NCBI RefSeq assembly: GCF_000661955.1
Contig: NZ_CP007597.1
Coordinates: forward strand, 1,419,605 to 1,483,604
Origin: Stenotrophomonas rhizophila
Lineage (GTDB): Bacteria; Pseudomonadota; Gammaproteobacteria; Xanthomonadales; Xanthomonadaceae
DNA: 64,000 nt
Direction of reading: 5' to 3'
Part shown: piece by piece, positions 1 to 64,000 of the stretch
Position numbering within the stretch: position 1 is the first letter of the stretch
Layout of the letters: each line of letters opens with the position of its first letter
Notes under the pieces: model-generated
Seen by the model: the letters and a program-made list of their open reading frames with translations, nothing else
Databases searched by the model: none
Told to the model about the DNA's origin: nothing
Program-made: the position numbers and the translations under genes

Positions 1-759
1 GCGGGCAGGGCGGTGGGCGTGGAGACGCTGGAGGGCGAGTGCATCGACGCCCGCGCGGTGGTGGCCAACGTCAACCCGAAACTGCTCTACGAGCAACTGC
101 TGGCCGCCGACGAGGTACCGGCGCCCACGCGCGAACGCATGGCCAACTGGCGCTGCGGCTCAGGCACGTTCCGCATGAACGTGGCGCTGTCGCAGCTGCC
201 GGACTTCCGCTGCCTGCCCGGTGCGGGCGACCACCTGACCGCGGGCATCATCATCGCCCCGTCGCTGGATTACATGGACCGCGCCTACACCGATGCGCGC
301 CAGCAGGGCTGGTCGCGCGAACCGATCGTGGAGATGCTCATTCCCAGCACGCTGGACGATTCGCTGGCGCCGCCCGGGCAGCACGTGGCCAGCCTGTTCT
401 GCCAGCACGTGGCGCCGCAGCTGCCGCACGGGCGCAGCTGGGACGATCATCGTGATGAAGTGGCCGACCTGATGATCGCCACGGTGGAACAGCATGCGCC
501 GGGATTTGCCGCCTCGGTACTGGGCCGGCAGGTACTGAGCCCGCTGGACCTGGAGCGGACCTTCGGCCTGATCGGCGGGGATATCTTCCACGGCGCGCTG
601 AGCCTCAACCAGCTGTTCAGTGCACGCCCGATGCTGGGCCAGGCCGACTACCGCGGCGCGTTGCCGGGGTTGTATCTGTGCGGGTCCGGCACGCATCCCG
701 GCGGCGGTGTCACCGGTGCGCCGGGGCATAACGCCGCGCAGGTGATCCTGCGCGGCTGA
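1..759 (+). CDS. Phytoene desaturase-like FAD oxidoreductase, C-terminal part (5' end outside window)
   Basis: The reading frame is open from the first base, so about the last 252 residues of a longer (usually about 500-residue) protein are visible. The end carries the C-terminal FAD-contacting signature of the COG1233 carotenoid desaturase/PYROXD2-like flavoproteins: a GLYLCGSGTHPGGGV stretch followed by GAPGHNAA near residues 220-243. The N-terminal Rossmann FAD motif must lie upstream of the window. Family members oxidise or desaturate hydrophobic substrates, but the substrate cannot be told from this fragment and no other carotenoid gene is present here. The next gene is convergent, with only 15 bases between the two stop codons. 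Confidence 0.8.
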   Translation, partial: AGRAVGVETLEGECIDARAVVANVNPKLLYEQLLAADEVPAPTRERMANWRCGSGTFRMNVALSQLPDFRCLPGAGDHLTAGIIIAPSLDYMDRAYTDARQQGWSREPIVEMLIPSTLDDSLAPPGQHVASLFCQHVAPQLPHGRSWDDHRDEVADLMIATVEQHAPGFAASVLGRQVLSPLDLERTFGLIGGDIFHGALSLNQLFSARPMLGQADYRGALPGLYLCGSGTHPGGGVTGAPGHNAAQVILRG

Positions 760-774
760 GCCGCAGCGACGCGG

Positions 775-1605
775 CTACTTTCCGTCAAGATCCGGCTGCA
801 ACTCTTCGGTCTGCGGCTCGCTGGCATCTACCTGCGGCTTGACCTCGGGGATCCGCGTACTGCGGTCGCCAGTGACCGGCACCGTGCTCACCGTGCCCAC
901 ATCGACCCGGCCCACCCGCGGCGTCATCCAGATGCTGTCCTGGTACTGCCGGTACTTGTCCGGGTCCCAGTAGCGCTGGTCATAGAACTTGGAGCCGTCG
1001 ATCTGCTCGACCACGCCGTTCGGACCCGGCACCAGGATCTTCACGTTGCCGGCAAAGCCCGTGCGGCTGCCGGTCAAGCGGTGCTGCTCGCGGCGCATCG
1101 CCTGGTTCAGTCGCGGCGCCGCCGCCTCATCACCGAAGCGGGCATAGATCGCCTCGCCCTCGGCGACGGCCTGCGCCTGTTCGGCGGCGCTCAAGTTGGC
1201 CCAGTAGCGCTCGCGCAGCTCGACAAAGCCCTTGTAGCCACGCTCGGCGGCAAGGTCCATCCAGGCATAGGCCAACGCGCGGTTGACCGGCGTGCCGGTG
1301 CCATTCCACAGCATCTCGGCCACCATCGCCTGGGACACCTTGTCCGAATAGAACCCGGCGCGCTGGAAGAACGCGAACGCGGCGGTCGGGTCGTTGCCGC
1401 GCATTTTTTCCATGCCCAGCATGCGGAAGCGCAGGTCCGGGTGGCCGTTGAGGAACCCGGCGCTGATCATCAACGGATCGTCGACCGGATCACTGGGCAA
1501 CGCGGTGCCGGTTTTGGCCTTGGCGGCCGGTGGCGCGGCGGTTGCAACCGCCGGCAGCAGCAGCGCTGCGAAGAGGGGGTAAAGCAGATAACGCGGGGTA
1601 TTCAT
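775..1605 (-). CDS. Secreted Sel1-repeat-like protein of unknown function
   Basis: A 276-residue protein with a clear signal peptide: basic MNTPR start, hydrophobic LLYPLFAALLLPAVA, cleavage near ATAA (about residues 22-24). Residues 50-125 contain helical SEL1/TPR-like units (for example AFAFFQRAGFYSDKVSQAMV and GTGTPVNRALAYAWMDLAAE), the pattern of Sel1 repeats that act as protein-binding scaffolds. The C-terminal third is polar and proline/acid rich with no recognised domain. It is probably periplasmic or outer-membrane associated. No enzymatic motif is visible and its neighbours give no direct clue. It lies downstream of the S9 peptidase on the same strand, but a hairpin separates the two, so it probably has its own promoter in 1606-1700. 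Confidence 0.75.
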   Translation of the reverse strand: MNTPRYLLYPLFAALLLPAVATAAPPAAKAKTGTALPSDPVDDPLMISAGFLNGHPDLRFRMLGMEKMRGNDPTAAFAFFQRAGFYSDKVSQAMVAEMLWNGTGTPVNRALAYAWMDLAAERGYKGFVELRERYWANLSAAEQAQAVAEGEAIYARFGDEAAAPRLNQAMRREQHRLTGSRTGFAGNVKILVPGPNGVVEQIDGSKFYDQRYWDPDKYRQYQDSIWMTPRVGRVDVGTVSTVPVTGDRSTRIPEVKPQVDASEPQTEELQPDLDGK

Positions 1606-1696
1606 AGCATCATTCCTTGATCAGCCCGGGGCGGATGCCGACGGGGGCATGGTCCGGCGGCGATCGGGTCGGGCGCATGCGGCGTACGTCACTATG

Positions 1697-1738
1697 CCAA
1701 AAGACAGGGCGCGCGACCTGACGGCCGCGCGCCCCTGT
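1697..1738 (-). terminator. Probable rho-independent terminator of the S9 peptidase gene
   Basis: Read on the minus strand, a 12-13 bp GC-rich stem (1726-1738 with 1704-1715, one bulged base) is followed by CTTTT. It begins six bases beyond the peptidase stop codon. Confidence 0.6.
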
Positions 1739-1743
1739 TGCGG

Positions 1744-3744
1744 TCAGCGCTTGCTGCCGGTACCGATATGGCGGTCGAAGAAGGCCAGCATTTTCGTGTA
1801 CAGGTTCACGCGTGCGGGGACGCCGTAGAAGCCATGCATTTCCCCGGACTGGATGATCACCTCTTCCGGCGCATTGCCGGCCTCGGTCAACGCCTTGGCC
1901 ATCAGTTCGGTTTGCTCAGGCACCGCACGGGCATCGCGCGCGCCGGCGGCCAGGAACACGGGAATGCGGACTTCGGCAGCACGCTTGGCCGGCGACGCCT
2001 TGGCGCGTTCGGCCGGATCCACGCCGTGGGTGCGGCGCAGGTAGCGCTGGCCGGACTCACGCTGCGGGATGTCGCCCTTGGTGAACAGCATGTCCACGTC
2101 ATACACGCCCACATAGCCGAACGCACACTTGAACAGGCCCGGTTCGCGGATCGGTGCCATCAGCGCCGAATAGCCCCCGAAACTGCCCCCGTAGATGCAC
2201 AGGCGGTCCTTGTCGGCCACGCCTTGGGCGATGGCCCAATGGGTCGCATCCAGAATGTCGTTCTGGATGCCGTCGGCCCACTGCCGATGCCCGGCCTCTT
2301 CAAATGCCTTGCCATAGCCACCGGACCCGCGGAAGTTGACCTGCAGCACCGCGTAGCCGCGGCTGGCCAGCAACTGCGCTTCCGGGTTGAAGCCCCAGTT
2401 GTCGCGCGGACCGATCGGGCCGCCATGCGGGTTGACGATCATCGGCAGCCGCTTGCCCTCTGCGCCCTTGGGCACGGTCAGGTAGCCGTACAGCTGGCGG
2501 CCGTCGCGGGCCTTGAGCGTGAACGAGGTGACGCTGGCCATGTGCTTGGGGTCCAGCCAGTCGCGCCCCTGGAGCAGGAAACGGGCCTGGCCGGTACCGC
2601 GATCAAACAGGTAGAGCTCGCCGGGATTGGTATCGCTGTAGACCGACACCAGGATCTTCTGGCCGTCCTCGGTATAGCTGGAGAACTGCACCATCTGGTC
2701 GGGGAAGGCCGCGGCCAGCGACTGGTACAACTTCGCATCGGCGTGGTCTTCGTCGATCAGCGTGACCTTGGGCGCGCCGGACTGGTTGATCACGCCCAGC
2801 AAGCGCTTGTCATCGGTGCTCCACATCATCTGCGAGACATCGGTGACCGGGTCCTGGAACAGGCTGTTGAACTGGCCACTGGCCGTATCCAGCGTACCCA
2901 GTGCCGCCGGCAGCTTGCCGTCGTCCTGCTCGGCGTAGACGGTGCCATCGGCGGTGGTGCGCAGCACACGCAGGTGCTTGCCGTCCGCCTTGGAGGCATT
3001 GATCAGCGTCCAGTTGGTGCCGTCGCGGCGATACAGCTCGCTGCGCTCGTCGTACTCACCGCTTTCATCGCGGCTGGAGCTGCACACCGCGAACCGCGGC
3101 TCCTTGGCGGCGTCCAGCGCGATGTCGCAGTTTTCCTTGGGCGCGCGGGCCAGCGGGGTGCGCCGGCCACTGATGGTGTCCAGGCTGACCACCTGGGTGC
3201 CCGCGCCTTCGGACGAGCGCGGGTAGCGCACCTGCATGATCACGTTCTGGTCATCGCCGCGCAGGGTGTCCAGCAGCGAGTAGGACTCGTTGCCGACGCT
3301 CTTGCCGCGCTGGGTGGCATCGCGGGTGCCGTAGAAGATCACCGGGCGGGCCAGGCTGCCGTCGGCGTTCACCGCGAACCATTCCCCGGTGGGGAAGGGC
3401 TGGGCATAGCCACCCTGCTTCTTCACTGCATTGAACATCAGCCGTTGGGGCGAGATCCAATGGAAGCTGCCGACGCTTTTCTTGTCCGGCAGCTGGTTGA
3501 CCTTCAGCACCTTGAGATCGCTGGTGCGCAGGATGGTCAGCACGTCCTGGTCGCCCAGGTCGACGCTGATGGCCAGGTAGTCACCGTTGGGCGAGATCTT
3601 GGCCGAACTGAAGCTGGCGTGCTTGGCGAAATCTTCAATCGAGTAAGGCGTGTTGGCCGGGGAGGCCGCCTGTGCCGCCGGCAGCGATGCGGCAAGTGCC
3701 ATCGCCAGTGCCAGGGGTGCGTACAGCATCGACTTCATCTGCAT
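1744..3744 (-). CDS. Secreted S9-family (prolyl oligopeptidase-type) serine peptidase
   Basis: 666 residues from an ATG preceded by AGGAAAC at a workable distance; starting there gives a clean signal peptide (MQMKSMLYAPLALAMALAAS, cleavage after AQA). A beta-propeller-like N-terminal half (about residues 30-390) precedes an alpha/beta hydrolase domain of the COG1506 dipeptidyl/acylaminoacyl peptidase type. The catalytic triad is readable: Ser521 in YGGSFGGY, Asp604 in GARDARAVP, His637 in GEMHGFYG, with the spacing expected of this family. The enzyme should cleave short peptides in the periplasm. It sits directly downstream of a TonB-dependent receptor, separated by a terminator; in Xanthomonadales such peptidases often neighbour receptors, so joint use of imported oligopeptides is a reasonable inference, not shown by sequence. 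Longer in-frame extension to 3795 would run through the upstream terminator and is rejected. Confidence 0.9.
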   Translation of the reverse strand: MQMKSMLYAPLALAMALAASLPAAQAASPANTPYSIEDFAKHASFSSAKISPNGDYLAISVDLGDQDVLTILRTSDLKVLKVNQLPDKKSVGSFHWISPQRLMFNAVKKQGGYAQPFPTGEWFAVNADGSLARPVIFYGTRDATQRGKSVGNESYSLLDTLRGDDQNVIMQVRYPRSSEGAGTQVVSLDTISGRRTPLARAPKENCDIALDAAKEPRFAVCSSSRDESGEYDERSELYRRDGTNWTLINASKADGKHLRVLRTTADGTVYAEQDDGKLPAALGTLDTASGQFNSLFQDPVTDVSQMMWSTDDKRLLGVINQSGAPKVTLIDEDHADAKLYQSLAAAFPDQMVQFSSYTEDGQKILVSVYSDTNPGELYLFDRGTGQARFLLQGRDWLDPKHMASVTSFTLKARDGRQLYGYLTVPKGAEGKRLPMIVNPHGGPIGPRDNWGFNPEAQLLASRGYAVLQVNFRGSGGYGKAFEEAGHRQWADGIQNDILDATHWAIAQGVADKDRLCIYGGSFGGYSALMAPIREPGLFKCAFGYVGVYDVDMLFTKGDIPQRESGQRYLRRTHGVDPAERAKASPAKRAAEVRIPVFLAAGARDARAVPEQTELMAKALTEAGNAPEEVIIQSGEMHGFYGVPARVNLYTKMLAFFDRHIGTGSKR

Positions 3745-3793
3745 GTGTGCCTGTTTCCTGTCCAGGGCCGCTGCGTCGCCGGCAGCGGCAGTC

Positions 3794-3828
3794 AAAAAAG
3801 GAAAGCCCGGTCAAGGACCGGGCTTTCC
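3794..3828 (-). terminator. Rho-independent terminator of the first TonB-dependent receptor
   Basis: Minus-strand stem of 13 perfect base pairs (3816-3828 with 3800-3812), loop of three bases, followed by six T residues. Placed 29 bases past the receptor stop codon and before the start of the peptidase gene. Confidence 0.9.
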
Positions 3829-3856
3829 CACGCATCCTTACATCACCCGGAGGTGA

Positions 3857-6757
3857 TCAGAACTTGTACTGCAGGCTCACGTAGAAGCGGCGGCCCAGCG
3901 GATCGGCACCGATGTACGGGTCGAAGAACGGGTAGGCAGTGCGGCTGTTGTCCTTGCGGTACTGGTTGTCGAACACGTTGACCACCTGGAAGGTTGCCAG
4001 CACGTTTTCACCGAACTTCTTGCCCACGCTCAGGTTCCACAGGAAGTACGGAGCCAGGCGACGCGGGTAGAAGGCACCTGCGGCATTGACGCCGTCCGCC
4101 TCGGCCTGGCTGAAGGCCGAACCGTAGCGGGTACCGAAGACGGTCGATGCCCAGTCACCCTTGGTCCAGGTCAGGCTGCCGCGGGCGCGGCTGCGTTCGG
4201 AGTAGAAGAACTCCGGCGGCAGATCGCGGTAGTCGATCAGCTCGTCGTCGGCCGTCTGCTTGTACTTGTTGGTCAGCGTCAGCGAGTAGCCGAGGTCGAC
4301 GTTGAAACGGCCCCAACGGTCGGTGTCCAGCGCGTACTTGTAGCTGGCATCGATGCCGCTGGTGTCCTGCAGAGCGGTATTGATGTAGGCGTTGTTGATG
4401 AGCTGGATGCGACCGTCATCCGGCGAGCCGGGCAGGTTGACACGGGTGATCAGGCTCTGAACGTTGGCGCACACCGACGGGCTCGGCACGGCACGACCGT
4501 CGCTGGCGCTGCCCAGGCGGCAGGCCGCTTCGGCACGCAGCAGGTAGTCGTTGCTGAGCTGGGCGGCGGCGTCTTCCAGCTGGATGCGGTAGTAATCGAC
4601 CGTAAGCGACATGCCGTCGGTGATGTCCCACACGAAACCACCGCCCCACGACTTGCCCTTTTCTTCGGTCAGGTTCGGGTTGCCGGCAACCTGGGTCTGC
4701 ACCGAGTACTTGGTCGGATCGCTGGTCGGCGCGTTGCACTGGGTGCGCGTACGCGGACCCTGGGCAGCACCCGCACCGGTACCGGAACGGCAGGCGTACT
4801 CATCCAGCTCGGTGGTGTAGGACGCGGCACCGCCGGCGTAGATCAGCTGCATGTCCGGCGCGCGGAAGCTGGTGGCGTAGCTGCCGCGCAGCATGAGGTT
4901 GCTGAACGGGCGCCATTCCAGGCCCAGGTTGTAGGTGCTGGCCGCATCGACCGACGAGATATCGTCGTACTTGTCGTAGCGGGCCGCCGCGTTCGCGCTC
5001 AGGCTGCTGAAGATCGGCACGCGGAACTCGGCGCCGACGGCGTAACGGTCGCGGGTGCCGTGGGTTTCGCCGGAGCTGGTCAGGTTGTAGATGGTCTGGC
5101 CATCGATCGGGCGCAGCTGGTCGGTGCGCGGATCGCTCACCATGTCCATCTTCTGACGGTTCCACTCCAGCACGCTGGCGAAGCCGACGGCACCGGCCGG
5201 CAGTTCGAACAGGTCGCCGCTGATGTTGAAGCTGGCGTTGGCGACGCTGGTTTCAGAGCGGTTGATCACGCGGGTGGCGAACGACTGGTAGATCTCCGGG
5301 GTGATCGGCGAACCCCAGCGCTGCAGGTTCAGTGCATGGATCGGATAGACACCGGTACCGGTGCCGGTCGCGTTGCTCCAGCCGAGCTGCGGGCCCAGGA
5401 AGTAGTCATGCACCGACTTTGCCAGCAGGCGCGGGCGGTCCATCTTGTAGTTGTAGTAGCCGTAACCGCCGCTGGCTTCCCAGTCGAAACGATCGGCGAT
5501 GGTGCCACGCACGCCGGCGGCGAAGTCGTAGGTGTATTCGTCGTAGGTGGTGCTGGCCGCTTCGTTGCCGCCCAGCTCATCGGCGGTGAACACACGCTGC
5601 AGCTGCACGATGTCGCGCAGGCCGGCATCGTAGTAGAAGGCGCTGGTGCTGCCGTTGGACAGGATGTTGAACTTGTCACCGTTGGTGGCCCAGAACTCCG
5701 TGCCGGAGCTGGCCTTGCCGTTGGTGGTGTAGTAGTTCGCGCTGGCCCAGCCCTGGGTGGTGTCGGTGAAATCGAAGGTGCCGTAACCGTAGGCGGAGTA
5801 GAACTGGCGCTTGTTGGAGATCGAGCGCGAAGCGCTGCTGTCATACGAGCCGCAGTAGGTACCGCGGGCGTTGGTGGTTACGGTGGTGAAGCCCAGTGCA
5901 TCGCAATTGGCTTGGCCGGGATAGTACGCATTGTGGTTGACCGGGCCGTTGGCCGAGGCCAGGCCGCGGATCGCGATCAGCGACAGGCCCGGGGTGGCGG
6001 TGCTGCCCAGCGGCCCTTCGCGGACGTCCGAGAGCCACTTGCGCTGGCTGGCGAAGACCGGTTCGCGGTCGCTGTACTGCAATGCCCACACCGCGCTCCA
6101 GCGGTCGCCGGTACGGCCACCGGTCAGCTCCAGATTCACCGTGTCACCGCCGCCTTCAGCGGTGGTGCCGGTGGTCAGGCGCACCAGGTTGCCGTCGAAG
6201 TGCTCGCGCAACACGATGTTGACCACGCCGGCGACGGCGTCGGAACCGTAAATGGCCGAAGCACCACCGGTCAGCACTTCAACGCGCTCGACGATGCTGC
6301 TGGGAATGGAGTTGATGTTGGCGACGTTGTTGTCGCGGTTGTAGGGCTGCGGGTACTGGGCGGGGCGGCGGCCGTTGACCAGGGTCAGGGTGTAGCCGGG
6401 ACCCAGGTTGCGCAGGTTGACCACCTGGGCGTTGGGGGTGAAGCCGGACACGGCCAGATCGCCGGTGAACGAGGCGGTGGTGTTCTGGGTCAGCGTCTGC
6501 AGCATGTCGCCGACGGTCTGGAAGCCTTCACGGTCGATGTCGCCGCGGGTAATCACGGTGACCGGCGCCGGGCCTTCAACTTCGGACCGCTTGATGCGCG
6601 AGCCCACCACCGAAACACGGTCCAGGTTGGTGGCGTTCTTGCCGCCGACCTCGTTGCCGGCTTCCTGTGCGAAGGCCGGTGCGACGGCCGAAACGAGCAG
6701 CGCCGATGCCAGCGCAAAGCTCAGCGGGTTGCGGCTGAGCAGGTTGCGATTTGCCAT
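3857..6757 (-). CDS. TonB-dependent outer-membrane receptor
   Basis: 966 residues with a signal peptide (FALASALLVSAVAPAFAQ, cleavage after about residue 30), a TonB-box-like segment (DRVSVVGSRIKR), a plug domain at about residues 55-170 (PVTVITRGDIDREGF, LRNLGPGYTLTLVNGRRP, ERVEVLTGGASAIYGSDAVAGVVN) and a 22-strand-type barrel ending in the terminal aromatic motif FYVSLQYKF. It should import a ligand across the outer membrane using TonB-ExbBD energy. The ligand is unknown; this Oar-like subfamily in Xanthomonadales is often linked to peptides or plant- and protein-derived nutrients. The start codon is preceded by AGGGGAA at good spacing. The gene is followed by its own terminator and then the S9 peptidase. 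It shares the upstream motif at 6898-6914 with the second receptor. Confidence 0.95.
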   Translation of the reverse strand: MANRNLLSRNPLSFALASALLVSAVAPAFAQEAGNEVGGKNATNLDRVSVVGSRIKRSEVEGPAPVTVITRGDIDREGFQTVGDMLQTLTQNTTASFTGDLAVSGFTPNAQVVNLRNLGPGYTLTLVNGRRPAQYPQPYNRDNNVANINSIPSSIVERVEVLTGGASAIYGSDAVAGVVNIVLREHFDGNLVRLTTGTTAEGGGDTVNLELTGGRTGDRWSAVWALQYSDREPVFASQRKWLSDVREGPLGSTATPGLSLIAIRGLASANGPVNHNAYYPGQANCDALGFTTVTTNARGTYCGSYDSSASRSISNKRQFYSAYGYGTFDFTDTTQGWASANYYTTNGKASSGTEFWATNGDKFNILSNGSTSAFYYDAGLRDIVQLQRVFTADELGGNEAASTTYDEYTYDFAAGVRGTIADRFDWEASGGYGYYNYKMDRPRLLAKSVHDYFLGPQLGWSNATGTGTGVYPIHALNLQRWGSPITPEIYQSFATRVINRSETSVANASFNISGDLFELPAGAVGFASVLEWNRQKMDMVSDPRTDQLRPIDGQTIYNLTSSGETHGTRDRYAVGAEFRVPIFSSLSANAAARYDKYDDISSVDAASTYNLGLEWRPFSNLMLRGSYATSFRAPDMQLIYAGGAASYTTELDEYACRSGTGAGAAQGPRTRTQCNAPTSDPTKYSVQTQVAGNPNLTEEKGKSWGGGFVWDITDGMSLTVDYYRIQLEDAAAQLSNDYLLRAEAACRLGSASDGRAVPSPSVCANVQSLITRVNLPGSPDDGRIQLINNAYINTALQDTSGIDASYKYALDTDRWGRFNVDLGYSLTLTNKYKQTADDELIDYRDLPPEFFYSERSRARGSLTWTKGDWASTVFGTRYGSAFSQAEADGVNAAGAFYPRRLAPYFLWNLSVGKKFGENVLATFQVVNVFDNQYRKDNSRTAYPFFDPYIGADPLGRRFYVSLQYKF

Positions 6758-6897
6758 GAATAGTTCCCCTTGAAATCAGTTCTGTGCGCCAGGTGGCGGT
6801 ATGTAGGCCTTCTTGGCCGGATCCGACACCCTTGTGCTCCCGACGGGCCCCAACCGCTGCCCCCTGTAATCAGCTTCACAAGCCGATGACCAGAAGT

Positions 6898-6924
6898 TAA
6901 CACGAGCTTAACTTGCACTGTCAA
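6898..6924 (-). promoter_or_regulatory. Upstream motif and candidate promoter of the first receptor
   Basis: On the minus strand a TTGACA (6919-6924) is followed four bases later by AAGTTAAGCTCGTGTTA (6898-6914). The same 17-base motif with two changes lies upstream of the second receptor at 10485-10501. The TTGACA is a perfect -35 hexamer; the matching -10 (GTTAAC after 17 bases) is weak. Motif sharing is seen directly; regulatory meaning is inferred. Confidence 0.5.
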
Positions 6925-7300
6925 CTGTTCATCACCGCGTCATAAAGGCAGGATCGGCACATAGGTGCGCTGAAGCCAATGATGGCGGGCGATTCGCCCA
7001 AGTTATTGATTACACGAAAATTAGTTGCGGTTGAAACGACCATGTGAAGATTTCGGGCCTGTCCCGCGCTGTCCGGGCGACACGGCGGGACGTACATTGA
7101 CCGTTCATTTTCATGGCTGATGACATATTGGAATAAGCCCTCGTCAGAGCAAAAAAACGGTTCTTCTCCCATCTGAGGAGGGCGTCTTGTTGCAAGGGCC
7201 GTCCCAGAGTGAGCACGACGCTACGCGGGTGGCCGGGTGTGCAGGCGCCGATTGGATCGGCTGGCGTCTCCGACCGGGCCGGTCGCGAGCGTGAGGGCCC
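6925..7300. other. Non-coding stretch upstream of the first receptor
   Basis: About 375 bases with no credible gene on either strand. The part from about 6990 to 7160 is clearly poorer in GC than the surroundings and probably holds upstream regulatory sequence for the receptor. Short open frames here lack codon bias and ribosome sites. Confidence 0.5.
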
Positions 7301-7391
7301 CGTAGCAGCCGGTAGGCCCCTGGTGCAAATGTCCCCCGGCCGCGAGGCGGCCTCCTCCTTTATTTTGCCCAGGAGCCTACCGGCTGCTACG
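7301..7391. repeat. Nested inverted repeat, 23-bp arms
   Basis: Arms 7301-7323 and 7369-7391 match at 22 of 23 positions. The 45-base centre holds a second hairpin (GGCCGC, GAG, GCGGCC). It could be a structured RNA, a miniature mobile element or a terminator-like structure; nothing in it codes for protein. Confidence 0.75.
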
Positions 7392-7440
7392 CGGCTCGGC
7401 TTGCGGTGCGCCGGGGGGAAGCCAGGCTCTTCTGGCGCTT

Positions 7441-7482
7441 TCGGTGGGTCGGGCGCTGGGGCCCCAGCGCCCGACCCACCGA
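7441..7482. repeat. Perfect 42-bp palindrome with no spacer
   Basis: Bases 7441-7461 are the exact reverse complement of 7462-7482. It can form a cruciform or a 21-bp RNA hairpin with minimal loop. It lies 62 bases beyond the terminator of the second receptor and 50 bases from the nested repeat at 7301-7391. Confidence 0.9.
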
Positions 7483-7543
7483 CCGCTGTAGTTGGGAATC
7501 GTCACGGCACGTTGCTGCTTGCCCGAAATAAGGGCGAAGAACC

Positions 7544-7569
7544 AAAAAAAAGCCCCGCCGAAGCGGGGC
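7544..7569 (-). terminator. Rho-independent terminator of the second TonB-dependent receptor
   Basis: Minus-strand stem GCCCCGC/GCGGGGC (7563-7569 with 7552-7558), four-base loop, followed by a run of eight T residues. It starts 25 bases after the receptor stop codon. Confidence 0.9.
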
Positions 7570-7593
7570 CCTTCTGACCGCTGACGCCGTCGC

Positions 7594-10398
7594 TTACCTG
7601 CCGAAGTCGTACTTGGCCTGCACATACACCGCGCGGCCGTAGGGGTTGTAGATGTTGCTGTTGTACGGCGCGCCCACGTTGCCGGCGTAGCTGTGCGCCT
7701 GCCCGTCGGGCATCTTGTTGAACACGTTGTTGACCATCACCGACAGGGTCAGGTCTTCCAGCGCCTGGTAGTTCACGCTCAGGTTGTAGGTGGTGTAGGA
7801 GCCCCACTTGCCCGCCTTGTAACCGGACGAATGCACGTAGTCGTACCCGTTGCCCAGGTAGGCCATGCGGTTGGGGGTCTTGCCGATGTAGTTGAAGTAC
7901 AGCGTGGTGGTCCACTTGTCCTTCGCCCAGCCGACCGAACCGTCAGTGCGCACCTTGGCGTACTGGTCGTAGTTCCACATCGCGTACGGGTCGCGCAGCA
8001 GGTCCAGGAATGCATCGCCCGGCTGCGGCTGCAGTTCGCGCTTGATCATGTTGGTGTAGTTGGCGCCGAACTGCAGTGCACCGAAACGGCCGATTTCCTG
8101 CACGTACTTGAAGCTGGCCGTGACCGCCTGCAGGTTCTGCGCGGCGACATTCAACTTGGGCGTGTAGATCTGCTCCAGGTTGCCGGCCGCGTCGCGGGTG
8201 ATCCAGTCGTCGACGTTCTGGCAGCTGGCCGAGGTGTTGTTGGTCAGGCCGTTGCGGCAGTAGTACTCGGCCAGCAGCAGCTGGTCAGAGGACAGGGTGT
8301 TGACCTCGTTCTTGATCTTCCAGTTGTAGTAGTCCACCGACACCGACAGATTGTTCATCGGTGCCCACACGATGCCGGCGTTCCAGACATCGGCGGTGAT
8401 GGGCTGCAGGTCGGGGTTGCCCGACTGCTCGCCGAACACCGATTCGTTGTCGTAGGCGCAGCCGAGGGTATCGGCCGGGTCATAGCCGAGCTGGCCACAC
8501 CGGTAGTAGTCGGTGGAGGCGTTGGCGTAGTAACCGCTGCGGCCCTGGAAGGCGTCGGACAGGCTGGGCGCTCGGAACGCGGTGCCGTATTTGCCGCGGA
8601 ACAGCAGGCTCTCGATCGGGCGGAATTCCACGCCGATGCTGTAGGTCGCCTTGTCCACGGTGTTGTTGGCGATCTTGAACGCGTCGTAGCGCCCGGAGCC
8701 GGTCACGGTGAGCGACTCCAGCAAGGGCATGCGCAGCTCGGTGGTCAGCGCGTAGTTGCTGCGGTGACCGGCGCCGGACACGGCCGTGGTGCCCCACACC
8801 TCGCCATCAAGCAGGCGCTGGTCGGGACGGTAGGACCAGCCTTCGCTGCCGCCCTCGGCGACCACCGCAAAGCCCGCATCGCCGCCGGGCAGGGTGAACA
8901 GCGAGCCGTTGGTGATCTGCACGCGGCCCAGGTTCTGCCAGGTCTTGCTTTCGTTGTAGGTGAAGCCGGTGAAGGTCTGGAAGTCGCCCGCGGGGAGGCG
9001 CGAGTAGAACGCACCCCAGTTGGGGTTGTAGATGTTGTAGCCGTCATCGGTGGTACCCAGCACCGGGCCGAGCACATGGTCTTCGAAGTAGCCGTCGATC
9101 TCGTCGGCCCAGCGCGCGAAGCTGCGCTCGGTCAGGCGATATTCGCCACGGCTGAAGCTGGCGCTGTAATCCCAGTTGCCGGCGCTGCCGCGGCCGCCCA
9201 GGGTGACCTGGTAGGACTTGTTGCGGTCGGTGCTGAGGATGTCGCGGTAGCCGGCGCCGCTGATGTCTTCCGGTGCGAAGGCGCGCTGCAGGTTCATGTA
9301 CTGCTGGCTGGACTGGTCATAGAACTGGCCAAAGCCCACATCGCTGCCCCAGAACGCATAGCCCGAGCCGGAGGTGTAATCGACTTCTTCCAGGCTGTAG
9401 AGCGCATCGCCGAACAACTGGAAATTGTCGTTCACATCGAAGCTCATCGAGGTGTAGAACTGGCTGCTTTCCTTGCCGTTCTTGAGTGTCTTGTAGCCGG
9501 GGCTGTAAGCCGAGCCGCAGGATTCGCCGGTCGCGCGCGTGCCGAGCACGGTGGTGCCACCGAATTGCCCCGCAACGCCTGCGCACCGGGTGGGATCCAT
9601 CATCACATAGGCGTTCTGCTGGTCGGGCAGGTACACCAGGAAGTCGTTGGTGGGGACCTGCGCCGAATAACCGACCGGATTGTTCACCTTGGTCAGGTCG
9701 CGCTGGTAGCCCCAGATCGGGCTGCTCTTCTCATACTGCACGTTGACCAGCGCGTGGAAGCGGTCGTCGAACGCATTGAAGCCATGCGCACCGCTGAGCC
9801 GGAAGCTGTTGCCACCGCCCTCGGTATAGGCGCCGCCGCGCACGTTGAGCACGCCGCCGTCCATGCGGTCCTTGAGGATGATGTTGACCACGCCGGCGAT
9901 CGCGTCCGAGCCATACAGCGAGGACTGCCCGCCGGGCAGAATCTCGATGCGCTCGACGATGTCGATCGGAATGCCGCTGAGGTTGTTGAAGGTGTCGCTG
10001 CCGTTGTAGAGGGCAGGGTAGGACAGCATCGGCCGCCCATTGATCAGGTACTTGGTGTAGCCCGGGTTGAGCCCGAACATGCCCGACGCCTCGGCACCCT
10101 GGGTGAACGATGCCGAGCTCTGGCCACCCTGCAGGCCGCCGGTGGTGAGCGAGTTCTGCTGCAGCACTTCGGCCACGCTGGAGAAGCCGCGGGTCTGGAT
10201 GTCCTCGGCGGTGACGGTCAGCACCGGGGTGTGGTTTTCGATCTCGGTCTGCGGGATCAGCGAGCCGGTGACGGTGACGCGGCTCAGTTCGGTCGTCGCC
10301 GCATCCTGGGCGAACGCGCTTGCGCTGGCGAGCAGCAGGCCGGACAGGACGGCGGCGGTAAGCGGGTGACGCGGGTACTTGAGGCCTTTGCGGAACAT
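7594..10398 (-). CDS. TonB-dependent outer-membrane receptor
   Basis: 934 residues. A signal peptide (AAVLSGLLLASASAFAQ, cleavage near residue 31) is followed by a TonB-box-like SRVTVTGSLIP, a plug domain (VLTVTAEDIQTRGF, GMFGLNPGYTKYLINGRPM, IVERIEILPGGQSSLYGSDA) and a beta-barrel ending VYVQAKYDFGR. It is homologous to the receptor at 3857-6757 in architecture but diverged in the barrel, so the pair probably recognise different ligands. The start has GGAG seven to eight bases upstream. No substrate enzyme gene is linked on this side; mrp is divergent at 10804. Confidence 0.95.
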   Translation of the reverse strand: MFRKGLKYPRHPLTAAVLSGLLLASASAFAQDAATTELSRVTVTGSLIPQTEIENHTPVLTVTAEDIQTRGFSSVAEVLQQNSLTTGGLQGGQSSASFTQGAEASGMFGLNPGYTKYLINGRPMLSYPALYNGSDTFNNLSGIPIDIVERIEILPGGQSSLYGSDAIAGVVNIILKDRMDGGVLNVRGGAYTEGGGNSFRLSGAHGFNAFDDRFHALVNVQYEKSSPIWGYQRDLTKVNNPVGYSAQVPTNDFLVYLPDQQNAYVMMDPTRCAGVAGQFGGTTVLGTRATGESCGSAYSPGYKTLKNGKESSQFYTSMSFDVNDNFQLFGDALYSLEEVDYTSGSGYAFWGSDVGFGQFYDQSSQQYMNLQRAFAPEDISGAGYRDILSTDRNKSYQVTLGGRGSAGNWDYSASFSRGEYRLTERSFARWADEIDGYFEDHVLGPVLGTTDDGYNIYNPNWGAFYSRLPAGDFQTFTGFTYNESKTWQNLGRVQITNGSLFTLPGGDAGFAVVAEGGSEGWSYRPDQRLLDGEVWGTTAVSGAGHRSNYALTTELRMPLLESLTVTGSGRYDAFKIANNTVDKATYSIGVEFRPIESLLFRGKYGTAFRAPSLSDAFQGRSGYYANASTDYYRCGQLGYDPADTLGCAYDNESVFGEQSGNPDLQPITADVWNAGIVWAPMNNLSVSVDYYNWKIKNEVNTLSSDQLLLAEYYCRNGLTNNTSASCQNVDDWITRDAAGNLEQIYTPKLNVAAQNLQAVTASFKYVQEIGRFGALQFGANYTNMIKRELQPQPGDAFLDLLRDPYAMWNYDQYAKVRTDGSVGWAKDKWTTTLYFNYIGKTPNRMAYLGNGYDYVHSSGYKAGKWGSYTTYNLSVNYQALEDLTLSVMVNNVFNKMPDGQAHSYAGNVGAPYNSNIYNPYGRAVYVQAKYDFGR

Positions 10399-10484
10399 GT
10401 GGATCTCCGTACTGGTAATGGCGCGGTATTCCCTTTCCTGGCAATACCCGGATCGTTCAGCTGGGTTTCAGCGTTTTTCGACCG

Positions 10485-10501
10485 TAACACAGGCTTAACT
10501 T
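10485..10501 (-). promoter_or_regulatory. Upstream motif shared by both receptor genes
   Basis: Minus-strand AAGTTAAGCCTGTGTTA, matching 15 of 17 bases with the motif at 6898-6914. It lies 86 bases before the receptor start codon, compared with 140 for the first receptor. It is a candidate promoter core or regulator site. Confidence 0.5.
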
Positions 10502-10803
10502 GAAATAAATGTCTTGGAAACATTATTCGTTTATTCCGAAAATTATTCATGAAAAACATACGGTTACGGATTACCTTGGTGTCGTTTCATAATAACAATG
10601 AATAAATGATGAATATCCATACAAGTTAACAACCGAGATACTTGGACAAGTTTCCATCAGCGGCAGCCGATGCAGCTGCGCTGCGTGATGCAACCGGTGG
10701 GAAAACACGGTGCGGCGTGCACTGCTGCCCATCACAGCGGGGCGCGGCCCGGCCGGGGTTGTATAGTTGCCGGTTCCCATCGCGGTCTTCCCGGAGCCAT
10801 GCA
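10502..10803. other. AT-rich divergent regulatory region between receptor and mrp
   Basis: No gene seen. Bases 10500-10640 are strikingly AT-rich for this genome (several TTATT and AATAA runs) and probably serve as upstream activating DNA for the receptor. A TATAGT hexamer at 10762-10767 is a possible -10 for mrp, about 36 bases before its start. Confidence 0.45.
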
Positions 10804-11661
10804 GTGAGCAGCAGTCAGTCGCGTCGTCCCCACGCCAGCCAGGTGCAGAAAGGGCTCAGCCCGCATCCGCGCATCCGCAACGTGATTGCCGTGGGATCGG
10901 GCAAGGGCGGCGTGGGCAAGTCCACCACGGCGGTGAACCTGGCCGTGGCGCTGGCCAAACTGGGCGCGCGCGTGGGCCTGCTGGATGCCGACATCTACGG
11001 TCCGAGCGTGCCGGCCATGCTCGGCCTCAGCGGCCGCCCGGAAAGCCCGGACAACAAGTCGATCGAACCGATGCGCGCCTTCGGCGTGGAGACCATGTCG
11101 ATCGGCTACCTGATCGAAGACGAGACGCCGATGATCTGGCGCGGCCCGATGGCCACCTCGGCGATGACCCAGTTCTTCAATGACACTCTTTGGGATGACC
11201 TGGACTACCTGCTGATCGACCTGCCGCCGGGCACCGGCGACATCCAGCTGACCCTGACCCAGAAGATTCCGCTGGCCGGCGCGGTGATCGTCACCACGCC
11301 GCAGGACATCGCCACGCTGGACGCCAGGAAGGCATTGAAGATGTTCGAGAAGGTGGAAGTGCCGGTCCTGGGCATCCTGGAGAACATGGCCGTGCACACC
11401 TGCAGCAACTGCGGCCACCGCGAGCACCTGTTCGGCGATGGCGGCGGCGAGCGCATGGCCGCGCAGTACGGCGTGCCGCTGCTGGGGTCGCTGCCGCTGG
11501 AAATCGGCATCCGCGAGCAGGGCGATGCCGGCACGCCGATCACCGCCGCATTGCCGGACTCGGCAGCCGCCCAGGCCTACCTGCGCGCGGCCGAGCGCCT
11601 GATCGAGGAAGTGGCCAAGCGCCCGCGCGCCAGCATCCCGATCCTGTCCTCCCTGATCTGA
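10804..11661 (+). CDS. mrp: Mrp/NBP35-family iron-sulfur cluster carrier ATPase
   Basis: 285 residues from a GTG start with GGAG seven bases upstream; in-frame extension to 10642 is non-family sequence. The deviant Walker A GKGGVGKST (residues 33-41), the switch DADIYGPSVP, DLPPGTGD, and the cysteine pair in HTCSNCGH are the hallmarks of Mrp/ApbC proteins. These bind and transfer 4Fe-4S clusters to apoproteins in the cytoplasm. The N-terminal DUF59 domain of the longer E. coli type is absent, a common short form. It is followed by dcd after a hairpin and probably has its own promoter. Confidence 0.93.
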   Translation: MSSSQSRRPHASQVQKGLSPHPRIRNVIAVGSGKGGVGKSTTAVNLAVALAKLGARVGLLDADIYGPSVPAMLGLSGRPESPDNKSIEPMRAFGVETMSIGYLIEDETPMIWRGPMATSAMTQFFNDTLWDDLDYLLIDLPPGTGDIQLTLTQKIPLAGAVIVTTPQDIATLDARKALKMFEKVEVPVLGILENMAVHTCSNCGHREHLFGDGGGERMAAQYGVPLLGSLPLEIGIREQGDAGTPITAALPDSAAAQAYLRAAERLIEEVAKRPRASIPILSSLI

Positions 11662-11695
11662 CCGCCCGGCCCTGGGCCTGGCACGTCTGAACCGC

Positions 11696-11722
11696 ACAAG
11701 GCCCGGCATTGCCGGGCCTTGT
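11696..11722. terminator. Symmetric hairpin between mrp and dcd
   Basis: Twelve perfect base pairs (11696-11707 with 11711-11722) around ATT, 34 bases beyond the mrp stop. The following T-tract is weak, so it may be a partial terminator or mRNA 3'-end stabiliser. Confidence 0.55.
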
Positions 11723-11832
11723 TGCCTGCGCCCCCTGCATCGCAGCTGGCCGCAACCCGGGTGGCTGTTTAGAATCGTGGCCCGGGCGCCCGTTGGCGGT
11801 GCCGTTGTTCCTTTCCGCACCCAGGACCCCCC

Positions 11833-12405
11833 ATGAGCATCAAGAGTGACCGCTGGATCCGTCAGATGGCCGAACAGCAGGCGATGATCGAGCCGTTCGA
11901 AGCTGGCCAGGTCAAGCAGGCCAACGGCCAGCGCATCGTCAGCTACGGCACCTCCAGCTACGGCTACGACGTGCGCTGCTCGCGCGAGTTCAAGGTGTTC
12001 ACCAACATCAACTCCACCATCGTCGATCCCAAGCACTTCGACCCGGGCAGCTTCGTGGACATCGTGGGCGACGAGTGCATCATCCCGCCCAACAGCTTCG
12101 CGCTGGCGCGCACCGTGGAGTACTTCCGCATCCCGCGTGACACCCTGGTGGTGTGCCTGGGCAAGAGCACGTACGCGCGCTGCGGCATCATCGTCAACGT
12201 GACCCCGCTGGAACCGGAGTGGGAAGGCCATGTGACCCTGGAATTCAGCAACACCACGCCGCTGCCGGCGCGCATCTATGCCAACGAAGGCGTGGCCCAG
12301 ATGCTGTTCTTCCAGGCCGACAAGGACGATATCTGCGAGACGTCGTACAAGGACCGCGGTGGCAAGTACCAGGGCCAGACCGGCGTGACCCTACCGCGCA
12401 CCTGA
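11833..12405 (+). CDS. dcd: dCTP deaminase
   Basis: 190 residues, full family length. Converts dCTP to dUTP in the cytoplasm, feeding thymidylate synthesis through dUTPase. Conserved blocks are present: [12 protein letters not shown] (residues 37-48), [10 protein letters not shown] with the substrate-binding Ser/Arg, [17 protein letters not shown] carrying the catalytic Glu in the EPEWEG segment, and the C-terminal [13 protein letters not shown] possible -10 (TAGAAT, 11770-11775) precedes it. It probably forms a single-gene unit ended by the hairpin at 12595-12630. Confidence 0.97.
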
Positions 12406-12536
12406 TCACCACGCGGGTGTCTGCCGCGCATCTGGTCTTCCCCGGCGTGCTGGCGCGCATCGTGTAAACCCGACGCGCGGACTGCGGTGCACCGGGTCCC
12501 CTGACGCGGATACTGCTGGGCGCCTGGTTCCCCGAA

Positions 12537-12561
12537 GGGTAGAGCCGACCGTTGGTCGGCT
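12537..12561 (+). repeat. REP element (SMAG-like)
   Basis: GGGTAGAGCCGACC-GTT-GGTCGGCT: the GTAG head plus palindromic stem typical of Stenotrophomonas REP elements. Related copies occur throughout this window. Confidence 0.85.
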
Positions 12562-12594
12562 GCGGTTGCGCGATCCGTAACGGCGACCGCCCCG

Positions 12595-12630
12595 AACGAA
12601 AAAGCGCGGATCGCTCCGCGCTTTTTCGTT
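12595..12630. terminator. Bidirectional rho-independent terminator
   Basis: Sixteen perfect base pairs (12595-12610 with 12615-12630) with A/T runs on both sides, so it can stop transcription from dcd on the plus strand and from the small membrane-protein gene on the minus strand. Confidence 0.85.
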
Positions 12631-12639
12631 TCACCGGTT

Positions 12640-12700
12640 TGCCGGCCAGCGGCCGGCACTACCTTTGTTTCTGCGGTTGCCGGCCAGCGGCCGGCACTAC
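12640..12700 (-). repeat. Two tandem REP elements
   Basis: Copies at 12640-12662 and 12679-12700 share TTGCCGGCCAGCGGCCGGCA followed by CTAC, in inverse orientation to the copy at 12537. The second copy's GTAG end overlaps the TAG stop codon of the small gene at 12697-12864. Confidence 0.9.
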
Positions 12701-12864
12701 TTGCCGCGGCCGAACAGCAGTCCGATGCCCACCGCCACCAGTACCACCGGCCACCAGGTGAGGATCAGCTTCCCCATGTTCATGTTGGTCCAGCCCAGAT
12801 TGCTGGCCAGCAGGAACAGGCCGACGAGGATCAGGACGATGGCAGCGACAAGGTTGGAACGCAT
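12697..12864 (-). CDS. Small LiaI/LiaF-like membrane protein (55 residues)
   Basis: A short gene encoding 55 residues, starting MRSNLVAAIVLILVGLFLL and ending GIGLLFGRGK. Two hydrophobic segments (about residues 5-22 and 33-51) flank a short SNLGWTNMNMGKL turn. The pattern of an NLG-W turn and a second segment opening with WWPVVLV is the one seen in the LiaI/LiaF-type (DUF5668) transmembrane domain. Inner-membrane location is expected. Function is unknown; relatives in other bacteria are linked to envelope-stress sensing, which is only suggestive here. It lies 15 bases downstream of the HIT gene on the same strand and may be cotranscribed with it. Its TAG stop is provided by a REP element. 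Confidence 0.75.
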   Translation of the reverse strand: MRSNLVAAIVLILVGLFLLASNLGWTNMNMGKLILTWWPVVLVAVGIGLLFGRGK

Positions 12865-12879
12865 CAGGGGCAGGGTCCG

Positions 12880-13302
12880 CTAGGGCTGGGGCGAATATCC
12901 TAGCCGTTCCTTCCAGTGCGCGACACGTTCGGCCAGCACCGCCGGATCGAAACGGTGTGCCTGGCCCTGGCCCCACACGGGGCCCGGCCACGCCGGATCG
13001 CCAACGTGGCGGCCGATCACGTGGAAATGCAACTGGCGCACGATGTTGCCCAGTGCGCCGATGTTGATCTTCTCCACCCCGTCGGTGCCCTTGAGCGCCT
13101 TGCAGGCACGGTTCAACTCGGTGCGCAGTTTGTCCTGCTGATCGCCGTCCAGGTCGATCCACTCGGTGATGCCGGCCAGCCGGGGCACCAGGATCAACCA
13201 GGGGTAACGCTCGTCGTTCATCAATCGCACTTGCGACAACGGCCCTTCTGCTACCAGTACGCTATCGGTGGCCAGGCGTGGATCCAGTTCGAACTCGCTC
13301 AT
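12880..13302 (-). CDS. HIT-domain hydrolase
   Basis: 140 residues. The histidine-triad motif region reads QLHFHVIGRH near residue 92, with the two upstream histidines (including the position of the nucleophilic middle His) and Ile where the third triad His usually sits, followed by DPAWPGPVWG. This variant is typical of a proteobacterial HIT subfamily. HIT proteins hydrolyse nucleoside phosphoramidates or dinucleotide polyphosphates; the exact substrate is unknown. Its ATG overlaps the TGA of the dienelactone hydrolase gene (ATGA), indicating translational coupling. Confidence 0.88.
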   Translation of the reverse strand: MSEFELDPRLATDSVLVAEGPLSQVRLMNDERYPWLILVPRLAGITEWIDLDGDQQDKLRTELNRACKALKGTDGVEKINIGALGNIVRQLHFHVIGRHVGDPAWPGPVWGQGQAHRFDPAVLAERVAHWKERLGYSPQP

Positions 13303-13970
13303 CCAAGATGCTCCGCAAAGAAGTCCAGGGTGCGTTCCAGCGCCAGGGTGGCGCTGTCTGGATCATACGCATGTCCGACGCTGCGGTTGAAGGCGTGGTC
13401 GGCCGGGTACACGAAGGTGGCCATCTGCGGCAGCTTCTCGCGGTGGGCGGCGATCGCCTCGGGCGGGATGCTTTTGTCCTGGGCGCCGAAGTGGAACATC
13501 ACCGGCGCCTTGGGTGGTTCGTCCAGGAACTGCACGTTGCGCGCCCCGTAGTAGCTGACCGACGGCAGGCCCAGCCGCAGCGCCGACAACAGCGCGATGC
13601 TGCCGCCCCAGCAGTAGCCCACCGTACCCACCTTGCCGGCCGGGGCCAGCCGCGAAGCCGCGGCGCGGACGATTTCCAATGCCTTCTCCACGCCCAGAGC
13701 GTTCACCCGTTCCAGCCCCTGCTTCACCCCGTCCGGGTCGTAGGGCAGGGCGTCGGGGTCGGCGTCCACCCCGTCGATGAGGTCGAAGAACGACGGCGCC
13801 AGCACCGCGTAGCCCTGCGCGGCAAAGCCTTCGGCCACCTCGCGCACGTGCGCGTTGACCCCGAAGATCTCCTGGATGACCACCAGCCCGCCCCGGGGCT
13901 TGCCCGCCGGCGTGGCCTGCCAGGCCCGGACCGGACCGTGGTGCGTATCGAGCGTGACCCACTCACCCAT
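13299..13970 (-). CDS. Dienelactone hydrolase family protein
   Basis: 223 residues, the usual length. Alpha/beta hydrolase with the cysteine nucleophile in GYCWGGS (Cys120), Asp in FGAQDKSIP and His in YPADHAFN, the DLH triad. Members open dienelactones in aromatic degradation or act on other esters; no catabolic genes are nearby, so the substrate is open. It is the first gene of a short minus-strand unit with the HIT gene and perhaps the 55-residue membrane protein. Confidence 0.92.
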   Translation of the reverse strand: MGEWVTLDTHHGPVRAWQATPAGKPRGGLVVIQEIFGVNAHVREVAEGFAAQGYAVLAPSFFDLIDGVDADPDALPYDPDGVKQGLERVNALGVEKALEIVRAAASRLAPAGKVGTVGYCWGGSIALLSALRLGLPSVSYYGARNVQFLDEPPKAPVMFHFGAQDKSIPPEAIAAHREKLPQMATFVYPADHAFNRSVGHAYDPDSATLALERTLDFFAEHLG

Positions 13971-14096
13971 GATGCGTGACTCCTGTTGGTTCAGGCGTTC
14001 ATTATCGGCCGCGCGCCGGTTAGGGCGGTGTCAGCGGCCGTGCCGGGTCTGGCGGGATCGCCCCGATGCGATTCAGGGCCCGGGGCCCAACGCCGG

Positions 14097-14102
14097 TATA
14101 CT
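14097..14102 (+). promoter_or_regulatory. Possible -10 box for rimO
   Basis: TATACT lies 72 bases before the rimO start codon. No good -35 at standard distance was found, so this is tentative. Confidence 0.3.
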
Positions 14103-14174
14103 TGCCGCCGTTTCCGGCCCCAGGTCCCCACGCCATTCCGGCATGGGCCCAGGCCCCCAGAGTCCCGCGATTCC

Positions 14175-15539
14175 ATGTCCCAGCTGAACCCCAAAGTCGG
14201 CTTCGTCAGCCTTGGCTGCCCGAAGGCGCTCGTCGATTCCGAACGCATCCTCACCCAGCTGCGCTCGGAGGGCTACGACATCGTGCCCTCCTACGATGCG
14301 GCCGACGTCGTGGTGGTCAACACCTGCGGCTTCATCGATTCGGCCGTGACCGAGTCGCTGGATGCGATCGGCGAGGCGATGAACGCCAACGGCAAGGTCA
14401 TCGTCACCGGCTGCCTGGGCAAGCGCCCCGAGCAGATCCGCGAGGCGTACCCGAACGTGCTGGCGGTGTCCGGCCCGCAGGACTACATCAGCGTCATGGA
14501 GGCCGTGCACGCCGCGCTGCCGCCCAAGCACGATCCGTTCGTGGACCTGGTGCCCGACTACGGCATCAAGCTGACCCCGCGCCATTACGCGTACCTGAAG
14601 ATCTCCGAAGGCTGCAACCACAAGTGCAGCTTCTGCATCATTCCGTCGATGCGCGGCAAGCTGGTCTCGCGCCCGGTCGATGAGGTGCTGCGCGAGGCCG
14701 AGCGGCTGGTGCGCGGTGGGGTGAAGGAACTGCTGGTGGTGTCCCAGGACACTTCGGCCTATGGCGTGGATGTGAAGTACGCCGAGCGCATGTGGCGCGA
14801 CAAGGCCTACCAGACCCGGCTCAAGGCGCTGTGCGAAGGCTTGTCCGAACTGGATGCCTGGACCCGCATGCACTACGTGTATCCGTACCCGCACGTGGAC
14901 GAGATCGTGCCGCTGATGGCCGAAAACCGGATCCTGCCGTACCTGGACATTCCGTTCCAGCACGCCAGCCCGCGCATCCTGAAGCTGATGAAGCGCCCGG
15001 GTGCGGTCGACAAGACCCTCGAGCGCGTGCAGCGCTGGCGCCAGCTGTGCCCGGACATCACCGTGCGCTCGACCTTCATCGTCGGCTTCCCCGGCGAGAC
15101 CGACGCCGAGTTCGAGGAACTGCTGGGCTTCCTGGACGAGGCGCAGCTGGACCGCGTGGGCGCATTCGCCTACTCACCGGTGACCGGTGCCACGGCCAAC
15201 GACCTGCCCGATGCGGTGCCCGAGGAAGTGAAGCAGGAGCGCCTGGCGCGCTTCATGGAACGCCAGGCAGAGATCTCCGCCGCGCGCCTGGAGGCCAAGA
15301 TCGGCACCGTGCAGCAGTGCCTGGTCGACGCGATCGAAGACGGCATCGCGGTGGCCCGGTCCAAGGCCGATGCGCCGGAAATCGATGGTCTGGTGCACAT
15401 CCAGAATGCCGAGGAAGCCCGCCTGCGCGTGGGCCAGTTCGTCGACGTGGAGATCACCGAGAGCGACGACCACGACCTGTACGGCGACGCGTTGATCGAC
15501 GCGGCGGCCCGCAAGCCGTTCGACCTGCAGGTGCTGTGA
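14175..15539 (+). CDS. rimO: Ribosomal protein S12 methylthiotransferase RimO
   Basis: 454 residues from the ATG of [23 protein letters not shown]. The N-terminal UPF0004 domain supplies three cysteines for one 4Fe-4S cluster (GCPKA, NTCGF, TGCLGK). The radical-SAM triad is Cys147-x3-Cys151-x2-Cys154 in [11 protein letters not shown]-terminal TRAM domain (about residues 375-450) ends the protein. RimO adds a methylthio group to an aspartate of ribosomal protein S12. The long in-frame extension upstream to 13986 is not family sequence. The stop overlaps the GTG start of the next gene. Confidence 0.97.
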
Positions 15540-16366
15540 CCGCGGCAGCGGTCGATGCCGGTGGCACGCGCCGCCGTTTCATCGCACCGCCGCGTGGCGC
15601 CGTGGCGGCGGACGTCTTCGCCCAGCCGCTGTTTGCCGGGTTCTCCCGCTACGCCGATCTGCTGACGGCGGCCGACTGGCCGACCGTCGCGGCGCTCGAT
15701 GCCCGCCTGGCATTGCCGGGCCGGCACCTGGTCGAGCAGGACGACGCGCTGCTGGCCGATGGCCTGCACTACGAGCAACGCATTGCGCAGGGCCGCATTG
15801 CCACCCGCACGGCGAACTGGCACGACCTGTTCAATGCGCTGGTGTGGGCATGCCATCCGGCCATCAAACATGCGCTCAACGCACGCCAATGCCTGCACAT
15901 CGGCTGTCATGGTCCGCAGCAGCGCAACCGTGCGCAGGCGGCGCTGACCCAGTTCGACGAAACCGGCGTGATCGTGCGGGTGCGCGATCCGGCGATGGTG
16001 CAGGCCTGGGACCGGCATGACTGGGCGGCGGTGTTCGTGGATGGGGCAGGGCAGTGGCGCAACGGCGAGATCGCCGTGGCGGCGGTGATCGGCCACGCGT
16101 TGATGGAGCAGGCCTTGTTGCCGGGGCGTCTGCTGGTGGGCAAGTGCGTGGTGGTGTGCGCCGACGAGGATGCGCGCGCCGTGGCACAGGTCGCGCGGAG
16201 GATCCAGAGCGGACGCGTGCTCAACGATCCGCTGGAGCTGCGGCCGTTGCCGCTGGCGGGCATTCCCGGCTGGCATCCGCGGCAGGATGCGGCGTTTTAC
16301 CGGCAGGCCGATTATTTCCGGCCGCTGCGCGACGGCAGGGGCTATCCCGCGCCGCAGGACGCGTAA
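15536..16366 (+). CDS. DUF3025-family protein
   Basis: 276 residues from a GTG that overlaps the rimO stop (GTGA), so translation is probably coupled to rimO. The sequence has the DUF3025 pattern: an N-terminal [11 protein letters not shown], the [10 protein letters not shown] block (about residues 100-110), [14 protein letters not shown], and a late GWHP...FYR...YFRPLR end. Function is unknown for the family. Linkage to rimO is common in this group of bacteria but tells little about its role. No signal peptide or membrane segment is evident. Confidence 0.85.
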
Positions 16367-16367
16367 G

Positions 16368-16454
16368 GCCGCGCACGGTAGGGTTGGTTCCCAAACAACC
16401 GCCGGTAGCGGCGCCACACCCGGTAACGCCGCGCGTTGAGCGACGCAAAGGCCT
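16368..16454 (+). repeat. Copy 1 of an 87-bp intergenic direct repeat
   Basis: Shares CGGTAGGGTTGGTTCCCAAA and CACCCGGTAACGCCG with 16607-16693, roughly 85% identical over its length. The GGTTG...CAACC part can form a small hairpin. It begins right after the stop of the DUF3025 gene. Confidence 0.8.
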
Positions 16455-16606
16455 TTGTCGCCGATGCTCATGCCAATACCGAACGCGGCGAATCCCATGG
16501 CAGTCGATCGGGATGCGACCCTACCAACAGCAGGTAGCCCTCAACGCCGGGATGGCGCTGCGGCCATCGCCGATGGGCATCCCCGTTCCGCCTGCGCACC
16601 AGGACG
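16455..16606. other. Spacer between the two 87-bp repeats
   Basis: About 150 bases without a credible gene. It includes a GCGACCCTACC stretch that is partly complementary to the GGTAGGGT head of the repeats. Confidence 0.4.
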
Positions 16607-16693
16607 CCCCACACGGTAGGGTTGGTTCCCAAACAACTGCCGATAACAGCGCACCACCCGGTAACGCCGTGCGTTGAACGGCGCAAAAGGCCT
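16607..16693 (+). repeat. Copy 2 of an 87-bp intergenic direct repeat
   Basis: Second copy of the repeat at 16368-16454, in the same orientation. Its end abuts the greB stop codon at 16693-16695. Confidence 0.8.
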
Positions 16694-17199
16694 CAGCCCG
16701 CGCCGTACTCCACCGCCAGGATCGCAAAGCCGTGGCGGCCGCTGGGCAGCTCCACTTCAAACTCGTCGTCCACGCGCTTCTTCAACAACGCCCGCGCCAG
16801 CGGCGAATCGATGCTGATCCAGCCGGTGGCGGCGTCGGTCTCGTCCGGGCCCACGATGCGGTAGCGGCTGGTATCGCCGCTGTCCACGTTCTCCAGCTCC
16901 ACCCAGGCGCCGAAGAACACCGCCTGCGGATCGGTCGGGGTGGTGTCGACCACGCGCAGCGATTCCAGCCGCTTGGTCAGGTAGCGCACGCGCCGGTCGA
17001 TCTCGCCCAGCTGCTTCTTGCGGTAGGTGTACTCGGCATTCTCCGAGCGATCCCCCTCGGCAGCCGCCGCGGCCAGCGCCTTGACCACCTCCGGCCGGCG
17101 CACCCGCCACAGGTCGTCCAGTTCAGTCTTCAACCGCTGATGGCCCTGTGCGGTGATCAGGGCCGTACTCTTTTCCGCCGGGGGACGCCAACGCGACAT
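16693..17199 (-). CDS. greB: Transcript cleavage factor GreB
   Basis: 168 residues. The N-terminal coiled coil carries the acidic tip and [16 protein letters not shown] (about residues 48-63), which is GreB-like (EYTYRKK) rather than GreA-like. The C-terminal FKBP-like globular domain ends with [19 protein letters not shown]. GreB binds the secondary channel of RNA polymerase and stimulates cleavage of backtracked transcripts. Its start lies nine bases past the stop of the HerA-like ATPase gene, suggesting an operon. Confidence 0.95.
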
Positions 17200-17208
17200 C
17201 GGTATCGC

Positions 17209-18714
17209 TCAGCGCTTGCCGCCGAACAGCCCGCCCAGGATGCCGCGCACGATCTGGTTGCCCAGTTTGCTGCCCACGGTCCGGGTGGTCTGCTTGGCCA
17301 TGGTTTCGATCATGCCCTGGCGGCGCTTGGTGCCGAAGATGGCGTCCTTGATCGACTGGCCGAAGCCGCCTTCCTGCTGTTCGTCCTGCTCGCGCGTGCG
17401 GGCCTTGGGCGTATCGGCCTGCGCGACCACCTTCTGCGCGCGCTGGGCCAGCAGTTCGGCCGCCGACTCACGGTTGATCGCGGTGTCGTAGCGGGTGCCC
17501 ACCGGGCTGCCAGCGCGCACCTGGGCGCGTTCGGCCTCGGTGATGGCACCCATCCGGCAGCGGGGCGGGGCGATCTGGGTCTGCTGCACGGGCGAGGGGA
17601 TGCCCTTGTCCTGCAGCGTGGACACCAGTGCCTCACCGGTGCCGAGCTTGGCCAGCACGGCCGCCACGTCGAGCTTGGGATTGGGCACGAACGTTTCGGC
17701 GGCGGTCTTCACCGCCTTCTGGTCGCGCGGGGTGAAGGCGCGCAGCGCATGCTGCACGCGGTTGCCGAGCTGCCCCAGGATGTTGGCCGGCACGTCGTCG
17801 GGGAACTGCGAGCAGAAGTACACGCCCACGCCCTTGGAGCGGATCAGCCGCACCACCTGCTCGATGCGCTGCACCAGCGCCGGCGGCGCATCGTCGAACA
17901 GCAGGTGGGCCTCATCGAAGATGAAGACCAGCTTGGGTTTGTCCAGGTCGCCCACTTCGGGCAGGGTTTCGAACAGCTCCGACAGCAGCCACAGCAGGAA
18001 CGTCGAGTACAGCTTGGGCTTGAGGACCAGCTGGTCGGCGGCCAGGATGCCGATCACGCCACGGCCGTCATGGTTGACCCGCATGATGTCGGCCAGTTCC
18101 AGCGCCGGCTCGCCGAAGAAGGCTTCGCCGCCGTCCTGCGACAGGCGCAGCAGCGAGCGCTGGATCGCCGCCACGGTCTGTGCGCTGACCAGGCCATATT
18201 CGGTGGAGATGTCCTTGCGTTCGTCGGCCACCAGGCCGAGCAGGGCGCGCAGGTCATCCAGGTCCAGCAACAGCAGGCCGCGGTCGTCGGCCAGCTTGAA
18301 CACGATGTCGAGCACGCCGGACTGGGTGTCGTTGAGCTCCAGGATGCGGCCCAGCAGCGTGGGGCCCATCTCGCTCACGGTGGTGCGCACCGGGTGTCCC
18401 AGCTTGCCGTACAGATCCCAGAAGATCGCCGGGCTGGCGGCGGGGGCGTAGTCGGCCACGCCGATCTCCCGTGCCCGCTGCAGCAAGGCCTCGGTACCTG
18501 CACCGGCCACGGCCAGGCCGGACACGTCGCCCTTCACATCGGCCAGGAACACCGGCACGCCGATCCGTGAAAAGCCTTCTGCCAGGGTCATCAGGGTGAC
18601 GGTCTTGCCGGTGCCCGTGGCCCCGGCCACCAGACCATGGCGATTGCCCAGACGGGGTTGCAGGGTCACGGCGATATCGTCGGTGATGCCTTTGCCGAGC
18701 AGGATCGGATCCAT
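17209..18714 (-). CDS. HerA-like (DUF853/YjgR-type) ATPase
   Basis: 501 residues from ATG 18714, which has GCGAG six bases upstream; the in-frame TTG at 18720 is less well placed. Walker A is GATGTGKTV (near residues 30-38), Walker B is LVFIFDEAHLLF. The domain layout matches the DUF853/YjgR family of HerA-type helicase-like ATPases. The C-terminus is basic and glycine rich (QIVRGILGGLFGGKR), possibly membrane or nucleic-acid contacting. Its cellular role is not settled. It is followed by greB. Confidence 0.9.
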   Translation of the reverse strand: MDPILLGKGITDDIAVTLQPRLGNRHGLVAGATGTGKTVTLMTLAEGFSRIGVPVFLADVKGDVSGLAVAGAGTEALLQRAREIGVADYAPAASPAIFWDLYGKLGHPVRTTVSEMGPTLLGRILELNDTQSGVLDIVFKLADDRGLLLLDLDDLRALLGLVADERKDISTEYGLVSAQTVAAIQRSLLRLSQDGGEAFFGEPALELADIMRVNHDGRGVIGILAADQLVLKPKLYSTFLLWLLSELFETLPEVGDLDKPKLVFIFDEAHLLFDDAPPALVQRIEQVVRLIRSKGVGVYFCSQFPDDVPANILGQLGNRVQHALRAFTPRDQKAVKTAAETFVPNPKLDVAAVLAKLGTGEALVSTLQDKGIPSPVQQTQIAPPRCRMGAITEAERAQVRAGSPVGTRYDTAINRESAAELLAQRAQKVVAQADTPKARTREQDEQQEGGFGQSIKDAIFGTKRRQGMIETMAKQTTRTVGSKLGNQIVRGILGGLFGGKR

Positions 18715-18848
18715 GGTCAACTCGCTTGTGCTGGTGCTGTGTGAATGGGCGGGATTCTAAACGTCGACGCAGGTTGCCGGGCCGACCGGGTTGCCCCGAT
18801 GCAAGTGGCGCGGCTACTCTGCCCCATCTTTCGCACACAGTGCCAAAA

Positions 18849-20453
18849 ATGCCCGTTCCTGTCTTGCTTGTCCGTGGTTGGCCGCTGTTGGCGCTCGCTG
18901 CAATGCTCTCGTTCGTGCCGGAGGCCCATGCGCAGCGGGTTTCGGCCCGTGACCGGGTGAAGATCGATGCGCTGGACCAGCGCATGGCCGCTGCCGAGAA
19001 GCGCTACCGCGATGCGCTGGTGCTGGTGGCCAATGCCGATCCCAAGGGCAAGAACGAAGGCGATGCCGCCCTGGAGGACATGGAGGATGTGATCAGCGCC
19101 TGTGTCGCCCAGAAGGGCTGCCAGGTCAGCAACATGCTGCCGGCCTACAAGCGCCTGCTGAAGGACAACGCCGACACCCGTGATGGCGAGGGCGACGAGC
19201 TGGCCAGCGACGGCGGCCTGCTGGAAGCCGACCCGGACCACATCGGCCCGCTGTCGGCCGACGTGCCCGAAGCGGCGCGTGCGGCCGCGCTGCTCAACGA
19301 CAAGCGCCACGCCTTCGACAACATGGTCGAGTACAACCCGGCGGTGCAGGCCGGCATCCGCCGCTGGCTCACCGACATGCGCCCGGCCTTGATGACCACC
19401 TACGAGAACTACCAGAACCTGCGCCAGGTGATGTGGCCCGAGTGGGAGAAGCGCGGCCTGCCCGAGGCGCTGCTGTTCGGGATCATGGCCAAGGAATCCA
19501 ATGGCCGCGTGCACGCCTCCTCACGTGCCGGCGCCGCCGGCCTGATGCAGTTCATGCCGGCTACCGGCCGCCGCTTCGGGCTGGGCCCGGATGGCACCGG
19601 CTTCGATACCCGCTTCGATGCGCGCAGCGCCGCCGAGGCCAGCGCCACCTACCTCAACGAGCGCATGCGTGAGCTCAACGGCAGCGTCGAGCTGTCGCTG
19701 GCCGGCTACAACGGCGGCGAAGGCCGGGCCGTGCGCGTGTTCAAGCAGAGCGGCGGCCAGGGCTTCTGGGTGGACAGCGTGTACAACCAGTTCCCCGGTG
19801 AAACCAAGGACTACGTGCCGATGGTGATCGCCGCGGCCTGGATCTTCCTGCACCCGCAGCAGTACGGCGTGGAGTTCCCGAAGATCAGCGCGCAGCCGGC
19901 GACGATCCGGCTGGCCAAGTCCACCACCATCTACGAGCTGACCATCTGCCTGGGCAGTGCCGGCACCCGCGACGGTTACATGCGCGCGCTGCGCAACCTC
20001 AACCCGCGCTATGAGGCCGACGGCTGGATTCCGGCCGGTACCACGATCAACGCCACCACCCGCATCGCCGGGCTGTACAACCGGTACTGCGTCAGCGGCC
20101 CGCGCGCGGACCTGGCACGCACCCTGATCACCGCCGACCTCAACGCCGCGATCGTGCGCCCCGCCGCGGCCAGCTACACCGGCAACGTGGCGGTGGGCAG
20201 CGTGGTCCCGGTGGCGCAGGTGCAGGCCAGTGCGGTGGCGTCCACGCCGGTCGCCCCGGTGGCCACGCCTGCGGCAAAGCCCAAGGCCAAGCCGGCGCGC
20301 AGCCACAAGGTAGGCAAGGGCCAGACCCTGGGCGCGATTGCCGACAAGTTCCAGTGCGACGTGCGTGAACTGGCCCGTGCCAACGGTCTCAAGGCCCCGG
20401 CCTACGCGCTCAGGCAAGGCCAGGTGCTCAAGCTGCAGGGCTGCGGCAAGTAA
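18849..20453 (+). CDS. Membrane-bound lytic murein transglycosylase (MltD-like) with LysM domain
   Basis: 534 residues. Signal peptide at residues 1-25 (LLALAAMLSFVPEAHAQ). The SLT catalytic domain at about residues 210-340 contains GIMAKESNGR with the catalytic Glu, AGLMQFMPATGR, and AGYNGGEGR. A proline/alanine-rich linker precedes one C-terminal LysM repeat (HKVGKGQTLGAIADKFQCDV). It should cleave peptidoglycan glycan strands in the periplasm. No lipobox cysteine follows the signal peptide, so it is probably soluble, unlike E. coli MltD. It is divergent from the HerA-like gene. The chosen ATG follows the sequence TGCCAAAA and lacks a good ribosome site. Confidence 0.9.
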   Translation: MPVPVLLVRGWPLLALAAMLSFVPEAHAQRVSARDRVKIDALDQRMAAAEKRYRDALVLVANADPKGKNEGDAALEDMEDVISACVAQKGCQVSNMLPAYKRLLKDNADTRDGEGDELASDGGLLEADPDHIGPLSADVPEAARAAALLNDKRHAFDNMVEYNPAVQAGIRRWLTDMRPALMTTYENYQNLRQVMWPEWEKRGLPEALLFGIMAKESNGRVHASSRAGAAGLMQFMPATGRRFGLGPDGTGFDTRFDARSAAEASATYLNERMRELNGSVELSLAGYNGGEGRAVRVFKQSGGQGFWVDSVYNQFPGETKDYVPMVIAAAWIFLHPQQYGVEFPKISAQPATIRLAKSTTIYELTICLGSAGTRDGYMRALRNLNPRYEADGWIPAGTTINATTRIAGLYNRYCVSGPRADLARTLITADLNAAIVRPAAASYTGNVAVGSVVPVAQVQASAVASTPVAPVATPAAKPKAKPARSHKVGKGQTLGAIADKFQCDVRELARANGLKAPAYALRQGQVLKLQGCGK

Positions 20454-20538
20454 GCACACGCCCAATGGAGTAGGCTGCCGGCATCACGCCCGCGGCCACT
20501 CCCTTTCGGCCACCGGGTCACGCATACAGGACAAGACG

Positions 20539-20880
20539 ATGGATATCACCGCAATCAACGAGATGTTCGCCAACATCCGCGAAAACACCGATTGGGACCT
20601 CAATGGCCCGATGCTGTGGGGCTATTTCTTCGTCAACACCACCCCGGAGCCGTTGAGCGGCCTGGGCGAGAAGCTGGTCGCCATGGGCTACAGCCTGGTC
20701 GAGATCTTCGAGCCGGACCTGGAAGAGGGCGAGGCGCCGTACCACGTGCTGCACGTGGAGCGCGCAGAAGTGCACAGCGAAGCCTCGCTGGACGCCCGCA
20801 ACCACGAGCTGCAGGCGCTGGCCGAAGCCAATGGCGTGGAAGACTACGACGGCATGGACGTCGGCCCGGTCGAGATCTGA
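20539..20880 (+). CDS. rraB: Regulator of ribonuclease E activity B family protein
   Basis: 113 residues, acidic, matching the RraB fold family (PF06877): NTDWDLNGPMLWGYFFVN early and the acidic NGVEDYDGMDVGPVE at the end. In E. coli RraB binds RNase E and damps mRNA decay; the same role is likely but not shown. It stands alone, with a strong terminator 22 bases after the stop. Confidence 0.85.
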   Translation: MDITAINEMFANIRENTDWDLNGPMLWGYFFVNTTPEPLSGLGEKLVAMGYSLVEIFEPDLEEGEAPYHVLHVERAEVHSEASLDARNHELQALAEANGVEDYDGMDVGPVEI

Positions 20881-20902
20881 CCGCAACGGATCGCGTCCCA
20901 CG

Positions 20903-20934
20903 AAAAACGCCCCGGTTTCCCGGGGCGTTTTTTT
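20903..20934 (+). terminator. Strong rho-independent terminator of rraB
   Basis: Stem ACGCCCCGG/CCGGGGCGT flanked by A5 upstream and T7 downstream, so it may also work weakly from the other side. Confidence 0.92.
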
Positions 20935-20950
20935 ATGGGCGTGAGCCCAA

Positions 20951-21085
20951 GGTAGTGCCGGCCGCTGGCCGGCTCCCCGTAGTGCCCGCGATGCCGGCCA
21001 GCGGCCGGCACTACCGTAATGCCTGCAATGCCTGCAATGCCGGCCAGCGGCCGGCACTACCGCAATGCCGGCCAGCGGCCGGCAC
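20951..21085. repeat. Cluster of four REP elements
   Basis: One forward copy (20951-20973) and three inverse copies (about 20993-21015, 21039-21061, 21068-21085) of the GTAGTGCCGGCC type, spaced by TAATGCCTGCAATGC-like linkers that are themselves repeated. The cluster ends five bases from the psd stop codon. Confidence 0.9.
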
Positions 21086-21090
21086 CGCCG

Positions 21091-21933
21091 TTACTTCAAG
21101 GTCGCCAGCGCCTGGCCCAGCTGCACGGCATGCTCGGCATCCAGGTGCGGGGCGAAGTCGGCCACGCCCGGCGGCAGCAGGATGATCACGGTGGAGCCGT
21201 AGTTGAAGCGCGCCATCTCCGCGAACCGCTCCAGCGTGATGCCCTTGCCGCGATAGTCCTTGCGGGTGATCGTGTCGCCGTACGCCGGAATCTCTTCACC
21301 GCCCCACACCGTTTCCACGCCGGACACCAGCAGCGCGCCCACCATCACCGACACCATCGGGCCGAAGTCGGTATCGAAATGGCAGACCAGGCGCTCGTTG
21401 CGGGCGAACAGGCCGGGGACGTTGTTGACCGCGGCCGGGCCCACGCTGAACAGACGGCCGGGCACATGCACGGTTTCGCGCAGGGTGCCGGTCCACGGCA
21501 TGTGCACGCGGTGGTAGTCCTTGGGCGACAGGTACACGGTGGCGAACAGGCCGTGATGGAAGACCTCGGCATCCTTGGCATCGCCGAGCAGTTCGGCGGC
21601 GGTGAACGACTGTCCCTTGGCCTGGAAGATGCGACCGTCCTCGATGGCGCCGAGCTGGCTGATGCGGCCATCGGCGGGCATCACCAGGGTGCGCGGGTCG
21701 GGCGCGGCCACGCGGGCGCCGGGCTTGAGCGCGCGGGTGAAGAACTGGTTGAACGTGGCGTAGCTGCGCGGGTCGGGATTGGCGGCCTCGGCCAGGTTGA
21801 CGCCAAACTTCTCGGTGACAGTGTCGATCAGCCAGCGCGAGATCCGCGGGTTGCTGGAATACGCCAGGCGCCGTGCCATCGAGGACAGCAGGCGGTGGGG
21901 CAGGACGTAGCTCAGCGTGGTGGTCAGGCTCAT
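21091..21933 (-). CDS. psd: Phosphatidylserine decarboxylase proenzyme
   Basis: 280 residues. Makes phosphatidylethanolamine at the inner membrane. The autocleavage motif is present as YGST (usual LGST/FGST) in [14 protein letters not shown] near residue 250, where the serine becomes the pyruvoyl group; other signatures are [18 protein letters not shown] and YHRVHMPW. Its ATG overlaps the stop of the SCO1-like gene (ATGA), so the two are cotranscribed and translationally coupled. Confidence 0.96.
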
Positions 21934-22580
21934 GGTGCGGTTTTCTCGGTCAGCGTCTGCAGATCGCGGGCAATGGCCTGCGCATTGAAAGGGGGGCGGA
22001 TCAGGCCGGCAAGTTTGCCGTCCGCGTCCAGCACGGCCAGGCTGGCCGAGTGTTCGAGGGTGTAATCCTCGGGATTCTCATCAAACTGTTTGCCGGGCAC
22101 TTTCTGGAACACGAAGCCGAGCGAGGTGGCAAAGCGTTCGAGCGAGGGGACGTCGGCGGTGGCGGCCAGGGTGTCCTTGTGGAAGGCGTGCACGTACTCG
22201 CCGAGGCGGGCCGGGGTGTCACGCTCGGGATCCACGGAGATGAACACCAGGCGCGGGCGCAGGGTGTCAGGCTGGGCTTCCCACTGTTTCTGGGCCTGGG
22301 CGAGGTCGGCCAGGGTGGTGGGGCAGACGTCGGGGCAGAAGGTGAAGCCGAGGAACACGAGGGTCCAGTGGCCTTTGAGCTCGCCGGGAATGAGGCGGGT
22401 GCCGTCGGACTGGCTGAGGTTGAAGTCAGGCAGGGGCCGCGGCTGGGGATAGAAGGTGATCGATTCGGTAGCGGGGCGGTCGCTGGCCGGCTTGGGCGCG
22501 AACACTTTCTGCGCGGCGACCAGGCCCAGGCCGGCGGCCAGGGCGATGAGCAGGATGATGCCGACGTTGCGATTGAACAT
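21930..22580 (-). CDS. SCO1/SenC-family copper chaperone
   Basis: 216 residues with an N-terminal membrane anchor ([18 protein letters not shown]). Thioredoxin-like fold with the copper-binding CxxxC in [12 protein letters not shown] and the partner His in LEHSASL. SCO proteins deliver copper to the Cu-A site of cytochrome c oxidase or act as thiol reductases on the periplasmic face. No oxidase genes are in this window. The start at 22580 gives a normal length; an extension to 22841 would cross a simple-sequence repeat and an inverted repeat. Confidence 0.93.
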
Positions 22581-22696
22581 GGAAAGCCCGTTCCCGGAAG
22601 GGGCCACCATGATAGGGGCGGCGGCGGCGCTGTTGGGTCTTTTGGGGTTTGTTGGGTTGATTCTTTGAAGAGCGTAGGTCTGAAGCGAAGGCAAAA

Positions 22697-22753
22697 GCCG
22701 GAGCCGAGGCCGGAGCCGAAGCCGGAGCCGGAGCCGAAGCCGAAGCCGAAGCC
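22697..22753 (+). repeat. Hexamer tandem repeat (GCCGRA, about nine units)
   Basis: Nine units of GCCGGA/GCCGAA (one GCCGAG) followed by GCC. It lies between the SCO1 promoter side and variable-stem element 1. It could be length-variable between strains. Confidence 0.85.
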
Positions 22754-22780
22754 TTGGTGTGCAGCGATCGGAGGCGGCGC

Positions 22781-22878
22781 CGGCACGGGTGGGGTTGCGG
22801 GGCACGCTGCAAGTACGTCCATGTAAGCTCCGTCGGCGCATCCATGCGCCTCAGGGCCCCGCAACCCCACCCGTGCCG
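22781..22878 (-). repeat. Variable-stem element 1
   Basis: Outer arms 22781-22803 and 22856-22878 pair perfectly (23 bp). The 52-base core, read on the minus strand, has CCTGAG, a hairpin around CATGGATG, GACGGAGC, a second small hairpin around CATGGA, and ends GCGT. The core differs from that of element 2 (23122-23227) at only two positions, and these are paired with each other. No protein is encoded. Confidence 0.85.
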
Positions 22879-23121
22879 ACGCTCGACAGTTGGCTGGTGC
22901 CCTCGTGTAAAGGCGGTAAGGCTAGGCAGGGCTAGGCAGAGCTAGGCAGGGCAAGGGCACTGGCAGTGCGATTGGGGTTGGGGCAAGGGGAAGGGGTCAG
23001 GTAGTGGGGAGGGTAGGGAGGTGCCGAGCAAGGCTCGGCACTACTCCTCCCACCCGTGCGGGCGCAGGAGGCTGCTCTGGTTCTTGACCTTGCTCTCAAT
23101 GCGGCACCGAGGGTGTGTCGG
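22879..23121. other. Non-coding spacer with decamer repeat between variable-stem elements 1 and 2
   Basis: About 240 bases. Three tandem decamers GCTAGGCAGG/A at 22921-22950 are followed by G-rich, low-complexity DNA. No credible gene on either strand. Confidence 0.6.
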
Positions 23122-23227
23122 GGGTCGGTGGGGGTGGGTTGGCAGGGCCCTGAGCCGCATGGATGCGGCGACGGAGCTTACATGGACGTACTTGCAGCGT
23201 GCCCTGCCAACCCACCCCCACCGACCC
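23122..23227 (+). repeat. Variable-stem element 2
   Basis: Arms 23122-23148 and 23201-23227 are a perfect 27-bp inverted repeat with no similarity to the arms of element 1, although the 52-base core is nearly identical. The core again has two CATGGA hairpins and ends GCGT. It is oriented opposite to element 1 and lies about 160 bases before prmB. Confidence 0.85.
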
Positions 23228-23351
23228 AGCCCGCCACCAACGAAGCGCCGCCTTTGAAGTTGACCTTGACCCTGCTCCAGGCCTCCAAACCCCCAAACCC
23301 CCAACCCAACCACTTTCGACTGCAACGGATGCCGGGGGGCATGGGGTCGCC

Positions 23352-23357
23352 TATAAT
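23352..23357 (+). promoter_or_regulatory. Probable -10 box of prmB
   Basis: Perfect TATAAT 28 bases before the prmB start codon. No clear -35 hexamer was found at 16-18 bases. Confidence 0.55.
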
Positions 23358-23385
23358 CGGGGGCCACACTGTCTGTTGCCTTGCC

Positions 23386-24315
23386 ATGACTGCCGAAACG
23401 GCCGCCGAACTTCACACGATCATCGACCTGATCCGCTACGGCACCAGCCGTTTCAATGCCGCAGGCCTCACCTTCGGGCACAGCTACGACAACGCCCTGG
23501 ACGAAGCCACCCAGCTCGTCCTGCACAGCCTGCACCTGCCGCATGACCTCGGCCCCGCCTACGGCGCCGCCCGCGTCACCACGCCTGAAAAGGCCGAGGT
23601 GCTGGCCCTGTTCGAGCGTCGCATCAACGAACGCCTCCCCGCCGCCTACCTAACCGGCGAAGCCTGGTTTGCCGGCCTCAGCTTCAAGAGTGACAGCCGC
23701 GCCCTCGTCCCGCGCTCGCCCATCGCCGAACTCATCGAAACCGGCTTCGAACCCTGGCTGGCCGGCCGCGACGTCCATCGCGCCCTCGACCTCTGCACCG
23801 GCTCGGGCTGCATCGCCATCGCCATCGGCCACTACTACCCCAACTGGGAAGTGGACGGCGTCGACCTCAGCGACGATGCCCTGGCCCTCGCGCATGAGAA
23901 CAAAGAACGCCTCCAGGCGCACAACGTCACCCTGATCAAGTCCGACCTGTTCAACGGCCTCACCGGCCGCCACTACGACCTGATCGTCACCAACCCGCCC
24001 TACGTCACCAACGACGAAACCGATGCCCTGCCGCAGGAGTATTCCTACGAGCCGGACATGGGCCTGCGGGCCGGCCCCGACGGCCTCGACCTCGTCCTCA
24101 AGATCCTGCGCGACGCCCCGCTGCACCTCAGCGAAGATGGCCTGCTGATCTGCGAAGTAGGCGAGTCCGAACAGCATCTGATCAAGCTCCTGCCCGAAGT
24201 CGACTTTGCCTGGATCGAATTCAAGGTTGGCCAGATGGGCATCTTCGCCGTCGAATGCCGTGAGCTCATCGCCCACAGCGCGCGCATCACCGAACTGGCA
24301 GCGCAGCGGCCGTGA
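23386..24315 (+). CDS. prmB: Ribosomal protein L3 glutamine methyltransferase PrmB
   Basis: 309 residues from the ATG of [13 protein letters not shown]-binding motif [15 protein letters not shown] and the catalytic NPPY of N5-glutamine methyltransferases ([11 protein letters not shown]) are present; the N-terminal helical domain and overall length fit PrmB better than PrmC. It methylates a glutamine of ribosomal protein L3. Its stop overlaps the GTG of aroC (GTGA). Confidence 0.95.
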
Positions 24316-25415
24316 GTTCCAACAGCTTCGGCACACTGCTGACCGTCACCACCTTCGGCGAATCGCATGGTCCGGCGATCGGCTGCGTGATCGATGGCTG
24401 CCCGCCGGGGCTGGAGATCAGCGCCGGTGAGTTCGACCACGACCTGCAGCGTCGCGCCACCGGCAAGAGCCGGCACACCTCCGCGCGCCGCGAAGCCGAC
24501 GACGTCGAGATCCTGTCCGGCGTCTACGAAGGCCGCACCACCGGCACCCCCATCGCGCTGCTGATCCGCAACACCGACCAGCGCAGCAAGGATTACACCG
24601 CCATCGCCCAGCAGTTCCGCCCGGGCCATGCCGACTACAGCTACTGGCAGAAGTACGGCATCCGCGACCCGCGCGGTGGCGGCCGCTCGTCCGCGCGCGA
24701 AACCACCATGCGCGTGGCCGCCGGCGTCATCGCCAAGAAGTGGCTGCAGCAGCGCCATGGCGTGACCGTGCGGGGCTACCTGTCCCAGCTGGGCGCGATC
24801 ACCCCCACCGGGCACGACTGGTCGGCGGTGGAAGACAACCCGTTCTTCTGGCCGGTGGCCGAACAGGTGCCCGCGCTGGAGAGCTACATGGACGCGCTGC
24901 GCAAGTCCGGCGACTCGGTCGGCGCCCGCGTCAACGTGGTCGCCGACGGCGTGCCGCCGGGGTGGGGCGAGCCCATCTACGGCAAGCTCGACGGTGAACT
25001 GGCCGCCGCGCTGATGAGCATCAACGCCGTCAAGGGCGTGGAGATCGGCGACGGCTTCGCCAGCGCTGCCCAGCTGGGCACCGAACACCGTGACCTGATC
25101 ACCCCGCAGGGCTTTGCCAGCAACCATGCCGGCGGCATTCTCGGTGGCATCTCCACCGGCCAGCAGGTCACCGCCTCGATTGTGCTCAAGCCCACCTCCA
25201 GCCTGCGCCTGCCCGGCGCCACGGTGGATGCCGACGGCAACGCGGTCGATGTGATCACCACCGGTCGCCACGACCCGTGCGTGGGCATCCGCGCCACCCC
25301 CATCGCCGAGGCGATGATGGCGCTGGTGCTGATGGACCAGGCGCTGCGCCACCGCGCGCAGTGCGGCGACGTGGGCACCATCACCCCGCGCATCCCCGGA
25401 TCGATCGATGGCTGA
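24312..25415 (+). CDS. aroC: Chorismate synthase
   Basis: 367 residues, full length. Last step of the shikimate pathway, making chorismate from EPSP with reduced FMN. Family signatures: [15 protein letters not shown] (residues 15-29), [20 protein letters not shown] and GGRSSARET, and the C-terminal [15 protein letters not shown]. It starts with GTG overlapping prmB and itself overlaps the next gene by eight bases, giving a prmB-aroC-dehydrogenase operon. Confidence 0.98.
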
Positions 25416-26463
25416 TCGCCGCCCCCGGGTCTGGGTCAGCCAGCCGCTGTTCGACGATGTGGTCGAACAGCTCGGGCAGCATGTCGACCTGGACATGACC
25501 GGCGAGGTCACCCGCTATACGCCACAGCAGTTGGCGGGGCGGCTGGCCGAGGTCGACGGCGCGCTGATCACCCTCAACGAGCGCATCGGCGCGGCCGAGA
25601 TCGCCAACGCCCCGCAGCTGCGCGCGATCGCCAACGTCGGCGTGGGCTACAACAACCTCGATGTGGAGGCGCTCAGCGCAGCCGGCATCCTGGCCAGCAA
25701 CACCCCGGACGTACTCACCGAAACCACCGCCGACCTTGGCTTCGCGCTGCTGATGGCCACCGCCCGTCGCATCACCGAGGCCGAGCGCTGGCTGCGTGAT
25801 GGGCAGTGGGGCCAGTGGTCGTTCCAGACCCTGCTCGGCGCGGACATCCACGGCAGCACGCTGGGCATCCTCGGCATGGGGCGCATCGGCCAGGGCATCG
25901 CCCGCCGCGGCGCGCTCGGGTTCGGCATGCGCGTGCTGTACCACAACCGCTCGCGGCTGCCCGACGCCACCGAAGCCGAAGTGGGCGCGCAGTACGTTGA
26001 CCTCGACACGCTGCTGGCCCAGGCCGACCACCTGGTACTGGTGCTGCCCTACAGCGCGTCCTCCCACCACATCATCGACGCCGGCGCATTGGCGAAGATG
26101 AAGCCGACCGCCACCCTGGTGAACATCGCCCGCGGCGGCATCGTCGACGAAGTGGCGCTGGCCGACGCGCTGGCCAACGGCCGCCTCGCCGCGGCTGGAC
26201 TGGACGTGTTCGAAGGCGAGCCCACGGTGCGCCCGGAACTGCTGGCCCTGCACAACATCGTGCTGACCCCGCATATCGGCAGCGCCAGCCAGGCCACGCG
26301 CCGGGCGATGGTGCAGCTGGCCGTGGACAACCTCACCGCCGCGCTGGGGCTGGGCCCGAACGCCGGCCACCCGCCGAGCGCGATCAACGCCGACGCCGTG
26401 GCCGCCGCCAAAACCGGCCGCGCGACCGTGGGCGGCAAAAATGTCGGCGACGCAAAACGATAG
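25408..26463 (+). CDS. D-2-hydroxyacid dehydrogenase (glyoxylate/hydroxypyruvate reductase type)
   Basis: 351 residues. NAD(P)-binding motif [13 protein letters not shown] (about residues 155-167), the substrate loop [11 protein letters not shown], and the catalytic Arg, Glu, His in [15 protein letters not shown] and TPHIGSAS. The pattern resembles GhrB/TkrA-like reductases of glyoxylate, hydroxypyruvate or 2-ketogluconate; the exact substrate is not resolved. The ATG lies inside the end of aroC, so it is part of that operon. Three REP elements follow. Confidence 0.92.
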
Positions 26464-26498
26464 GGAACCTCCCCAGCCAACAGGCGAGGTTCCCGAAC

Positions 26499-26610
26499 CG
26501 GCAGGCACCGATCGTTGGTCGGCACGCACATTCACTATCCCGGTAGGTACCGATCGTTGATCGGTACACCCCTCCAAAAACACGGTAGGTACCGACCGTT
26601 GGTCGGTACA
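26499..26610. repeat. Three REP elements between the dehydrogenase and asd
   Basis: Copies at about 26499-26524, 26541-26567 and 26584-26610, each GGYACCGAYCGTTGRTCGG-like. The last two share a GGTAGGTACCGA head. They may limit read-through or stabilise the upstream mRNA. Confidence 0.85.
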
Positions 26611-26629
26611 CCCAACACGAGGTTCCCCC

Positions 26630-27655
26630 ATGAACAATCCAGATCGTCGTTTCCACGTCGCTGTCGTCGGTGCCACCGGCGCCGTTGGCGAAACCATGCT
26701 GTCCATCCTCGCCGAGCGCGACTTCCCGATCGCCTCGCTGAGCCTGCTCGCGTCCTCGCGCTCGGCCGGCGGTGAGATCGACTACCGCGGCGAAAAGATC
26801 AAGGTCCAGGACCTGGCCGACTTCGACCCCAAGGGCGTGGACATCGCGCTGTTCTCCGCCGGTGGCAGCGTGTCCAAGGAGTACGGCCCGAAGTTCGCCG
26901 CTGCCGGTGCGGTGGTGATCGACAACTCGTCGGCCTTCCGCTACGACGACGACGTGCCGCTGGTGGTGTCCGAAGTGAACCCGGACGCGCTGAAGAACCG
27001 CCCGCGCGGCATCATCGCCAACCCGAACTGCTCCACCATGCAGATGCTGGTGGCGCTGGCGCCGCTGCACCGCCAGTACGGCATCACGCGCATCAACGTG
27101 GCCACCTACCAGTCCGTGTCCGGTGGCGGTCGTTCCGCGCTGGAGGAACTGGGCAAGCAGACCGGCCAGCTGCTCAGCTTCCAGCAGATCGACCCGCAGC
27201 GCTTCCCGGTGCAGATCGCCTTCAACCTGATCCCGCACATCGACGACTTCCTGGAAAACGGCTTCACCAAGGAAGAAATGAAGCTGGTCTGGGAAACCAA
27301 GAAGATCCTGGGCGACGACAGCATCCTGGTGAACCCCACCGCGGTGCGCGTGCCGGTGTTCTACGGTCACTCCGAAGCGGTCACCATCGAAACCCGCGAC
27401 AAGGTCACCGTGGCGGCCGCGCGCGAACTGCTGTCGCGTTCGCCGGGCGTGGAAGTGGTGGACAAGCATGAAGCCGGCGGCTATCCGACCCCGGTGACGC
27501 ATGCGTCGGGCAACGATGCGGTGTATGTCGGCCGTATCCGCGAAGATCTCTCGCATCCGAACGGGCTGAACCTGTGGATCGTGTCGGACAACATCCGCAA
27601 GGGCGCCGCGCTCAATGCGGTGCAGTTGGCCGAACTGGTCGCCGCCGAAGGCTGA
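26630..27655 (+). CDS. asd: Aspartate-semialdehyde dehydrogenase
   Basis: 341 residues. NADP motif [11 protein letters not shown] (residues 11-21) and active-site Cys134 in NPNCSTMQM. It reduces aspartyl phosphate to the semialdehyde for lysine/diaminopimelate, threonine and methionine synthesis. It precedes fimV, truA and trpF, a gene order also found in pseudomonads. GAGG is placed ten bases before the ATG. Confidence 0.97.
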
Positions 27656-27742
27656 TCGTGCAACGTCGGTGGCATGGGGATGCCATCGGCGGCTGCAATT
27701 CAACCATCGCCGATCACGGGGGGAGCCGCTATATTGGCCGCC

Positions 27743-29749
27743 ATGAACAACCGGACCCGGGGCGCCCTGCGCCCGCTCAAGTATGTGTCCACACTGCTGC
27801 TGGCCCTGGCCAGCAGCTCCGCCATGGCCTTGGGCCTGGGCGATATCCGGGTGCTGTCCAAGCCTGGCCAGCCGCTGCTGGCCGAAATACCGGTGATCTC
27901 GGCCGACCCGGCCGAGCTGGAAAACCTGCGGGTGGCGCTGGCCTCACCCGGCACCTTTGCCCGGGTCGGGCTGGAAGCACCGGCAGGCCTGGTCAGTGAA
28001 CTGCAGTTCGAACTGACCCGCAATGCGCAGGGCAGGGCGGTGGTGCGGGTCAGCACCCAGACCCCCGTCACCACCCCGTCGCTGAATTTCCTGATCGAAG
28101 CCGACTGGGGCCAGGGGCGCCTGGTCCGCGAATACTCGGCACTGGTCGATGCACCCAACAGTGCGCTGGCCGTGGCCGAACCGGAGATCGTCGCGCCGGC
28201 CGGCGCGATGTCCAACGCCATCGTGCGTGAGCCGGCACCGGCGACCGCGCCTGCGCCCACGGTAGAGGCCAGACCGGCCCGCACGGCCGCGCAGCCGCCA
28301 CGCACCGCTCCATCGCGCAGCGCAGCGCCGGCACCGGCAAGCGCCGCCGGCGGCGTCACCGTGCAACGTGGCCAGACCCTGTCCCAGATCGCCGCCGCGG
28401 TGGCCCGCGAACAGGGCATCAACCGCAACCAGGCGATGGTCGCGCTGCTGCGCGCCAACCCGGAGGCCTTCATCCGCGGCAACGTCAACCTGCTCAAGCA
28501 GGGCGCGGTGCTGCGCAGCCCCACCGACACGACCACGCCGATCGACGCCAGTGAAGCGGCCGCGATCGTGCGCGAGCACGCCGCACAATGGCGGCAATCC
28601 CGCGCGGCCATCCCGCAGCCGGCCAGCAGCGGCGTTGCCGCCAGCCCGGGCCCGGTCGCCAAGCCGGCAGCAGCGGCGGCGGCAGTGGCCAGTGGCGCGC
28701 GCCTGGAGATCGCACCGGCGGTCGCCGCCACCGATAACAATGCAGGCACAACCACCGGCACCGCCGCCGGCAGTGAGGGCGACATGCTGGGCAACGAACA
28801 ACTGCGTCAGGCCAAGGAAGATGTCGCCACGCGCGACGCCGAGATCCAGGAGCTGCGCAGCCGCGTGGCCGACCTGGAAAAGCTGCAGAAGCAGCAGCAG
28901 TCGCTGATCGCGATGAAGGACAGCGACCTGGCCGCCGCGCAGCAGCGCCTGGGCCAGGCCCCGGCCACGCGTGAGGCCGGCGGTAGCGGCTGGTACTGGC
29001 TGGGCCTGGTGGTGCTGTTGCTGGTAGTGGGCGGGTGGGCCGTGGCCCGCCGTCGCAAACCGTCGCCGTTGCCGCCGCTGCGCCGCGACGGCCTGGATGC
29101 CACCGCGCTGGCCGCCGCCGTGCCTGCCGCCGATTACATCGACGAGCTGGCCGCCCAGCAGGACGATGCGCTGGATGCCCGCCTGGATGAAGCACGCGAC
29201 CAGGCCAATGAAATACGCGACGAACCCGCCGAACACTACGCCGATGGCCTGCGCCGCGAGCCTGTGTTCACGCTGGAGCCGCGCCCGGGGCACACCGTGG
29301 CCGGCAGCGATGCAGTGCACCCCGAAGGCGACGACACCGCGCCGGACGGGGAGCAGGTGCCCCCAGCGACCGCTGCCGTGGATGCGGACACGGACATGGT
29401 CGACGTGTACACCCCGCCGGCGCATGCGCTGGAAGCCGCGGCACAGCCGTCGTTCCGCGGCGTCTTCGAGTTTCCCGCCGATGGCGACGCGGTTGCCGTC
29501 GGCGCGGAAGAGGCGGCTGACGCCGATGCCGATGCTTCCGCCGAGGCAGGCATCGAAGCCCCATTCGAGGCCACCGACAACAGTGGTCATGTCCTGGCCA
29601 CCCCTGGCCGCGACCGGCTGGAACTGGCCATCGCCTACCTGGACCTCGGCGACGCCGAAACCGCGCGCACGCTGCTGCAGGAAGTCGCCGTTGCGGCAGA
29701 CCCGCACAGCCAGGCGCAGGCCCGCGAACTGCTGGCGCGGCTGGGATGA
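27743..29749 (+). CDS. fimV: FimV/HubP-family polar peptidoglycan-binding membrane protein
   Basis: 668 residues. Signal peptide (LLLALASSSAMA), FimV N-terminal domain (GLGDIRVLSKPGQPLLAEI onward, about residues 28-140), Pro/Ala-rich linker, LysM-like domain at about 205-260 (TVQRGQTLSQIAAAVAREQG), coiled coil near 365-400, one membrane segment (WLGLVVLLLVVGGWAV, about 417-433), an acidic cytoplasmic region and a C-terminal TPR-like FimV tail (LELAIAYLDLGDAETARTLL). Relatives organise the cell pole and support type IV pilus twitching. A TATATT at 27730-27735 lies only seven bases before the ATG and no Shine-Dalgarno is seen, so the mRNA may be leaderless. Its stop overlaps the next ATG. Confidence 0.9.
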   Translation: MNNRTRGALRPLKYVSTLLLALASSSAMALGLGDIRVLSKPGQPLLAEIPVISADPAELENLRVALASPGTFARVGLEAPAGLVSELQFELTRNAQGRAVVRVSTQTPVTTPSLNFLIEADWGQGRLVREYSALVDAPNSALAVAEPEIVAPAGAMSNAIVREPAPATAPAPTVEARPARTAAQPPRTAPSRSAAPAPASAAGGVTVQRGQTLSQIAAAVAREQGINRNQAMVALLRANPEAFIRGNVNLLKQGAVLRSPTDTTTPIDASEAAAIVREHAAQWRQSRAAIPQPASSGVAASPGPVAKPAAAAAAVASGARLEIAPAVAATDNNAGTTTGTAAGSEGDMLGNEQLRQAKEDVATRDAEIQELRSRVADLEKLQKQQQSLIAMKDSDLAAAQQRLGQAPATREAGGSGWYWLGLVVLLLVVGGWAVARRRKPSPLPPLRRDGLDATALAAAVPAADYIDELAAQQDDALDARLDEARDQANEIRDEPAEHYADGLRREPVFTLEPRPGHTVAGSDAVHPEGDDTAPDGEQVPPATAAVDADTDMVDVYTPPAHALEAAAQPSFRGVFEFPADGDAVAVGAEEAADADADASAEAGIEAPFEATDNSGHVLATPGRDRLELAIAYLDLGDAETARTLLQEVAVAADPHSQAQARELLARLG

Positions 29750-30126
29750 CCAGCCCCGTCTCGCCTTCGCCGCGCGAGCGCCGGCTGGATTACGTGGAGT
29801 TCGCCTCCACCGACCCGGCCGCCAGCCGCCGCTTCTTCTCGGCGGTGTTCGGCTGGACGTTCGTGGATTACGGCCCGGACTACACCGCCTTCGACGATGG
29901 CCGCCTGCAGGGCGGCTTCTTCCGCGGCAGCCCGGCCACCACCGCCGCGGGCGCCGCCTTGCTGGTGATCTACGCCGACGACCTGGCCCCGGTGGCCGAG
30001 GCGGTGGCCGCCCAGGGTGGGCAGGTGGTCAAGCCCGTGTTTTCCTTTCCCGGGGGCAGCCGCTTCCAGTTCGTCGAACCCGGCGGCAACGAACTTGCCG
30101 TGTGGTCCGAGCGCGATCCGGCCTGA
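29746..30126 (+). CDS. VOC-family (glyoxalase-like) protein
   Basis: 126 residues forming one vicinal-oxygen-chelate fold: a beta-alpha-beta half beginning RLDYVEFASTDPAASRRFFSAVFGW and a second ending RFQFVEPGGNELAVWSE, with the terminal Glu that often binds metal. Family members are small dioxygenases, isomerases or antibiotic-binding proteins; the role here is unknown. The ATG overlaps the fimV stop (ATGA), placing it inside the fimV-truA-trpF operon. Confidence 0.88.
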   Translation: MTSPVSPSPRERRLDYVEFASTDPAASRRFFSAVFGWTFVDYGPDYTAFDDGRLQGGFFRGSPATTAAGAALLVIYADDLAPVAEAVAAQGGQVVKPVFSFPGGSRFQFVEPGGNELAVWSERDPA

Positions 30127-30174
30127 TGCCCCGACCGGCCCTGGCCGGTTCTTACCGACTTACAGAGGTTGACC

Positions 30175-30948
30175 ATGCGCTACGCAATGGGCGTGGAATA
30201 CGATGGCAGTGAATTCAAGGGCTGGCAGCAGCTGGGCGAGAGCGGTCGTCCCAGCGTGCAGGCCAGTCTGCAGCAGGCGCTGTCCTCGGTGGCCGATGCG
30301 CCCATCAAGGTGATGTGTGCCGGGCGCACCGATGCCGGCGTGCACGGGCACTGCCAGGTGGTGCATTTCGACACCGACGTCGTCCGCAACCTGCGCGGCT
30401 GGACCCTGGGCACGACCACCCGCCTGCCGCCCGCCATCGCGGTGCGCTGGTGCCAGCCGGTGGCCGATGATTTCCATGCGCGCTTCTCCGCCCGCGCCCG
30501 GCGCTATCGCTACCGCCTGCTCAACCGCCAGGTGCGCCCGGCGCTGAACCGGCAGAGCCTGAGCTGGGAACGGCGGCCGCTGGATGCCGCGCTGATGCAC
30601 GCGGCGGCGCAGGCATTGCTGGGCGAAAACGACTTCAGTGCCTTCCGCAGCGTCAATTGCGAGGCCCTGCATGCCCGCCGCGAGCTGCAGGCGATCAGTG
30701 TGACCCGCGATGGCGAGGTGCTGGAGGTCTGTGTTCAGGCCAATGCATTCCTTCATCACATGGTGCGCAATATCGTCGGTTCATTGATCCTGGTCGGGTG
30801 CGGGGACAAGCCGGTGTCGTGGCTGGGCGAGCTGCTGGCCGGAAAGGACCGCACCGTGGCCGGGCCGACCGCACCGCCGCAGGGTTTGGTGTTCGTTGGA
30901 CCCCTGTACCCCGACAACTGGCAACTGCCCGCCGAGGTGACTCTATGA
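30175..30948 (+). CDS. truA: tRNA pseudouridine(38-40) synthase TruA
   Basis: 257 residues from ATG 30175, with AGAGG six bases upstream; the TTG at 30169 is less well placed. The catalytic Asp is in [10 protein letters not shown] (about residues 50-59) and the RYRYRLLNR motif follows. It isomerises uridines 38-40 in tRNA anticodon arms. Its TGA overlaps the ATG of trpF. Confidence 0.96.
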
Positions 30949-31601
30949 GCCGCTCTTTCTATCGCACCCGTATCAAGTTCTGCGGCATGACCCGCGCCGG
31001 CGACGTGCGCCTGGCCGGGGAGCTGGGCGTGGATGCCGTCGGCTTCATCTTCGCCCGCGAGAGCAAGCGCCGCGTGGCGCCGGCCGAAGCCCGTGCGATG
31101 CGCCAGGCGATCGCGCCGATGGTGGACGTGGTGGCCCTGTTCCGTGACAACAGCAAGGAAGAGGTGCGCGAAGTGCTGCGCACGGTGCGGCCCACCCTGC
31201 TGCAGTTCCATGGCGAGGAAGACGAGTCGTTCTGCCGCAGCTTCAACATGCCCTACCTCAAGGCCGTGGCGATGGGGGGCCGCGAGGACGTCAACGCGCG
31301 CCAGCTGCAGCTGCGGTACCCCAGCGCCGCCGGCTTCCTGTTCGACAGCCACGCCCCCGGCGGCGGCGGTGGCACCGGCGTGGCCTTCGACTGGACCCGC
31401 CTGCCCACCGGCCTGCATCGGCCGTTCCTGCTGGCCGGCGGGATCACCCCGGACAACGTGTTCGACGCGATCGTGGCCACGCTGCCGTGGGGCGTGGACG
31501 TATCCAGCGGGATCGAATCCGAGCCGGGCATCAAGGACGGCTACAAGATGCGCAAGTTCGTCGAAGAAGTCCGTCGCGCCGACTGCCACGAGGCCGACTG
31601 A
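30945..31601 (+). CDS. trpF: Phosphoribosylanthranilate isomerase
   Basis: 218 residues. TIM-barrel enzyme of tryptophan synthesis; catalytic Cys in IKFCGMTR (about residue 13) and Asp in [15 protein letters not shown], with [10 protein letters not shown] and the terminal [16 protein letters not shown] phosphate-binding segments. It is coupled to truA by an ATGA overlap. The rest of the trp branch (trpB, trpA) is about 11 kb downstream, beyond the stress-gene block. Two REP elements follow the stop. Confidence 0.97.
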
Positions 31602-31609
31602 GGCCGGTG

Positions 31610-31672
31610 GTGGGTCCCGACGTTGGTCGGGACATGTAAATCCCGGTAGGTCCCGACCGTGGGTCGGGACAC
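31610..31672 (+). repeat. Two tandem REP elements after trpF
   Basis: Copies at about 31610-31633 and 31644-31672 with GGTCCCGAC...GTCGGGAC stems. A further small hairpin lies at 31812-31831 (GGGAAGC/GCTTCCC) in the leader of the next gene. Confidence 0.85.
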
Positions 31673-31883
31673 CCCGCGCGATCCGGCCCCGGCCATTGCC
31701 GACACCCCCCACCCGTTGCCAGGCAAGGCGCGGCGATGGTGCTATGGGCGCAGCGGCGAATTTCACGTAGCATCGACAGGACATGGCGCGGCCGGCACGG
31801 CGTGTAGTCGAGGGAAGCCGGAGCGCTTCCCTCAAAGCGGCGGCCGGGGAAGCGGCTGGCCGCCTTCACAGGGAAGGCATGGA

Positions 31884-32564
31884 ATGAACGAATTCCTCAC
31901 TGTCGCGTTGAGTTTCCCCACGCTGCCGTACAGCATCGTGCTGGCGTTCGCCGTGCTGTATTGGCTGCTGGCCGCCTTCGGCGTGGTCGATGACGGCATT
32001 GCCCATGACGGCATGGACCTGCACCTGGGCGATGACGGCCTGCACGGCATTTCCGGCATCTTCGCGCGCCTGGGCCTGGGCGGCGCCCCGGTGATGCTGG
32101 TGATCGCGCTGCTGGCCTTCTTCGGCTGGACCGTCACCTATTTCGTCCACCTGTTCCTGCTGCAGTCCCTGCCCACCCCGGTGCGCTGGGTCGCCGGCAG
32201 CGTCACCGCCGTGCTTGCGCTGATTCCCGCCGTGCCGCTCAGCGTGGTGGTACTGCGCCCGATCCGGCGCCTGCTGCTGCGCCTGCGCCCGGTGCCCCAG
32301 GCGTCACTGCTGGGCCGCATCGGCGTGGTCGCCTCGCCGCAGGTCACCGCCACCGTGGGCCATGCCAACGTCGACGACGGCGGCGCCGGGCTGATCCTGC
32401 AGGTGCGCTCGCACGACGGCAGCGTGCTCGCACGCGGCGACCGCGTGGTCCTGCTCGACTACCTGGCCGACCACAACCATTACCTGGTGGTGCGTGAAAA
32501 CGCCCACCCCGCGCTTTCCATCCAAGACAGCCTGATTGCGGGCGATAAGGAGATCCATCGATGA
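31884..32564 (+). CDS. YqiJ-like OB-fold inner-membrane protein
   Basis: 226 residues from an ATG with GGAAGG six bases upstream. Three membrane segments (about residues 14-34, 66-90, 98-123) are followed by a C-terminal OB-fold-like beta domain (LGRIGVVASPQVTATVGHANV to the end). This is the architecture of YqiJ, the NfeD-like partner of the flotillin YqiK. The pair is thought to build or stabilise membrane microdomains. Its stop overlaps the flotillin start (ATGA). It opens the five-gene block and probably carries the promoter in 31680-31870. Confidence 0.85.
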   Translation: MNEFLTVALSFPTLPYSIVLAFAVLYWLLAAFGVVDDGIAHDGMDLHLGDDGLHGISGIFARLGLGGAPVMLVIALLAFFGWTVTYFVHLFLLQSLPTPVRWVAGSVTAVLALIPAVPLSVVVLRPIRRLLLRLRPVPQASLLGRIGVVASPQVTATVGHANVDDGGAGLILQVRSHDGSVLARGDRVVLLDYLADHNHYLVVRENAHPALSIQDSLIAGDKEIHR

Positions 32565-34579
32565 GTTTTGCGACCTTGGCCCCGTTCGTGATCGGGGTGG
32601 GCATCCTGCTGGTCCTGCTGCTTGGCTTGGCCGGCCTGTTCAAAGCGTTCTACCGCAAGGTGGACCAGGGCGTGGCCCTGATCGTCAATGACATGAGCGC
32701 CCAGCCCAAGGTGCACTTCACCGGTGCGCTGATCATCCCGGTGCTGTACCGCGCCGAGCTGATGCGGATCAGCCTGATCACCCTGCAGATCGACCGCCGC
32801 GGCAAGGAAGGCCTGATCTGCCGCGACAACATGCGCGCCGACATCGCCGTGGCCTTCTACCTGCGCGTCAACGAAACCCAGGCCGACGTGCTGCGCGTGG
32901 CCAAGGCGATCGGTGCCGACCGCGCCTCGGACAAGCACGCCGTGGATGAACTGTTCAACGCCAAGTTCTCCGAAGCGCTGAAGACGGTGGGCAAGAAGTT
33001 CGAGTTCACCGAACTGTTCGAAAAGCGCCAGGAGTTCCGCGACGAGATCATTGCCGTGATCGGCAACGACCTGAACGGCTATGCGCTGGAAGACGTCGCC
33101 ATCGACTACCTGGAGCAGACCCCCAAGCTGCTGCTGGACCAGAACAACATCCTCGATGCCCAGGGCATCCGCAAGATCACCGAGCTGACCGCCACCCACA
33201 ACGTGGTCACCAACGAGCTGGAACAGAACGAAAAGCTGGCCATCACCAAGAAGAACGTCGAAGCGCGTGAAGCGCTGCTGGCGCTGGAACGCCAGCAGGC
33301 CGAAGCCGAAGCCCGCCAGAAGCGCGAGATTGAAACCATCCGCGCGCGTGAGGAAGCCGAGACCGCCAAGGTCCAGGAAGAGCAGCGCCAGCTGTCCGAG
33401 CAGGCGCGCATCGAAGCGCAGGAAGTCATCGACATCCGCGAACAGAACCGCATGCGCGAAGTGGAAGTGGCCGAGCAGAACCGCCAGCGTGCGGTGGCCA
33501 TCGAATCCGAGCGCGTCGAGCGCGCGCGCCAGCTGGAGCAGGTCACCACCCAGCGCGAAGTGCAGCTGCAGGGCGTGGAGCGCGACAAGGTGGTCGAGTC
33601 CGGCAAGATGGACGTGGCCAACATCACCCGCGAGCGCATCGCCATCGACAAGACCGTGGCCCAGGAAGAAGAGCGCATCAAGGAAGTACGTGAGGTGTCC
33701 GAAGCCGATCGCCAGAAGCAGGTGCTGATCCTGGAAGCCGAAGGCAAGGCGCAGGAACTGCTGGTGCGCCAGGTCAAGGAAGCACAGGCGGCCGAAACCT
33801 CGGCCAAGCACCGCGCCGTGGAAATCACCACCCTGGCCCAGGCTCAGCACGAGGCGGCCGGCAAGCAGGCCGACGCCAAGCGCCTGCTGGCCGACGGTGC
33901 CCGTGCCGAACAGGCCGCCCCCGGCCTGGCCGAGGCGCAGGTGCGCGAAGCCTCGGCGCTGGCCATCGAGAAGGTCGGCATCGCCGAGGCCCGCGTAATT
34001 GAAGCCAAGGCCGAAGCCAACCTCAAGCAGGGCACCAACGAGGCCCGCGTGCTGGCCGAGAACCTGCAGGCCCAGGCCCACGGTGAAGAACAGATGGGCC
34101 GTGCCCGCGCCACCGCGACCGAGTCCATCGGCGGCGCCGAAGCCGGCGTGGTGCAGAAGAAGCTGCTGGCCGAGGCGGAAGGCCTGGTGCGCAAGTTCGA
34201 GGCGATCGGCTCGCTCAGCGACACCGCGCGCGGCCACGAAGAGTTCCGCATGATGCTCGACAACAGCCTCAAGCAGGCGCTGGCCTCGATCGATGCCGGC
34301 AAGGAAGTCTCGCGCGAGAACGCCGGCGTCATCGCCAGCGCGCTGCGCAACGCCGACATCGACCTGGTGGGCGGCGACGGCGGCATGTTCGAGAACCTGA
34401 TCAAGGCCGTGTCGCTGGGCAAGTCCATCGAAGGCCTGGCCGACAAGAGCCCGATCGTGCAGGAGCTGATGCAGCGCTACCTGGGCGTGGGCCCGCGCGA
34501 ATCCGCGCCGCGCCAGATCAGCGAAGACGCCGTTGAGGCGGTGCCCAGCGTGACCGCCACCGTGGTCGAAACCCGCTGA
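32561..34579 (+). CDS. Flotillin-family (YqiK-like) membrane scaffold
   Basis: 672 residues. One N-terminal membrane segment (FVIGVGILLVLLLGLAGLF), an SPFH/band-7 domain (about residues 30-215, GVALIVNDMSAQPKVHFTGA onward), then a long Glu/Ala/Arg-rich coiled coil (about 215-500) and a C-terminal flotillin domain (VQKKLLAEAEGLVRKFEAIG). It should oligomerise on the cytoplasmic face of the inner membrane. It is translationally coupled to the OB-fold gene. It is about 120 residues longer than E. coli YqiK, mostly in the coiled coil. Confidence 0.93.
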   Translation: MSFATLAPFVIGVGILLVLLLGLAGLFKAFYRKVDQGVALIVNDMSAQPKVHFTGALIIPVLYRAELMRISLITLQIDRRGKEGLICRDNMRADIAVAFYLRVNETQADVLRVAKAIGADRASDKHAVDELFNAKFSEALKTVGKKFEFTELFEKRQEFRDEIIAVIGNDLNGYALEDVAIDYLEQTPKLLLDQNNILDAQGIRKITELTATHNVVTNELEQNEKLAITKKNVEAREALLALERQQAEAEARQKREIETIRAREEAETAKVQEEQRQLSEQARIEAQEVIDIREQNRMREVEVAEQNRQRAVAIESERVERARQLEQVTTQREVQLQGVERDKVVESGKMDVANITRERIAIDKTVAQEEERIKEVREVSEADRQKQVLILEAEGKAQELLVRQVKEAQAAETSAKHRAVEITTLAQAQHEAAGKQADAKRLLADGARAEQAAPGLAEAQVREASALAIEKVGIAEARVIEAKAEANLKQGTNEARVLAENLQAQAHGEEQMGRARATATESIGGAEAGVVQKKLLAEAEGLVRKFEAIGSLSDTARGHEEFRMMLDNSLKQALASIDAGKEVSRENAGVIASALRNADIDLVGGDGGMFENLIKAVSLGKSIEGLADKSPIVQELMQRYLGVGPRESAPRQISEDAVEAVPSVTATVVETR

Positions 34580-34594
34580 GCCCCACTGCCGGCG

Positions 34595-34679
34595 CGCCAC
34601 CTTGGGGTGGCGTGTCCGGCACCCCGGCGGTGGCCGTGACGCCACCGCCACGCCGTTCCCGGCCGGCTCGCCCGGCCGG
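34595..34679 (+). promoter_or_regulatory. Three consecutive hairpins in the flotillin-ATPase gap
   Basis: Stems CGCCACC/GGTGGCG (34595-34612), GGCGGTGGC/GCCACCGCC (34626-34649) and CCGGCCGG/CCGGCCGG (34659-34679) fill most of the 125-base gap. None has a T-tract. They could set differential mRNA stability or partial termination within the operon. Confidence 0.5.
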
Positions 34680-34704
34680 TTGTCCGTGAGCCGGAAGGAA
34701 GCCG

Positions 34705-37700
34705 ATGTCCGATACCGCCAACCGTCCCGAGCCGTCCGCGCCGGAAGCCACCGCCAGCGTCGACCAGGCCGTTGCCCAGGGCGGCGCCTATGAAGTGCTG
34801 CGCCGCCGCCTGGCCGAGCAGGGCAGCCGCCTGCGCAGCGTCGCCGATGCCCTCAACACGCAGCGCCTGGCCGAGTTCGGCGACAGCCGGCTGGAAGTCA
34901 CCGGCCGCTTCCGCATCCGCAGCGAAAACAACTGCGTCGGCCGCGACATCGTCCAGGTCGGGCCGGACCTGCTGCTGTTCGGCTACAACGTCTACATCGG
35001 GCTCAAGACCCAGACCCGCGTCGAAGACGTGTTCGGGTTGTACCGGCTGGTGCAGGCCAACGACGGCTACGACGTGGTGCCGGTGGACGCCAAGGGCAGC
35101 TTCCTGGCCCAGCCGGCGTTCGTGCACGACTTCGGCGAGCTCTACGCCTATTACAAGCATGCGCGCCTGCTGCAGCTGATCGTGGTCGGCGACAAGCTGC
35201 TGGCCTCCTTCCAGATCGGCGAGCGCAGCAGCGACGTGCGCGTGTTCCGCTGGGCGCTGGCCCGCGACGGCGCACTGACCTACCTGGACGCCCGTGGCGA
35301 GCGCGACATCGCATTGCCGCCGCCGTTCGATTTCGAGTGGACCCGCGCCACGCGCGACATGGCCGTCACCGGCCGCCATGCGCACCTGAACATCCTCGAC
35401 AGCCTGTTCGTGGAAACCACCGGTGGCGATCTGACCATCAAGGTCGAGAACAACACCGAGAGCGGGCAGGGCGTCTACAGCGAACCGGTCGAAGACAGCA
35501 CGCAGTCGCTGGACGACGCGCAGTTCGACTTTGCCCGGGTGGGCTCGCTGATCCTGCTCAAGGTGCTGCCATACCGCGAAACGGTGTGGCGCGGCCTGAT
35601 CTACAACACGCTCACCGGCAACATCACCCGCAACGATGCGATCGTGCAGGCCTGCGTGCAGCTGCCCGAAGACCACGGCATCATCTTCCCGGGCGGCTAT
35701 TACCTGCAGAGCGGCGAGCACAAGGCGTTCGACGCGGCGATGGACGGCATGCAGTTCAAGCGCGCCATCCGCTCGCCCAATGGCGAGGACGTGCTCTACA
35801 TTTTCTACGAGCGCGAAGGCGGGCGTTCGGCGCTGTTTGTCTACAACACCATCCAGCGCGTGCTGCAGAACCCGGTGTTCGGCCACGGCTACGCCTTCAT
35901 GCACGACGGGCGCATGGTGCTGTTCCATGCCGAAGGCAGCGAGCCCACCCGCATCCATGCCATGCAGGTGTGGCAAACGCCGTTCAGCAGTGACGAATTC
36001 GCCGCCAGCCGGCCGCCCGGCAACACCTTCATGGGCCGCATCGGCAATGCCGAGCTGGTGCGCGGCATCTCCAACCTGTTCGACCTGGCCCGCACCATCG
36101 AAGGCGATGACGTGTCGGTGCAGCGCTACCAGCGCCTGGTGCAGGACACCCGCCGCCTGTTCGACGCCCACCATTGGCTGGACGACGACCAATGCGGCGG
36201 TGCGGTCAGCCTGCTGCGCGAGGTCAGCAGCACCGGCGAGTCGGTGCTGGACGAATACGAGAAGGTGCAGTCGATCCGCGCGCAGTCCGCGCAGGCCATG
36301 GCCCAGGCGCAGAGCACGCAGAAAGCCCTGTTGGCCCGCCTGCAGCCGGAGAACTGGAAAGAGGTGCAGTCCTTCGTCGAGGCGCTCAATGCGATCTCGG
36401 CGCAGCGTGGGCACCTGCTCACCATCCGCGATTACCGCTACATCGACACCGACCTGATCGATGCGATGACCGCCGCGCTGCAGCAGGCGCATGAGGCCAT
36501 CGGCGCGGCCACCGGCGCGTTCCTGGCCGGCGATGCCGCGCTGGCGCCGCTGGGCGAGCGCCTGCAGGCGCTGGACGAGGCGGCCCAGCAGGCCGAAAGC
36601 GCGCGCGTGCTGGACGAACAGCTTGCCGGCCTGCGCGCCATGTCGGCCGACCTGGACATGCTGTCGGAGCTGATGGCCGGGCTGAAGGTTGACGACGCCA
36701 CCGCGCGCACCCGCGTGGTCGAAGCGATCTCGGCCATCTACGCGCGCCTCAACCAGACCCGCGCACGCGCCGAACAGCGCCGCCGCAACCTGGGTTCGGC
36801 CGAAGCGGTGGCGCAGTTCGCCGCGCAGTTCGCGCTGTTCTCGCAGGCCATCACCAGCGCGCTGGCGATGGCCACCGATCCCGAACGCGCCGACGAACAG
36901 ATGTCGCGGCTGCTGGTGCAGCTGGAGGAACTGGAAAGTCAGTTCGGCGAACACGAGCAGTTCCTGGGCGACATCCTGGCCAAGCGCGAAGAGCTGATCG
37001 ATGCCTTCGAGGCCCACAAGCAGGCGCTGCTGGACGAGCGCCAGCGCAAGGCGCGCTCGGTGCTGGACGCGGCCACCCGTATCCTCGACGGCCTGGCCAA
37101 GCGCACCGAGCGCTTCGCCACCGCCGACGAGCTCAACGCCTTCTTCGCCGGCGACCCGCTGATCCTCAAGCTGCGCGAACTGGCCGAGCGCCTGCGCGGC
37201 CTGCGCGACAGCGTCAAGGCCGACGACATCGAATCGCGCCTGAAAGGCGTGCGCGACCAGGCGGTACGTGCACTGCGCGACCGCAGCGACCTGTTCGAGG
37301 CCGGTGGCAACATCGTGCGCCTGGGCCCGCGGCACCGCTTCAGCGTGAACACACAGGCGCTGGACCTGACCATCCTGCCGCGCGGCGACGCGTTGGCCAT
37401 CCACCTCACCGGCACCGATTTCCTGGAGCCGCTGCACGATCCCGAACTGGCCGAGCTCAAGCCGTACTGGCAGCTCAGCCTCGATTCGGAATCGGACACG
37501 CTGTACCGCGGCGAATACCTGGCCGGCAGCGTGCTGCGCGCGGCCATGGACAACCGCGAGGGGCTCGACCTGGCCGGGTTGCAGCACAACGCGGCCGAGC
37601 CGGACGCACTGGACCGCAGCGTGCGTGATTTCGCCGCGCCGCGTTACCGCGAGGGCTACGAGCGCGGTATCCATGACCACGACGCCACCGTGATCCTGCG

Positions 37701-40068
37701 CGCGCTGCTGCCGCTGCAGCAGGCGGCCGGCACCCTGCTGCACGCGCCGCGCGTGCGCGCGCTGGCCATGCTGTTCTGGGCCGCACGGCAACGCCGCGAA
37801 GACGTGGCGCAGTGGCCGGCACGCCAGGCCGGCGCCGATGCGATCGCGCGCCTGTTCGGGTCCGATGAAGGCCGCCAGGCCCTGCGCACGGAGATGGCGC
37901 TGGCCGTGGCCGCGTTCAATGACGAACACGCGCTGCCGTTCACGGCGGCCGATCACCTGGCCGCTGCGGCCTACCTCGCCGACGAGCTGTCGGCGGGCGA
38001 GCCGGTGTTCACCAGCAGCCGCTATGCGCTGGCCTTGCTGGAGGCACTGGGCCAGCAGCTGCAGGCGGCCGGCCAGCGCGAGGCGCTGGAACGCGCCCTG
38101 CAGCGCGAGCAGGACGGCTTGGGCACGCGCTGGGCGCTGGCCGGGCAGTGGCTGCGCGCCCTGTGCCGCACCCCCGCGTTCACCGACCACGCCGGCTATG
38201 CCGACGAGGCGGCCGCACTGCTGCTGGTGCAGCGCGCGCTGCGCACCCGTGCCAGCGACGTCGCGCTGCTGGTCAGCGTGGATGGCCTGCTGGGCGAACA
38301 CCCACGCATCGTGCAGGGCCACATGACCCTGTCGCTGGATGATTTCCTGGCGCGCCTGCAGCACCACACCGGCGTGTTCGTGCCTGCGTTCCATGCCTAC
38401 CAGGCGGTGCGCCAGCGCATCGTCACGCGCGAACGCGACACCCTGCGCCTGTCCGAGTTCAAGGCGCGGCCGCTGTCTTCGTTCGTGCGCAACAAGCTGA
38501 TCAACGACGTCTACCTCGGCGTGATCGGCGACAACCTGGCCAAGCAGATGGGCACGGTGGGCGAGAACAAGCGCAGCGACCTGATGGGCCTGCTGATGAT
38601 GATTTCGCCGCCCGGCTACGGCAAAACCACGCTGATGGAATACGTGGCGCACCGCCTCGGCCTGGTCTTCATGAAGATCAACGGCCCGGCGCTGGGCCAC
38701 GAGGTGCGCTCGCTGGACCCGGCCCAGGCGCCGGACGCCACCTCGCGGCAGGAGCTGGAAAAGCTCAACCTGGCGCTGGAGATGGGCAACAACACCATGC
38801 TGTATGTCGACGACATCCAGCACACCCACCCGGAATTCCTGCAGAAGTTCATCTCCCTGTGCGACGGCACGCGGCGCATCGAAGGCGTGTGGCGCGGGCG
38901 CACCCGCACCTACGACATGCGCGGCAAGAAGTTCTGCGTGGTGATGGCCGGCAACCCGTATACCGAGTCCGGCGAGGTGTTCAAGATTCCGGACATGCTG
39001 GCCAACCGCGCCGACATCTACAACCTGGGTGACGTGCTGGGCGGCATGGAAGATGCCTTCACCCTGAGCTACATCGAAAACAGCCTGACCTCCAATCCGG
39101 TGCTGGCGCCGCTGGCCACGCGCGACATGGCCGACCTGTACCTGCTGGTGGAGCGGGCGATGGGCAAGGAGGTGTCCACCAACGCGCTCAGCCATGCCTA
39201 CAGCGGCGCGGAGGTCAACGAGATCGTCGCCACCCTGCAGCGCATGCTGCGCGTGCGTGACGTGGTCTACCGGGTCAACCAGCAGTACATCGCCAGTGCC
39301 GCGCAGGACGACCGCTACCGCACCGAACCGGCGTTCCGGCTGCAGGGCAGCTACCGCAACATGAACAAGCTGTCGGAGAAGATCTCGCCGGTGATGAACG
39401 ACGCCGAGCTGCAGCAGCTGGTGTCCGACCATTACCTGGGCGAGGCCCAGCTGCTCACCACCGGGGCCGAGGAAAACCTGCTCAAGCTGGCCGAACTGCG
39501 TGGCCTGCTGCAGGGCGCCGAACTGGAGCGCTGGCAGCAGATCAAGCGCGACTTCCTGCGCAACAAGGCCATGGGCGCCGACGACGCCGATGTGGGCGGC
39601 CGCGTGGTGGCGCAGCTGGCCGACATCGCCAGCGCGTTGCAGCTGCCGCCGCCTGCTGCGGTGGCCGAGGTCGAACCCGCGCCGTGGCCGGCGTTGCTGT
39701 CGGCGCTGGAGCGGCTGTCGGCCGCACGCGCCGAGCCGGTACCGGTTGCCGCCACCCCCGCCGCGCCGGAGGCGCTGCCGTTGGCCGAACCGCTGGCCAG
39801 TGGCTTGCAGGCCGGGCTGGCCCCGCTGCTGCAACTACTGGGCGATTCGCATCAGCAACAGGTACGCACCGGCGAAACGTTGGCCTTGTTGGCCGGCTGG
39901 GTGCGCCAGCAGATGGAGAGCGGTCCCGCCCCGCGCGTCGGTGCCCGGCCGAAGCGCGCCTCAACGCCCGAGGAACGCGCCCTGGATGAGGCGTTGATGC
40001 GCCACTTCTACGGCGAATCGAGCCTGCCGCCGCGGTGGGAACGCGACGGCGGTGATGCGCCTGCATGA
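34705..40068 (+). CDS. Giant DUF3686-type coiled-coil AAA ATPase
   Basis: 1787 residues. The first part (to about residue 470) fits the DUF3686 region found in proteins annotated as 'DNA repair ATPase'. A long helical and coiled-coil section follows (about 480-870). A second globular stretch precedes an AAA module: Walker A SPPGYGKTT with Lys1307, Walker B MLYVDD with Asp1369-Asp1370 (Asp in place of the usual catalytic Glu), and a sensor-1-like MAGNP. The tail is alanine/proline rich. No signal peptide. Its true function is not known; the 'DNA repair' name is an annotation, not evidence. Preceded by GGAAGGAAG and followed by an ATGA overlap with the next gene. The neighbours point to a membrane-stress role. 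Confidence 0.85.
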   Translation: MSDTANRPEPSAPEATASVDQAVAQGGAYEVLRRRLAEQGSRLRSVADALNTQRLAEFGDSRLEVTGRFRIRSENNCVGRDIVQVGPDLLLFGYNVYIGLKTQTRVEDVFGLYRLVQANDGYDVVPVDAKGSFLAQPAFVHDFGELYAYYKHARLLQLIVVGDKLLASFQIGERSSDVRVFRWALARDGALTYLDARGERDIALPPPFDFEWTRATRDMAVTGRHAHLNILDSLFVETTGGDLTIKVENNTESGQGVYSEPVEDSTQSLDDAQFDFARVGSLILLKVLPYRETVWRGLIYNTLTGNITRNDAIVQACVQLPEDHGIIFPGGYYLQSGEHKAFDAAMDGMQFKRAIRSPNGEDVLYIFYEREGGRSALFVYNTIQRVLQNPVFGHGYAFMHDGRMVLFHAEGSEPTRIHAMQVWQTPFSSDEFAASRPPGNTFMGRIGNAELVRGISNLFDLARTIEGDDVSVQRYQRLVQDTRRLFDAHHWLDDDQCGGAVSLLREVSSTGESVLDEYEKVQSIRAQSAQAMAQAQSTQKALLARLQPENWKEVQSFVEALNAISAQRGHLLTIRDYRYIDTDLIDAMTAALQQAHEAIGAATGAFLAGDAALAPLGERLQALDEAAQQAESARVLDEQLAGLRAMSADLDMLSELMAGLKVDDATARTRVVEAISAIYARLNQTRARAEQRRRNLGSAEAVAQFAAQFALFSQAITSALAMATDPERADEQMSRLLVQLEELESQFGEHEQFLGDILAKREELIDAFEAHKQALLDERQRKARSVLDAATRILDGLAKRTERFATADELNAFFAGDPLILKLRELAERLRGLRDSVKADDIESRLKGVRDQAVRALRDRSDLFEAGGNIVRLGPRHRFSVNTQALDLTILPRGDALAIHLTGTDFLEPLHDPELAELKPYWQLSLDSESDTLYRGEYLAGSVLRAAMDNREGLDLAGLQHNAAEPDALDRSVRDFAAPRYREGYERGIHDHDATVILRALLPLQQAAGTLLHAPRVRALAMLFWAARQRREDVAQWPARQAGADAIARLFGSDEGRQALRTEMALAVAAFNDEHALPFTAADHLAAAAYLADELSAGEPVFTSSRYALALLEALGQQLQAAGQREALERALQREQDGLGTRWALAGQWLRALCRTPAFTDHAGYADEAAALLLVQRALRTRASDVALLVSVDGLLGEHPRIVQGHMTLSLDDFLARLQHHTGVFVPAFHAYQAVRQRIVTRERDTLRLSEFKARPLSSFVRNKLINDVYLGVIGDNLAKQMGTVGENKRSDLMGLLMMISPPGYGKTTLMEYVAHRLGLVFMKINGPALGHEVRSLDPAQAPDATSRQELEKLNLALEMGNNTMLYVDDIQHTHPEFLQKFISLCDGTRRIEGVWRGRTRTYDMRGKKFCVVMAGNPYTESGEVFKIPDMLANRADIYNLGDVLGGMEDAFTLSYIENSLTSNPVLAPLATRDMADLYLLVERAMGKEVSTNALSHAYSGAEVNEIVATLQRMLRVRDVVYRVNQQYIASAAQDDRYRTEPAFRLQGSYRNMNKLSEKISPVMNDAELQQLVSDHYLGEAQLLTTGAEENLLKLAELRGLLQGAELERWQQIKRDFLRNKAMGADDADVGGRVVAQLADIASALQLPPPAAVAEVEPAPWPALLSALERLSAARAEPVPVAATPAAPEALPLAEPLASGLQAGLAPLLQLLGDSHQQQVRTGETLALLAGWVRQQMESGPAPRVGARPKRASTPEERALDEALMRHFYGESSLPPRWERDGGDAPA

Positions 40069-40787
40069 CCGCGCCGTCGCTGTCTGCGCTGCCTGCGCCG
40101 CCGGCCACCATCGGCGCGGACGCTGCGGTGCTGTCGCGCTATGGCGAGGTACTGCTGCAGGCGTTGATGTCGCACCAGCCGGGGGCCGTTGCATACGACG
40201 ACGACCCGCGGAGTGGTCTGGTCGAGGCGCTGTCGCGGCTTGCGCTGGCGCTGCAGGCAGACAATCCGGCCACGTTGCGCCGCCAGACCAGCTGGTGGGG
40301 GCGGCTGCTGGGGCGTGACGTAGAGCGCCAGGCCGATGCCGACGCGCTGCAGGCACAGTGCGGCGTCCTGCTGCTCAAGGCGCAGGCGCACGCCCGCCTG
40401 CTGGGCGCCGTGGTCGAGGCCAGCACGCACGCGGCCGCGGTGGATATGCACGGCGCGCAGGCGCTGGAACAGTGGGCCGACGCAGGAACGGCGTTGGGTG
40501 CCGGGTTGCCCACCGATGCGCAGGGCATGTTGCAGCAGCGCGTGACGCACCTGCGGACGCTGGCCTCGCTCAAGCGCGTGCAGGCCGGCCAGACGCAGCT
40601 GCTGCAGGCACAGGACACCGCCCTGCTGGACCACGTCCAGCGCATCGCCGCGGTACTGATGCCGGCGTGGCAGCAGGCCGTGCGCGCCACCAGCACCCAA
40701 TCGCATGCGCGGCAGAATGACCACGCGGCGCAGCTGCTGGGCCAGATCCGCGCCGAGGTCGCCGCGGCGCAGGCTAGACTTCCCTGA
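40065..40787 (+). CDS. Unknown helical protein coupled to the DUF3686 ATPase
   Basis: 240 residues, alanine/leucine/glutamine rich and predicted to be almost all helical. No signal peptide, membrane segment or catalytic motif. A WWGRLLGRD patch at about residues 76-84 could be an amphipathic contact. The ATG overlaps the ATPase stop, and telA begins 53 bases downstream, so it is most likely an adaptor between ATPase and TelA. I do not recognise the family. Confidence 0.8.
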   Translation: MTAPSLSALPAPPATIGADAAVLSRYGEVLLQALMSHQPGAVAYDDDPRSGLVEALSRLALALQADNPATLRRQTSWWGRLLGRDVERQADADALQAQCGVLLLKAQAHARLLGAVVEASTHAAAVDMHGAQALEQWADAGTALGAGLPTDAQGMLQQRVTHLRTLASLKRVQAGQTQLLQAQDTALLDHVQRIAAVLMPAWQQAVRATSTQSHARQNDHAAQLLGQIRAEVAAAQARLP

Positions 40788-40840
40788 GTACACTGACCCG
40801 TGCCGGCGCTCCGGCCGCCCTTCAGAATGGAGATGCACCG

Positions 40841-41947
40841 ATGACCCAGGATTCCCAGCCGAACGCCTCCCTCCCGGTGGAGGTCAGCGTGGATGTCATC
40901 GATGACAGCGCATTGCAGGCGCTGGGCCTGGGGCGGGAGGACCTGCCGAAGATCGCCGAGATCGGGCGCGGCCTGGACGACATCCGGCCGGGCAACCTGC
41001 AGGTGTTCGGGCGCGACGCGGCGGCCAAGACGGCGGCGTTTTCCAGCCAGCTGCTCGACCAGGTACGCAACCGCGACCTCGACGCCAGCGGCGACAAGCT
41101 GGGCGAGGTGGTGCGCATTGCGCGCTCGCTGAAACTCGACGGGCTGGCCGAACGCTCGAAGGTGCCGGTCATCGGTGGGTTGATCGACAAGCTGCGCGCC
41201 TCCAAGGGCGAGCTGGTGCAGAAATTCAGCGACACCAACCGTCAGATCGAACAGCTGATGGGCGACGTGGGCAGCCAGCAGGCGCTGATGGGCCAGCGCG
41301 TGGTCGAGTTCGACCGCATGCACGACATCGTCCGCGAAGAACGCCACGGCCTGGGCCTGCACATCGCCGCCGGCAAGCGCCGGATCGCCTCGCTGCGCAG
41401 CGAACAGCTGGCCGGGCAGGGCCAGGACGATCCGCAGCAGCGCATCCGCCAGGGCGAGCTGGACAACGCGATCCGGCTGCTCGACAAGCGCGTGGGCGAT
41501 CTGGTGGTGATGCAGCACGCGGCCGACCAGTCATTGCCGATGATCCGGCTGATCCAGGCCAACGCGATCCTGTTGATCGAGAAGTTCAACACGGTCCGCG
41601 ACATCACGATCCCGTCGTGGAAGCGCCAGTTCGCGATCCAGTTGTCGCTCAACGAGCAGAAGAACGCGGTGGAGCTGTCCAACGCGATCGACGATGCCAC
41701 CAACGAGATGATGCGGCGCAACGCCGACCTGCTGCGCCAGACCACCGTGGAGACGGCCAAGGCCAACCAGCGCGCGGTGATCGATGTGGCCACGCTGCGC
41801 CACGTGCACGAGCAGTTGATCGCCACGGTGGAAGAAGTGCGCACCATCCACCGCGAAGGCATGCAGCAGCGCCAGCAGGCCGAAGTGGAACTGGCGCGCC
41901 TGCGCGACGACGTGCAGCAGCGCCTGGCAGCGCCGACCGCCGTCTGA
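40841..41947 (+). CDS. TelA-family (toxic anion resistance) protein
   Basis: 368 residues. Has the TelA/YaaN family (PF05816) core: SLPMIRLIQANAILLIEKFN and TIPSWKRQFAIQLSLNEQ at about residues 228-268, within a long helical protein. Members are linked to tellurite and other envelope or antimicrobial stress; biochemical function is unresolved. It closes the five-gene block and is convergent with the LysR gene, with a REP element between them. A GGAG lies eight bases before the ATG. Confidence 0.93.
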   Translation: MTQDSQPNASLPVEVSVDVIDDSALQALGLGREDLPKIAEIGRGLDDIRPGNLQVFGRDAAAKTAAFSSQLLDQVRNRDLDASGDKLGEVVRIARSLKLDGLAERSKVPVIGGLIDKLRASKGELVQKFSDTNRQIEQLMGDVGSQQALMGQRVVEFDRMHDIVREERHGLGLHIAAGKRRIASLRSEQLAGQGQDDPQQRIRQGELDNAIRLLDKRVGDLVVMQHAADQSLPMIRLIQANAILLIEKFNTVRDITIPSWKRQFAIQLSLNEQKNAVELSNAIDDATNEMMRRNADLLRQTTVETAKANQRAVIDVATLRHVHEQLIATVEEVRTIHREGMQQRQQAEVELARLRDDVQQRLAAPTAV

Positions 41948-41967
41948 CCGACGCGCCCCCCGGCAGC

Positions 41968-41992
41968 GTTCCCACCAACGGTGGGGACCTAC
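41968..41992 (-). repeat. REP element at the LysR stop codon
   Basis: On the minus strand GTAGGTCCCCACCGTTGGTG, a GTAG-headed palindrome whose TAG forms the stop of the LysR gene. It also separates the convergent telA transcript. Confidence 0.75.
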
Positions 41993-42882
41993 ACCCCCGC
42001 CAACTGCTGCTGCAACCACCCGGCCAGCACCTCCACCCGTGCATCCACCGCCCCGTCGGGCGTGGCCAGTACCCAGAACCCGCCGGTGGCGCCAAATCCC
42101 CACGGCGCCAACAGGCGGCCGGCGGCCAGCTCGTCGGCGACCAGCGGCTCGGGCGCGATCGCCACGCCCAGCCCGGCCACCGCCGCCTCCAGCAGGTAGT
42201 ACAGGTGCTCGAACCCGCTGCCCAGCTGCAGCTGCGCCGGGTCCAGCCCATGCGCCAGCGCCCACGCCGGCCACGCCTGCGGGCGGGAGGCGGTATGCAG
42301 CAAGGCTTCGCCGAGCAGGGCAGTCGGCGGCTGTTGGCGCAACCGCGCCGCCGCCGGGTGCTGCGGGCTCACCACCACGCCCACCCGTTCCGGCGCCAGT
42401 TCGCGCACCTGCCAGCCGCGTGGCCACGGCGGCTGCGCCAGCAGCAGCACCGCGTCCAGGCCGCGCTGGGCGTCGGTGAAGCTGCCGTCCTGGGCCGACC
42501 AATGCAACGCCAGCTGCGGCAGGTCGCGCTGCAGCGCGGGCAGGTGCGGAATCATCCAGCGCGCCAGGATGCTGCCGCTGCAACCCAATACCAGCGCATC
42601 CGGCCGCTGCTGGCGTTTGAGCGCGCCCACCGCCTCGCGGATCTGCCCGAACGCACCCTCACAGGCGCTCTGCAGCTCGGCGCCGGCCCGGGTCAGGCGC
42701 AGCCCGCGCCCGTCGCGTTCGAACAGGGCCACGCCCAGGTGGTCCTCCAGCACCCGCAACTGGCGGCTGATCGCGCCATGGGTGACATGCAGGGCCTCCG
42801 CCGCCCGGCCCACCCCGCCCAGGCGGGCGGCGGCCTCGAAACTGCGCAGGGCGTTGAGCGGCGGCAGGGGAAGGTCGCTCAT
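41989..42882 (-). CDS. LysR-type regulator, probable TrpI-like activator of trpBA
   Basis: 297 residues. N-terminal winged helix-turn-helix (LNALRSFEAAARLGGVGRAA, THGAISRQLRVLEDHLG) and a LysR effector-binding domain. It is divergent from trpB across a 95-base gap, the arrangement of trpI-trpBA in pseudomonads where the effector is indoleglycerol phosphate. The assignment to TrpI is by position only; GcvA-like members share this sequence style (MSDLPLPPLNALRSFE). Confidence 0.87.
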   Translation of the reverse strand: MSDLPLPPLNALRSFEAAARLGGVGRAAEALHVTHGAISRQLRVLEDHLGVALFERDGRGLRLTRAGAELQSACEGAFGQIREAVGALKRQQRPDALVLGCSGSILARWMIPHLPALQRDLPQLALHWSAQDGSFTDAQRGLDAVLLLAQPPWPRGWQVRELAPERVGVVVSPQHPAAARLRQQPPTALLGEALLHTASRPQAWPAWALAHGLDPAQLQLGSGFEHLYYLLEAAVAGLGVAIAPEPLVADELAAGRLLAPWGFGATGGFWVLATPDGAVDARVEVLAGWLQQQLAGV

Positions 42883-42977
42883 GTGAGTTTTCCTGACGGG
42901 TTGTCGCAGATATTATCGATATTCCTGTCATGACATGTGCGTTAAATTGGCACCCTGTCTCCACCGGTTGTCGCGCC
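42883..42977. promoter_or_regulatory. Divergent LysR/trpB control region
   Basis: Holds two palindromes: ATATTATCGATATT (42919-42932 region centred on ATCGAT) and TGTCATGACA (42926-42935 region), within an AT-rich patch. Such T-n11-A dyads are typical LysR sites. They could be operators for the LysR protein acting on trpB. Confidence 0.5.
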
Positions 42978-44191
<1,214 letters not shown>

Positions 44192-44195
<4 letters not shown>

Positions 44196-44881
44196 ATCCA
44201 CTGCTGCGCCAGGGAAGTGCGCTGCTGATCGTGGTCGGCCTGACCGCCTGCACCCCGCCGGATCCGCCGCTGCTGCCCGCCGCGCCGTCGGCCCCGGCGG
44301 CCATCGCACCGGCGCAGGTGCCGGCGAGCAACGATGACGACATCGCCAACCGCCCGATCGAGGACGACCCGGAACCGGCGGCCCCGGCCCCCGATGCGGC
44401 GCCCGCGCCAGCGGTGGTCTCGGTGGCGCTGGACCATGCCGGCGACATCGTCATCGGCCAGCGCTTCACGGCCGCCGATGCCGATGCCACCTGGCATTCG
44501 GCCGGTCTGAGCGAAGGCGGGCAGGCCGGTAGCTGCGAATACTACGAGCGCGGCAGCCTGCCCGAGGGCATCTCGATGATGGTCGACGATGACCATGTGC
44601 AGCGTTTCGAACTGGCGCCGCTGGACGGAAGCGATGAAACCATCACCCAGGCCGGCCCGTTCGGGTTGCGCCTGGGCATGTCGCGTGACGCCGCGCTCAA
44701 GCGCCTGCCCAAGGGCAGCCTCGCGCAGCCGCACGCCTACGACCCGGAAACGGGCGAATACCTGACCTGGCAGGACCCCGGCTCGGATCTGGCGATCCGG
44801 CTGGAGATCTTCGACGGGGTGATTTCGACGCTGTACTGGGGCGCCAGCGGCGCCGTTGAATTGATTGAAGGATGTGCCTGA
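44192..44881 (+). CDS. Putative lipoprotein inserted between trpB and trpA
   Basis: 229 residues from a GTG overlapping the trpB stop. The N-terminus is a lipoprotein signal ([10 protein letters not shown], lipid-modified Cys at about residue 20) followed by a Pro/Ala/Asp-rich linker and a globular domain from about residue 75 ([20 protein letters not shown]...). The only cysteines left (in SCEYYE and at the C-terminal EGCA) may form a disulfide. No known domain recognised. Probably anchored to the outer or inner membrane facing the periplasm. It ends one base before the trpA start, so it is cotranscribed with the trp genes. Confidence 0.8.
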
Positions 44882-44882
44882 A

Positions 44883-45695
44883 ATGTCCGTGGACCGTATC
44901 GATGCCTGTTTTGCCCGCCTGCGCGCCGATGGCCGCAAGGCCCTGATTCCCTTCATCACCGCCGGTGATCCGGGCCTGGACGCCACCGTGCCGGTGATGC
45001 ACGCGCTGGCCGCCGCCGGCGCGGACGTGATCGAACTGGGCGTGCCGTTCTCCGACCCGATGGCCGATGGCCCCACCATCCAGCGCAGTTCCGAGCGCGC
45101 GCTGGCGCGTGGGGCAGGGCTGCGCTACGTGCTCGAAACCGTGGCCGCCTTCCGCCGTGACGATGCCACCACCCCGGTGGTGCTGATGGGCTATCTGAAT
45201 CCGGTCGAGATCCATGGCACCGCCCGCTTCGCCGACGCGGCCATCGCCGCGGGCGTGGACGGCGTGCTGCTGGTCGACCTGCCGCCGGAAGAGGCCGCCG
45301 AAACCCGCGCCATCTTCACCGCCGCCGGCCTGGCCCTGATCCTGCTGGCCTCCCCAACCACCGCCGACACCCGCCTGGACACCCTGTCGGCCATGGCCCA
45401 GGGCTACCTCTACTATGTCAGCTTCGCAGGCGTCACCGGCGCGTCCGAACGCCTCGACAGCAGCGCCGCCAGCGCCCGCCTGCGCGACCTGCGCCGCCGC
45501 TCGACCGTCCCGGTCGTAGCCGGCTTCGGCATCAAGGACGCCGCCAGCGCCGCTGCCATGGCCGTCGAAGCCGACGGCGTCGTAGTCGGCAGCGCCCTGG
45601 TCGCCGCGCTGGGTGAAGCGGCCGATGCAGGCGCTGCCGCACAGACCGCAACGTCCTTCCTCGCGCCGCTGCGTGCTGCGCTCGACCAAGCCTGA
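44883..45695 (+). CDS. trpA: Tryptophan synthase alpha subunit
   Basis: 270 residues from ATG 44883 (GAAGGA ten bases upstream). Catalytic Glu in IELGVPFSDPMADGPTIQ and the Asp of the same segment are present, as are YLNPVEIHG and the VVAGFGIKD phosphate site. It cleaves indoleglycerol phosphate and channels indole to TrpB. Followed by variable-stem element 3, then accD. Confidence 0.97.
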   Translation: MSVDRIDACFARLRADGRKALIPFITAGDPGLDATVPVMHALAAAGADVIELGVPFSDPMADGPTIQRSSERALARGAGLRYVLETVAAFRRDDATTPVVLMGYLNPVEIHGTARFADAAIAAGVDGVLLVDLPPEEAAETRAIFTAAGLALILLASPTTADTRLDTLSAMAQGYLYYVSFAGVTGASERLDSSAASARLRDLRRRSTVPVVAGFGIKDAASAAAMAVEADGVVVGSALVAALGEAADAGAAAQTATSFLAPLRAALDQA

Positions 45696-45743
45696 TCAAG
45701 CGGCGCCCTCGCTCTCCGATCCGCATACGTGAAACTGTGCAGA

Positions 45744-45849
45744 GGCAGGCGGGCAGCCGCGCCCGGGACCGTTGGGCGCCATGGATGGCGCCCACGAGCC
45801 CCCAGGGATGGGTTTACGTGCGTGTCCCGGGTGCGGCTGCCCGCCTGCC
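45744..45849 (+). repeat. Variable-stem element 3
   Basis: Arms 45744-45768 and 45825-45849 pair at 24 of 25 positions. The 56-base core holds a 9-bp hairpin GGGCGCCAT/ATGGCGCCC around GG, GAGCCCCC, a CAGGGATGGG hairpin and GCGTG. It is the most diverged member of the family seen here, and lies between trpA and accD. Confidence 0.8.
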
Positions 45850-46058
45850 TCCCGCGACACGACCAAGGCGCTGGTGTTGCCGTGAGAGCATCGGAATCCC
45901 GGCCGGAGACCGTCGTCGCCCGCTCCTAAACATACGTCACAGCACGGTTTTACCGTCCGCCGCCGCACCCCGCAGGGGGTGCACGGGTGGGGAGGGCCTG
46001 AGCTAGACTGTCCGCCTTTGCGGCCTTCGGGCCGCCCTGAACGGAAGTAGCATCCCGC
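45850..46058 (+). promoter_or_regulatory. accD leader with UUCG-capped hairpin
   Basis: No gene seen. A TAGACT at about 46004-46009 is a possible -10. Just after it, GCGGCC-TTCG-GGCCGC (46020-46035) makes a very stable tetraloop hairpin in the leader, and GGAAG (46043-46047) is the ribosome site. The hairpin may tune accD translation. Confidence 0.5.
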
Positions 46059-46942
<884 letters not shown>

Positions 46943-46943
<1 letters not shown>

Positions 46944-48307
46944 TGGGTGCGCGCCGGTATTTCGGGACCGACGGCATCCGTGGCCGCGTCGGCCAAGGCG
47001 TGATCTCCGCCGATTTCGTGCTGCGCCTGGGCAATGCGCTCGGCCGCGTACTGACCGAACGCAATGGCCACCGCCCCGGGCACCGCCCGGTGGTGGTGAT
47101 CGGCAAGGACACGCGCATTTCCGGCTACATGTTCGAAGCCGCGCTGGAAGCGGGCCTGGTGGCCGGCGGTGTGGACGTGCAGCTGCTCGGCCCGATGCCG
47201 ACCCCGGCCGTCGCGTTCCTCACCCGTACCCTGGGCGCCGATGCCGGCATCGTCATCAGTGCCTCGCACAACCCGCATTACGACAACGGCATCAAGTTCT
47301 TCTCCGCCGATGGCGAGAAGCTCGACGACGCCACCGAACTGGCCCTGGAAGCAGCGCTGGACGGCGATTTCACCACCGCTGAATCCGACCGCCTCGGCAA
47401 GGCCATGCGCGCGCGCGACGCGGTGGGCCGCTACATCGAATTCTGCAAGGCCAGCGTGCCGCGCAGCTTCGACCTGCGCGGGCTCAAGATCGTGCTCGAC
47501 TGTGCGCACGGCGCCACCTACCACATCGCCCCGCTGCTGTTCCGCGAGCTGGGCGCGGAGGTGGTCACCATCGGTGCCGAGCCCAACGGGGTGAACATCA
47601 ACGATGGCGTCGGCTCGATGCACATCGACAACCTCGCCAACAAAGTACGTGAGGTCGGTGCAGATCTGGGCATCGCCTTCGACGGCGATGGCGACCGCGT
47701 GCTGATGGCCGACGACCAGGGCAACCCGGTCGACGGCGACGACCTTCTGTACGTGCTGGCGGCGTCCTGGCAGGGCAATGGTCGCCTGCGCGGTCCGGTG
47801 GTCGGCACGCTGATGACCAACTTCGGTCTGGAGCAGGCGCTGGAGCGCCTTGGCCTGCCGTTCGTGCGCAGCAACGTGGGCGATCGCTATGTGCACCAGG
47901 CACTGGTGGAAGGCGGCGGCGTGCTCGGTGGCGAAGCCTCCGGCCACCTGCTGTGCCTGGACCGTGCCACCACCGGCGATGCCATCGTCAGCGCGCTGCA
48001 GGTGCTGGAAGTGCTGCGTCGCGAAGGCCGCACCCTGCGCGCCTCGCTGCAGGACCTGAGCCGGGTGCCGCAGAAGACCGTGAACGTGCGGTTGGGCGAC
48101 GTCTCGGCCAAGGCCATCGTGCAGGCCGATACCGTGCAGGCCGCGCTGGTCGCCGCGCAGCAGGCGGTGAAGGGCCGCGGCCGCGCGTTCCTGCGTCCGT
48201 CCGGCACCGAGCCGGTGGTGCGTGTCACCGTCGAGGCCGATACCGCCGAGCTGATGCAGTCCACGCTGGACAACCTGTCCGGTGCGGTGAAGGCGGCGGC
48301 CGCCTGA
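46943..48307 (+). CDS. glmM: Phosphoglucosamine mutase
   Basis: 454 residues. Active-site phosphoserine is Ser108 in [13 protein letters not shown]; the metal loop is DGDGDRVLM and the phosphate-binding loop is [11 protein letters not shown]. Makes glucosamine-1-phosphate for peptidoglycan and lipopolysaccharide. The ATG overlaps the accD stop (TGATG), so both are coupled. Four REP elements follow. Confidence 0.97.
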
Positions 48308-48321
48308 GAACGGCCACCGCG

Positions 48322-48520
48322 CGGTAGAGCCGACCGTTGGTCGGCTTCTCCACCGTCGGTGGGCTGCGTTGAGCAGTCACGTAGAGCCGGGCTCTGCCCG
48401 GCTGAAGCGCCTCCAACGCCAGCGCATGCAGGATGCAAGCCGGGCAGAGCCCGGCGCTACGCGGCTGCGCAAGAGCCAGCGCATACCGGATGCGGGCCGC
48501 GCCAGAGCCCGGCGGTACCC
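48322..48520. repeat. Cluster of REP elements after glmM
   Basis: Copies at about 48322-48346 (GTAGAGCCGACCGTTGGTCGG), 48381-48402 (GTAGAGCCGGGCTCTGCCCGG), inverse 48439-48460, and a partial copy near 48503-48520. They fill the gap between the convergent glmM and deacetylase genes and probably help end both transcripts. Confidence 0.85.
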
Positions 48521-48525
48521 GGGCC

Positions 48526-49380
48526 TTACGGCCCCGGCACCATCTTCTTCTGCTTCGCCTTGAAGCGGTTGAACACCGGCGCGATCAACGGGTTGTAACT
48601 CCACGCGATGCGCTTGCGCAGCCAGCTGGCCGGGCGGTTGCGGATCGCGAACCGGTAGATGTGCTCCGGATTGCCGCCCACCACGTTGCGCCCGAACGGG
48701 TGCGTGGTGTGCAGGTACTTGAAGCCCTGTGCACGCGCGATCGGCAGGTAGTCCGCATCGAAATCGCCGTAGGGCCAGCACAGCGTGTCCGACACCTCGC
48801 CCAACTGCTGCTGCAGCACCAGCCGCGCCATCGAGAGGTCGCGGGTGATGCCCTCGCACTTCTGCTCGCGGGTGATGTCCTGCTTCAACCAGCGCGTATG
48901 CGAGTGGGTGTGGCAATGCACTTCGAAGGTGCCGGCCGCGATCATCGCGCGCGCCTCGCTCCAGCGCATCATCACCTCGTCGGTACGGTCGTCACGCAGG
49001 ATCGCCGCTTCGCACCCGCGATGGTCCGGGGTGGGCGGCAGCGTCACCCCCGGTTGCCCCGCATGCGGGCGCACCGGGCCTTCGCCCATCCAGCCGGTCA
49101 CCACGAACACCACCGCGTGCATGCCGTACTTGAGCAGGATCGGGTGCGCGTACACCCAGTTGTCCAGGTAGCCGTCGTCGAAGGTGATCACGATCGACTT
49201 GCGCGGGACCGGCTTGCCGGCCAGGAAGTCGGCGTACTGCGCCAGCGTCAGCGAGGTCCAGCCGTTGTTGGCCAACCACGCGATCTGGCTTTCGAAATTC
49301 TCCGGCGACACCGTGATCATCCCCGGTGACGGCGATACGTGGTGGTGCATCAATACCGGCACGGATCTAGCGTTGGCCAT
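48526..49380 (-). CDS. Polysaccharide deacetylase (NodB-homology) protein
   Basis: 284 residues. NodB-fold motifs: PVLMHHHVSP at the start, TFDDGYLDNW (metal-binding Asp pair, residues about 65-74), and HCHTHSHT (metal histidines). No signal peptide is seen, so it may act in the cytoplasm or at the inner face, on a lipid-linked or nucleotide sugar. Its start overlaps the stop of the glycosyltransferase by 14 bases; with the sulfatase it forms a three-gene surface-glycan unit. Confidence 0.92.
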   Translation of the reverse strand: MANARSVPVLMHHHVSPSPGMITVSPENFESQIAWLANNGWTSLTLAQYADFLAGKPVPRKSIVITFDDGYLDNWVYAHPILLKYGMHAVVFVVTGWMGEGPVRPHAGQPGVTLPPTPDHRGCEAAILRDDRTDEVMMRWSEARAMIAAGTFEVHCHTHSHTRWLKQDITREQKCEGITRDLSMARLVLQQQLGEVSDTLCWPYGDFDADYLPIARAQGFKYLHTTHPFGRNVVGGNPEHIYRFAIRNRPASWLRKRIAWSYNPLIAPVFNRFKAKQKKMVPGP

Positions 49381-50533
49381 GGCCCAGTTCCTTCAACCAC
49401 TGGTGGTAATAGTGTTCGGTCGCTTCGGTATGCCCCGACGGGGTGAAGCGCTGCGCGCTGCGCATCCATTCCCAACCGGCGCGCCCCATGCGCCGACGCT
49501 GCGCGGCGTCGTCAACCAGGGTCTGCAACGCCTGGGTCAGGGTCGCCTGGTCGCCTAGTGGGGCGAGAATAGCATTGCTGCCTTCCAGCACCATTTCCGG
49601 CACCCCGCCCACGCGCGTGGCCACCACCGGCACGCCCACGTGCGCCGCCTCCAGGAACACCGTACCGGCCGCTTCCTTATGCGTGGCCAGCGCGAAGATG
49701 TCGAAACCGGCCATCAGGCGGCACGCACCGTGCCGGTAGCCGAGCAGGTGCACCTGCGCGGCCACGCCCAGTTCGCTGCGCAGCGCCTCCAGCCGGCCCA
49801 TCACCGGCTGGCCGTCACCGACAATCACCAGGTGCAGGTTGGGATGCTGGCGGCACAGTGGCGCAATCGCGCGCAGCAGGTCCACGTGGCCCTTGGGTTC
49901 GCGCAGCACCGCCACGCAGCCCACCACGATCTGGTCGTCGGCAAAGCCCAGCTCGCGGCGCACCTCGGCACGGGTGTCCTGGACGCATTGCCACGGATCT
50001 TCGCAGTCGATCTTCGACCACTCCGGCGGCACCGCGATCGGCGGCACGATGCCCACGTGGCGGTCGTCCACCCCGCGCGCCACCAGCAGCTGCTTGACGA
50101 AGCTGCTGACCGTCATCACCCGGTGCGGCAGGCCGGTATAGGTCAGCAGCGAGTTGACCGGGCTCATCAGGTGGCGTGAGCGCACCACCAGCGGCGTGCG
50201 CCCCAGCCGCGCGCCGGCGGCGGCGATCAGGCTGTCGCGGCGGCTGGTGGTATTGACCACGTCGAAGCCATGGCGGCGCACCAGCCGCCGCACCGACCAG
50301 ATCCCGCGCACCAGACGCAGCAGGCCGCCCATTTTCAGGTCATGGACGGTGAACCCGGCCTCGCGCGCGATGGTGCCCAGGCGTGCACCGGGCTGGCACA
50401 GCAGCGACACGTCATGGCCACGCTCGCGCATGGCCAGCATGTGGCGGTAGATGTAGATCTCCTGCCCGCCGAATCCTTTGGCGGCTTCCGTGTGCAGGAT
50501 CTTCAGGGGCGGGGTAGTGGAAGGCATGTTCAT
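49367..50533 (-). CDS. Family 4-type glycosyltransferase
   Basis: 388 residues from the ATG of MNMPSTTPPL. GT-B fold: N-terminal GGQEIYIYRHMLAMRERGHDV and C-terminal EAAHVGVPVVATRVGGVPEM, the GT4 E-x7-E region. Similar to heptose/glucose transferases of lipopolysaccharide core or O-chain synthesis. The sugar and acceptor are unknown. It sits between the deacetylase and the sulfatase, 29 bases after the sulfatase stop. Confidence 0.9.
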   Translation of the reverse strand: MNMPSTTPPLKILHTEAAKGFGGQEIYIYRHMLAMRERGHDVSLLCQPGARLGTIAREAGFTVHDLKMGGLLRLVRGIWSVRRLVRRHGFDVVNTTSRRDSLIAAAGARLGRTPLVVRSRHLMSPVNSLLTYTGLPHRVMTVSSFVKQLLVARGVDDRHVGIVPPIAVPPEWSKIDCEDPWQCVQDTRAEVRRELGFADDQIVVGCVAVLREPKGHVDLLRAIAPLCRQHPNLHLVIVGDGQPVMGRLEALRSELGVAAQVHLLGYRHGACRLMAGFDIFALATHKEAAGTVFLEAAHVGVPVVATRVGGVPEMVLEGSNAILAPLGDQATLTQALQTLVDDAAQRRRMGRAGWEWMRSAQRFTPSGHTEATEHYYHQWLKELGHGQR

Positions 50534-50562
50534 CGATGAACGTTCCAGGCGGGGCGCGGCCG

Positions 50563-52428
50563 TCATGGCCGGCGGAAATGGGTGAGCGCTTCCCATGCCG
50601 CGCGTACCGCAGCGGCATCGGGTTGCTGGTCGGCCACCGGCAGGTACTGGCGGTCCAGGGTGGTGGCGTTGCCGAACTTGTCGAACACGTAGGTGCGCTC
50701 GCCATGGCGGATGCCGCGCTGCGACCAGCTTTCCACCAGCAGGGCACGGTCGGCCGGCACGGGGTCGAACAGGTCGCGGCCGGTGCTGAAATCGGCCAGC
50801 GCGTTCTCGCACCCCAGGCCATGGCGCATCAGGGTAGGTACCCAGTCTTCGTGGCTGGTGTTGCCGGTGTGCCGGGCGGCCGCACGGCCGGGCCAATGCA
50901 GCACGAACGGCACGCGCATCTGGTAATCGGAGAAGTTGCCGTTGTGGCCCCAGTAGTTCAGGCCGAGGTCGTTGAATTCCTCGGCGTGGTCACCGGTGAC
51001 CAGCACGATGGTGTTGTCGGCCTGGCCGCTGTCGCGCAGGGTCTGCATCAGCTCGCCCAGCAAGCCATCGGCGTAGTGCACGGCGGTGCGGTAGCGGTTG
51101 CGCTCGGGCACCGGCACGTGATCCTCGTCCAACGCGAGGAAGTCGATATGGCTCGCCATCGGGGTGGCCAGCGGCGGGTAGTCCTTGGGCAGGTGGTAGG
51201 GCGCGTGGGTGCTGTCCAGGAACGCGAACCCGAACCAGTGACCCTTGCCGGGCCGGGCGATGTCGGCGCGCAGCGCATCGATGATGTGTCGATCGCGCGC
51301 GGCCACCGGCAGTGCCGACGGCGCGGTGTGCAGCTGGTTGCGCACCTGGGCAAACACGGTGCGGTCGAATTCCGGGCTGTGCAGCGGCGCGCTGCCATAC
51401 AGGTGCAGGTCGTAACCCTGCTGCTGGAGCACGTCGAACAGCTGCGAGCCGCGCTGCTCGCTGAGCATGCTGTCCCAGTAGCCGCCGGGCAGCCCGTACA
51501 GCAGGCCGAACAGGCCGTAGCGGGTGGCATTGCCGCTGCTGTAGTGGGCGGTGAACTGCTCGGACTGCGCGGCCAGTGCCCAGGTGTTGGGCATGGTGGT
51601 GGCGTCCAGCGCGTCGTGGCGCAGCGATTCCATCACCACCACCAGCACATTGGGCTGCACGTTGCTCTGGCAGCGCAACGGATGCAGCGGGTACTGCAGC
51701 TGGCTGTGGCGCGGGTCGGGCAGGCTGGCCTGGGGCAGGCTGTGCACGCCGAGCCGGTGCATGTGGCGTTTGGCGGTGATCGGCTGCGCCCAGGGCAGGT
51801 ACGCCCACTGACTGGTCACCGCACGTTCGCCGCGGGCATCGTAATAGGCGGTGGCCACCTGGCCGCAGGTCATCAGCACCAGGCCGGCGGCCCAGGCCAG
51901 CAGCAGCGGGCGGCGCCGCGCCGCGCCGGGGATGAGCCGCCAGCAGGCCCAGGCCAGCAGCACTTCGGCCAGCACCACGGCGGCCAGTACGGCCCCGGCC
52001 TGCAGCCAGGTCTGCCAGGACAGTGCAACCTGGTCCTGCAGTGCGCCGCCGAACACCATGTTGAGCACCATGGCATTGAGGTGGAAGCGATACAGGGCGA
52101 ACACCTTGGCATCCACCAGCAGCAGGCACAGCCACAGGGTCTGCAGCACCACCGCGCTCACCAGCAGGCCGCGCGGTGCGCGCAGGCCCAGCCCAAGCAG
52201 CAGCGGCAGCAGCGATACCACCGCGCCCAGCGCCAGGAAGTGGCCGGGGAGGGCAACGCTCAGGTAGGCCAGCCCAAGCCCGCCACCGGGGTTGTCGCCC
52301 AGCGGGGTGTTGCCCAGTGCGATGAGAATCGCGGCGCCGGCATTGAGGGCGGTGAACAGGCTCAGCCAGGCCAGGCGCTGCCAGCGCGTGGACGGGGAGA
52401 GGGCATCAGCGGGCAGGAAAAGGGGCAT
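50563..52428 (-). CDS. YejM/LapC-like inner-membrane sulfatase-family protein
   Basis: 621 residues from the ATG of MPLFLPADAL. Five hydrophobic segments (about residues 18-36, 45-72, 80-105, 130-155, 167-190) fit the DUF3413 membrane domain, followed by a periplasmic sulfatase/phosphatase-like domain (VLVVVMESLRHDALD, SHIDFLALDED, VLVTGDHAEEF, GHNGNFSDY). The arrangement is that of YejM/PbgA/LapC, which regulates lipopolysaccharide synthesis in enterics; here it could instead modify a glycan, given its operon partners. An extension to 52569 adds non-family sequence. First gene of the minus-strand unit. Confidence 0.88.
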   Translation of the reverse strand: MPLFLPADALSPSTRWQRLAWLSLFTALNAGAAILIALGNTPLGDNPGGGLGLAYLSVALPGHFLALGAVVSLLPLLLGLGLRAPRGLLVSAVVLQTLWLCLLLVDAKVFALYRFHLNAMVLNMVFGGALQDQVALSWQTWLQAGAVLAAVVLAEVLLAWACWRLIPGAARRRPLLLAWAAGLVLMTCGQVATAYYDARGERAVTSQWAYLPWAQPITAKRHMHRLGVHSLPQASLPDPRHSQLQYPLHPLRCQSNVQPNVLVVVMESLRHDALDATTMPNTWALAAQSEQFTAHYSSGNATRYGLFGLLYGLPGGYWDSMLSEQRGSQLFDVLQQQGYDLHLYGSAPLHSPEFDRTVFAQVRNQLHTAPSALPVAARDRHIIDALRADIARPGKGHWFGFAFLDSTHAPYHLPKDYPPLATPMASHIDFLALDEDHVPVPERNRYRTAVHYADGLLGELMQTLRDSGQADNTIVLVTGDHAEEFNDLGLNYWGHNGNFSDYQMRVPFVLHWPGRAAARHTGNTSHEDWVPTLMRHGLGCENALADFSTGRDLFDPVPADRALLVESWSQRGIRHGERTYVFDKFGNATTLDRQYLPVADQQPDAAAVRAAWEALTHFRRP

Positions 52429-52626
52429 GGAGCGGGTCGGCGGCGCAGTGAAAGGGGACGGGGGACGTGGCGGCGGCTGCGTCGGCACCCTGCTTATGGC
52501 AACAGGGCGGGCGCATTGTATCGGTTTGTATCTTTGTGTCGGCAGTGCCGGGTGGCGGATCTGGCACAATGTTCAGCCGGGCCAGTGAGATGGCCTGTGA
52601 CCCATCCGAACAAGCCAGGAACCGCT

Positions 52627-53562
52627 GTGAGCCAGATCCCGACCCTCGACATCACCCGTTTCGACAGTGACCGCGACGCCTTCGTTGCCGAGCTGGGCGC
52701 GGCCTACCGCGAATGGGGATTCGCAGGTATCCGCAACCACGGCATCCCGCAGGCCGACATCGACGCCGCCTACGAGGTGTTCAAGGCCTTCTTCGCACTG
52801 CCGGAAGAGACCAAGCGCCAGTACCACGTGCCGGGCAGCGGCGGGGCGCGCGGCTACACGGCCTTCGGCGTGGAGACGGCCAAGGGCTCGCAGCACTTCG
52901 ACCTGAAGGAGTTCTGGCACATCGGCCGCGAGATTCCGGACGACTCGAAGTACCGTGACGTGATGGCGCCGAACCTGTGGCCGTCCGAGGTGCCGAACTT
53001 CCGCGAGCGTGGCTATGCGCTGTATCAGGCGCTGGACCAGTTGGGGTCGCGGGTGCTGTCGGCGCTGGCGCTGCACATCGGGCTGCCGGAAGATTTCTTC
53101 GCGGACAAGACCAACAACGGCAATTCGATCCTGCGCCCGATCCACTACCCGCCGATCACCGCCGAGAACATTCCGAACGTGCGCGCTGGTGCACACGGCG
53201 ACATCAACTTCATCACGTTGCTGGTGGGGGCGAGCGCGGCGGGGCTGGAGGTGCAGTCGCACGAGGGCAAGTGGGTGCCGTTCACGTCGGACGCGGACAC
53301 GATCGTGGTGAACATTGGCGACATGCTGCAGCGTCTGACCAACCATGTGTATCCGTCGACGATCCACCGGGTGGTCAATCCCCCGGGCGAGCAGGCGCGC
53401 CAGCCGCGCTATTCGGTGCCGTTCTTCCTGCATCCGAATCCGGACTTCCTGATCGATGTGCTGCCGACCTGCATCACGCCGGAGAACCCGAGCCGCTATC
53501 CGGAGCCGATTACGGCGCATGGTTTCCTGGAAGAGCGTTTGCGCGAGATCAAGCTGAAATGA
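52627..53562 (+). CDS. 2-oxoglutarate/Fe(II)-dependent oxygenase, isopenicillin N synthase-like
   Basis: 311 residues from a GTG with AGGA six bases upstream. The DIOX N-terminal region (LDITRFDSDRDAFVAELGAA, GFAGIRNHGIP) and the double-stranded beta-helix with iron ligands His and Asp in GAHGDINF, distal His in STIHRVV, and the cosubstrate-binding RYSVPFF. No substrate is evident and no biosynthetic partners lie nearby. The very long upstream open frame to 50536 is antisense to the sulfatase and is rejected. A good terminator follows. Confidence 0.93.
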   Translation: MSQIPTLDITRFDSDRDAFVAELGAAYREWGFAGIRNHGIPQADIDAAYEVFKAFFALPEETKRQYHVPGSGGARGYTAFGVETAKGSQHFDLKEFWHIGREIPDDSKYRDVMAPNLWPSEVPNFRERGYALYQALDQLGSRVLSALALHIGLPEDFFADKTNNGNSILRPIHYPPITAENIPNVRAGAHGDINFITLLVGASAAGLEVQSHEGKWVPFTSDADTIVVNIGDMLQRLTNHVYPSTIHRVVNPPGEQARQPRYSVPFFLHPNPDFLIDVLPTCITPENPSRYPEPITAHGFLEERLREIKLK

Positions 53563-53570
53563 TGTTGGGA

Positions 53571-53603
53571 GGAGGGCCGCCGGAAGGCGGCCTTCTTCTT
53601 TTT
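53571..53603 (+). terminator. Rho-independent terminator of the oxygenase gene
   Basis: Stem GGCCGCC/GGCGGCC with GGAA loop, extended by G-U pairs, followed by TTCTTCTTTTT. Eight bases after the stop codon. Confidence 0.88.
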
Positions 53604-53614
53604 AACGTCAAATT

Positions 53615-53642
53615 CAACGGCAACGGCAACGGCAACGGCAAC
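53615..53642 (+). repeat. Hexamer repeat (CAACGG, four units)
   Basis: Four tandem CAACGG units and a partial fifth, directly before variable-stem element 4. Confidence 0.85.
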
Positions 53643-53668
53643 TGCCGGCTGGTCGGTTGCTGTCGGTT

Positions 53669-53778
53669 GGTCGGGCGCTGCCATGCCCCGCCGGGACACG
53701 CCGTGAACCCATCCATGGGGGCTCTTAGGCAACATCCATGTTGCCTAAGGTCCCGGCGGGGCATGGCAGCGCCCGACC
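53669..53778 (-). repeat. Variable-stem element 4
   Basis: Arms 53669-53696 and 53751-53778 are a perfect 28-bp inverted repeat. The 54-base core, read on the minus strand, has a hairpin GGCAACAT/ATGTTGCC around GG, then GAGCCCCCATGGATGGG and ends GGCGTG. It differs from element 5's core at only two positions, which pair with each other. Confidence 0.88.
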
Positions 53779-53890
53779 TCACAGATTGCTGCGACCGGAG
53801 CCGAGGGCAGGGGCAGGCTTGCTGCTGGCGCTTTGGGTCTGCGGATGGGTGAGGCTGCGGGTGATTGCTGATGGGTGATGGGGTAGGGAT
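53779..53890. other. Non-coding spacer between element 4 and the GGGGAT array
   Basis: No credible gene. Low-complexity sequence with GATGGG and GGCAGG runs leading into the hexamer array. Confidence 0.5.
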
Positions 53891-53956
53891 GGGGATGGGG
53901 ATGGGGATGGGGATGGGGATGGGGATGGGGATGGGGATGGGGATGGGGATGGGGAT
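53891..53956 (+). repeat. GGGGAT tandem array, 11 perfect units
   Basis: Eleven uninterrupted GGGGAT units preceded by one AGGGAT. With four or more G4 runs separated by AT it has strong G-quadruplex potential on the plus strand. It is likely to vary in length between strains. Confidence 0.95.
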
Positions 53957-53957
53957 G

Positions 53958-53983
53958 GGTAGGTGCTGACCGTTGGTCGGCAC
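53958..53983 (+). repeat. REP element
   Basis: GGTAGGTGCTGACC-GTT-GGTCGGCAC, the standard GTAG-headed palindrome, directly after the GGGGAT array. Confidence 0.85.
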
Positions 53984-54024
53984 GCTCCTTCGCCTTCCCG
54001 TGCGAAACGGCCAACTGTCATGGG

Positions 54025-54124
54025 CGGGCGCGGGCGGGGCGGCGGGACCTTAGGCGACATGGATGTCGCCTAAGAGCCCCCATGGATGGGTTCACGGCGT
54101 GTCCCGCCGCCCCGCCCGCGCCCG
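54025..54124 (+). repeat. Variable-stem element 5
   Basis: Arms 54025-54047 and 54102-54124 are a perfect 23-bp inverted repeat of only G and C plus one A/T pair. The 54-base core is that of element 4 with one compensatory base-pair change in the first hairpin (GGCGACAT/ATGTCGCC). It is oriented opposite to element 4, 246 bases away, and lies 133 bases before tpiA. Confidence 0.88.
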
Positions 54125-54256
54125 ACCCGCGCGATGAAGTTCCAGCTGCCGCCTTTCGGACAAAACCAATATCCATTTGAAATGTAAGCGTTTTCGCAAC
54201 CGCGCCGTTTCGTTTCATCCGGTATCATTGCCGGCTGATACCCAAAGGAGCACCGC

Positions 54257-55012
54257 ATGCGCCGCAAGATCGTCGCCGGTAACTGGAAGCTGCACGGCAG
54301 CCGCCAATTCGCCACCGACCTGGTCAGCGACCTGGTCGCCAGCCTGCCGGTCGATGGCGTCGAGGTGGTGATCCTGCCCCCGCTGCCGTACCTGGGCGAG
54401 CTGGTCGAAGCCTTTGAGGGCCGGGCCATCGCCTTCGGCTCGCAGGATGTCAGCTCCAACGAAAAGGGCGCCTACACCGGTGAGGTCTCCGCCGCTATGC
54501 TGGCCGAAGTCGGGGCCCGGTTCGGCCTGGTCGGCCACTCCGAGCGCCGCCAGTACCACAATGAAACCAGCGAACTGGTTGCCCGCAAGTTCGCCGCCGC
54601 CCTGCATGCCGGCCTGGCGCCCGTGCTGTGCGTGGGCGAAACCCTGGAGCAGCGCGAGGCCGGCCAGACCGAGCAGGTCATCGCCGCCCAGCTCGCCCCG
54701 GTGCTTGCCTTGGTGGGCCCGGCCGGCTTCCAGCACGCCGTTGTCGCCTATGAGCCGGTCTGGGCCATCGGCACCGGCCGCACCGCCTCCAAGGAGCAGG
54801 CCCAGCAGGTCCATGCGTTCATCCGTGGCGAAGTGGCCAAGCTGGATGCTAGAATCGCCGATTCGTTGCCGATCCTGTACGGCGGCAGCGTGAAGCCCGA
54901 CAACGCTGGGGAACTGTTCGCGCAGCCCGATGTCGATGGTGGGCTGGTGGGCGGCGCCTCGTTGGTCGCCGCGGACTTCCTGGCCATCGCCACTGCGGCG
55001 GCCGGGCGCTAA
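54257..55012 (+). CDS. tpiA: Triosephosphate isomerase
   Basis: 251 residues. TIM barrel with Lys11 (AGNWKLHGS), His94 (VGHSERR), catalytic Glu166 (AYEPVWAIGTG) and the GGSVKP phosphate loop. Interconverts dihydroxyacetone phosphate and glyceraldehyde-3-phosphate. AAAGGAG lies six bases before the ATG. secG follows after a short gap holding a degenerate REP-like palindrome (55022-55040). Confidence 0.98.
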   Translation: MRRKIVAGNWKLHGSRQFATDLVSDLVASLPVDGVEVVILPPLPYLGELVEAFEGRAIAFGSQDVSSNEKGAYTGEVSAAMLAEVGARFGLVGHSERRQYHNETSELVARKFAAALHAGLAPVLCVGETLEQREAGQTEQVIAAQLAPVLALVGPAGFQHAVVAYEPVWAIGTGRTASKEQAQQVHAFIRGEVAKLDARIADSLPILYGGSVKPDNAGELFAQPDVDGGLVGGASLVAADFLAIATAAAGR

Positions 55013-55067
55013 TTAGTAATGTTGCCGGCCAACCGCCGGCACGAACATGTCCGAGGACGGATTCGAA

Positions 55068-55508
55068 ATGCTGATGTTGATCCTCAATGTGGTCTACGTG
55101 CTGGTGGCCGTCGCCATGATCGCGCTCATCCTGATGCAGCGTGGTTCCGGTGCTGCCGCAGGCTCGGGTTTCGGCGCCGGCGCCTCGGGCACGGTGTTTG
55201 GCGCGCGTGGCGCGTCCAACTTCCTGTCCAAGTCGACCAAGTGGCTGGCCGTGGTGTTCTTCGGCATCAGCCTGTTCATGGCCTGGTACGCCAGCCATGG
55301 CTCGCGCCCGGCCACCCAGCAGGATCTTGGTTTGATGTCGGCCCCGGTCGCAACGACCCCGGCCGCCCCGGCAGGCGAGCTGCCGGCCGTGCCCAAGGCC
55401 CCGGAAACCGCTGTGCAGCAGTCGGTTCCGCAGGCTACTGTGCCGGCTCAGGCGGAAACGCCGAAATCTGGTGAAGAAAAGCCTTCGGAAGGCACCCAGA
55501 CTCGCTGA
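55068..55508 (+). CDS. secG: Preprotein translocase subunit SecG
   Basis: 146 residues from the ATG of MLMLILNVVYVL; an ATG at 55047 would add seven residues (MSEDGFE), but GGACGGA is well placed for the internal start and family members begin there. Two membrane helices (about residues 3-22 and 56-74) flank LMQRGSGAAAGSGFGAGASG. The C-terminal 60 residues form a Pro/Ala/Glu-rich tail not essential in the family. Part of the SecYEG channel. Confidence 0.94.
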   Translation: MLMLILNVVYVLVAVAMIALILMQRGSGAAAGSGFGAGASGTVFGARGASNFLSKSTKWLAVVFFGISLFMAWYASHGSRPATQQDLGLMSAPVATTPAAPAGELPAVPKAPETAVQQSVPQATVPAQAETPKSGEEKPSEGTQTR

Positions 55509-55515
55509 AGACGGT

Positions 55516-55521
55516 TACAAT
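55516..55521 (+). promoter_or_regulatory. Possible -10 box for tRNA-Leu
   Basis: TACAAT 51 bases upstream of the tRNA, just past the secG stop. No strong -35 at 16-18 bases, so transcription from the secG promoter is an alternative. Confidence 0.4.
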
Positions 55522-55572
55522 ATGCGGCGCACTGAGGGAATCCGATAGGGAAACCCCTCTTTGCGAACGTAA

Positions 55573-55657
55573 GCCCAGGTGGCGGAATTGGTAGACGCAC
55601 TACCTTGAGGTGGTAGCGACTTAGGTCGTAGGGGTTCGAGTCCCCTCTTGGGCACCA
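55573..55657 (+). tRNA. tRNA-Leu (anticodon GAG)
   Basis: 85 bases including the encoded CCA. Acceptor GCCCAGG pairs with CTTGGGC (one G-U-type pair), the anticodon stem CTACC/GGTAG closes the loop TTGAGGT (anticodon GAG), a long variable arm of class II tRNA is present, and the T arm has GGTTCGAGTCC. It sits between secG and nuoA, the usual place in this group. A TTTTGTTT follows the CCA, and a hairpin CTGGCGC/GCGCCAG (55680-55698) lies in the nuoA leader. Confidence 0.97.
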
Positions 55658-55770
55658 TTTTGTTTGTAAGCGGGTTCGTCTGGCGCGCAAAGCGCCAGGT
55701 AGCGGTATCCGTCCACTCCCCCATGCCAACACGCCTGCAGGCGTCGCGGCAGAGGCAAGAGAGAATCGCT

Positions 55771-56127
55771 GTGCTGGCCGAATATTTGCCGTCTCTGCTG
55801 TTTCTGATCGTTGCCACCGGTATCGGCGTTTCGCTGATGCTGGTTGGCCGATTCCTCGGTCCACGACGTCCTGATCTGAAAAAGCTCTCGCCGTACGAAT
55901 GCGGCTTCGAGGCTTTCGAGGACGCGCGCATGAAGTTCGATGTGCGCTACTACCTGATCGCGATCCAGTTCATCGTATTTGACTTGGAAATCATCTTCAT
56001 CGTGCCGTGGACCCAGGTCTTCATGGAACTGGGCGCACGCTCGCTGGTCACGATGGGCCTCTTCGTAGGCATGCTTTTCCTCGGTTTCATTTACGTCTGG
56101 AAGAAGGGAGCGCTGGAATGGGAGTGA
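55771..56127 (+). CDS. nuoA: NADH-quinone oxidoreductase subunit A
   Basis: 118 residues from a GTG ([12 protein letters not shown]) with AAGAGAG upstream; the frame is open further upstream but the family begins here. Three membrane helices and the SPYECGFE loop with the conserved Cys are present. Membrane arm of complex I near the quinone site. First gene of the nuo operon; overlaps nuoB by ten bases. Confidence 0.95.
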
Positions 56128-56672
56128 TTCAGACGCTCGACGGCCTGATGAACAACCCGGTCCCGGAAGGGCGGGTCGACGACATCCTGCGCCCCGAGGG
56201 CGACAACCCGCTGCTGGAAAAGGGTTACCTGACCACCAGCGTCGACGCGCTGTTGAACTGGGCACGTACCGGTTCGATGTGGCCGATGACCTTTGGTCTG
56301 GCCTGCTGCGCGGTCGAAATGATGCATGCCGGCGCCGCGCGTCTGGACCTTGACCGTTACGGTGTGGTGTTCCGCCCGTCGCCGCGTCAGTCCGACGTGA
56401 TGATCGTGGCCGGTACCCTGGTCAACAAGATGGCCCCGGCCCTGCGCAAGGTCTACGACCAGATGCCGGACCCCAAGTGGGTCATCTCCATGGGCAGCTG
56501 CGCCAACGGTGGCGGCTACTACCACTACTCCTATGCAGTGGTTCGTGGCTGTGACCGCGTGGTGCCGGTGGACATCTATGTCCCCGGTTGCCCGCCAACC
56601 GCCGAAGCGCTGGTGTACGGGATCCTGCAGTTGCAGAAGAAGATCTGGCGTACGCAGACCATCGCCCGCTGA
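56118..56672 (+). CDS. nuoB: NADH-quinone oxidoreductase subunit B
   Basis: 184 residues. Carries the N2 4Fe-4S cluster ligands: tandem cysteines in LACCAVEMM, then GSCANGG and PGCPPTAE. Couples electron transfer to quinone in the peripheral arm of complex I. Starts inside the nuoA end. Confidence 0.97.
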
Positions 56673-56704
56673 CCTCCCTCCTGACTAGAGCACGCCAAGC
56701 CCCC

Positions 56705-57457
56705 ATGGCAGAGCAAGCACCTTCCTTCATCGACCGACTCTCCGCACATTTTGCTGGTGCGCAGGTCTTCGTGGTCGAACCCCGCGGCGAAGTGACGCTG
56801 GAAGTGCCCGCCGCTGACTGGCATGCCACGGCTGTGGCGCTGCGCGACGTATTCGGTTTCGAGCAGGCCGTCGATCTGTGCGGCCTGGACTACCTCGGCT
56901 ACGGCAGCGACGAATGGGATACGGCCGATGTGTCGTCCCAGGGCTTCAGCCGTGGCGTCGAGGGCAAGTCCGTCGGCCGTTTCGCCTGGGGTGAATTCCC
57001 CACCCGCGAAACCAGCGATGGCGCCCAGCCGCAGCCGATCCCGCTGCAGCGTTTCGCCGTGGTCGCCCAGCTGCGTTCCTACCAGCACAACCTCACCATG
57101 CGCATCCGTTGCTTTGCGCCGAATGAGGAACTGCCGGTTGTCGCCTCGCTGACCGATGTATGGCCGGGCCTGAACTGGTTCGAGCGCGAGGCGTTCGACC
57201 TGTTCGGCGTGATCTTCGAAGGCCACCCGGACCTGCGCCGGATCCTGACCGACTACGGCTTCGTCGGCCATCCGTTCCGCAAGGATTTCCCGCTGATCGG
57301 CAACGTCGAAGTGCGCTACGACGAAGAGAAGAAGCGCGTGATCTACGAACCGGTGACCTCGGTGGAGCCGCGCGTCGGCGTGCCGCGCGTGATCCGTGAC
57401 GATGCCCGTTTCCAGACCGCTGCCGGCGAAAGCGCGCAGACGGAGGCAGTAAAGTGA
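56705..57457 (+). CDS. nuoC: NADH-quinone oxidoreductase subunit C
   Basis: 250 residues, a separate NuoC (not fused to NuoD as in E. coli). Family blocks: [33 protein letters not shown] and [14 protein letters not shown] with the conserved HPFRKDFPL. Peripheral arm subunit. Its TGA overlaps the GTG of nuoD. Confidence 0.96.
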
Positions 57458-58776
57458 GTGCTGATCTGAGCAAGCGTGAACCCCAGGCCCACCAGGCCTT
57501 TGCGAGCAACCCGGCGGAACTGCGCCAGGAAATCCGCAACTACACGATGAACTTCGGTCCCCAGCATCCGGCCGCGCACGGTGTGCTGCGCCTGATCCTG
57601 GAAATGGACGGCGAAACCATCATGCGTGCCGACCCCCACGTGGGCCTGCTGCACCGTGGTACCGAGAAGCTGGCCGAGTCCAAGCCGTTCAACCAGTCGA
57701 TCGGCTACATGGATCGCCTGGATTACGTGTCGATGATGTGCAACGAGCACGCCTACGTGCGCGCGATCGAAACCCTGATGGGGATCGAGGCGCCGGAGCG
57801 TGCGCAGTACATCCGCACCCTGTTCGACGAAATCACCCGCATCCTGAACCACCTGATGTGGCTGGGGTCCAACGCGCTCGATCTGGGCGCGATGGCGGTC
57901 ATGCTGTACGCCTTCCGCGAACGCGAAGAGCTGATGGACTGCTACGAAGCGGTCTCCGGCGCACGCATGCACGCGGCGTACTACCGTCCGGGCGGCGTCT
58001 ACCGCGACCTACCGGACCGCATGCCCAAGTACACCGAATCGCGCTGGCACAAGGGCAAGGCCCTGAAGAACCTCAACGCCGCGCGCGAAGGTTCGCTGCT
58101 CGATTTCCTCGAGAACTTCACCGTTGAATTCCCGAAGCGTGTCGACGAGTACGAAACCCTGCTCACCGACAACCGCATCTGGAAGCAGCGTACCGTCGGC
58201 ATCGGCGTGGTCACCCCTGAACTGGCGCATGCCTGGGGCATGACCGGCGTGATGCTGCGCGGCTCGGGCATTGCCTGGGATCTGCGCAAGAAGCAGCCGT
58301 ATGCCAAGTACGACGCCGTCGAGTTCGACATCCCGCTGGGCAAGGAAGGCGATTGCTACGATCGCTACCTGTGCCGCGTGGCCGAAATGCGCGAATCCAA
58401 CCGCATCATCAAGCAGTGCGTGGCGTGGCTGAAGGCCAACCCGGGCCCGGTGATGGTGAAGAACTTCAAGGTCGCCCCGCCCAGCCGGGAAGACATGAAG
58501 GACGACATGGAAGCGCTGATCCATCACTTCAAGCTGTTCAGTGAAGGCTACTGCGTCCCGGCCGGCGAAACCTACGCCGCCGTCGAAGCGCCCAAGGGCG
58601 AGTTCGGCTGCTACCTGATGTCCGATGGCGCCAACAAGCCGTTCCGCGTGCACCTGCGCGCGCCCGGCTTCGCCCATCTGTCCTCGATCGACTCGATCGT
58701 ACGCGGGCACATGCTCGCCGACGTGGTCGCCATGATCGGTACCTACGATCTGGTGTTCGGCGAGGTGGACCGGTGA
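57454..58776 (+). CDS. nuoD: NADH-quinone oxidoreductase subunit D
   Basis: 440 residues from GTG overlapping nuoC. The 49-kDa-type subunit lining the quinone cavity: [13 protein letters not shown] (with the quinone-site His), [12 protein letters not shown] and the C-terminal [20 protein letters not shown]...GEVDR. A 94-base gap before nuoE holds a GCCGGC hairpin. Confidence 0.97.
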
Positions 58777-58870
58777 TCGCATCCGCTTGCACGATGCCTG
58801 ACACCCGCCGGCTGCTGCCGGCGCTGCAGGTTCTGGTTTTTAACGATTTCGTATTCGCTGAGGTCGGCCG

Positions 58871-59398
58871 ATGAAGGCGACAGGTAATTTCGAGGCGGCG
58901 CGCGACGTCGACCCGATGGTGGTCTTGAATGACAAGACCCGTGCGCACATCGATCACTGGCTGGCCAAGTTCCCGCCGGATCGCAAGCGCTCGGCTGTCC
59001 TGCAGGGCCTGCACGCCGCACAGGAACAGAATGCAGGCTGGCTGACCGACGAGCTGATCGCCGGCGTGGCCAAGTATCTGGACCTGCCGCCGGTGTGGGC
59101 CTACGAAGTGGCCAGCTTCTACTCGATGTTCGAGCTGGAGAAGGTCGGCCGCCACAACGTTGCCTTCTGCACCAACATCAGCTGCTGGCTGAACGGCGCC
59201 GAGGACCTGGTCGCGCACGCCGAGAAGAAGCTCGGCTGCAAGACCGGCCAGTCCACCGCCGACGGCCGCGTCTACCTCAAGCGTGAAGAAGAATGCCTGG
59301 CCGGTTGCGCCGGTGCGCCGATGATGGTCATCAATGGCCATTACCACGAGCGCCTGACCGTCGAGAAAGTCGACGAGCTGCTGGACGGGTTGGAGTAA
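58871..59398 (+). CDS. nuoE: NADH-quinone oxidoreductase subunit E
   Basis: 175 residues. Thioredoxin-like 2Fe-2S (N1a) subunit with cysteines in FCTNISCW and EECLAGCAGAP. Forms the NADH-oxidising module with NuoF. nuoF starts three bases after its stop. Confidence 0.96.
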   Translation: MKATGNFEAARDVDPMVVLNDKTRAHIDHWLAKFPPDRKRSAVLQGLHAAQEQNAGWLTDELIAGVAKYLDLPPVWAYEVASFYSMFELEKVGRHNVAFCTNISCWLNGAEDLVAHAEKKLGCKTGQSTADGRVYLKREEECLAGCAGAPMMVINGHYHERLTVEKVDELLDGLE

Positions 59399-59401
59399 GA
59401 C

Positions 59402-60742
59402 ATGGCACATCATCACGCACCCAGTGGTCCGGTCGGTCCCGCACCGTTGCCGCACCAGGTGGTCTACACCACCCTGCATTACGACACCCCATGGTCGTAT
59501 GAAAGCTACCTCAAGACCGGTGGCTATGCCGCCCTGCGCAAGATCCTCGAAGAGAAGATCTCGCCGGAGCAGGTCATCGAGATGGTCAAGCAGTCCAATC
59601 TGCGCGGCCGCGGTGGCGCCGGCTTCCCGACCGGTCTGAAGTGGTCCTTCATGCCCAAGGGCACCATGCAGAAGTACATCCTGTGCAACTCGGATGAATC
59701 CGAGCCGGGTACCTGCAAGGACCGCGACATCCTGCGTTACAACCCGCATTCGGTTGTGGAAGGCATGGCGATCGCCTGCTACGCCACCGGCTCGACCGTG
59801 GGCTACAACTACCTGCGTGGCGAGTTCCACCACGAGCCGTTCGAGAACTTCGAGCAGGCCCTGGCCGACGCGTACGCGAACGGCTGGCTGGGCAAGGACA
59901 TCCTTGGCAGCGGCGTGGACATCGACATCTACGGCGCGCTGGGCGCTGGCGCCTACATCTGCGGCGAAGAAACCGCGCTGATGGAATCGCTGGAAGGCAA
60001 GAAGGGCCAGCCGCGCTACAAGCCGCCGTTCCCGGCCAACTTCGGCCTGTACGGCAAGCCGTCGACGATCAACAACACCGAGACCTATGCCTCGGTGCCG
60101 GCGATCATCCGCAACGGTCCGGAATGGTTCCAGGGCCTGAGCCTGACCAAGAACGGCGGCCCGAAGATCTTCTCGGTTTCCGGTTGCGTGCAGAAGGGCG
60201 GCAACTTCGAAGTGCCGCTGGGCACCACCTTCGACGACCTGCTGGAAATGGCCGGTGGTCTGAAGCCGGGCCGCACGCTCAAGGGCGCGGTCCCGGGCGG
60301 CGTCTCGATGCCGGTGCTGAAGGCCGAAGAGCTCAAGGGCCTGCAGATGGACTACGACACCCTGCGTGCCCTGGGCACCGGGCTGGGGTCGGGCGCCATC
60401 GTGGTGCTGGATGACAGCGTCTGCTGCGTCAAGTTCGCCTGCCGCATCAGCCAGTTCTTCCACAAGGAATCCTGTGGCCAGTGCACCCCGTGCCGCGAAG
60501 GCACCGGCTGGATGCATCGTGTGCTCGAGCGCATCGTCGCCGGCAAGGCCACCATGGAAGACCTGCATCAGTTGAAGACGGTGGCCGGCCAGATCGAAGG
60601 TCACACCATCTGCGCGTTCGGTGAAGCGGCGGCATGGCCCATCCAGGGCTTCCTGCGCCAGTTCTGGGACGAATTCGAGTACTACATCGTCAACGGTCAT
60701 TCGATGGTTGACGGCAAGAAGGTGGAGGCAGCCGCTGCATGA
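59402..60742 (+). CDS. nuoF: NADH-quinone oxidoreductase subunit F
   Basis: 446 residues. NADH-binding [16 protein letters not shown]-binding [13 protein letters not shown] (about residues 183-195), and N3 cluster ligands [12 protein letters not shown] plus a later Cys in [10 protein letters not shown]. Entry point for electrons from NADH. The stop overlaps the nuoG ATG (ATGA). Confidence 0.97.
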
Positions 60743-62991
60743 GCGCGCAACCCAACAATCCGGGCGTGACGCCGGCCGTGGTGCCTGAGGGACATGTCAC
60801 CGTCGAAATCGACGGTCAGTCCCTGGTCGTGCCCAAGGGCTCGATGATCATCCAGGCCGCCGACAAGGCTGGCATCCCGATCCCGCGCTTCTGCTACCAC
60901 GAGAAGCTGCCGATCGCGGCCAACTGCCGCATGTGCCTGGTCGACGTTGAAAAGTCGCCCAAGCCGGCACCGGCCTGCGCCACGCCGGTCATGGATGGCA
61001 TGAAGGTCGCCACCCGCAGTGAAAAGGCGCTGAAGTTCCAGCGCTCGGTGATGGAATTCCTGCTGATCAACCACCCGCTGGATTGCCCGATCTGCGATCA
61101 GGGCGGCGAGTGCGAGCTGCAGGACGTGTCGCTGGGCTATGGCCGTTCGGTCAGCCGCTTCAACGAGCGCAAGCGCGTGGTGCCCGACGAGGACATCGGT
61201 CCGCTGGTCGCCACCGAAATGACCCGCTGCATCCAGTGCACCCGCTGCGTCCGCTTCACCGCCGACGTTGCCGGTACCTACGAACTGGGTGGCATGTACC
61301 GCGGTGAAAACCTGCAGATCGGCACCTACGACGGCAAGCCGCTGACCACCGAGCTGTCCGGCAACGTCGTGGACGTGTGCCCGGTCGGCGCGCTGACCAA
61401 CAAGGTGTTCCAGTTCCGCGCCCGTCCGTGGGAACTGACCGCGCGCGAGTCGCTGGGCTACCACGACGCGATGGGCTCGAACCTGTTCCTGCACGTGCGT
61501 CGCGGCGAAGTGCTGCGCGCTGTGCCGCGTGACAACGAGTCGGTCAACGAATGCTGGCTGTCCGATCGCGACCGTTATTCGCACCAGGGCCTGTACAGCG
61601 AAGACCGTGCGGTCAAGCCGCTGCGCAAGGTCAATGGCGAGTGGAAGGAAGTGAGCTGGGCTGAAGGCCTGGCCGCTGCCAAGGAAATCTTCGCCGCCAA
61701 CCAGGGCGATGACCTCGGCGTGCTGGTGCACCCGTCGGCCTCGAACGAGGAGGGCGCACTGCTGGCCCGTCTCGCCGCCGGCCTGGGCACCACCAACATC
61801 GACCACCGCATCAACAACCGCGACTTCTCCGACGCCGCCACCGCCGAAGTGTTCGGCCTGCCGCTGGCCGAGATCGAAGCCGCCGACAGCATCGTGGTGC
61901 TGGGCAGCAACATCCGCCACGAACTGCCGCTGCTGCATGCCCGCCTGCGCAAGGCGCAGACCACGCGCAACGCCAAGATCCACGCCGTCAACCCGGTGGA
62001 CTTTGACTTCGCGTTCAAGCTGGCCAGCAAGCAGATCGTCGCCCCGTCGGCCTTCATCGAGGCGCTGGGCTCTGCCGCGCTGCGTGATGCCGTCAGCGCC
62101 TCGGCCGGCAACGCCGTGCTGATTGTCGGTGGCATCGCCGAAAACCATCCGCAGGCTGCTGCGATCCGCGCCGCGGCGCGTGATTTCGCCGCCGCCACCG
62201 GTGCCAAGCTGTGCCGTATCCCGCAGGGTGCCAATGCCGTGGGCCTGTCCCGCGCCGGCGTGCTGCCGGCCGGCAAGGACGTCAACGCCATGCTGGCCCA
62301 GCCGCGCAAGGCCTATGCCATCTACGGCATCGAGCCGGGCCTGGACTTCGCCGACGCCGCCGCTGCCCGCAAGGCACTGGCCGGTGCGCAGGTGGTGGCC
62401 TTCAGCCAGTTCGCCTGTGCCTCCACCCGCGACGTCGCCGACGTGATCCTGCCGATCGGTGCCCTGCCGGAAGTGGACGCCACCCTGACCAACCTCGATG
62501 GTCGCGAGCAGTCGGCCCGTGCCGGCGGCAAGCTGCCGGGCGAGGCGCGTGAAGGCTGGCGTGTGCTGCGTGCACTGGGCGGCGAGCTGGCCCTGGCCGG
62601 TTTCGAGTTCATCGACCTGGCCGGCCTGCGCGCCAGCCTGGCCCCGGTCAGCGTCACCGTTGCCGCCTCGGCTGCAACGCCGCTGGCAGGCGAGGGTCTG
62701 GAAGTGACCTCGACCGCCGCGATCTACCGCACCGATGCGGTGGTCCGTCGCGCCCAGGCGTTGCAGTCGCATCCGCTCAACACCGCGCCGCGCATCGTGC
62801 TCAACACCGCCGATGCTGCCCGCCTGCAGTTGGCCGAAGGGCAGATGGCCAAGGTCGGCACCGATGCCGGTCGCGCCACCTTGCCGGTGGTGGTCGACGC
62901 CCGCGTCGCCGCGGGTTCGGTCTGGATTGAATCGGGCCACGGTGCAACCGCACCGCTGGGTGCCGCTCGCGTAACGGTGGTGGCTGCATGA
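60739..62991 (+). CDS. nuoG: NADH-quinone oxidoreductase subunit G
   Basis: 750 residues. N-terminal 2Fe-2S ferredoxin domain ([17 protein letters not shown]), a His-Cys-type 4Fe-4S segment ([18 protein letters not shown]), further Cys in [10 protein letters not shown] and [11 protein letters not shown], then a molybdopterin-oxidoreductase-like domain lacking cofactor. Relays electrons along the peripheral arm. The ATGA overlap with nuoH shows coupling. Confidence 0.97.
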
Positions 62992-64000
62992 ACGAATTGC
63001 TGTTGAACGCGGTCGACCCGCTGCACCAGTGGCTGCTGTCACTGGGCGACATCGGCGCGCTGCTCTGGATCATCCTGAAGATCCTGGTGATCGCCATGCC
63101 GGTGATCATCTCGGTGGCGTTCTTCGTGGTCTGGGAACGCAAGCTGATCGGCTGGATGCATGTCCGCCATGGTCCGATGTATGTCGGCATGGGCATCTTC
63201 CAGGCCTTCGCCGACGTCTTCAAACTGCTGTTCAAGGAAATCATCCAGCCGGCCAGCTCGCACAAGGCGATGTTCATCCTTGCGCCGCTGATCACGCTCG
63301 GCCCGGCCTTCGCGGCCTGGTCGGTGATTCCCTTCGACGCCAAGATCGTGCTGTCCAATGCCAATGCCGGCCTGCTGTACCTGCTGGCGATGACCTCGCT
63401 GGGCGTGTACGGCATCATCCTGGCGGGCTGGGCCTCCAACTCCAAGTACGCCTTCCTGGGTGCGATGCGCGCCTCGGCGCAGATGATCAGCTACGAAATC
63501 GCGATGGGCTTTGCCCTGGTCGGCGTGATGATCGCCTCAGGCAGCTTGAACCTGAGCAGCATCGTGATGGCCCAGGCCGGCAGCTCCGGCTTCTTCGACT
63601 GGTTCCTGCTGCCGCTGTTCCCGCTGTTCATCGTGTACTGGGTGTCCGGCGTTGCCGAAACCAACCGCGCGCCGTTCGACGTGGTGGAAGGCGAATCGGA
63701 AATCGTGGCCGGCCACATGGTCGAGTACTCCGGTGGTGCGTTCGCGCTGTTCTTCCTGGCCGAATACGCCAACATGATCCTGATCAGCTTCCTGATCTCG
63801 ATCTTCTTCCTCGGTGGCTGGCTGAGCCCCATCCAGGGCTGGGTCAACGCGGACATCTCGCCGTGGATCGACTGGCTGTGGAAGGGCGGTTGGCCGTGGC
63901 TGCTGCTGAAGGTGTTCTTCTTCGCCAGCGCCTACATCTGGTTCCGTGCCAGCTTCCCGCGCTTCCGTTATGACCAGATCATGCGTCTGGGCTGGAAGGT
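62988..64000 (+). CDS. nuoH: NADH-quinone oxidoreductase subunit H (3' end outside window)
   Basis: 337 codons are visible from the ATG of [15 protein letters not shown], overlapping the nuoG stop. Multiple membrane helices, with family blocks [39 protein letters not shown], and [20 protein letters not shown]. It forms part of the quinone-binding site at the membrane. The last visible residues ([17 protein letters not shown]) are those near the family C-terminus, so only about 20-30 residues are missing. Confidence 0.96.

Follow-up and report, generated by a model that had tools for sequence, protein, structure and literature searches.

Five copies of one element in the window

A 64,000-nt stretch of the Stenotrophomonas rhizophila genome (hereafter, the window) raises the question of what kind of element lies between its genes in five copies, each a core enclosed by two pairing arms. 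All five elements proposed by a sequence-only reading, with their positions and strands, were found when the letters of the window were inspected (Table 1). Ungapped arms come out slightly longer than the 23, 27, 25, 28 and 23 bp first given, and at these lengths they are 96, 100, 96, 100 and 96% complementary, instead of perfect in four copies with one mismatch in the fifth. The differences claimed between cores hold, copies 1 and 2 differing by one swapped pair and copies 4 and 5 by one A-T/G-C pair; the constant length claimed for the GAGC...GCGTG segment across subtypes fails for copy 3, which has one T more and whose hairpin 1 is also one base longer. When each copy was folded and compared with 200 shuffles of itself, z ranged from -8.6 to -12.0 and none of the 200 shuffles folded as well.

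Table 1. Coordinates of the element copies in the window and of the genes flanking copies 1 and 2
Feature	Span	Strand	Arms	Core	Fold z	Context
Copy 1	22777..22882	-	22777-22803 + 22856-22882; 27 nt, 96% complementary	22804-22855; 52 nt	-9.7	left member of a "-,+" pair
Copy 2	23122..23227	+	23122-23148 + 23201-23227; 27 nt, 100%	23149-23200; 52 nt	-10.5	right member of the same pair
Copy 3	45742..45851	+	45742-45769 + 45824-45851; 28 nt, 96%	45770-45823; 54 nt		between trpA and accD
Copy 4	53669..53778	-	53669-53697 + 53750-53778; 29 nt, 100%	53698-53749; 52 nt		past end of 2OG-Fe(II) oxygenase gene
Copy 5	54022..54127	+	54022-54048 + 54101-54127; 27 nt, 96%	54049-54100; 52 nt		upstream of tpiA
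Gene (MFNRN...)	start 22580	-				left of copies 1/2
Gene, presumably prmB	start 23386	+				right of copies 1/2

The genes beside copy 3 were identified by the Pfam families Trp_syntA (trpA) and Carboxyl_trans/Zn_ribbon_ACC (accD), and tpiA downstream of copy 5 likewise by Pfam. A uvrA-like identity for the gene left of copies 4 and 5 was rejected, as its Pfam match is the oxygenase.

A large family across the class

Exact sequence patterns, whose spacing did not fit, gave no matches in the genome, and a covariance model built from the five window copies was used instead for both the genome and the class searches. The model finds 90 places in the S. rhizophila genome at E<=0.01, and the five window elements are thus members of a large family. 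Across the sampled class, Gammaproteobacteria, it matches in 68 of 369 genomes, representing 59 of 271 genera. All neighbours in the S. rhizophila genome that lie no more than 700 bp apart form divergent "-,+" pairs (32/32). Where a gene lies within 250 bp in the 3' direction of an element, it is tail-facing in 107 cases and head-facing in 36; elements thus sit near gene 3' ends, and their sense strand is usually opposite to the mRNA of that gene. One subfamily, with several copies, carries an insert of about 77 nt that disrupts the GGA of loop 1.

Viral contigs held no exact pattern match, and plasmids, phages and E. coli no convincing full-core match; the plasmid search returned two full-length matches at 75% identity and E 0.3. 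Rfam at its gathering threshold reported only a tRNA, and permissive matches to miRNA families were set aside as apparent chance hits on long hairpins. A literature search with the literal core words returned only papers that, judged from their listing, are on unrelated subjects. Two unusually long intervals were considered as autonomous versions and rejected: that at locus L077 encloses an ordinary long ORF, which we take to be AsmA-like, and that at L093 an IS3-type element.

The core is conserved as a fold

To characterize the core we aligned 23 gapless sequences, namely 21 of the 28 class loci and two window copies; the seven loci left out were six with a 65-nt match and L160, which is from the same genus as L152. 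The 52-nt core forms a three-way junction with strong covariation, both sides changing in 17 of 22 pairs. In this alignment 95.3% of cells are paired, and the covariation measure is 0.608, against 0.178 when shuffled and at most 0.114 when slid. Loop 2 reads CANGGA, where N may be any of the four letters and GGA is constant, and the loop GGAs are kept throughout the aligned cores with a single exception (L148, GAA in loop 1; 1/23).

Arms pair nearly completely, with strand-biased mismatches

Arm length is typical of each genome, about 27 bp in S. rhizophila and about 34 bp in the element-bearing genome G278, and pairing is nearly complete in both, with arm sequence near-random in G278 and loosely themed in S. 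rhizophila. For G278, 39 stretches were taken and the 30 copies that passed a pattern and score filter were counted. Watson-Crick pairing over the first 28 arm positions is 0.93-1.00, with dips to 0.87 and 0.90; it then drops, to 0.63 and 0.43 at positions 35 and 36, while identity between copies inside the arm past position 5 is only 0.24-0.60. By blastn, similarity between these copies is mostly limited to about 62 bp. The longest perfect arms reach 49/49, in a copy that begins 3 bp past a stop codon. The earlier statement that arms share no sequence was too strong for S. rhizophila, where many arms fall into loose themes: copies 1 and 2 have a common GGGTGGG(G)TTG theme and copies 3-5 a common GGGAC/GTCCC adjoining the core. 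In other genera arms are mostly unrelated, with the exception of Xanthomonas and its two recurring arm types. Motifs beyond the arms also recur in Stenotrophomonas and Xanthomonas.

The few arm mismatches are strongly biased. Among 61 representatives of distinct arms, G.T exceeds A.C by 55:10 and G.A exceeds C.T by 29:2; outside Xanthomonadaceae (38 of the 61, loci up to L246) the ratios are 32:9 and 22:2, and in the class sample (24 representatives) 17:4 and 10:2. With similar arms collapsed, the bias in the S. rhizophila genome alone (4:0) or in its relatives (8:3) is not significant. Since the mismatches are strand-biased, selection seems to act on one single strand, the one whose two loops carry GGA, although strand-biased mutation may contribute. 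The proposal of selection on a fold is strongly supported by this bias together with the core covariation, with one strand apparently providing the relevant fold. As an observation, the sequence-only reading was partly confirmed.

Concerted arm change at one site, and presence or absence of copies

One orthologous site was followed in twelve stretches, seven of which lack anchors and one of which (G024) gives an implausibly long interval. The arms of copy 4 show paired changes in G013, G019 and G002, and copy 5 has an orthologous copy in G023. At this orthologous site we counted 65 double changes from one Watson-Crick pair to another (40 of them transversions) against 25 single changes, in 16 non-independent comparisons from one genus. 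Both arms change together, as would be expected were one arm the template for its partner; such concerted change could also arise through conversion by copies elsewhere in the genome.

Positions 22630..23313, comprising an outer minisatellite, copy 1, the spacer, copy 2 and the right flank, are absent from six congeners (G002, G014, G019, G023, G021 and G017), which have 7-48 bp instead, with a left edge that varies over 22582-22630; G013 has a single + copy at this site. Similarly, 45696..45927, which holds copy 3, is missing from G023, G019 and G013 (6-7 bp versus about 232). Of the absences inspected, the only one to hold an arm also retains a scrap of core, apparently as the scar of a deletion. 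This scar and the G013 element indicate that some absences are losses. No pre-insertion site with a single arm was found among the absences inspected, and no target-site duplication was seen by eye at the inspected sites, in genomes that are 81-92% identical and where losses confound the comparison.

Relation to described repeats

REP, BIME and REPIN repeats, which are associated with RAYT, are 20-40 bp long and carry GTAG/CGTC tags. The present element resembles them as a high-copy intergenic palindrome that occurs in inverted pairs, but it has neither that length nor those tags, and of 68 element-bearing genomes 12 lack any Y1 transposase match, among them G278, which has dozens of matching places. 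Although Y1 transposases are enriched with the element (56/68 versus 185/301 genomes, p 0.001), a Y1/RAYT transposase is not required for it.

A relative is YPAL/RU-2, a Yersinia palindromic sequence of about 168 bp described in Delihas 2007 (PMC2759123) and a review (PMC2229807): it is intergenic and mobile, its sites being found both filled and empty, its internal inverted repeat has 7 contiguous bp, and it duplicates 3-26 bp of target. The Y. pestis YPAL has the same core, with local identities of 45/52 to the class-sample core L162 and 47/56 to L152; each alignment scores 35, whereas 200 letter shuffles never exceed 16. Both kinds of element are intergenic, lie near gene 3' ends and have filled and empty sites, some absences here being losses. 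Where the conserved YPAL unit has fixed short inverted repeats, each copy here has arms of its own, about 27-49 bp long and almost fully complementary; the element also occurs in divergent pairs and over a much wider range. The Rfam family RF02770 (Ysr224) is an other-strand view of the same core: it has 16 sub-threshold matches in the S. rhizophila genome, all at element places and on the opposite strand, the best reaching 34 bits where the gathering score is 70. A repeat with this core is already described, but no account of the variable arms was found in the literature searched.

What the element may be

We favour, with about even confidence, a YPAL/RU-2-type mobile repeat that is non-autonomous and works as a folded single strand, namely the sense strand with its GGA loops. 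The basis for this reading is the core, the pairing arms, the strand bias, the concerted change, the divergent pairs, the presence and absence between species and the gene context. A protein supplied in trans would recognise the core when it folds in single-stranded DNA, which either replication or excision of a copy would expose; the arms would be kept matched because one serves as template for the other, in hairpin-templated copying or repair, and only well-folded copies would spread. No mobilising enzyme was found.

A functional RNA is the strongest alternative, unlikely though not negligible: the folded sense transcript would present two CsrA/RsmA-type hairpins, and dispersed copies would titrate or recruit that protein. 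The CsrA consensus is ANGGA and its SELEX site RUACARGGAUGU. Here, the candidate loops read CANGGAYG (23 nt from GGA to GGA in copy 5), the free N beside a kept GGA in loop 2 is as in the consensus, hairpin 2 resembles the SELEX site, and the GGA strand tolerates mismatches. Matches to csrA occur in 63/68 element-bearing genomes and, among near-complete genomes, in 56/57 with the element versus 224/257 without (Fisher p 0.01), an enrichment that is confounded by small genomes and has p 0.06 over all genomes. The two GGA hairpin loops, as putative CsrA sites, also recall TwoAYGGAY RNA (RF01731), described in PMC4333381 as having two AYGGAY hairpin loops with proposed CsrA binding; it had no match in the S. 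rhizophila genome, a weak negative as control genomes gave none either. Reported expression of the Yersinia relative Ysr224 in Y. ruckeri would fit a transcript, yet all 16 Ysr224 matches here lie on the other strand, read-through from the 3'-side gene usually yields that other strand too, and the insert-bearing copies have loop-1 GGA broken.

The sequence-only reading had also suggested fold-back capture, in which every insertion creates one of the arms by copying the target flank in inverted orientation. Copy-specific arms perfect up to 49/49, the longest just past a stop codon, would suit it, as would YPAL targets, said in the review (PMC2229807) to span or adjoin dyad symmetry. We consider it improbable and not borne out: Stenotrophomonas arms have common themes, motifs outside them recur, double changes show the arms of one orthologous site evolving in place, and the inspected sites gave no one-arm precursor. 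As a whole, then, the earlier interpretation is partly supported.

That the elements are hairpins terminating or stabilising mRNA 3' ends is very improbable; their position near gene 3' ends and the published proposal that YPAL affects upstream transcripts agree with it, but the selected strand is usually opposite to that mRNA, no T-run was seen by eye past either end of the window copies, and copy 4 lies beyond a stem and T-run resembling an intrinsic terminator. Least probable is pure mutational upkeep, with quasi-palindrome template switching perfecting double-stranded palindromes under no selection on either strand: double transversions at least as frequent as double transitions, with few intermediates, are in its favour, but the core spans many genera and a cruciform treats both strands equally, so that the strand bias, if not itself mutational, refutes it as sole cause.

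Returning to the mobile repeat, a stronger form, in which a mobile element found across the class renews each arm from its partner by hairpin-primed or hairpin-templated copying on one DNA strand, is doubtful in our judgement. If true, such arm-from-arm renewal would leave the sequence free while setting the length and keeping the pairing constantly near-perfect, and no bacterial repeat is known to us to spread by such a mechanism. If the CsrA reading were true, single genomes would contain many dual CsrA-type sites. A Yersinia repeat and an Rfam Yersinia sRNA family are now tied to a family in 59 of 271 sampled Gammaproteobacteria genera, and its copies offer a natural experiment on how the arms of long palindromes stay matched, in which strand bias and concerted double changes are measurable in public genomes.

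Architecture of the element and selection on its core

The five elements that the sequence-only reading had described in the window are all present as claimed: re-checking their sequence, arms, cores and folds led to small corrections only. Each consists of an arm, a 52-nt core (54 nt in copy 3) and the returning arm. The core folds as a three-way junction: hairpin 1, of about 10 bp with an ATGGAT loop, is followed by a single A, and hairpin 2 has three pairs plus three pairs, an ANGGAY loop and five unpaired bases on its return side, with two bases separating it from the 3' arm. We aligned 23 gapless cores (21 of 28 loci from the class sample of 369 Gammaproteobacteria genomes, and two window copies). 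The paired cells amount to 95.3%, both sides have changed in 17 of the 22 core pairs, and covariation is 0.608, versus 0.178 for shuffles and at most 0.114 with slid partners. The GGA of loop 2 is among the invariant positions, and loop 1 has GAA in one core. The core fold is under selection.

The arms are free sequence of a set length. Among 30 copies from G278, an element-rich genome of the class sample, Watson-Crick pairing is 0.93–1.00 over positions 1–28 (except dips to 0.87 and 0.90) and has dropped to 0.63 by position 35 and to 0.43 by the next. Identity between copies past position 5 is 0.24–0.60, and the longest perfect single arms reach 49/49. For 65 copies of the own genome (GCF_000661955.1), pairing is at least 0.83 up to position 27 and 0.38 at position 28; the one exception is position 24, rich in G.T, with 0.71. 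Here identity between copies ranges from 0.3 to 0.97, so these arms are not random. Since arms in the genus show loose G-rich themes, and a motif, roughly ACCRRCCAACTGTC, is common outside the 5' arm, they are not wholly independent either. Arms look independent in most other genera, the exception being Xanthomonas with two recurring arm types.

Copy number, arrangement and distribution

A covariance model of the five window cores with 6 bp of each arm found 94 places in the own genome at E<=1, 90 of them at E<=0.01 (degenerate and interrupted copies counted). Neighbours less than 700 bp apart are '-' then '+' in 32/32 cases, with match starts 187–517 bp apart. These pairs take in 64 of the 90 places. 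In a pattern-scanned set of named genomes, two-copy clusters comprise 17 '-+', two '+-' and one '--'; of four larger clusters, one is '++++'. Xanthomonas copies form alternating arrays. One locus of a Saccharophagus MAG holds four copies head-to-tail with a period of about 180 bp, in contrast to the divergent arrangement at other loci.

The element was matched in 23 of the 41 genomes that comprise the own one and 40 relatives, and in at least 68 of 369 class-sample genomes and 59 of 271 genera, the latter being lower bounds because that scan used stricter filters and scored at most 14 candidates per genome. The named genomes gave at least 120 loci. Genera among the matches listed include Stenotrophomonas, Xanthomonas, Lysobacter, Luteimonas, Microbulbifer, Cellvibrio, Marinobacter, Halopseudomonas, Rheinheimera, Oceanisphaera and Alcanivorax. 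Viral contigs held no exact match to the element pattern, and no convincing full-core match was found in the plasmids, phages and E. coli searched.

Occupied and empty sites

Where the window has about 684 bp with copies 1 and 2, six congeners have 7–48 bp, and the stretch of copy 3 (about 232 bp) is replaced by 6–7 bp in three. At the former site G013 keeps a single copy. At a different site all that remains in G019 is one arm with a scrap of core, which is a loss; absence is therefore no proof of a pre-insertion state. At the sites compared, where some absences are losses, no clear element ends or target duplications stood out.

By rough home-made gene calls, 20 of 213 copies lie inside genes and the others are intergenic. 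On the element's 3' side, 107 neighbours within 250 bp are tail-facing and 36 head-facing; the 5' side has 44 and 37 (p 0.003, pair members not being independent). Usually, then, the selected strand and the mRNA of the 3' neighbour are opposite in sense, which argues against an ordinary mRNA 3'-UTR function.

Hexamer-type minisatellites (GGGGAT, GAAGCCG-like, GGCATT) flank or separate elements and vary by species. Short REP palindromes, GTGCCGACC..GGTCGGCAC, which we take to be SMAG-like, occur in the same intergenic spots, and at site 3 of G002 the palindrome is present and the element absent. An IS110-family insertion sequence starts at the same position within hairpin 2 in two different copies, and may target the element. 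An IS3-type element lies between both members of a stretched '-,+' pair.

Repeats and insertion sequences associated with the element (L, fetched element loci; G, compared genomes)
Feature	Location	Domains
Hexamer-type minisatellites	window about 53885-53960; 22690-22755; G023 joined stretch about 58730-58830	
GTGCCGACC..GGTCGGCAC palindromes	window about 53963-53990; site 3 of G002; site 4/5 of G002 and G017	
IS110-family insertion sequence	L113 about 3360; L118 about 3495 (locus coordinates)	PF01548, PF02371 (L118 copy)
IS3-type element	L093 3358-4732	integrase core domains in second ORF
Head-to-tail copies, Saccharophagus MAG	L175 3106-3755	

Strand bias of arm mismatches

Scored on the strand with the GGA loops, G.T and A.C mismatches number 46:2 in the own genome, 31:8 in relatives, 17:4 in the class sample and 156:19 in the named genomes. 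Because related copies inflate these counts, we reduced each cluster of similar arms to its best-paired copy. The ratios then were 4:0 (own, 14 representatives) and 8:3 (relatives, 18), neither significant alone, 17:4 (class, 24; p 0.007) and 55:10 (named genomes, 61; p 1e-8), and 32:9 in 38 representatives from loci L167-L246, whose titles are not Xanthomonadaceae. G.A to C.T, likewise clustered, was 10:2 in the class sample, 29:2 in the named genomes and 22:2 in the non-Xanthomonadaceae-titled subset. The mismatch types kept are the ones more stable in a single-stranded helix. This asymmetry argues against a double-stranded cruciform, for which symmetry is expected. Strand-biased mutation could add to the bias, and must then account for G.A as well as G.T. 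Probably, then, the selected form is one single strand, and we lean slightly towards that strand being DNA rather than RNA.

Paired change of arms

The site between tpiA and a 2OG-Fe(II) oxygenase gene, both identified by Pfam, could be read in 12 congeneric genomes that had anchors within 1 kb; G014 is without the element there, and our script detected none in G008. In 16 pairwise comparisons of orthologous arms, not independent of one another, 330 pairs were unchanged, 65 had changed on both sides from one Watson-Crick pair to another (40 transversions, 25 transitions), 25 had changed on one side (10 with G.T, 2 A.C, 13 other) and 1 otherwise. G000 and G013 differ by three double changes and zero single ones, the '+' copies of G011 and G009 by zero double and five single. 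A two-step path through wobble pairs should leave mostly transitions and visible intermediates; copying from arm to arm fits the paired changes better, as does conversion by another copy that has the same theme. At this site the pair members of G011 and of G021, like window copies 4 and 5, have a core in common that differs from that of their orthologues; other pairs in the own genome are without a common one.

Multi-hairpin inserts of ~75-80 nt occupy loop 1 or loop 2 at this site in G013 and G017, one G017 copy having them in both. Such inserts are carried by subfamilies (L079, L093, L094, L113, L118; a variant in L104) and, where junctions were read, follow the ATGG of the loop.

Candidate partner proteins and known relatives

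Comparing lists of positives (an unlisted genome counting as negative, a few positives being weak), we found csrA matches in 63/68 element-bearing genomes; among near-complete genomes the figures are 56/57 with the element versus 224/257 without (p 0.01), and over all genomes p is 0.06. Small genomes confound the csrA enrichment. Y1 transposase matches occur in 56/68 element-bearing genomes versus 185/301 others (p 0.001). The 12 without a match include G278, which has dozens of element-matching places and well-paired arms, and three genomes of the own genus (G004, G007, G024) have Y1 matches yet no element.

Ysr224 (Rfam RF02770) matched 16 element places, below threshold and all on the opposite strand. 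One paper lists Ysr224 as one of the bacterial sRNAs annotated most often (PMC9029176), and another reports that several of its copies are expressed in Y. ruckeri (PMC12112432). The centre of the Y. pestis RU-2/YPAL repeat, as printed in Table 1b of Delihas 2007 (PMC2759123), is the element core. A review (PMC2229807) gives YPAL target duplications of 3-26 bp, describes targets that span regions of dyad symmetry or lie next to them, and reports both filled and empty sites. R178, a 101-bp Pseudomonas repeat (PMC2718517), could be another relative. The open-licence literature, as far as its accessible parts go, yielded no account of a class-wide family, copy-specific arms, strand bias or paired changes. 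We have little doubt that this is a genuine family with the same core as YPAL. It is a new, wide variant of a mobile repeat already known in kind, with two unexpected properties that are worth testing.
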